This document shows, one piece after another, positions 1 through 22,859 of a stretch of 22,859 nt of DNA. Position 1 is the stretch's first letter. Each line of letters begins with the position of its first letter. A model generated the notes under the pieces. The model was not told the origin of the DNA, made no database searches, and was given only the letters and a program-made list of their open reading frames with translations. Source of the DNA: a virus; IMG/VR virus record IMGVR_UViG_3300037189_002259, positions 1 to 22,859 of that record; one strand, 5' to 3'. A program made the translations under genes and the position numbers.

Positions 1-215
1 GTGAACGCTGCGTTGATTTCTGCTGTGGTCAAGTTGCCATCAACAGATGCGCGCGCTAGACGCTCAATGACTGTGACCACTGCACTGATACCAGCCAGCA
101 TTGCTGACTTGGCGACAGGAATACCACCAATGATTGATGCGCCACCAATGATTGCCATTGCATTGACAATGAATGTGCTGATGATGCGTTGAATGATGCT
201 GACTGCTGTGTTCAT
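1..215 (-). CDS. Holin-like membrane protein, C-terminus cut by window edge
   Basis: The reading frame starts at the ATG at 215..213 and stays open for 71 codons to the window edge. Its ATGA start overlaps the stop of the gene at 212..394. Two hydrophobic stretches (about residues 12-32 and 37-52) are followed by a soluble segment with ERLARAS and DGNLTTAEINAAF. That ending is one I associate with small phage holins, which place a charged tail with an LT..EIN pattern after the membrane helices. In the family such proteins pierce the cytoplasmic membrane to time lysis. Holin function is inferred from this pattern and from the neighbouring small membrane proteins. An endolysin would be expected just beyond position 1 but cannot be seen. 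Confidence 0.7.
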   Translation of the reverse strand, partial: MNTAVSIIQRIISTFIVNAMAIIGGASIIGGIPVAKSAMLAGISAVVTVIERLARASVDGNLTTAEINAAF

Positions 216-394
216 TCTTCTTCTTCCTTTTGTAGTGCTATCGCTGCGAGATTGAGAACTAAGGCTGCGCCACTAATCCACAATCCGATTGTGCGTGTCT
301 GACCAGAAAGCGTGATAAGCACAAGCGCAGTACCTGCCAATGTCCATACAAGACCTGCGAACTCACCCAACAATCTGTTCATACCGTGTCCCAT
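212..394 (-). CDS. Small two-helix membrane protein, lysis region
   Basis: Sixty residues with two hydrophobic helices (about residues 10-28 and 36-54), a short polar turn (SGQTRT) and an acidic KEEEE end. I do not recognise the family. The layout suits a membrane protein of about 6.5 kDa, such as a holin partner or antiholin, because it is translationally coupled (ATGA) to the holin-like gene that follows. The ATG at 394..392 has AGG six bases upstream. The in-frame ATG at 382..380 is a possible alternative start and would remove four residues. Confidence 0.6.
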   Translation of the reverse strand: MGHGMNRLLGEFAGLVWTLAGTALVLITLSGQTRTIGLWISGAALVLNLAAIALQKEEEE

Positions 395-421
395 TCTCGC
401 CTATCGTGTGTGATTCACTCA

Positions 422-1687
422 TCACTTGCGTCTTGCTGATGATGTTGAAGTTGGTACAGCAGACAGCAATGCACCAGCAGCAATCACCAATCTGCGTGTG
501 CTGATGGGAACAGTTGAACCAATCGGAACATAGGAATCAACAGCACCATCAAAGACATTGATTGCTTCTTCAAAGGCTTCACGCACTTCAGTGGGTGCGT
601 CTTGCACTGCTTCCACTAGTGCTGTTATTTCAGCAGCGTCAAGTGTTTCAATGTCTAACGCTTCAAAGATTTCTTGTGCTTGTTCTGGCTCTATCGTTTC
701 AAGCAGTTCAGGATTGGTGGCTAGTTCTGCTGCCTGTTCCGCATCAATGCCTGCGTCAAGAATGTTGGCTACTGCTTCAATCACTTCTGATGCCGTTCCC
801 GTATCAAGGGTGTCTATCAGTTCTATGATTTGTGTATCAGTTTCAGATTGGGGTTCAGATGTGGGTTCTTGAAGTGGCAGTGATGTTGTTGGCATCAGCA
901 GTGTTGTGGTTGGCGCATCGTCTGGTGAAGGTGCAGGAACAGTTGAGACAGGAACAGATGAAGGAAGCGTGGCAGGAAGCGCAGCAGTTGTGGTTGTCGC
1001 AGGAAGTGTTGTCTGAACCTGATGATGTGTGGTCTGTGTTTCAGGAACCAGAGAAGTAGTAGTTGTTGATGCTTCAGTTGTTGTTGTCGGGGCTTGTGTT
1101 GTTGTGGGTTCTGGCTGTGTGGTTGTTGTCGTGGGTTCTGTCGCAGAAACAGTGAACGCTGAATCAGGCACAATCTGCCAATCACCATTGTTGATTCTCC
1201 ACGCCAGCATGAAACAAGTGCCACCACCATTTTCATAGAACCAGCCATCAAGCATCAGTGGTTGTTCTGATTGCAGGGTCATTGGTTCTGTCTCTATCGC
1301 AGTGCAACCCTTATCAGACCAGTCACCCCATTCATATGTTCCAATCTTCATTGTTCCACCATCATCGGCAGCCAACCAAAACTGAATGGTGTTGTGAACA
1401 GGCAAAGTGATGAAGCCTGTGTAATGAACCATGAACAGGTCATTAGGACAGTCAGTGAATGGTTCACCTTCAAAGTTTCTGTTGATGTTGTTTTCTATCT
1501 CGCTGCCACACAAGGTGTGCAGTGATTCATTCTTGGCAGGTGGTATCTGTTCAACGCTGAAGTAGTTTGCGTTGATACCGTTTTCTGCGATGCCACCAGC
1601 GTTTGCGTTCGTTTGCCCACTCGCCAGCAATAACAAGAGAAATGCCACGCTGGTTGATAGGCGTATCAGTCTTTGTGTGCGTGCCAT
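422..1687 (-). CDS. Secreted PA14-domain protein with Thr-rich stalk and helical C-terminus
   Basis: This 421-aa protein has four zones. Residues 1 to about 31 form a signal peptide (basic start, VAFLLLLLASG core, cleavage near ANA). Residues about 32-178 look like a PA14 domain: GINANYF at the start, then VHYTGFITLP and FWLAADDGGT, with several cysteines. PA14 domains are beta-barrels often found in carbohydrate-binding or adhesive surface proteins. Residues about 182-285 are a low-complexity Thr/Pro/Ser stalk. Residues about 288-385 are acidic and helical with repeated EQAxE and LDAAE units. A short hydrophobic stretch (LVIAAGALLSAV) with a basic end closes the protein. It overlaps the preceding gene by 22 bases. 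Export and surface exposure are likely; binding, superinfection exclusion or host modification are only guesses. Confidence 0.75.
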   Translation of the reverse strand: MARTQRLIRLSTSVAFLLLLLASGQTNANAGGIAENGINANYFSVEQIPPAKNESLHTLCGSEIENNINRNFEGEPFTDCPNDLFMVHYTGFITLPVHNTIQFWLAADDGGTMKIGTYEWGDWSDKGCTAIETEPMTLQSEQPLMLDGWFYENGGGTCFMLAWRINNGDWQIVPDSAFTVSATEPTTTTTQPEPTTTQAPTTTTEASTTTTSLVPETQTTHHQVQTTLPATTTTAALPATLPSSVPVSTVPAPSPDDAPTTTLLMPTTSLPLQEPTSEPQSETDTQIIELIDTLDTGTASEVIEAVANILDAGIDAEQAAELATNPELLETIEPEQAQEIFEALDIETLDAAEITALVEAVQDAPTEVREAFEEAINVFDGAVDSYVPIGSTVPISTRRLVIAAGALLSAVPTSTSSARRK

Positions 1688-1860
1688 TCAAAGTGTTTGC
1701 CCAATCTGCTGTCAACGGTATCTATCTTTTCTGCAATGCGGTCTAGTTTGTTTGCGTTGCTTGCGTGGTCTTTGTTGTTCTGTCTGCGTGTCACTTCAAT
1801 CAGCGTCACTATCAGCGTGACTGATGCGCCTATCAACGCAACAACTATCTGTTCATTCAT
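1666..1860 (-). CDS. Small membrane protein with C-terminal helix
   Basis: Sixty-four residues. One hydrophobic helix spans about residues 4-23 (VVALIGASVTLIVTLI). A charged helical tail (NKLDRIAEKIDTVDSRLG) follows and ends in HFEWHAHKD. Phages often encode this layout (one N-terminal helix, heptad-like tail, HxxWH-type end) close to lysis genes, where it is annotated as a holin-like or generic membrane protein. The start ATG lies inside the end of the preceding gene (8-base overlap), so translation is probably coupled. Holin activity is not established by the sequence. Confidence 0.65.
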   Translation of the reverse strand: MNEQIVVALIGASVTLIVTLIEVTRRQNNKDHASNANKLDRIAEKIDTVDSRLGKHFEWHAHKD

Positions 1861-1984
1861 CTGATGTCACTAGTGGTGCAGGTGCGTTGGCTTGGTCTTG
1901 AAGATACTGTGCGTATTCTTCATCAGTCATTTCACGCACTAGGTCATCAATTTGAACTAGTGGTTTTGTTAGTTCATTACTCAT
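1853..1984 (-). CDS. 43-aa hypothetical protein
   Basis: A 43-residue acidic frame. It is supported by a TAATG overlap with the stop of the tail-fibre-like gene at its start and an 8-base overlap with the next gene at its end. The core DDLVREMTDEEYAQYLQD is amphipathic, and the REMTxEEYAxY pattern is familiar from the ends of phage tail-associated proteins. I cannot assign a function. Its Asp codons fit the absence of GATC in the window: GAC is used before the codons CTA and CAA, whereas Asp codons before G are mostly GAT. Confidence 0.6.
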   Translation of the reverse strand: MSNELTKPLVQIDDLVREMTDEEYAQYLQDQANAPAPLVTSDE

Positions 1985-2532
1985 TATGCGTTCCTATATC
2001 CATAGACACGGATTGTGCCACCTGTCAAAGTTCCTGAACCTGCGAACAAGGTGAAGTCTGTGAAACTTGTATTGGACTTGTGGACACCACCTGTATGACC
2101 AGCAACATCAGTCACAATGAATGACCCACCAAAGCCAGTGAACCTTGTTGAATCAAACGGATTCAACAAATCAATATCTAGAAAGTTTCCCATTGTGGCA
2201 TCTGCTGTTCCTGCATACACAAAAGATGTTTGTGTGTTGTTGTACGCCACATTTCCATTAGCCCCTGTGGCATACACGGCGAAGGTAGCCCCATTGAAGT
2301 AGTTAGTAGTTGCAGCACCTAGACGCAGATTCAATGCTTGCGCTGTACCTGATGCCGTACCACCTGAATAGATGATGCGATAGTTCTGATAGTCAGCAGA
2401 GAACGCACCTGTAACAGCCACGCTTGAAACAGTGGTTCCTACTGTTTGCGTTTTGATTAGGTGCATACCAATGGTATTCATCTGTGCAGCAGTCAGCACT
2501 TGTCCTGTCACAAAGGTTGGTGGGGTTGGCAT
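1984..2532 (-). CDS. Tail-fibre-like / distal tail protein
   Basis: A 182-aa Gly/Thr/Ser-rich, beta-predicted protein. The N-terminus PPTFVTGQVLTAAQMN is a phage tail-fibre signature (TFxxGQxLTAAxMN), found at the start of many host-recognition or baseplate proteins. The remainder has alternating hydrophobic residues and ends in TIRVYGYRNA, typical of the last strand of such fibres. A strong ribosome site (AAAGGAAAA) precedes the ATG at 2532..2530. It follows the main distal tail gene, so it is probably the receptor-contacting tip or an accessory fibre. Confidence 0.72.
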   Translation of the reverse strand: MPTPPTFVTGQVLTAAQMNTIGMHLIKTQTVGTTVSSVAVTGAFSADYQNYRIIYSGGTASGTAQALNLRLGAATTNYFNGATFAVYATGANGNVAYNNTQTSFVYAGTADATMGNFLDIDLLNPFDSTRFTGFGGSFIVTDVAGHTGGVHKSNTSFTDFTLFAGSGTLTGGTIRVYGYRNA

Positions 2533-2556
2533 AATTAGTTTTCCTTTTTCATAGTG

Positions 2557-4224
2557 TCACCAGCCAAGTTTGTTTTGGTCAAGTATTCCAGCAGATGTGT
2601 CATCAAGAATGAGAAATGGTGTCAAACCAATATCAGCAACATAGTAGGTGAATCGTGATTCTGATGGTGTAGCAGTGAACGCTGAACCAAGAATGGTGCA
2701 GCGAAAAGTTGTGCCACGAAAAGTTATGAAAGTTGTGTAGCCAATAATGTCCCACCAGCCATAGCCCAAATCCAAAGACCAACTATTTTGTGCATCTGAC
2801 TTACAAGTGATTTCAGAAATACCAAAACCATTATCACCATAGATACCAAGAAGATAGTTGGCTAGGTCTGTTGCCTGTGACGCACTTGGGCTGTATGTGT
2901 TCTGGCGCAGCGTGCGATATGGGGCAGTTCCATATGTGACAACAACATCACCATAAGAATAAGTGTTCAATTCAATTTCTGTGAAGAAATCAGAAGATGC
3001 AGAATCAAACACAATTCCGTCATACACCTGATTAGTGCTGTTGTTTGTTGTGTCGCTGAACTGCACAGGCAAAGTACCAACAATGTCACGCCCATTGACA
3101 CCAACAATGTTGTTGTCAGAACCATCTTTGATTGTTGCACCAACAGTGGCGCACGCAGTGTTCAACCAAACTGCTAGAGAATCACCAACTTCAGATGCAG
3201 ACAACTGTGGTGATGTTGAAGCGGTGTATGTCGTTCCATAGTTCAAGTTGGTTCCAGCAAGAACATTGCTCAACTGTGTCAGCAAGTCACTTGCAGCAAC
3301 AGCCAAACTATTACCCTGCAACCTTCCCCACTGCGCCAACGCACCTTCACATTCAATTTCAACATTGTCTGCGACACCTGTTCCTGTGCTGCTGTTGTAT
3401 GGGATAGCCCACTGTACGCTGACATTTCTGATTCGCCCTGTCCACATTGTATAAGTAGAACCTGTGCGCTTGACCCTGATTTGTGTGTTCACTTTCAACG
3501 CTGTGTTCTGCGCGCTGAACCCTGTTGGGTATCTAGCACTGATAGTCATGCGTGATGGCTCAAAAGTGTCGTTGATTCCTTGCCTGCCAACAAACCCTGA
3601 AATCTGCTGCACATTAGTTAGCGCAAGCCATGTTGTAGTTGGTAACGCTGAAGGTGAACCATTTGCCACACCTAGCCAATATGCGTTGGTTGTTGAGCCA
3701 TCAAAGTATGAACCAACAGATGCTGATTGTTCAAGCATCATTCCATCAATCAACACAGCATTGCTGATTGCGCCATTGCTGTTTTGATAGAGAACATAGA
3801 CAGATGCGTAGTAGTCATTTGTTCCAGCAGTGACAGAAGCAGATATGCGTTGCCACCCGCCACCAGTAGTGATGCTGGTGATAGCACCTAGTGTGTTGTT
3901 GCGTTGCGTTCCAGTTGAATCATAGGTTCTAATTCCCAAACGCATATTGCGTGAAACACCAGCAGTGATGAACACATACGCTGATGCTGTGTATGTGTTG
4001 CCTGCAACAATGCGTGCCTGATTTGTTGGTGTCGCATACTCATTAGATGTGCTGTTAGTTGTTGCGATAACTTGCAGACAGTATGTGCCTGAGTACGCAC
4101 CAGAAGCAATCACACTTGCAGTTGAACCAACCAGTGACCCATCATAGGTGTTGCTTTCAAATGATGGATTGAACAACAAGTTGTTGCGTTCAAGTTGGTA
4201 TTCAACTGTGTATTGCTGTGGCAT
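2557..4224 (-). CDS. Minor tail protein with N-terminal carbohydrate-binding-like domain
   Basis: A 555-aa structural protein encoded directly after the tape measure (TAATG overlap at 4224), the usual place for distal tail or tail-hub proteins. Residues about 14-170 form a jelly-roll unit like the CBM4/9 or galactose-binding family: NPSFESNTYDG at the start, then YSGTYCLQV, YTASAYVF, WQRISASV and IDGMMLEQ. Residues about 190 to the end are beta-rich with FxVRQGxNDTF-like and RYPTGF features, and resemble a tail-tip component. Likely roles are tail-tip assembly plus initial binding to host glycans. The hub-like assignment is less certain than the carbohydrate-binding fold. Confidence 0.75.
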   Translation of the reverse strand: MPQQYTVEYQLERNNLLFNPSFESNTYDGSLVGSTASVIASGAYSGTYCLQVIATTNSTSNEYATPTNQARIVAGNTYTASAYVFITAGVSRNMRLGIRTYDSTGTQRNNTLGAITSITTGGGWQRISASVTAGTNDYYASVYVLYQNSNGAISNAVLIDGMMLEQSASVGSYFDGSTTNAYWLGVANGSPSALPTTTWLALTNVQQISGFVGRQGINDTFEPSRMTISARYPTGFSAQNTALKVNTQIRVKRTGSTYTMWTGRIRNVSVQWAIPYNSSTGTGVADNVEIECEGALAQWGRLQGNSLAVAASDLLTQLSNVLAGTNLNYGTTYTASTSPQLSASEVGDSLAVWLNTACATVGATIKDGSDNNIVGVNGRDIVGTLPVQFSDTTNNSTNQVYDGIVFDSASSDFFTEIELNTYSYGDVVVTYGTAPYRTLRQNTYSPSASQATDLANYLLGIYGDNGFGISEITCKSDAQNSWSLDLGYGWWDIIGYTTFITFRGTTFRCTILGSAFTATPSESRFTYYVADIGLTPFLILDDTSAGILDQNKLGW

Positions 4225-6803
4225 TATCCCTGAACCCTTAGTGGCAACGCACCATTCTGGCGTTGGTATCGGCGCAACGCATCAACAACTGCGTTTGGGT
4301 CTGCGCTGGTCACAGTCACATTGATGATGGTATCTCCACCCATCGCACCCATCTTTGACAATGGAATCACTGCTTCAGGTTCACCACCTTCAGCGATGAG
4401 CGCAAATGTGGGTTTCATAGCAATGCCACCTTCAGCAAGCGTGGCAAGACCACCAACGCTGATACCAGACCAGTCAAAGCCTGACATACTTGCAGAAGGC
4501 ATAGACACAGTAGAGCCAGTAGAACCAACACCAGCAGTGGGTGAAGGCACAGTAACTGTCACAGGTGTATTCAACTGCTTCAACAGTTTGTTGGCTGCTG
4601 CTATCTGCGATTTGGTCAAACCACCCTTTGCCTTGCGCAACAAGATTTCAGCCTTTGCCAGATTGCGTGTCACTTCTAGTTCACGCTCTTTGGCATCACG
4701 CACTTTGTCAATGGCTTCAACCTGTGCATCTTGCGCTTCTTGCAATTCAATCAATGCGTTCTTGTATGTATCGCTAGTTGTAGCAGCACCATTGATTGTT
4801 TCATTCAGATTTGTTTGTGCAGTGTTCACAGCAGTGGTTGCATCAGCAACAGCCTTCTGCGCATCTTCCTGTGCAAAGCGTGCTTCAGCCAAAGCAATTT
4901 CTGCTTCTGCAATCTCTCTAGGGTTGTTCCGTCTGCGTGCCTGCTCTAACGCTTTTTCAGCATCAGACACTGCGTAGTTGGCTTTTGTCAGGTCATAGCC
5001 TGCTTGCGTAGCGTCACGGTTCGCCCTGTTCAATCCTTCTTGCGCTGTCTGTGCTTCAGTGCTACCAGCCCCATAGCCCTGCGCAATCCTGTTCAGTTTG
5101 GCTTGTGCAGCAGCAACATTGTCTGTGGCTGTCTGCAAAGACTTCTGCGCAGTCACTGTGTTCTTGAACGCATCACGCAGGTTCTTCTGGTCAGAAACAA
5201 CAGTGCGTGCAGCATCGCCAAACTTTTTGAACTTTTCAGCAGCAGTCAAGATTATTTTGCCTGCTTTGTCAGTATCGGTGGTGTCAATATTCAAGCCAAG
5301 ACCCTTGAATAGTTTTTGATTGGCAATGTATTGCTGTTGTGATTTGGTCAGTTCATCAAGAGATTTTTTGTATTTCTTTGCATCACCAGCAGAAACTGTG
5401 AAACCTTGCCCACTTTCATTCCAATATGTGAAACCCCTGCCAGCCTTCACTGCTGCGTCAATACGCTCTTTCAACACTTTCAAAGAGCCTGTTCCCTTTG
5501 TCAGGTATTCTTCAAAAGCACCAACACCTTGCCCACTTAGATTCAGCATGAAGGCAAGGTTGCTGAGATTTCTGCTTGATAGCAGCAGTTGCTTGATGGC
5601 TTCCTTCTGTGCATCTCCTTCTTCATAAAGTGCATCAGTGAAGTTTTGTGTAGCAGATGTTGCTTTTGATTTGTTGCCTGCATAAATCGCATACAAACTT
5701 GCTGCGATGGTGAGCAAGGCTGTCACACCACCAGCAGCAAGCATTGCAACTTTTGTTGCGTTCAGCGCAACAATCTGTGCTTTGAGCGCACCTGTTGTCA
5801 CCTGCGCTGCAATAGTCAACGCTGTTTGAACTGCTGTGTAGGTAATGACAGCAACCTTCAACGCACCAAACAAACCAATGATTACTGTGATGGTTTTGCC
5901 CATGTTGCCCATGTTCCAGACACCACGCACAATTGACCCAACTAAGTAATTGAATGCGCCACCTAGACCACGATTACCAAGAATGGTTGAGAACTGTTCA
6001 ATCACAGGAACAACTTTGTCAATCACAAAGTTTGCGAAGCGTTCCACATAAGGAATGAGAACAGTACCCAAATCTTCAGCAGCGTTACCTAGTGCCACAC
6101 GCATACGGTCAAAGCCAGTAGCACCAGCAACAGCAGTGCCACCAACCTGTGATTCAACTTCTTTCAGAATCATCTTCTGCGCTTCAAGGGTTTTGCCTGT
6201 GGCAACAAGCGTCTTGATTTGTTCCTTCTGCTGGTCAGAGAAGTTCACACCTGCACGCTGAAGTGCGTTGATTCCCTTGACAGGGTTTGACAGTGCCTTG
6301 CCTAGCATCTTTGCAGCAGCATCAGTAGAACCAAAGACATTGCCCAAATCCAATGCAGCCATTGAAGCCCTATTGAAAATGTCGTTGCCTTTGCCAACTT
6401 CATTGCGTACTTGCTTGAAAGTCAGCAACAGGTTCAAACTTGATTGGATTGCTTCATCATCAATACCTGTTTTCACAGACAATGATTCAGCAAAGTTTGC
6501 AACCTGCTTTGCTGTCATGCCTGCTGCACCACCAGTGGCAGCAACAATTGCTTCAGTCTGCTTCATCACCTTCTGTGATTCATATGCAGCCTTGACAAGT
6601 GACCCACCAACAACACCAGCAACACCAGCAGCAATGCCACCAAACTTTGCAAAGTTCTTTCCTAATGTGTTGACTGCTTTGTTGGTTGATAGCAATACTG
6701 ATGCGCTCTTGTCGCCAGCGTTGTCTAGTTTCTTGAAATCAGCGATGGCTTTGGTGATTCCCTTTGCATCAAAGGTACTGATGATGGGTACTACAACAGC
6801 CAT
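4224..6803 (-). CDS. Tape measure protein
   Basis: At 859 aa this is the longest gene in the window and sits in the expected place after the chaperones. It has an N-terminal Ala/Gly-rich hydrophobic patch (about residues 55-72), a phage tail tape-measure core (roughly 75-270), a cluster of hydrophobic helices (about 300-375), and a long Ala/Lys/Gln/Glu-rich coiled coil (about 540-710). The C-terminus (LAEGGIAMKPTFALIAEGG, then EAVIPLSKMG) is shared by many tape measure proteins. These proteins set tail length and pass into the host membrane during DNA entry. At about 0.15 nm per residue the tail would be near 130 nm. The start ATG lies two bases after the previous stop. Confidence 0.93.
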   Translation of the reverse strand: MAVVVPIISTFDAKGITKAIADFKKLDNAGDKSASVLLSTNKAVNTLGKNFAKFGGIAAGVAGVVGGSLVKAAYESQKVMKQTEAIVAATGGAAGMTAKQVANFAESLSVKTGIDDEAIQSSLNLLLTFKQVRNEVGKGNDIFNRASMAALDLGNVFGSTDAAAKMLGKALSNPVKGINALQRAGVNFSDQQKEQIKTLVATGKTLEAQKMILKEVESQVGGTAVAGATGFDRMRVALGNAAEDLGTVLIPYVERFANFVIDKVVPVIEQFSTILGNRGLGGAFNYLVGSIVRGVWNMGNMGKTITVIIGLFGALKVAVITYTAVQTALTIAAQVTTGALKAQIVALNATKVAMLAAGGVTALLTIAASLYAIYAGNKSKATSATQNFTDALYEEGDAQKEAIKQLLLSSRNLSNLAFMLNLSGQGVGAFEEYLTKGTGSLKVLKERIDAAVKAGRGFTYWNESGQGFTVSAGDAKKYKKSLDELTKSQQQYIANQKLFKGLGLNIDTTDTDKAGKIILTAAEKFKKFGDAARTVVSDQKNLRDAFKNTVTAQKSLQTATDNVAAAQAKLNRIAQGYGAGSTEAQTAQEGLNRANRDATQAGYDLTKANYAVSDAEKALEQARRRNNPREIAEAEIALAEARFAQEDAQKAVADATTAVNTAQTNLNETINGAATTSDTYKNALIELQEAQDAQVEAIDKVRDAKERELEVTRNLAKAEILLRKAKGGLTKSQIAAANKLLKQLNTPVTVTVPSPTAGVGSTGSTVSMPSASMSGFDWSGISVGGLATLAEGGIAMKPTFALIAEGGEPEAVIPLSKMGAMGGDTIINVTVTSADPNAVVDALRRYQRQNGALPLRVQG

Positions 6804-6805
6804 GA

Positions 6806-7450
6806 CTAGAGAACCTTTCCAAATCTGCCAAGTGCAGTGCGTGCCTGTTTGCTTGCTCTTATTGACTGCGCATTGCGTCTGTCTGTGGCGTTCGCTATCT
6901 GCGCAGTGAAACGCTTGCCAATGTCATCAATGATTTTGTCAATCTTGTTTTCTACAAGTGGCAGATGTTTCTTGGTTGATTTCCACATCACTCTTGAAGG
7001 TGTGCCAGTGGTATTCACATTGCGCACAAACTGCTGACCCACTGCGCCTTCACCACGCTGGTTCTTTGCCAAGTCCCAAATAGCACCAGCAGCATTGGTC
7101 TGTGCAATACGCAGAATGGGGTATGAATTAGTCCTGCGTACCTTGCGCCCACCAACCTTGACCTGCACACCCTTCTTGACTTTCTTGCTGTCCCACTTAG
7201 GGAAAGAAGAACCAGCAGCATCAGGTGGTTTTCTTCCACGCCTAGTGCGCCCATACCTAGTCCAGTTGATGACACCAGTTGATGACTTCCAAGGCTTATC
7301 AGGAAAGTCATTAGCAACAGCAACGCGCAAAGGTTCAGTTGCGTTCTTCAAATCGGCTTCAATGATTTTGTATGTCTCGCGCTCTAACTGTTGCAAAGTC
7401 TGCAATACAGGTCTGATGCCGTGAACCATGTTGTTGCGTACATCAGCCAT
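6806..7450 (-). CDS. HK97-gp10-like or minor tail protein
   Basis: A 214-aa, strongly basic protein. The ATG at 7450..7448 shares one base with the stop of the frameshifted chaperone (TGATG), so the GTG two codons earlier in the window is not needed. The N-terminal helix, basic middle (RRGRKPPDAAG), IRIAQ-like segment and AAGAIWDLA resemble the gp10/tail-completion family of HK97-type phages. The C-terminus is helical and basic. Gp10-like proteins usually sit between the connector and the major tail gene, whereas this one lies between the chaperones and the tape measure. A minor tail role is therefore equally possible. Confidence 0.6.
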   Translation of the reverse strand: MADVRNNMVHGIRPVLQTLQQLERETYKIIEADLKNATEPLRVAVANDFPDKPWKSSTGVINWTRYGRTRRGRKPPDAAGSSFPKWDSKKVKKGVQVKVGGRKVRRTNSYPILRIAQTNAAGAIWDLAKNQRGEGAVGQQFVRNVNTTGTPSRVMWKSTKKHLPLVENKIDKIIDDIGKRFTAQIANATDRRNAQSIRASKQARTALGRFGKVL

Positions 7451-7916
7451 CACAACACCTTACTATTCTTGCGTTCCATTTGTAGAGCCTGTGCGCTTTG
7501 TTGGCTGCGCCACTTCACATATTCATACATTGATAGAACATCTTTGGCATCTTCTTCAATCAACACAGAAGGTGCAATGCCTGCTTCAACACATACGGTG
7601 ATGAACTTTCCGTATGTGCTGTCTAGTCCAAAGGGACTGTTGCAGTCTCAATTTCTTCTGGCAGGTCAGGCACATCTTCAGAAACCACATCAATCGTTTC
7701 AACCTTTTCAAGCCAGATGTCAAACTGTTCTTGTGTGTGCTTGCAACGGATTTGTGTTTTCCACGCCAACCAAGCAATGTCAGTCAAACGCAGTTCTGTT
7801 TCAAACTTTGTGACGCTGCGATTCCATGTGCGTTCAAACGCTACGAAATCAGCAAAGATTGCTTCACAGTCTTGTGTGGTTGCATCATTGAAGATGATGC
7901 GCATTTGCATTTTCAT
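7450..7916 (-). CDS. Tail assembly chaperone gpGT, made by -1 ribosomal frameshift
   Basis: Predicted 155-aa product joining 7916..7629 (frame of gpG, 96 codons) to 7629..7450 (59 codons and TGA) after a -1 slip at CCCTTTG. The second part has no start codon of its own. It stays open for exactly the gap to the next gene and has a plausible sequence: GLDSTYGKFITV, then IEEDAKDVLSMYEYVKWR and a basic, Gln-rich helical end. In lambda-like phages gpGT recruits the major tail protein onto gpG-bound tape measure. The frame fusion is deduced directly from the sequence; slippage efficiency is unknown. Confidence 0.85.
7590..7618 (-). promoter_or_regulatory. Frameshift-stimulating hairpin
   Basis: A perfect 9-bp stem (arms 7610-7618 and 7590-7598, sequence CACATACGG and its complement) with an 11-base loop, starting 10 bases after the slippery heptamer. 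A G-U pair at 7619/7589 would extend it to 10 bp. Its placement matches known stimulators of -1 frameshifting. Confidence 0.75.
7623..7916 (-). CDS. Tail assembly chaperone gpG
   Basis: A 97-aa acidic protein lying between the major tail genes and the tape measure, the classic position for gpG. The helical core (FVAFERTWNRSV, then DIAWLAWKTQIR and FDIWLEKVETIDV) matches the gpG-type pattern, in which an aromatic/Leu-rich helix is followed by F..WL..VE. The last zone is acidic and proline-rich and ends at TAG (7625..7623), two codons after the slippery heptamer. It likely coats the tape measure protein during tail assembly. A leader repeat (AGAACAGGACAG) lies 8 bases upstream of the ATG. Confidence 0.85.
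   Translation of the reverse strand: MKMQMRIIFNDATTQDCEAIFADFVAFERTWNRSVTKFETELRLTDIAWLAWKTQIRCKHTQEQFDIWLEKVETIDVVSEDVPDLPEEIETATVPLD
7629..7635 (-). promoter_or_regulatory. -1 frameshift slippery heptamer CCCTTTG
   Basis: On the minus strand the codons read GTC CCT TTG GAC TAG, so C CCT TTG is a perfect X XXY YYZ slip site two codons before the gpG stop. Slipping one base back re-pairs on CCC TTT and opens the 59-codon T extension. Confidence 0.85.
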
Positions 7917-7923
7917 TTTGTTG

Positions 7924-7935
7924 CTGTCCTGTTCT
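7924..7935 (-). repeat. Start-associated leader repeat, family A, copy at gpG
   Basis: AGAACAGGACAG (minus strand) ending 8 bases before the gpG ATG. The identical 12-mer precedes two other genes (16565-16576 and 18660-18671). It contains an AGGA ribosome-site core. Confidence 0.6.
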
Positions 7936-7937
7936 GA

Positions 7938-8369
7938 TTATGAAGTTGCTTTGGTAAGTGTTCCACCAGTGAAACTCAATGTGGTCATCACTAATTCACC
8001 AACGCCACCTGCCACAGGTGTGTGGCTGGCAAGGAATGTACCTGTCAGCGTGTAGATAGGGTTTGTTGTTGATGTGATTGCAGATGTTGGTTTGACAGTC
8101 ACTGTGGTTGTTGTACCTACCAACGGATAAATCAACGCTTCCACGCTTGTTGAAGGTGAACCAGCAGGAATAGTTGTGGCAAAGTCTTGCATCAAAGCAA
8201 CTTCAAGTGAGTTGTTCTGCAAGCCACCAGCAAACTTGTGTCCTGTATCACCAAATGCTGTCACTTCAATTGAATCAACTTCATAGTTCAAAGTGACGCT
8301 ATTTGCCTTGCTTGTCACAGCAATAGCGTTGATGGTGATTACTGCATCTGTAAGTGCGAGAACAGCCAT
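7938..8369 (-). CDS. Major tail protein, second tandem copy
   Basis: A 143-aa Thr/Val/Gly-rich beta protein. It is about 75% identical (101 of 135 aligned positions by hand) to the product of the preceding gene, with one extra 8-residue segment (IPAGSPST) near residue 67. Shared blocks include MAVLALTDA, GGLQNNS, IYPLVGTTTTV and the ending GGVGELxMTTLSFTGGT. The fold pattern and position just before gpG fit the tail-tube (major tail protein) role. The pair is a recent tandem duplication; which copy builds the tube, or whether both do, cannot be read from the sequence. The ATG follows the first copy's TAG by two bases. Confidence 0.8.
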   Translation of the reverse strand: MAVLALTDAVITINAIAVTSKANSVTLNYEVDSIEVTAFGDTGHKFAGGLQNNSLEVALMQDFATTIPAGSPSTSVEALIYPLVGTTTTVTVKPTSAITSTTNPIYTLTGTFLASHTPVAGGVGELVMTTLSFTGGTLTKATS

Positions 8370-8371
8370 GA

Positions 8372-8785
8372 CTATGCAACAGCCTTAGCAATGGTTCCAC
8401 CAGTGAAACTCAATGTGGTCATAGCCAATTCACCAACACCACCAGCAACAGGTGTGTGAGAAGCCAAGAAAGTTCCTGTGATTGTGTATGAAGGATTTGT
8501 TGCGCCAACAGAAGCAGATGTTGGTTTGATAACAACAGTGGTAGTGGTTCCTACCAACGGATAGATGGTTGCTTCTGTTTGCGATGCTGCATAGTCCTGC
8601 ATCAAAGCAATCTCAATGCTGTTGTTCTGCAAGCCACCAATGAACACATGACCACCAGAACCAAACGCTGTTGCTTCTACTGAATCAATCTCATAGTTGA
8701 CTGTGACGCTGTTTGCCTTGCTGCTCAACGCAACGCTATTGATTGTGATGCTGGCATCTGTAAGTGCTAATACAGCCATGTTCAT
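8372..8785 (-). CDS. Major tail protein, first tandem copy
   Basis: A 137-aa (or 135-aa) beta-rich protein, paralogous to the next gene. The frame can start at the ATG at 8785, which forms an ATGA overlap with the preceding stop, or at the ATG at 8779. The second gives MAVLALTDA, exactly the start of the tandem copy, so it may be the ancestral start. The ending shared with the second copy is nearly invariant, whereas residues 10-48 and the 8-residue indel region differ most. The major tail (tube) role is inferred from position between the terminator-like gene and gpG, and from size and composition. Confidence 0.8.
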   Translation of the reverse strand: MNMAVLALTDASITINSVALSSKANSVTVNYEIDSVEATAFGSGGHVFIGGLQNNSIEIALMQDYAASQTEATIYPLVGTTTTVVIKPTSASVGATNPSYTITGTFLASHTPVAGGVGELAMTTLSFTGGTIAKAVA

Positions 8786-8949
8786 TCACCTTCCGTGTTT
8801 GTGTTTTTCTGTGGCTTTGAAGAAACAGGTTCAAGATGTCCACCTTCAAGCAACGCTTGCAAGTTTACATCTTCAAGTTCTGCTTCTGTGACAATGCTTC
8901 CTTGATTACCAAGTGTGCAGTTGTCGCTGATTACTTTGAATGATGCCAT
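8782..8949 (-). CDS. 55-aa hypothetical protein upstream of the tail tube genes
   Basis: Starts at ATG 8949..8947 behind a good ribosome site (AGAAGGG); the longer frame to 9012 would overlap the previous gene. The product is acidic: MASFKVISDNCTLG, then EAELEDVNLQALLEGGHLEP, and a polar KPQKNTNTEGE tail. Small acidic proteins of this kind commonly precede major tail genes in phages with this gene order, but I know no function. The stop overlaps the next ATG by four bases. Confidence 0.65.
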   Translation of the reverse strand: MASFKVISDNCTLGNQGSIVTEAELEDVNLQALLEGGHLEPVSSKPQKNTNTEGE

Positions 8950-8956
8950 TGTTGTT

Positions 8957-9373
8957 CTACCCTTCTGCGTAGATTGTGAGACTGAAAGATACTTGCATGT
9001 ATTCTGCATCATCTTGTTCTAGTGCGCTGATGTTTGCAGATGTTGCAACAACCAAATCTGAACACGCACCACCAAGTGTGCGGTTACCTTCAAGCGCAGC
9101 CCTGATTGATGTTGCACCAGTAGGTGACAAGAAGCCATCAAGGTTGGTGACTGCTACACGGTCAACCCATCTACCAACGATGACATACACAGACCAGTCA
9201 AACTGTGTGACAGCGTTACCCATACCCATTGTCTGATGATAAGTCACGCCATTCAACACAGGATATGCAAAGGGTGGGTTCAACTGTTCAGGCTGGTATG
9301 AGTACGCACGCAAACCACTGATGGTTGCTAGGCGTGTTTTCAACCCATCAGCGATAGAAGCAACTGAAGCCAT
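8957..9373 (-). CDS. Tail terminator candidate
   Basis: A 138-aa protein that starts in a TGATG overlap with the connector gene and lies directly before the tail-tube genes. The N-terminal helix (SVASIADGLKTRLATI), then YPEQLNPPFAYPVLNG-like strands and a mid-protein WSVYVIVGRWVDRV strand, followed by ALEGNRTLGG, resemble the phage tail terminator or tail-completion family. That family caps the tail tube and joins it to the head. The assignment rests mainly on position and the alpha/beta pattern. Confidence 0.65.
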   Translation of the reverse strand: MASVASIADGLKTRLATISGLRAYSYQPEQLNPPFAYPVLNGVTYHQTMGMGNAVTQFDWSVYVIVGRWVDRVAVTNLDGFLSPTGATSIRAALEGNRTLGGACSDLVVATSANISALEQDDAEYMQVSFSLTIYAEG

Positions 9374-9981
9374 CAGACAGTTCCTGCACCAGCAGTAGGA
9401 AGAACAAACTGTTGCAACAAGTCACGCACATCAGGGTCAACAGCGCGCACCTGAATAGCCATATCAGCGAAACCAACAACACCTAGTGCTGCGTTCAATC
9501 GTGCGAACTGGCGCATAGAAAGCAAGATGCAAGCCTGTTCAACATCAGAAGGTATTGCGTTCCAGCCCCACTGCGCTGTGACCTGCACCAATGGCTTGTC
9601 ATACGCAATAGGGAATGAATAGCCATTGATAGCCACAATGCGTCTGTATGGCTTTCCTGTGATGGCTGTGTTCAAAGGTTCTAACTGGTACTGCTGTCCC
9701 TGTGTCCATGTGGTTGCATAAGTGCCATCAGCGTTGCTGTCAATCTTGACAGTGACACTGCTGCTGGCAATGTCGTTCAACACGCCACATTCATAGATTG
9801 TTGCAGGATAGACCTGAATAGCAGTCTGATTTGTTTTGTAGAACCACCGATTGCAGTACCCATCAATTCTGCGTGACGCAGATTGAATAGCAGATTCAAT
9901 CAAAGTGTCATCAGCGTTATCAGTCAAACGCAGTGCTGCTTTCACCTGTGCAAGTGTGCAGTATCCATTGGTGATAGCCAT
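9373..9981 (-). CDS. Head-tail connector (gp6-like adaptor)
   Basis: A 202-aa protein. The N-terminus (GYCTLAQVKAALRLTDNADD, then IESAIQSASRRIDGYCNRWF) is the classic helical start of the HK97 gp6-like head-tail adaptor. Such proteins begin with a Y/T-LA-VK..LR segment and an ID.YC..R/W helix. A central beta region and C-terminal helices (SDVEQACILLSMRQFARLN) follow. In the family a ring of these subunits attaches beneath the portal. The location between the capsid and tail genes agrees. Confidence 0.85.
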   Translation of the reverse strand: MAITNGYCTLAQVKAALRLTDNADDTLIESAIQSASRRIDGYCNRWFYKTNQTAIQVYPATIYECGVLNDIASSSVTVKIDSNADGTYATTWTQGQQYQLEPLNTAITGKPYRRIVAINGYSFPIAYDKPLVQVTAQWGWNAIPSDVEQACILLSMRQFARLNAALGVVGFADMAIQVRAVDPDVRDLLQQFVLPTAGAGTV

Positions 9982-9983
9982 TG

Positions 9984-10187
9984 CTAGTCAGTTGCACGCT
10001 TTCTGGTAGCAGGCTTTGCTGCGCGCTCAACGACAGGTTCAGCAGTGGCAGTCTCAACAGGTGCGCTGGTCTTTGTGTAGCCAGCATGACGCAAGGCTTC
10101 ATCAACTGCTTTGATGCGTTCAGGAAGATTCCTGCGCACATATCCTTCACGCTCAATCAGCAGTGCTTCAATAAGTTTTGTGTCCAT
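9984..10187 (-). CDS. Small basic protein between capsid and connector
   Basis: A 67-aa protein whose start I place at ATG 10187..10185 (MDTKLIEALL) with GAAAG upstream. A longer frame to 10232 would run into the hairpin behind the capsid gene. The first half is an amphipathic helix (IEREGYVRRNLPERIKAVDEAL), and the second half is Ala/Thr/Glu then basic (KPATRKRATD). Similar short proteins (EREGYVRRG..R..AVD pattern) often follow capsid genes in actinobacteriophages. The function is unknown. Confidence 0.7.
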   Translation of the reverse strand: MDTKLIEALLIEREGYVRRNLPERIKAVDEALRHAGYTKTSAPVETATAEPVVERAAKPATRKRATD

Positions 10188-10205
10188 GATTGCTTTCAAG
10201 TGTTG

Positions 10206-10245
10206 TGGTGCTGGCTGTCTGTGTCCCGACAAACAGCCAGCACCA
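10206..10245 (-). terminator. Strong hairpin after the major capsid gene
   Basis: Inverted repeat with 13-bp perfect arms (10206-10218 and 10233-10245, TGGTGCTGGCTGT and its complement) and a 14-base loop, 27 bases after the capsid stop. A smaller stem (CACCAA/TTGGTG, roughly 10242-10260) overlaps it, so the two could exclude each other. There is no U-run afterwards, so partial termination, mRNA 3'-end protection or attenuation are all possible. It falls where capsid output would be uncoupled from downstream genes. Confidence 0.55.
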
Positions 10246-10271
10246 ACAAACTATTGGTGAACCTTCAGTGA

Positions 10272-11576
10272 TTAGAAGGTTGGGGTCACAAGCGCAGTGC
10301 CTGTTACCTTTGCCCATGCATTTGGGTAGCGGTTTGCCGTGTATGCGCTGTAGCCATAGACAACTGCAAGAATGTCAAGTTCTGCTGCTTTTGGCTGGTC
10401 AAAGCGCAGGTACATTGGCGCACCATCGCCATCTTCCCAAAGATGCAATTCATTGGTGTCACCAATGTAGATTGCGTCTTGGTTTGTTCCTGCACCTTGG
10501 TTGGTAGCAACATTGGCATCTGTAACCACAGGAAGTCCTGCGATTGCATAACCACTGTTTGCATAGCGAACCACGCCACCATCGCCAACTGCAAGTGCGT
10601 TCATTGGTGATTGTGGAACTGGTACTGCCAATGGGCGGTTGGTGGTGTCAAGTGCTGCAAGAATCCAAGCCAATCGGCGTGGGTGCATGACAATCACATT
10701 TGGGTTGCCGTAGTAGGTGGTTTGAACCTTCTGGATTGCGTCAAGCAGTTTGGGGTACAACTCAGCAACTGTTGGTGATGCGTCTGTTGCAGTTACGGAC
10801 TGACCAGCAGATGCTTCAATTTCAGCAACAACTTGTGCGTCAAGTGTGGTGTGGTATGAACGGATAAGGTCATTCATTACCAACGCATCAACACCTGTGC
10901 CACGCTCTAGAGCCTGACGGGAAACTGTCTGCTGACCAGCAACAGTGACAACGCTGATGTCCAACTTGGTGTCGTCCATGTTGGTTTCAGAAACAGCAGC
11001 ACCTTCAGACTGAACAGCAGTGCTTGAACCTGTGGTCACCTTGCTGATGCTGATGGTCAAGCCAGCAGCAGGCAGTGCGTGCTTGCGTGCGACATCTGCA
11101 ACAGGTCGTCCTGCGCGCGCCAATGGTGCAGCAAGTTCAGTCAAGAACTGTGGAACAATCAAGCCAGCAAAGTTTGCTGAAGTGACATCACGGCGTTCAA
11201 CTTTTTCTTCATTCATGTGGCGTGCAAGACGCTCTTTGGCTACATAGTCGCCATTGAACTGTGCAGCAAATGCGTCAGCCAAGAACGACACACTGCGGTT
11301 TTCACGGCTGTATGTGCGTGGCTCAGACTTGACAACAGCAGGTGAAGCAAGACCAGCATTGGCACGCATCTCTGCTGCTTTTGCGTTGCGTGCTTCAAGT
11401 TCCTTGTGCTGTTCAATCTGTGCATCAAGTTCTTGTGCGGAACGGAGAGCAACGCCGATTTGGTCATTCTCTTCTGTGGTCAGGTCACGCACTTCTGCTT
11501 CTGCTGCATCAACGATGCCTTGTGCAGTTGCAAGATGTGCGTCACGCTTTTCAATCAACTTTTCTGAAAGTGCCAT
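10272..11576 (-). CDS. Major capsid protein, HK97 fold
   Basis: A 434-aa protein encoded right after the prohead protease. Residues 1 to about 100 are a charged, coiled-coil delta (scaffold) domain (for example AQELDAQIEQHKELEARNAKAAEMRA). It would be removed by the protease, probably before or around the FLADAF segment. The rest matches the HK97 capsid family: SANFAGLIVPQF, KVTTGSSTAVQSEGAAVSE (the P-domain/E-loop region), then NVIVMHPRRLAWIL, GLPVVTDANV and YIGDTNELHLWEDG. It builds the icosahedral shell. A GGAAG ribosome site precedes the ATG. Confidence 0.95.
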   Translation of the reverse strand: MALSEKLIEKRDAHLATAQGIVDAAEAEVRDLTTEENDQIGVALRSAQELDAQIEQHKELEARNAKAAEMRANAGLASPAVVKSEPRTYSRENRSVSFLADAFAAQFNGDYVAKERLARHMNEEKVERRDVTSANFAGLIVPQFLTELAAPLARAGRPVADVARKHALPAAGLTISISKVTTGSSTAVQSEGAAVSETNMDDTKLDISVVTVAGQQTVSRQALERGTGVDALVMNDLIRSYHTTLDAQVVAEIEASAGQSVTATDASPTVAELYPKLLDAIQKVQTTYYGNPNVIVMHPRRLAWILAALDTTNRPLAVPVPQSPMNALAVGDGGVVRYANSGYAIAGLPVVTDANVATNQGAGTNQDAIYIGDTNELHLWEDGDGAPMYLRFDQPKAAELDILAVVYGYSAYTANRYPNAWAKVTGTALVTPTF

Positions 11577-11638
11577 TGTGGGCTTCCAATCTTGTAGTGG
11601 GGTTTGTTGTTTGTGTTGAGTGTCGCACTGGCGTGTGG

Positions 11639-13012
11639 CTAGTTGACGGCTCTTGCCATCGCTATTGCAATTTGTGCTTTGCGTAGCGATGTTGGTGCAA
11701 CGGTAGCAACTGTTGTATCAGTTGAATTGCTGTTGCGAATCTCTGCGCTGGTTTCTTCATAGGCAGGATAGGTCACGATAGACACATCATGCAGTTTGAC
11801 TTCTCGCAGTTCACGCACTGTGCGGTCTTTGTTCCACGCATCTTTGATTGTTTCAAAGGCAAAAGACATTTGTGAAACATCGCCACGCATCAACGCGCTG
11901 CGCATCTTCACTGCGTCAGGGTTGTTGGGGTCTAGGCGTGCTTCCATGTATAAGCCTTTTTCATCTTCACGCAGTTTCAGTGTTCCTGACTTGGTGCGCG
12001 CCAATGGCACACCTGTGTGGTCAATAAGCAAACGCACATCAGCACCATCTTTGATGGTCTTACGGAATGCACCACGCTTCACATACTCTGTCCAAGGCAA
12101 AGGTTCTGAAGGTGAATCAAACACTGCTGCGTATCCAGATACAGTCCAGCCATCTTCACTGTCATCAAGCGCACGCAGTTCTAGGTTGGTGTATGCAATC
12201 TGCTTGCGTTGTTCACCACTTGTTATCACCCATCTGTTCTCGCGTACAGGTGATGCGTGGCGTTCTTCTTCAAGTTCAGCATCAAGTTGGTCAATGATTC
12301 CTTGCGCGTAGTCCATAGTTCTTTGTGCTTCTTCCTTTGTAGAACCACTGCCCCACAGAAGATGAGCCACCACACCTGCTGTGATTTCACCATCTGCTGC
12401 TTCTAAGTCCACCATATGTCGTGCTATCCAAGGTGCAATCTTGCGCCACTTCTCAGGGGTCACTTCACCTGATGCCATCTTGCGCGCATCTTCAACTGTC
12501 TGTGGTTGTAGCCCATCACCAGACAATCCTTCTTCGTGGTATGCAAGACCACGCTTGGCATTGTCACGCATGAACTGTGGTGGTGATAGGTCAATCTGTC
12601 GTTGTTCTCTTGAATCCATTTCAACTTCAAGTTCATCTTCATCTTCAGATTCACCCATAGGTTCAATTGATACTTCACCAATCTTTTCAGTGATTTCATC
12701 AAGAATGCTTTTCACTGCTTCATACGCACGCCTTAGTGCGTCAACTTCCATTGAAGGGTCAGCCTGATTCATTTCATACTGTTCATTCAAATCTTCATCA
12801 GTAATCAATTCAGCATTGGTCAACAAAGCGCGTGTTGCCCAATCACCCATTGGTTCAAGTTCTTCAGACAATGACACAGCAATCATCTGGTCAATTGCGT
12901 CTTGCTTTGTTTGATGACAACCAATGGTTTCAGGGGTGCTGTCAGGTGTATCAGCCTTGATGGTTGCCCACCCTGCGCAGTCATTCATTTGGTCACTGAT
13001 GTAGTAAGGCAT
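11639..13012 (-). CDS. HK97-family prohead protease with long N-terminal extension
   Basis: A 457-aa protein. I start at ATG 13012 (MPYYISDQ), preceded by AGGA six bases upstream, rather than at the TTG two codons earlier. The protease domain is C-terminal (about 285-430): LRALDDSEDGWTVSGYAAVF, LLIDHTGVPLART with H332, and DVSQMSFAFE with S383. These are the His and Ser of the HK97-type (S78/U35) maturation proteases. Before it lie an N-terminal YISDQMNDCAGWATI unit, an acidic zone (about 115-145) and a helical domain (about 150-255: AKRGLAYHEEGLSGDGLQ, then WIARHMVDL and HLLWGSG). Usual family members are near 200 aa, so this one carries at least two extra domains. Confidence 0.88.
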   Translation of the reverse strand: MPYYISDQMNDCAGWATIKADTPDSTPETIGCHQTKQDAIDQMIAVSLSEELEPMGDWATRALLTNAELITDEDLNEQYEMNQADPSMEVDALRRAYEAVKSILDEITEKIGEVSIEPMGESEDEDELEVEMDSREQRQIDLSPPQFMRDNAKRGLAYHEEGLSGDGLQPQTVEDARKMASGEVTPEKWRKIAPWIARHMVDLEAADGEITAGVVAHLLWGSGSTKEEAQRTMDYAQGIIDQLDAELEEERHASPVRENRWVITSGEQRKQIAYTNLELRALDDSEDGWTVSGYAAVFDSPSEPLPWTEYVKRGAFRKTIKDGADVRLLIDHTGVPLARTKSGTLKLREDEKGLYMEARLDPNNPDAVKMRSALMRGDVSQMSFAFETIKDAWNKDRTVRELREVKLHDVSIVTYPAYEETSAEIRNSNSTDTTVATVAPTSLRKAQIAIAMARAVN

Positions 13013-13014
13013 TC

Positions 13015-13275
13015 TCAATCCTGACTTGGTGTAAGCACACGCACTTCTTCAGTACCTGTGGCAGTGATTGCATACAGTTCTTCATTTGCTGGAAGGAACA
13101 TTTCTAATGGCACAGCATTCTTTTCTGTCAACATTCCATTTGCGGAAGTGACATCAGCACCACCTATATAGACAACGCCAGCACCAACAGCGTGCAGATA
13201 GACAGTTCTGTTGATGTTGTCTGATGCAACAATCTTCACTCTTGTTGTGGACACTGAATAGGCTTGTGATTTCAT
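13015..13275 (-). CDS. Small beta-rich head protein (decoration-like)
   Basis: An 86-aa protein between the portal and protease genes. Its ATG overlaps the portal stop (ATGA). The pattern TVYLHAVGAGVVYIGGADVT, then LEMFLPANEELYAITATGTEEVRVL, predicts a compact beta barrel. I recognise it as a frequent small phage protein with VYIGG.DVT and LYAI motifs. Roles proposed for such proteins include capsid decoration or a head-associated fibre; neither is shown here. Confidence 0.65.
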   Translation of the reverse strand: MKSQAYSVSTTRVKIVASDNINRTVYLHAVGAGVVYIGGADVTSANGMLTEKNAVPLEMFLPANEELYAITATGTEEVRVLTPSQD

Positions 13276-14483
13276 TCTTCCACCAAACTATCTACGCCCA
13301 ATGTGGGCAAATCGCCACCTTCAACACCAGCAACAGGTGCGCCAGCAATACCAAGAATGAACTGGTCACCACCTGTGTATGGTTCTCTGCCTTCAATCTG
13401 GCGTGCTTCATTAGGTGTCAAAGTGCCAGACATAATCATTGTTTGTTGTGCGCGCACTCTTGTCAGTTGGTCTGCTCTTGCAAACTCATTCACATCAAAG
13501 CGCACATACTGTGGTCTTGGTAGCAAGTCAGAAATCAAATCTTCAAGACGCTTGCACCAAGGAAGCAAAGTGTGTCGCAGGAAGTTGATACCTGCTGATT
13601 CAATGTTCTGATAGGTCTGGTTGTCTCCACCTGTGCCATTTATCATGTGTAGTGGGATTCTGTATGCGCGCGAGATATCGCGCACGATTGCTTCACGGTA
13701 GTTGATTGTGTCCATGTCTGAAGCAGACACTGTGACGCTGCGCCACTTCAAGCCACCTGTCAACACTGCTGGCTTGCGGTTCTTGTAGAGCGTGTCCACC
13801 CATGTCTGACGCAACACTTCTGCTGATTCAGCAGACAAGTTTGAATCAGTTTCAAGCACTGAAGATGGTGTTGCACCATCGCCATAGAACTGCGCCAAGA
13901 AACGGTCAATGGCAATGTTTGTGCCGATTGCCTGACGCAGTGAATCAATGGGAGACAATCCACGCACCTGATTAGGGAAACGCAACCAATCAACTTGCTT
14001 CAATGTTTCACTGGTGAACACTTCATTGCTGCCAGTAATCATGTAGGTGCGCTCACCATAGGTGCTGCTGTTCGTGTCCATATCTATCTTGATGGTCACT
14101 CTGTCAGGGTGAATGTTGCGCAGTTCTACAACCTGCCCACCTTCACGGGGCGCATACACAAAGCAAGTTCCATGCACAGCAAGTGTTGCAATGAACTGAT
14201 GCACAAAGTCAAACATTGATTGTTCTGCGTTAGGTCTTACCAACACCAATGGCTTAGGCAATCTTTCATACCTGTTGCCAACTTCACGGTATAAGTCAAG
14301 TGGCATCATTGCTACGGAATCAGCAAGCAATGTCACAGCAGCCATGATTGTTGTTGATGTGAATGCACTGTTCTGGTCAACGATTTCACCAGCAGAAGAC
14401 GCATACGCTGGTCTAGCAGTCAGCCCTGTTGGGTCAATCGTGGGTGGCAACGCACGCACTTCTTGCCTTCTGAAAAGGCTCAT
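13272..14483 (-). CDS. Portal protein, HK97 family
   Basis: A 403-aa protein. Markers of the HK97-type portal include the early wing helix (SAFTSTTIMAAVTLLADSVA), PLDLYREVG, MFDFVHQFIATLAVHGTCFV, IHPDRVTI and GLSPIDSLRQAI. The stem and crown region has DISRAYRIPLHMING followed by LLPWCKRLEDLI, and a C-terminal NEARQIEGREPYTGGDQF. A dodecamer of this protein forms the DNA channel and docks the terminase. The start overlaps the preceding membrane protein gene by four bases (ATGA). Confidence 0.95.
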   Translation of the reverse strand: MSLFRRQEVRALPPTIDPTGLTARPAYASSAGEIVDQNSAFTSTTIMAAVTLLADSVAMMPLDLYREVGNRYERLPKPLVLVRPNAEQSMFDFVHQFIATLAVHGTCFVYAPREGGQVVELRNIHPDRVTIKIDMDTNSSTYGERTYMITGSNEVFTSETLKQVDWLRFPNQVRGLSPIDSLRQAIGTNIAIDRFLAQFYGDGATPSSVLETDSNLSAESAEVLRQTWVDTLYKNRKPAVLTGGLKWRSVTVSASDMDTINYREAIVRDISRAYRIPLHMINGTGGDNQTYQNIESAGINFLRHTLLPWCKRLEDLISDLLPRPQYVRFDVNEFARADQLTRVRAQQTMIMSGTLTPNEARQIEGREPYTGGDQFILGIAGAPVAGVEGGDLPTLGVDSLVEE

Positions 14484-14608
14484 GCGTTCGCTTCAATCAT
14501 CGCAACAACAGCAGCACCAGTGACTATCAATCCACTAGGAACATGAATCATAAATACACCTGCGCAAGCAATAACAACACCAATGGCTTCAGCAATAATC
14601 AGTCTCAT
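14480..14608 (-). CDS. 42-aa membrane protein between terminase and portal
   Basis: A short frame missed by length cut-offs. The ATG at 14608 lies just after the terminase stop and the TGA overlaps the portal ATG by four bases, which strongly supports translation. It is almost wholly hydrophobic: IIAEAIGVVIACAGVFMI, a short HVPSG turn, then LIVTGAAVVAMI, so one or two membrane passes. Function unknown; a membrane protein here is an oddity within a head-assembly operon. Codon choice follows the window's site avoidance (GAA GCC, never A before GCT). Confidence 0.65.
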   Translation of the reverse strand: MRLIIAEAIGVVIACAGVFMIHVPSGLIVTGAAVVAMIEANA

Positions 14609-14612
14609 GGCA

Positions 14613-16082
14613 TCACCATACAGATGCAATCATAGGTGTTGGCGTACCACTATTGCGTCTAGTTGCTCTATCTATCGCCATGCACATTGCAATGCACGCG
14701 TCAATCTTCCTGCGTGACTTACCTTTGGACAATCGCCAGCCTTGCTCAGTCATACGCTGTGCAGCAGACAGCACTTGGTCAGTGAACATTGGTGAACCAT
14801 CGTGCGCAACCTTCTTTCCCACAATCAGTTCATAGGTTGTTCCGCAAGCAGGAATCATGCGCTGTGATGACTGTGGAAACTCAACCATTGGAAGCCCATC
14901 ATCATAGAGTGCTTCCGCACTGCGCTGGAAGAACGCAGGGTCATACGCAAACTCTTGAATGTTCAATTCATCGTGCAGTGAACGCAAGTGCTGTTCAATG
15001 GCTTGAATGTCAATGCCGTTCATGTCGGGGTGGAATATCTTTGCTTGCACTGCAATCTTTCCGTCATCGTGTGGTTGTGCAACAACAATGCCGATGCTGT
15101 CGTGTTTCAACGCCATGTCAATACCCACCCACGCAGGGTCATAGGCATTGATGATTGCTGCGTCAGGGTTGTTGCAGTTCTCCCATGCGCCAGCAGGCAG
15201 CCACGATTCCTGCGCACGCACCCACTGGTTCAATCTGAACCTGCGCACAGATGCTTCTGATGATTGCTGTGCAGACACTTTCAAGTCATCAGCATCAAGC
15301 AAACCCAACACCAGATTGGGGTTTGATTTCTTCCATTGCTTTTCATCATTGATGTCACAATCACGGTCTGATTCCCACCACCAGAAACCCCAATAAGGGT
15401 CAACTACTTCACCTGCTGCAACTTGCTTGCCGTACTGGTACAACCTGCCACACAGACTTTCTAAGTCATAGCCAGCAGTAGTGATAGCAACCACTAATGG
15501 GTCAAGACGCGCGCCAGAACCCATAGTCAATGCGTCATACAAATCATCATTGCGTTGCACATGAAGTTCATCAAAGATGACCAGCGATGGGTTCAAGCCT
15601 TGCGCAAGTTTTCCGTCAGCAGATAACACACGGTAGATAGCGTTTGTTGATGGCACTTCTATTGCGTCACGGTACACCTTGCATTCAGCAGATAGCGCAG
15701 GTGATTGCTGTATCTGATGCTTGGCTTCTTCAAACACGATGCGTGCCTGTTGTCTGTCACCTGCTGCTGAATAAACTTCTGCACCTGCTTCACCAGCAAA
15801 CAAACCATAGAGCGCAAGCGCAGAACCCAACAGTGACTTGCCTTGCTTGCGTGGCAACCCAATCAACGCACGCTTGTAGCGCAACCTGCCACTGTCATTG
15901 CGTTCAAGCATTTCACGCAACAACCACTTCTGCCAATCAGTGAACACCAAAGGCTGATGCGCTTTCACACCTTTGGTCAAACGCAAGAAGTGTTCAGCAA
16001 AATCAATCACATCATCACCATCAGTTGTGCTGTTCTGTGATGGTGTGTAGAACGCAGGCTGCCACAACTGCTTAGGCTTCAT
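14613..16082 (-). CDS. Terminase large subunit
   Basis: A 489-aa protein from ATG 16082 (MKPKQLWQPAF), overlapping the small subunit stop by 11 bases. The ATPase part has a Terminase_1-type Walker A (GLPRKQGKS, residues 75-83) and Walker B (LVIFDE, 167-172). The C-terminal RNase-H-like nuclease shows WVGIDMALKHDS, the first acidic site, and KIDACIAMCMAIDRA, the last acidic site. The enzyme drives DNA into the prohead and cuts the concatemer. An HNH gene lies just upstream of the small subunit. In HK97-like phages such pairs occur with cohesive-end packaging. Confidence 0.95.
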   Translation of the reverse strand: MKPKQLWQPAFYTPSQNSTTDGDDVIDFAEHFLRLTKGVKAHQPLVFTDWQKWLLREMLERNDSGRLRYKRALIGLPRKQGKSLLGSALALYGLFAGEAGAEVYSAAGDRQQARIVFEEAKHQIQQSPALSAECKVYRDAIEVPSTNAIYRVLSADGKLAQGLNPSLVIFDELHVQRNDDLYDALTMGSGARLDPLVVAITTAGYDLESLCGRLYQYGKQVAAGEVVDPYWGFWWWESDRDCDINDEKQWKKSNPNLVLGLLDADDLKVSAQQSSEASVRRFRLNQWVRAQESWLPAGAWENCNNPDAAIINAYDPAWVGIDMALKHDSIGIVVAQPHDDGKIAVQAKIFHPDMNGIDIQAIEQHLRSLHDELNIQEFAYDPAFFQRSAEALYDDGLPMVEFPQSSQRMIPACGTTYELIVGKKVAHDGSPMFTDQVLSAAQRMTEQGWRLSKGKSRRKIDACIAMCMAIDRATRRNSGTPTPMIASVW

Positions 16083-16551
16083 TAGCACGCTTTCTAGCAA
16101 CAGACTTTCTGAACTGTTCCATCTCTGATTCAACCTTCACTGCTTGCAAACCAAGTCTTGACCTGTCCACTGGTGTCAGACCTAACGCACAGATAACACT
16201 GAAGCGTGACTTCTCCAGATTGCGTAGTGCTGCTCTATCGTGATAGTCACCATCAACAATCACCTGTGTGCGCAACGCTGCATATTCTTCTGTCATCTCG
16301 CACAACATCTGCACAAGTTCAACATCAGTGTCAGGTCTAATCCACACAGCAGAAGATGACCACAACGAATCCCACAATTGCGCACCAACACCACCAGCAA
16401 TCAACGGTCTGATTGGTTGTGGCACACCAGCGTTCTTTGCGTCAATCGTTCCAGCAACAATCGCCAGTTCAGCCTTGCTTGCCTGACCCAATCTTGCTTT
16501 CACTTCAGCAGGTTTCTTATTCCTGCCACCACTGTTTCTTGTTCCAGCCAT
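16072..16551 (-). CDS. Terminase small subunit
   Basis: A 159-aa protein from ATG 16551, which has an AGAAGG ribosome site; the longer frame upstream runs through the intergenic signals and is rejected. It begins AGTRNSGGRNKKPAEVKARLG, a basic, Gly-rich start typical of P27-like small terminases, followed by helices (AELAIVAGTID, then VQMLCEMTEEYAAL and DRAALRNLEKSRFSVICALGL). Its role in the family is to bind the packaging site and load the large subunit. Identification rests on position and pattern. Confidence 0.85.
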   Translation of the reverse strand: MAGTRNSGGRNKKPAEVKARLGQASKAELAIVAGTIDAKNAGVPQPIRPLIAGGVGAQLWDSLWSSSAVWIRPDTDVELVQMLCEMTEEYAALRTQVIVDGDYHDRAALRNLEKSRFSVICALGLTPVDRSRLGLQAVKVESEMEQFRKSVARKRANEA

Positions 16552-16564
16552 GAGCCTTCTCTCT

Positions 16565-16576
16565 CTGTCCTGTTCT
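16565..16576 (-). repeat. Start-associated leader repeat, family A, copy at small terminase
   Basis: AGAACAGGACAG on the minus strand, 14 bases before the terminase small subunit ATG. Identical to the copies before gpG and the Myb-like gene. Confidence 0.55.
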
Positions 16577-16683
16577 CTCTCTTGCGTAGCGATAAGCGCA
16601 ACGCCTATTTGCTGACATTGTACGCAAAGAGACGGGGCAGGGGTGAAGAAGAACCCCACCCTAGAAAATCGCATAGGCATGGG

Positions 16684-16698
16684 GGCATCAGTGATGCC
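16684..16698. promoter_or_regulatory. 15-bp perfect palindrome GGCATCAgTGATGCC
   Basis: Two 7-base arms around a single central G in the gap upstream of the terminase genes. It could be an operator for a dimeric DNA-binding protein or part of the packaging site. There are no other copies that I noticed. Confidence 0.4.
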
Positions 16699-16733
16699 TG
16701 TCAGACGCTCTGTGTGGGTCTGTGCTGCGACTT

Positions 16734-16759
16734 GGGGTGGGGTGTGGGGTGTGGGTGGG
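16734..16759 (+). other. G-quadruplex motif
   Basis: Five G-runs on the plus strand (16734-16737, 16739-16742, 16746-16749, 16753-16755, 16757-16759) separated by loops of 1, 3, 3 and 1 bases. This meets the usual G3+N1-7 rule. It ends one base before the stop codon of the HNH gene (coding strand minus), so the transcript is C-rich here and the DNA, not the RNA, would fold. Confidence 0.7.
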
Positions 16760-16760
16760 T

Positions 16761-17069
16761 CTAGGTGGTTCTGTTCCCCCTACGGCTGTTGCAGGTTCTG
16801 TGTGCTGGAAGTAGTGGTGAGTTCAGGTCTGCTGGTATCAGGTGGTCTGCTGTCCAAGGGTCATCTGCTCTTGTTCCTTCTCCACAGAGCCAACACACCT
16901 GTGCTGTGTCCCTGACCTGCTTGGCAACTCTGCGATACTCAGAGTCATAGTGGCGTTTGTCCCTGTGGCGTTGGCGTTGGTTGTTGCGTTGCAGTTCGCA
17001 TTTGTCGCAGCGTGATGGGTTGTGGTGCATCGTTCCACAGGTGAGACAGGTGCGTGGTGGTCTAGGCAT
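16761..17069 (-). CDS. HNH endonuclease beside the terminase
   Basis: A 102-aa protein from ATG 17069 (MPRPPRTCLTCG); the longer frame to 17186 would overlap the preceding gene. Two Cys pairs at the N-terminus (CLTCG, CDKCE) and another later (CWLCG) can bind zinc. The catalytic part reads TADHLIPADLNSPLLPAHRTC followed by NSRRG, with the DH, the central Asn and the terminal His/Asn of the HNH fold. Free-standing HNH proteins encoded next to the terminase assist cohesive-end cleavage in HK97-type phages. It starts eight bases inside the end of the previous gene. Confidence 0.88.
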   Translation of the reverse strand: MPRPPRTCLTCGTMHHNPSRCDKCELQRNNQRQRHRDKRHYDSEYRRVAKQVRDTAQVCWLCGEGTRADDPWTADHLIPADLNSPLLPAHRTCNSRRGNRTT

Positions 17070-17292
17070 CAGTGTTGCTTTGTTGTTGGTTGTTGATGCG
17101 TGTGTGCAGGTAGGTGTTGCCACAGTGCCAGATGACTTGCCATTCAGGTAGGTCAGGTACTGATGGCTTGTCACTGACAAGTTCAATCAGTTCTGGTTCT
17201 TGTGGGTAGTGGCAGATTGGGCAGCGTTGCGCTGTGATTGTGATTGGTTCTGTTGCGCGCAGATAAGCGTTGCGTGTTTCTTCAATGTCCAT
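17062..17292 (-). CDS. 76-aa zinc-finger-like hypothetical protein
   Basis: The ATG at 17292 shares one base with the previous stop (TGATG). The protein has a Cys-x2-Cys-His set (CPICHYPQEPE) and a later WHCGNTYLHTR, suggesting a single zinc site in a domain of about 45 residues. The end is polar (NNQQQSNTDA). The family is not recognised. It sits in a run of small genes ahead of the HNH gene, and a DNA- or protein-binding role is only a guess. Confidence 0.65.
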   Translation of the reverse strand: MDIEETRNAYLRATEPITITAQRCPICHYPQEPELIELVSDKPSVPDLPEWQVIWHCGNTYLHTRINNQQQSNTDA

Positions 17293-17639
17293 CACGCATC
17301 AACCAGTTCATCTTCACAGCAGTCTTGGTAGAAGTCCTGACCCCAAATCTCTATGGGGTGATAACCCAAACGCATACACCATTCATCAGCGTTGTAGATG
17401 TCTATTCCAAAGCGTGACCACTTTGAAATCAGGTTGGTGTTGATAGCACCATGCCGATTGTCTTTGATAAGTCTTGCAACAAACACTGTGCCATCAAGCC
17501 TGATGCGTTTGTTGTCGCTCTTTGGTCTGAAGTGTTTGCGTTGTTCTGATGCTGCTTGCTTGCAGATGTCGCATCTGCATTGGCGGTAGCGGTACATGCT
17601 GATTCCATGTTCAGTGATGTCTTTGATTTGTTTTGCCAT
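17292..17639 (-). CDS. 115-aa Cys-containing protein of the small-gene cluster
   Basis: Starts at ATG 17639 (MAKQIKDITEHG) behind the repeated CAAAGGAAACC ribosome leader; the longer frame to 17699 lacks such a site. Residues about 10-40 (HGISMYRYRQCRCDICKQA) match a pattern common in actinobacteriophage proteins: HG-x-Y-x-GCRC-x2-C, then AA. The middle contains RIRLDG, and the C-terminus WCMRLGYHPIEIWGQDFY is again a familiar phage ending (LGxHPxEIWG). Probably a small zinc-binding DNA-associated protein; no activity can be named. Confidence 0.7.
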   Translation of the reverse strand: MAKQIKDITEHGISMYRYRQCRCDICKQAASEQRKHFRPKSDNKRIRLDGTVFVARLIKDNRHGAINTNLISKWSRFGIDIYNADEWCMRLGYHPIEIWGQDFYQDCCEDELVDA

Positions 17640-17718
17640 TGTTGGTTTCCTTTGGTGTTGGGTAGTTGGGGCATACACACTGCCACAGCAGTTGGTCACA
17701 GCGTGTGCATCTGGTCAT
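17611..17718 (-). CDS. 35-aa Cys-rich micro-protein
   Basis: A micro-frame that begins in an ATGA overlap with the stop of the 96-aa gene and fills the gap to the next gene, ending 29 bases inside it. The sequence starts MTRCTRCDQLLWQCVCPNYP, with four Cys arranged as C-x2-C-x7-C-x-C, a plausible zinc knuckle. Its later codons encode the ribosome leader of the next gene. The coupling and Cys pattern favour a real gene, but the short length keeps this uncertain. Confidence 0.45.
   Translation of the reverse strand: MTRCTRCDQLLWQCVCPNYPTPKETNNGKTNQRHH
17640..17654 (-). repeat. Start-associated leader repeat, family B, shortened copy
   Basis: CAAAGGAAACCAACA on the minus strand directly before an ATG. 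It lacks two bases of the 17-base form found before the genes at 18900 and 19438. Core CAAAGGAAACC with an AAAGG ribosome site. Confidence 0.6.
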
Positions 17719-18005
17719 TGTTCTTTCAGCCATTCTTCAAGTTGGTCTATCCCATTAGGGGTGATGTTCAGTATCTCCCAACCATTCACCATCTTTGCGA
17801 AATCACGCAATGTGGTTCTGCGTCTTATCTGACCTGCATACATTGCTGCGCGCCAGCACAGATAAGCAAAGTCCATTGCTGTTGGGTCTGCCATCGCTGC
17901 CAGTGTCTTACCTGACCATTGTTCCCAATCGGCGCAGACTTGCAGTGTGATTGGTAGTAGCCAGACATCGCCGTTGATGGTTGTGACTTGTGCGTGCATT
18001 GCCAT
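17715..18005 (-). CDS. 96-aa protein resembling a tail assembly chaperone
   Basis: TGATG coupling with the upstream gene places the start at 18005. The pattern (VWLLPITLQVCADWEQWSG, then AMDFAYLCWRAAMYAG and RDFAKMVNGWEIL) lines up loosely with gpG of this phage, which has FERTW, DIAWLAWKT and FDIWLEKVETIDV. The shared order is aromatic/acid helix, D-x-A-aromatic-L-x-W, and F-x3-V. Tail chaperones usually lie beside the tape measure, but this gene is about 10 kb away in the small-gene cluster. Homology is suggested, not shown; it may be a co-opted chaperone fold or chance likeness. Confidence 0.55.
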   Translation of the reverse strand: MAMHAQVTTINGDVWLLPITLQVCADWEQWSGKTLAAMADPTAMDFAYLCWRAAMYAGQIRRRTTLRDFAKMVNGWEILNITPNGIDQLEEWLKEQ

Positions 18006-18172
18006 CAGCGTTGGCGTGTTAGGCGTGCGATTTCATCACGCAGTTGATGGTTCTGCTGGTGTAGTTCTCGCACGCGCTGCCTGTTGTGTTCTGCTTCTAG
18101 TGCGCGTTGGCGTACTGCTTCAAAGATGAAGCCACCAATGATGAACACGCTGAAGATGATGATGAATCCCAT
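18005..18172 (-). CDS. 55-aa one-pass membrane coiled-coil protein
   Basis: A short frame between the Myb-like gene and the chaperone-like gene, six bases after one and overlapping the other by one base. Residues 2-18 are a hydrophobic helix (GFIIIFSVFIIGGFIF). The rest is a charged heptad helix (VRQRALEAEHNRQRVRELHQ, then QLRDEIARL). This anchor-plus-coiled-coil layout resembles inner-membrane spanins or division-type membrane proteins, but it is not in the lysis region. The function is unknown. Confidence 0.65.
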   Translation of the reverse strand: MGFIIIFSVFIIGGFIFEAVRQRALEAEHNRQRVRELHQQNHQLRDEIARLTRQR

Positions 18173-18178
18173 TGGTTA

Positions 18179-18655
18179 TCAGTTCTTTCTATTTTTCAGG
18201 ATATTGACACGCTGCATACATGCACCGACACTGCGACCAAGCACATCTGCAATGTGAACATTGGGTTCATTGGCTTTGACCATGCGCATCAGTTTCTTGT
18301 CATCTGCTGTTGTCCAAGGTTGGTTGCGCTTTGCTGTGTTGATTGGTGTGCGCTTGATTGGCTTCAACTGCATCGCAGGCTTGACTGGTGTTGCTGATGT
18401 GACTGTGTTGTTGATGACTGGCACTGGCTTCAACGCTGAAGCAATCGTGCGTGCTGTCTTGTCAATCAGTTCTTGTTCTGCTTTTGGCAGTGATTCAAAC
18501 CAGTGTGATTCCCACAAGGCAAGTGGTGCGTTCAGTGATTTCTTCAGGGTCACTACTGACCTGCGCATACCTTCATTTTCTGCGCGCAGCATCTTTACTG
18601 CTAGGTCTAGCGCAGTGATTTCTTTGCGCAGGTTGTTTGTGGTTTTGATTCTCAT
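18179..18655 (-). CDS. Coiled-coil protein with C-terminal Myb/SANT-like DNA-binding domain
   Basis: A 158-aa protein with an N-terminal coiled coil (about 8-45: LRKEITALDLAVKMLRAENE), a middle amphipathic part (LWESHWFESLPKAEQELI), a Pro/Thr/Val-rich linker and a C-terminal domain from W114. That domain reads WTTADDKKLMRMVKAN, then HIADVLGRSVGACMQRVNIL. This matches a three-helix Myb/SANT-like fold, with W at the start of helix 1, L..M in helix 1 and R-x-V-x3-x-R in the recognition helix. It is probably a dimeric DNA-binding regulator. It is the best candidate in the window to bind the palindromes at 16684 or 19869, although that pairing is untested. Confidence 0.7.
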   Translation of the reverse strand: MRIKTTNNLRKEITALDLAVKMLRAENEGMRRSVVTLKKSLNAPLALWESHWFESLPKAEQELIDKTARTIASALKPVPVINNTVTSATPVKPAMQLKPIKRTPINTAKRNQPWTTADDKKLMRMVKANEPNVHIADVLGRSVGACMQRVNILKNRKN

Positions 18656-18659
18656 TGTT

Positions 18660-18671
18660 CTGTCCTGTTCT
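18660..18671 (-). repeat. Start-associated leader repeat, family A, copy at Myb-like gene
   Basis: AGAACAGGACAG on the minus strand, 5 bases before an ACA-ATG-type start. Identical to the copies at 7924 and 16565. Confidence 0.6.
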
Positions 18672-18693
18672 ATTGTTATTTGATGAGACTTGT

Positions 18694-18900
18694 TTATCTA
18701 TTCAGTTTGATTTTGATGTTGCCTGATGTGAACGCTTTGAACCAGCGTTCTTCATTGATGATGGCTCTGGCTTCTTCCACTGTGAAGATTCCTTCAGCGA
18801 TTGGGTGTCCATCAACTGTTTCGTGAATGTCATATGCGCCATCAAAGCACCAGATGATGAAGCCACGATAGTTCCAGCGTTGTCCGTCATAATGTTTCAT
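18694..18900 (-). CDS. 68-aa hypothetical protein
   Basis: A 68-aa basic/aromatic protein beginning MKHYDGQRWNYRGFIIWCFD. A beta-hairpin-like half is followed by GHPIAEGIFTVEEARAIINE, a helix with the EG.F...EEAR..I pattern seen in small phage proteins of unknown role. The 17-base family B leader lies directly before the ATG. An overlapping frame in another register (18702-18890) is a shadow. Confidence 0.65.
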   Translation of the reverse strand: MKHYDGQRWNYRGFIIWCFDGAYDIHETVDGHPIAEGIFTVEEARAIINEERWFKAFTSGNIKIKLNR

Positions 18901-18917
18901 TGGTTTGGTTTCCTTTG
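18901..18917 (-). repeat. Start-associated leader repeat, family B
   Basis: CAAAGGAAACCAAACCA (minus strand), directly abutting the ATG at 18900. Identical base for base to 19439-19455. Confidence 0.7.
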
Positions 18918-18929
18918 ATTGTTGTTGTG

Positions 18930-19199
18930 TCAGTTGCTGTTGCGCAGGTGCTTGACCTGCTTCTTGATTGCTTTGATGATTGGTGCTTCCATGTCGCTGC
19001 CTAAGTCAAAACCAAAGGATTCAACTTTGTCTAGGAATGCGTACCAATCAATGCGTTCTTCATCTGACCACCAGCCTTCCCAGACAAGTTCAACAATGTC
19101 TGCAAGTGCTGGTGTCATCTCTGTGACTTTGGTGTAGTTGGTTTCCATATCAGGAATTGTATCACAGGTGCTGATGTGATTGGTGCATGGCTTCTTCAT
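18930..19199 (-). CDS. 89-aa acidic hypothetical protein
   Basis: I take the ATG at 19199, which shares a base with the previous stop (TGATG). ATG 19148 (METNYTK) is an alternative and starts with the repeated ATGGAAACCAAC motif of this cluster. The body is helical and acidic (TPALADIVELVWEGWWSDEE, then IDWYAFLDKVESFGFDLG) and ends basic (AIKKQVKHLRNSN). The family is not recognised. Confidence 0.6.
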   Translation of the reverse strand: MKKPCTNHISTCDTIPDMETNYTKVTEMTPALADIVELVWEGWWSDEERIDWYAFLDKVESFGFDLGSDMEAPIIKAIKKQVKHLRNSN

Positions 19200-19438
19200 C
19201 ACTTGCTGACTTTCTTGCTGATGATGCGTTGTGCTGTGCAGCCCCAATCAACAATCATGTCAAATCGGTCTGTGTGCATCAGATGCGCTGATGCTTCTGC
19301 TTGTTCCATGCGTGGTGTCACCACTGCGCTGAACTTGTCAATGATGCGTTCTGGCATCAATGGCATCAGTGTTTCAGCAAGACGCATCATCTGGTATTGG
19401 GTCTTGTAGTTGATTGATGTTGGCTGGTTGGTTTTCAT
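19199..19438 (-). CDS. 79-aa hypothetical protein
   Basis: Starts at ATG 19438 after the 17-base family B leader. The sequence MKTNQPTSINYKTQYQMMRL begins with the same ATG-A/G-AAACCAAC DNA as two neighbouring genes. The rest is helical (AETLMPLMPERIIDKFSAVV) with a basic end. There are no motifs I can name. The stop overlaps the next start by one base. Confidence 0.6.
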   Translation of the reverse strand: MKTNQPTSINYKTQYQMMRLAETLMPLMPERIIDKFSAVVTPRMEQAEASAHLMHTDRFDMIVDWGCTAQRIISKKVSK

Positions 19439-19455
19439 TGGTTTGGTTTCCTTTG
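19439..19455 (-). repeat. Start-associated leader repeat, family B
   Basis: CAAAGGAAACCAAACCA (minus strand), directly abutting the ATG at 19438; exact duplicate of 18901-18917. Confidence 0.7.
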
Positions 19456-19471
19456 TTAGTTGATGGGTGTG

Positions 19472-19864
19472 TCAGATTGATTCTTGCTGGCAATAGTCAC
19501 AAGCGTCATCAGTGCAAGTGATGAACAGTTGTTCATTTGACTTCAGCATCTTGATTGCGTTGCGCAGGTTCTTCATCAAGCGTGGTGCGCTGTAGTTGCC
19601 TGAATCAGATTCTGAACTGACCAGCAAGATGTGTTCAGTGAATGATTGTGTTTCACACTTGAACTTCTCAACAACATCAGCGTTGAATGTCTGGTTGTTG
19701 GTTGTTGCAATCTCAACATCATCAAAGCGTGTGAATGACAAGTTGAGTGATTCACACAAGTGTTCAAGTTCCCAACACAGGTCATCAACTTGTGATGCTG
19801 CTGAAACTTTGCCCAATGCGCCAATGCGCTTGCGCTGTGATGGTGGTGTCTGGTTGGTTTCCAT
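19472..19864 (-). CDS. 130-aa hypothetical protein, first gene of the small-gene cluster
   Basis: The start is set at ATG 19864 (METNQTPPSQRK) because it shares the ATGGAAACCAACCAG start with the MKTNQ gene. A GTG at 19891 would add nine residues and has AGATAG upstream, so it cannot be excluded. The protein has helical segments (QVDDLCWELEHLCESLNL), a polar middle with a Ser-rich SSESDSGNYS, and a Cys-containing end (ITCTDDACDYCQQES). The family is not recognised. The ATG sits just after an inverted repeat (19869-19900), so expression may respond to RNA structure or a bound protein. Confidence 0.6.
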   Translation of the reverse strand: METNQTPPSQRKRIGALGKVSAASQVDDLCWELEHLCESLNLSFTRFDDVEIATTNNQTFNADVVEKFKCETQSFTEHILLVSSESDSGNYSAPRLMKNLRNAIKMLKSNEQLFITCTDDACDYCQQESI

Positions 19865-19868
19865 ACCT

Positions 19869-19966
19869 GTCAGATTAGCACCACTAATCACCTATCTGAC
19901 GCATTTGGGGCAGATTTCTTTCTAGCCCCTAGAAGGCTTGCTAATGGCTGTGGGCTGGTTCAGCCC
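19869..19966. promoter_or_regulatory. Cluster of three inverted repeats before the small-gene cluster
   Basis: First, GTCAGAT/ATCTGAC arms at 19869-19875 and 19894-19900 enclose a second stem, GATTAG/CTAATC (19873-19878 and 19884-19889). Second, GGGGC-AGA/TCT-A-GCCCC at 19907-19929 gives an 8-bp stem with one bulge. Third, GGGCT/AGCCC at 19952-19956 and 19962-19966 has a 5-base loop. None has a U-run, so a classic terminator is not evident. The 153-base gap between methyltransferase and small-gene cluster is therefore probably regulatory. Confidence 0.45.
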
Positions 19967-20017
19967 CTTCCAGCCCCCAAGAACGCTCACAGGGCTTCCT
20001 GTGCGCTCTGGCAGGGT

Positions 20018-21352
20018 CTAGAACAGGGTTGGCTGCTCAGGCTCTCTAGGTTGCTTCAAAGCCCACTCAACACGGGCATTGATGATGGGCAGGTAATCGG
20101 CTGTCAGTTCCATGCCGATGCTGTTGAACCCTTCCAGCACTGCTGCCACCAGTGTTGTACCTGACCCTGTGAAGGGGTCTAGAACTGTTCCGTTGGGTGG
20201 TGTCACCAATCTGACTAGGTAACGCATCAGCGCAATTGGTTTCACAGTGGGGTGAAAGTTCTGTGTTGGCTGGAATCTTCCAAACGGATTCCCACTGTCA
20301 CCTTCTAATGCTTTCTCCATGTGATTTGGTCTGAAGTTTGCTGCTGCTTTCCATTCAGCAGGCATTCCTTCCAAGCCTGCGTTGCGTTCAGCCTTGCTTG
20401 CCTTAGCGCAATAGAAGAAGCGTGCAGCAGAACCATCATCACCGTATCCCAAATCATTCATTGCTGGTTTTTTGTTTTCACCACCAAATGTGTTGCCACC
20501 ACTATTGCGCCTAATTGCTGTTCCACCTTTGGTGTCGGGGAATAGTGCAAGCACTTCTTCTGAACCATCATGAATAAAGTTCGCAGGGAATCTTCCAAGT
20601 TCTTTCAGTTTTGCTAATGCTTCCTGCTGTGCAGGTGATTCAAGAACCCTGCTGCGATACTCATCATCTGTTTCGCCTTCTCTGCGTGTAGCAAGTTTCT
20701 GAATTGGTCTGCCAACAACATTGTCAAAGTTGTCTGTTGTTTCCACCCTGCACCCATCAATGTTGATGCCACCAACACCATGCTTCAAAACATTGTTTGC
20801 CACTGTTCCGTCAATCGGTTTCCTAGCCATCACAATTGGTTCATGCGCTGGTTTCAACGCTGTACCCCAACCAGACCACTGCTGCGCTTCATCAGTAGCA
20901 GGTGCAGTAATCAGTTCTACTTCACCTGCACTTGCATTCATCTTGATGTTTGATGCTGATGAGTTTGCTCTTTGTTTTTTTTCACCAATCACTGTGCGTT
21001 CTGCACCAGCAGCCTTGTCAATCGCTTTGCTGATGTCTAATGACTTGGGAAAGCCAGAGCCATACACCCACATAATCTGGTCACGGATTTCAAACCCTGC
21101 ATCTTCAATCGCCACAACCATTCTGTGATAAGTGCGTGAACCACTGAACGCAAGAAGATGCCCACCAGACTTCAACACACGCAAACATTCAGACCACAGT
21201 TCAACACTGTATGCAATACCTGTGCTGTCCCATTTCTTACCCATGAACCCAAGTTCGTATGGTGGGTCAGTGACAATGGAATCAATGCTGTTGTCTGGCA
21301 GTGTGCGCAACAAGTCAAGGTTGTTGCCGTGAAGGATTCGTGGTGTGTTCAT
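20018..21352 (-). CDS. Orphan DNA methyltransferase, beta-class (N6-A or N4-C)
   Basis: A 444-aa protein from ATG 21352 (MNTPRILHGNN) with AGAAAG upstream; the longer frame to 21424 overlaps the previous gene. Catalytic motif IV DPPY is at residues 29-32, within TDPPYELGFMGKKWD. The SAM-binding FTGSGT is at 394-399, inside VLDPFTGSGTTLVAAVL. Motif IV ahead of motif I defines the beta class of amino-methyltransferases. Between them lies a long variable part that should hold the target-recognition domain. No restriction enzyme gene is adjacent. The recognised site cannot be read from sequence. It may protect phage DNA from host restriction. Confidence 0.9.
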   Translation of the reverse strand: MNTPRILHGNNLDLLRTLPDNSIDSIVTDPPYELGFMGKKWDSTGIAYSVELWSECLRVLKSGGHLLAFSGSRTYHRMVVAIEDAGFEIRDQIMWVYGSGFPKSLDISKAIDKAAGAERTVIGEKKQRANSSASNIKMNASAGEVELITAPATDEAQQWSGWGTALKPAHEPIVMARKPIDGTVANNVLKHGVGGINIDGCRVETTDNFDNVVGRPIQKLATRREGETDDEYRSRVLESPAQQEALAKLKELGRFPANFIHDGSEEVLALFPDTKGGTAIRRNSGGNTFGGENKKPAMNDLGYGDDGSAARFFYCAKASKAERNAGLEGMPAEWKAAANFRPNHMEKALEGDSGNPFGRFQPTQNFHPTVKPIALMRYLVRLVTPPNGTVLDPFTGSGTTLVAAVLEGFNSIGMELTADYLPIINARVEWALKQPREPEQPTLF

Positions 21353-21372
21353 CAGTGCTGTCTTTCTGGTGG

Positions 21373-21828
21373 TTAGTTTTCGCCGTAGAACGCTTCTAGG
21401 GCTGGTGCAATTATTTCTGCCCATACTGACAGACGCACCATCACCAACCCATCAGACCAGCCATCAGGCATCAGGACAGCGCGTGTGGGTTTGCGTCTAT
21501 TGCCAAAGTCAGGTGCGTTAGAAAGCACTTGCTGTTCAATGCGTAACCATGCAGTGACAGCAGGTTGAATCTGTTTGCCTGCTTTCACTTCATTGGCAAA
21601 CATTGATTGCCAGCGTTCTTCATTGCCATCACCAAACTTGTGTGACGCACCAACACCAAGTTGCTTGCGTGCTGTCCGTTGCTTGCTCAATCCTTTGCGC
21701 CGATTGCGTGCGCCCCTGCAACGATTGCACACACAGCCACGCACATGACGCTGGTTGGTGATGTTGCCAAACAGACCACAGCCACATGGGCAGTCACCTT
21801 TTCTGGCTGGTTGTTCTTCTGTGGTCAT
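21373..21828 (-). CDS. Zinc-knuckle protein with PD-(D/E)XK-like nuclease core
   Basis: A 151-aa protein. The ATG at 21828 overlaps the previous stop (ATGA), so I reject the upstream TTG. The N-terminus carries a dense Cys/His set (C13, C15, C17, H28, C32, C34, C37) followed by a basic RNRRKG. Further on, NEERW (E70/E71) and NEVKAGKQ (E80-V-K82) fit the E...ExK layout of PD-(D/E)XK nucleases. The ending PDGWSDGLVMVRLSVW resembles phage Holliday-junction-resolvase-like proteins. A DNA nuclease with zinc-assisted binding is my best reading; the specificity is unknown. Confidence 0.55.
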   Translation of the reverse strand: MTTEEQPARKGDCPCGCGLFGNITNQRHVRGCVCNRCRGARNRRKGLSKQRTARKQLGVGASHKFGDGNEERWQSMFANEVKAGKQIQPAVTAWLRIEQQVLSNAPDFGNRRKPTRAVLMPDGWSDGLVMVRLSVWAEIIAPALEAFYGEN

Positions 21829-22631
21829 GTCCAGCAATACCCTGAATCACAACCGTTCTCACCGATACCTAGACCCTGAAACAGTGAATCTTGTGCGACT
21901 GCAACTGCTTCATCTAGTGGTTTGCCGAATCGGGTGAGATACACAGGGTTCTTGCCACGCTCTTGATTGCGTTTGTTCATGTGTCTTTCAATCTGCACTG
22001 ATTGTTCAAATAGTTCTGGTTCATCTCTGCGCATTTCAGCCCATGTAATCGGTCTGTGGAATGGGCAGAAGAAGCATGATGATTTGGGTGGCACAGGTAG
22101 CCCTGCATCTCTAATCACTGCAACGCAGTCGTTGCGTGACAAACCCAAGTCAAGCAGTGGGTACACACGCTTCTGCGCTATTTCATCTTTGCCCCTACCA
22201 GCACGCTCTATTTCATCAGTGCTGATACCGATTGCGACTAGCGCAGGGTCTGCTTTGGTTGCACCATTGGCTTTCAACCATCTGCCAACTGTCTTGACTT
22301 TGAAATCAACTGTGCAACTGCGTGACAGTGGTGCGCCTATGTCGCCATACACAGGAATGACATTACGCAGTGAACCTTCACGCATGATTTCATTCTTGAT
22401 AGTTGTTGGTTCTCCCCTGCGAACAGTCAACAGTTCATGGACAGGGAAATCATGTGCCTGTGCATATGGCTGCATGACTTCACGCACATACTTCAATGAA
22501 TCAGGGTGTTCACTGTCATCACCAACATTGCTGAACAATGCAACTTCAAAATCAATTTTGCGTTGAATAGCAAGCACAATCATGGCTGTGGATTGGACAC
22601 CACCACCATATGAAATTGCTTTCAGGGTCAT
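21825..22631 (-). CDS. PAPS-reductase-like adenine nucleotide alpha-hydrolase
   Basis: A 268-aa protein. SYGGGVQS (residues 7-14) is the SGG-x-QS pyrophosphate loop of the PAPS-reductase/ATP-sulfurylase-like (PP-loop) superfamily. SRSCTVDFKVKTVGRWLK is the family's (S/R)xCTxxxKxxP-type region. Cysteines C106, C186, C189 (SSCFFCPF), C261 and C266 (CDSGYC) could hold an iron-sulfur cluster. DndC, which activates sulfur for DNA phosphorothioation, is in the same superfamily, but no other dnd gene is visible. It lies next to a nuclease-like gene and a methyltransferase, so a nucleic-acid modification role is more likely than sulfate assimilation. The substrate is unknown. Confidence 0.75.
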   Translation of the reverse strand: MTLKAISYGGGVQSTAMIVLAIQRKIDFEVALFSNVGDDSEHPDSLKYVREVMQPYAQAHDFPVHELLTVRRGEPTTIKNEIMREGSLRNVIPVYGDIGAPLSRSCTVDFKVKTVGRWLKANGATKADPALVAIGISTDEIERAGRGKDEIAQKRVYPLLDLGLSRNDCVAVIRDAGLPVPPKSSCFFCPFHRPITWAEMRRDEPELFEQSVQIERHMNKRNQERGKNPVYLTRFGKPLDEAVAVAQDSLFQGLGIGENGCDSGYCWT

Positions 22632-22667
22632 TGTTGCTTCTTTCTTGCTGTCACATGACTGATGGTA

Positions 22668-22859
22668 TCAGTCAGTGTTGCGCAGTTCTTCCACAATCGC
22701 TTCAACCACGCTGTCACGCACCCTGCCCATCTCAATACCAATGATGATTGCTTGCAGTAATCGTTCAAAGTCTGCGTTGCGTTTGCCTGCTTTGGTTTGT
22801 GCTGGCTCATCAATGCGTTCATCAGTTGTGTAGTTCACACGGAACTTGGCGTGAACATA
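22668..22859 (-). CDS. Unknown protein, N-terminus outside window
   Basis: An open frame of 63 codons from the window edge to TGA at 22670..22668, reading YVHAKFRVNYTTDERIDEPA and onward, with a helical end (LLQAIIIGIEMGRVRDSVVE). It is preferred over the competing frame at 22628-22822, which looks random. The start lies beyond the window. No family is recognised. It ends 36 bases before the PAPS-reductase-like gene and is probably in the same operon. Confidence 0.6.
   Translation of the reverse strand, partial: YVHAKFRVNYTTDERIDEPAQTKAGKRNADFERLLQAIIIGIEMGRVRDSVVEAIVEELRNTD

Follow-up and report, generated by a model that had tools for sequence, protein, structure and literature searches.

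Many restriction-enzyme recognition sites are missing together from an uncultured tailed phage and turn over in combination among its relatives

A 22,859-base stretch of viral DNA (IMG/VR record IMGVR_UViG_3300037189_002259; hereafter the window) entirely lacks the recognition words of approximately twenty type II restriction specificities, and related phages lack different combinations of such words. These words very likely disappeared because many type II restriction systems within the population of hosts selected against them. The sequences presented here show directly that the words are missing, that they match known enzyme sites, that their combinations turn over among relatives and by which substitutions they are lost.

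Restriction-site avoidance by dsDNA phages was reportedly described by Sharp in 1986. Rusinov et al. (2018) found excluded sites in 3.9% of their experimental phage-site set, and in 7.5% as given elsewhere in the same paper; it was chiefly non-temperate dsDNA phages, and orthodox type II sites, that showed near-complete site elimination (PMC6286503).

Results

The window and its near-complete relative

The window is a fragment of a tailed phage of ~29 kb from an uncultured family, with its main genes all encoded on the minus strand (Table 1). A relative, G001 (29,437 bases), is 98.8% identical to the window, and the start and end points of its gene order differ from those of the window; it therefore looks circularly permuted and near complete, although this is inferred. 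The additional ~6.6 kb of G001 carries a VanY peptidase, an SLT transglycosylase and YqaJ and ERF recombination genes. Scanning of window and G001 genes, which did not extend to every ORF, revealed no integrase. The closest isolates by TerL and capsid are remote Actinomycetota phages (phiPsal1, 39%; mycobacteriophages, 35-39%), and since these are so distant the isolates point to no cultured host. Nor did the relatives hold any tRNA genes that could serve as a host clue.

Table 1. Main features of the window
Feature	Position	Strand	Support	Remark
Tail tape measure protein	4224..6803	-	PF06791 3.8e-07	
HK97-type major capsid protein	10272..11576	-	PF05065 1.3e-14, phrog_2263 1.5e-50	Query for relatives and host leads
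Prohead protease	11639..13018	-	PF04586 4.4e-42	
Portal protein	13272..14483	-	PF04860 1.9e-74	
Terminase large subunit	14613..16133	-	PF20441, PF03354; phrog_9 9.8e-129	Query for relatives
Small HNH endonuclease	16761..17186	-	phrog_338 2.8e-06	Adjoins terminase
DNA methyltransferase (N6_N4_Mtase)	20018..21424	-	Pfam PF01555 2.6e-31	
PAPS-reductase-like protein	21825..22631	-	phrog_424 8.4e-34	

Missing tetranucleotides

An earlier note, made from the sequence alone, had claimed that GATC, AGCT, TCGA, GGCC, CCGG, ACGT and TTAA are absent from the window while other palindromes occur. Both parts held by exact count: the seven words have zero copies each in the 22,859 bases, and CTAG (55), GTAC (36), CATG (70), TGCA (184), GCGC (144), CGCG (28), AATT (35), ATAT (27) and TATA (6) are all present. 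The absence of the seven extends across all 29,437 bases of G001. The list of seven was nevertheless incomplete, as it overlooked an eighth missing tetranucleotide, the non-palindromic CCTC and its complement GAGG (the MnlI site, zero copies on both strands), as well as the longer sites described below, and the missing sites are thus more numerous. Besides the seven palindromes, CCTC/GAGG are the sole further tetranucleotides missing from the window.

In 300 synonymous shuffles that left the proteins and their codon usage unchanged, the expected copies were 65 for TTAA, 81 for AGCT, 66 for TCGA, 69 for GATC, 57 for ACGT, 30 for GGCC, 20 for CCGG, 40 for GAGG and 33 for CCTC, a deficit of z -5 to -12. 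The 60-90 copies of each word expected in the earlier note were therefore about right for five of the seven but an overestimate in the case of GGCC and CCGG. Depressed sub-words keep the maximal-order Markov expectations low for CCGG (3.6), TCGA (9.5) and TTAA (9.7), which makes the codon shuffle the fairer comparison. The absence stands under both nulls: with composition and codons controlled, the recognition words fall far below expectation.

Longer missing sites and known enzymes

About a dozen longer sites are also at zero in the window, among them CCWGG, GGWCC, GGATG/CATCC, RGCGCY, GGYRCC, CTGCAG, GTGCAC, RAATTY and WGTACW. In an unbiased scan of the window's pentanucleotides that takes tetranucleotide counts into account (381 testable classes), only CCAGG, CATCC and GGACC were missing, and these are the sites of EcoRII (CCWGG), FokI (CATCC/GGATG) and AvaII (GGWCC). 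Hexanucleotides missing from G001 include CTGCAG, GGCACC (GGYRCC), GTGCAC, CCATGG and both AGCGCC and AGCGCT (RGCGCY); known enzyme sites make up nearly all of the missing 5- and 6-mers from the unbiased scan. Context matters as well, in that G001 holds 197 copies of GCGC yet none of RGCGCY.

Among degenerate 6-bp palindromes, 9/16 of those with a known enzyme are missing from G001 versus 5/167 of those without (p = 3.7e-8), and four relatives show the same enrichment (p = 7.5e-6 to 4.1e-11). This test was limited to patterns with enough expected copies, and the p-values are approximate given that patterns overlap. A greedy count of wholly missing, non-redundant REBASE specificities gave 19 (Markov null) or 25 (codon null) for the window, and 17-29 per genome for the relatives. 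Non-palindromic sites at zero on both strands are CCTC/GAGG and CATCC/GGATG. Most long type IIG-like sites showed no broad loss. For the missing words CAGGCG, AAGGCG and GCGGAC, no enzyme could be named.

Combinatorial turnover among relatives

Relatives were gathered via terminase, portal and capsid proteins, and the sets of missing words differ between close relatives. G005 lacks six of the seven palindromes together with CCTC and CCGC, and has 47 copies of ACGT. G018 (30 kb) has no AGCT, TCGA, GGCC, CCGG, ACGT, TTAA, CGCG, CCTC, CCGC or CTCC, and its GATC count is at the expected level (120 vs 116 expected). Its relative G017 is 87.5% identical, yet carries 79 copies of TTAA (G018: 0); for pairs that are 87-88% identical the counts are 79 vs 0 for TTAA and 36 vs 0 for TCGA. 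Above ~91% DNA identity, pairs have their sets in common apart from a few low counts, unlike pairs at 85-90%.

Across 99 family records, which include fragments and near-duplicates, the words at or near zero were AGCT in 88, ACGT in 64, GGCC in 60, CCGG in 48, TCGA in 42, GATC in 41, CGCG in 40 and TTAA in 37, while CTAG and GCGC were at or near zero in none. At equal length, a mean of 3.8 tetranucleotide classes was missing from the phage family versus 0.40 from random viral contigs, a nearly tenfold difference. Some relatives also lack AAAA, a word that does not resemble a restriction site.

How words disappear

Of the 54 aligned TTAA sites of G017 and G018 none was kept, against a mean tetranucleotide retention of 0.68, and 41 were lost through one substitution. 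Overall, the changes comprised 45 transitions and 25 transversions, 40 of the changes being synonymous and 18 not, and the escape forms were varied (TTGA, TCAA, TTTA, TAAG and TTAG). Between G005 and G003, aligned sites went from 39 to 0 for ACGT and from 26 to 0 for TCGA; between G018 and G001, every one of 62 aligned GATC sites was lost. Words thus vanish via independent, scattered and mostly synonymous substitutions, a pattern characteristic of selection acting on individual sites rather than of a single mutational process.

Candidate host

A search of genomes with the capsid protein returned one close match, in an Acidimicrobiia MAG. Strong matches were found in 5/395 Acidimicrobiia genomes, and in 397 genomes of the phylum only that same MAG matched strongly. 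These matches are a lead only, as phage contigs can be binned into MAGs by mistake; this Acidimicrobiia family is the best host lead, and the host remains unproven.

In the candidate family C5 methylases are sparse, being found in 28 of 222 genomes; a D12 methylase is found in 19 and an N6/N4 methylase in 89. C5 loci at 43-50% GC, close to that of the phage, sit in different pairs: HpaII-like (CCGG, 9e-105), HaeIII-like (GGCC, 2e-55), Bsp6I-like and two of unknown specificity. A NaeI-like system was also found in genomes of the family. The HpaII-like and HaeIII-like specificities correspond to words that the phage lacks; the Bsp6I-like site GCNGC is undepleted (127/161 in G001). Enzymes for GATC, AGCT, TCGA, TTAA and ACGT were not found in the candidate-host genomes, with the exception of one Dam-family methylase at 46% GC. 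The host check proposed in the earlier note thus turned up HpaII-like and HaeIII-like pairs in this candidate family, but no enzymes for most of the other words.

Taken one by one, the candidate-host genomes look restriction-poor, and their systems differ between genomes. Provided that the lead is correct, such sparse and differing systems fit a repertoire scattered sparsely among the members of a population. In a published Acidimicrobiia bin of 50% GC from Lake Biwa, neither a methylated motif nor an MTase was detected (PMC6329791). The candidate-host DNA itself contains the words, as expected since the hosts would be methylated.

Discussion

Type II restriction is the simplest reading of these results, as it covers the enzyme-specific contexts, the loss of type IIS sites on both strands, the variation among relatives and the substitution pattern, and it agrees with the published pattern of avoidance (PMC6286503). 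The earlier note had offered two options, a lineage exposed to many type II systems or a different word-purging mechanism, and the first is supported by the enzyme-site match, the differing sets and the way in which sites were substituted. The missing words would be the recognition sites of the hosts' type II (including IIS) restriction-modification systems. An unmethylated site in an infecting genome would risk being cut, so variants that lose the site would survive better, and point mutations, mostly synonymous, would gradually clear all copies until, at zero, protection is full. A phage meeting many host strains with different systems would accumulate the union of their specificities (about 19-25). 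Once the hosts no longer carry a system, or something else shields the phage, the word would drift back, and related phages would therefore come to carry different combinations. It is by inference that particular enzymes and hosts are named, and likewise that a population shares the repertoire instead of one strain holding all of it.

A bolder reading is that an entire host population has left a negative imprint of its restriction repertoire in the phage genome, with ~20 specificities of which most occur in few strains each; the changing sets of relatives would then record the gain and loss of systems in uncultured hosts, and unexplained missing words would predict new specificities. The present evidence leaves this reading finely balanced.

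The main competitor, which remains possible, is a single host species or strain with ~20 type II systems at once. Some genera hold very many systems per genome (PMC8262939), and all the purged words are missing together in one genome. Helicobacter or bloom-forming cyanobacteria can carry ~20 type II systems simultaneously. However, the sole host lead has few methylase genes per genome, with systems that differ by genome, and the word sets shift piecemeal between related phages. There is little to recommend the idea that the phage's own methylase or DNA modification causes, or is linked to, the loss. The window does encode an N6/N4 methylase, and relatives to which a word has returned (ACGT in G005, TTAA in G017) encode other methylases; matches of these three proteins to solved structures indicate only the general HhaI/HaeIII, CcrM, RsrI and PvuII classes, leaving specificity unsettled. 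However, methylation of a site protects it, and so relaxes purging rather than causing it. Furthermore, among 20 records a full homologue of the window methylase occurs only in the window and G001 and in none of the 18 other relatives, whole genomes with a methylase motif are few and encode other methylases, and most purged relatives, including the widely purged G003 and G018, have no recognisable methylase; because of this distribution, the window methylase is not taken to be the cause of the purge.

That mutation alone eroded the words without selection, for instance through the deamination of methylated bases, is equally improbable. Words containing C are common among those lost, but TTAA contains none, its escapes were varied (45 transitions, 25 transversions) and mostly synonymous, and a mutational bias would not bring many words together to exactly zero. 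The counts all but rule out palindrome avoidance in general, as well as base composition and codon usage, as the explanation: most purged tetranucleotides are indeed palindromic, but TGCA (184) and GCGC (144) are common, CTAG and GTAC remain, the non-palindromic CCTC and GGATG are missing, RGCGCY is missing while GCGC is abundant, and codon shuffles predict 20-81 copies. An artefact of composition and codons was likewise rejected by the Markov and codon-shuffle nulls. Lastly, all of the sequences are metagenomic assemblies, which could suggest an artefact of library preparation or assembly, yet the missing words differ by sample, aligned sites show clean coding substitutions and random viral contigs do not show the pattern, leaving almost no room for this explanation.

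Selection by type II restriction, our preferred reading, places the phage as an extreme, real case of a known strategy, namely restriction-site avoidance. As in the dsDNA phages of Rusinov et al. (PMC6286503), orthodox type II sites, chiefly palindromic ones, are lost from the window wholly or almost wholly, without a broad loss of most long type IIG-like sites. Unlike those phages, it has ~19-25 specificities at zero in one genome, and its family shows combinatorial turnover throughout. Plasmids resemble it in being mobile DNA that avoids restriction targets (PMC10359461), but the effect there is reportedly graded, whereas many words are lost totally from the phage. The population-level arms race over many systems is also akin to the accumulation of restriction systems as a 'viral memory' (PMC8262939), although in that model phages carry the host's methylation, while here the sites themselves are gone from the genome. 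No earlier report of such breadth or of combinatorial turnover was found in the literature searched, which was limited to open-licence full text. As far as we found, it is new for so many specificities to be purged at once and for their combinations to turn over within a single phage family.

These findings show the extent to which a genome can be shaped by restriction on its own, with a phage of 23-29 kb avoiding ~20 specificities through mostly synonymous changes. If the population reading is true, the words missing from assembled phages could reveal the restriction systems of uncultured bacteria and aid the matching of phages to hosts. The rate at which host defences turn over would become measurable, given that sets are common above ~91% identity and changed at 85-90%, and the upkeep of natural restriction diversity would become directly testable from sequence.

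Word contexts and sub-group patterns

The GTAC tetramer is retained in four related phage genomes (G001, G003, G005 and G018), where it lies nearly always outside WGTACW and 6-bp palindromes, and its sites are seldom common to relatives, with 2/28 shared between G005 and G003. Among some of the relatives, AAAA/TTTT was almost missing from the sequence records L129 (0/123), L112 (3/134), L113 (2/111) and L135 (0/65); this word is a homopolymer, unlike restriction words. A joint purge of CATG and TGCA was observed in two sub-clades of the phage family (records L099, L100, L132 and L134).

The whole genomes of the relatives G018, G017 and G014 held no CAGGCG (0/11), AAGGCG (0/8) or GCGGAC (0/12). 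No enzyme site could be named for these three words, and they are candidates for unknown specificities. A HaeIII-like restriction pair was found to adjoin an AspBHI-like modification-dependent endonuclease in an Acidimicrobiia genome.

Returned words and methylases

Across the whole genome of G005 (records L030 and L031), all 47 ACGT sites lie within CACGT, with A, T or G but never C as the next base, and their spacing was more even than random (CV 0.63).

Two relatives in which a purged word has returned, TTAA in G017 and ACGT in G005, each carry a methylase that was not seen in their purged sisters. While the specificity of these methylases is unknown, it is possible that methylating and purging stand in for one another.

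Coordinates of the methylases and the restriction locus
Feature	Coordinates	Context
Methylase of G017	L034:11171-12112	Relative with TTAA returned
Methylase of G005	L031:5859-6896	Relative with ACGT returned
Restriction pair and adjoining endonuclease	L309:411-3958	Acidimicrobiia genome
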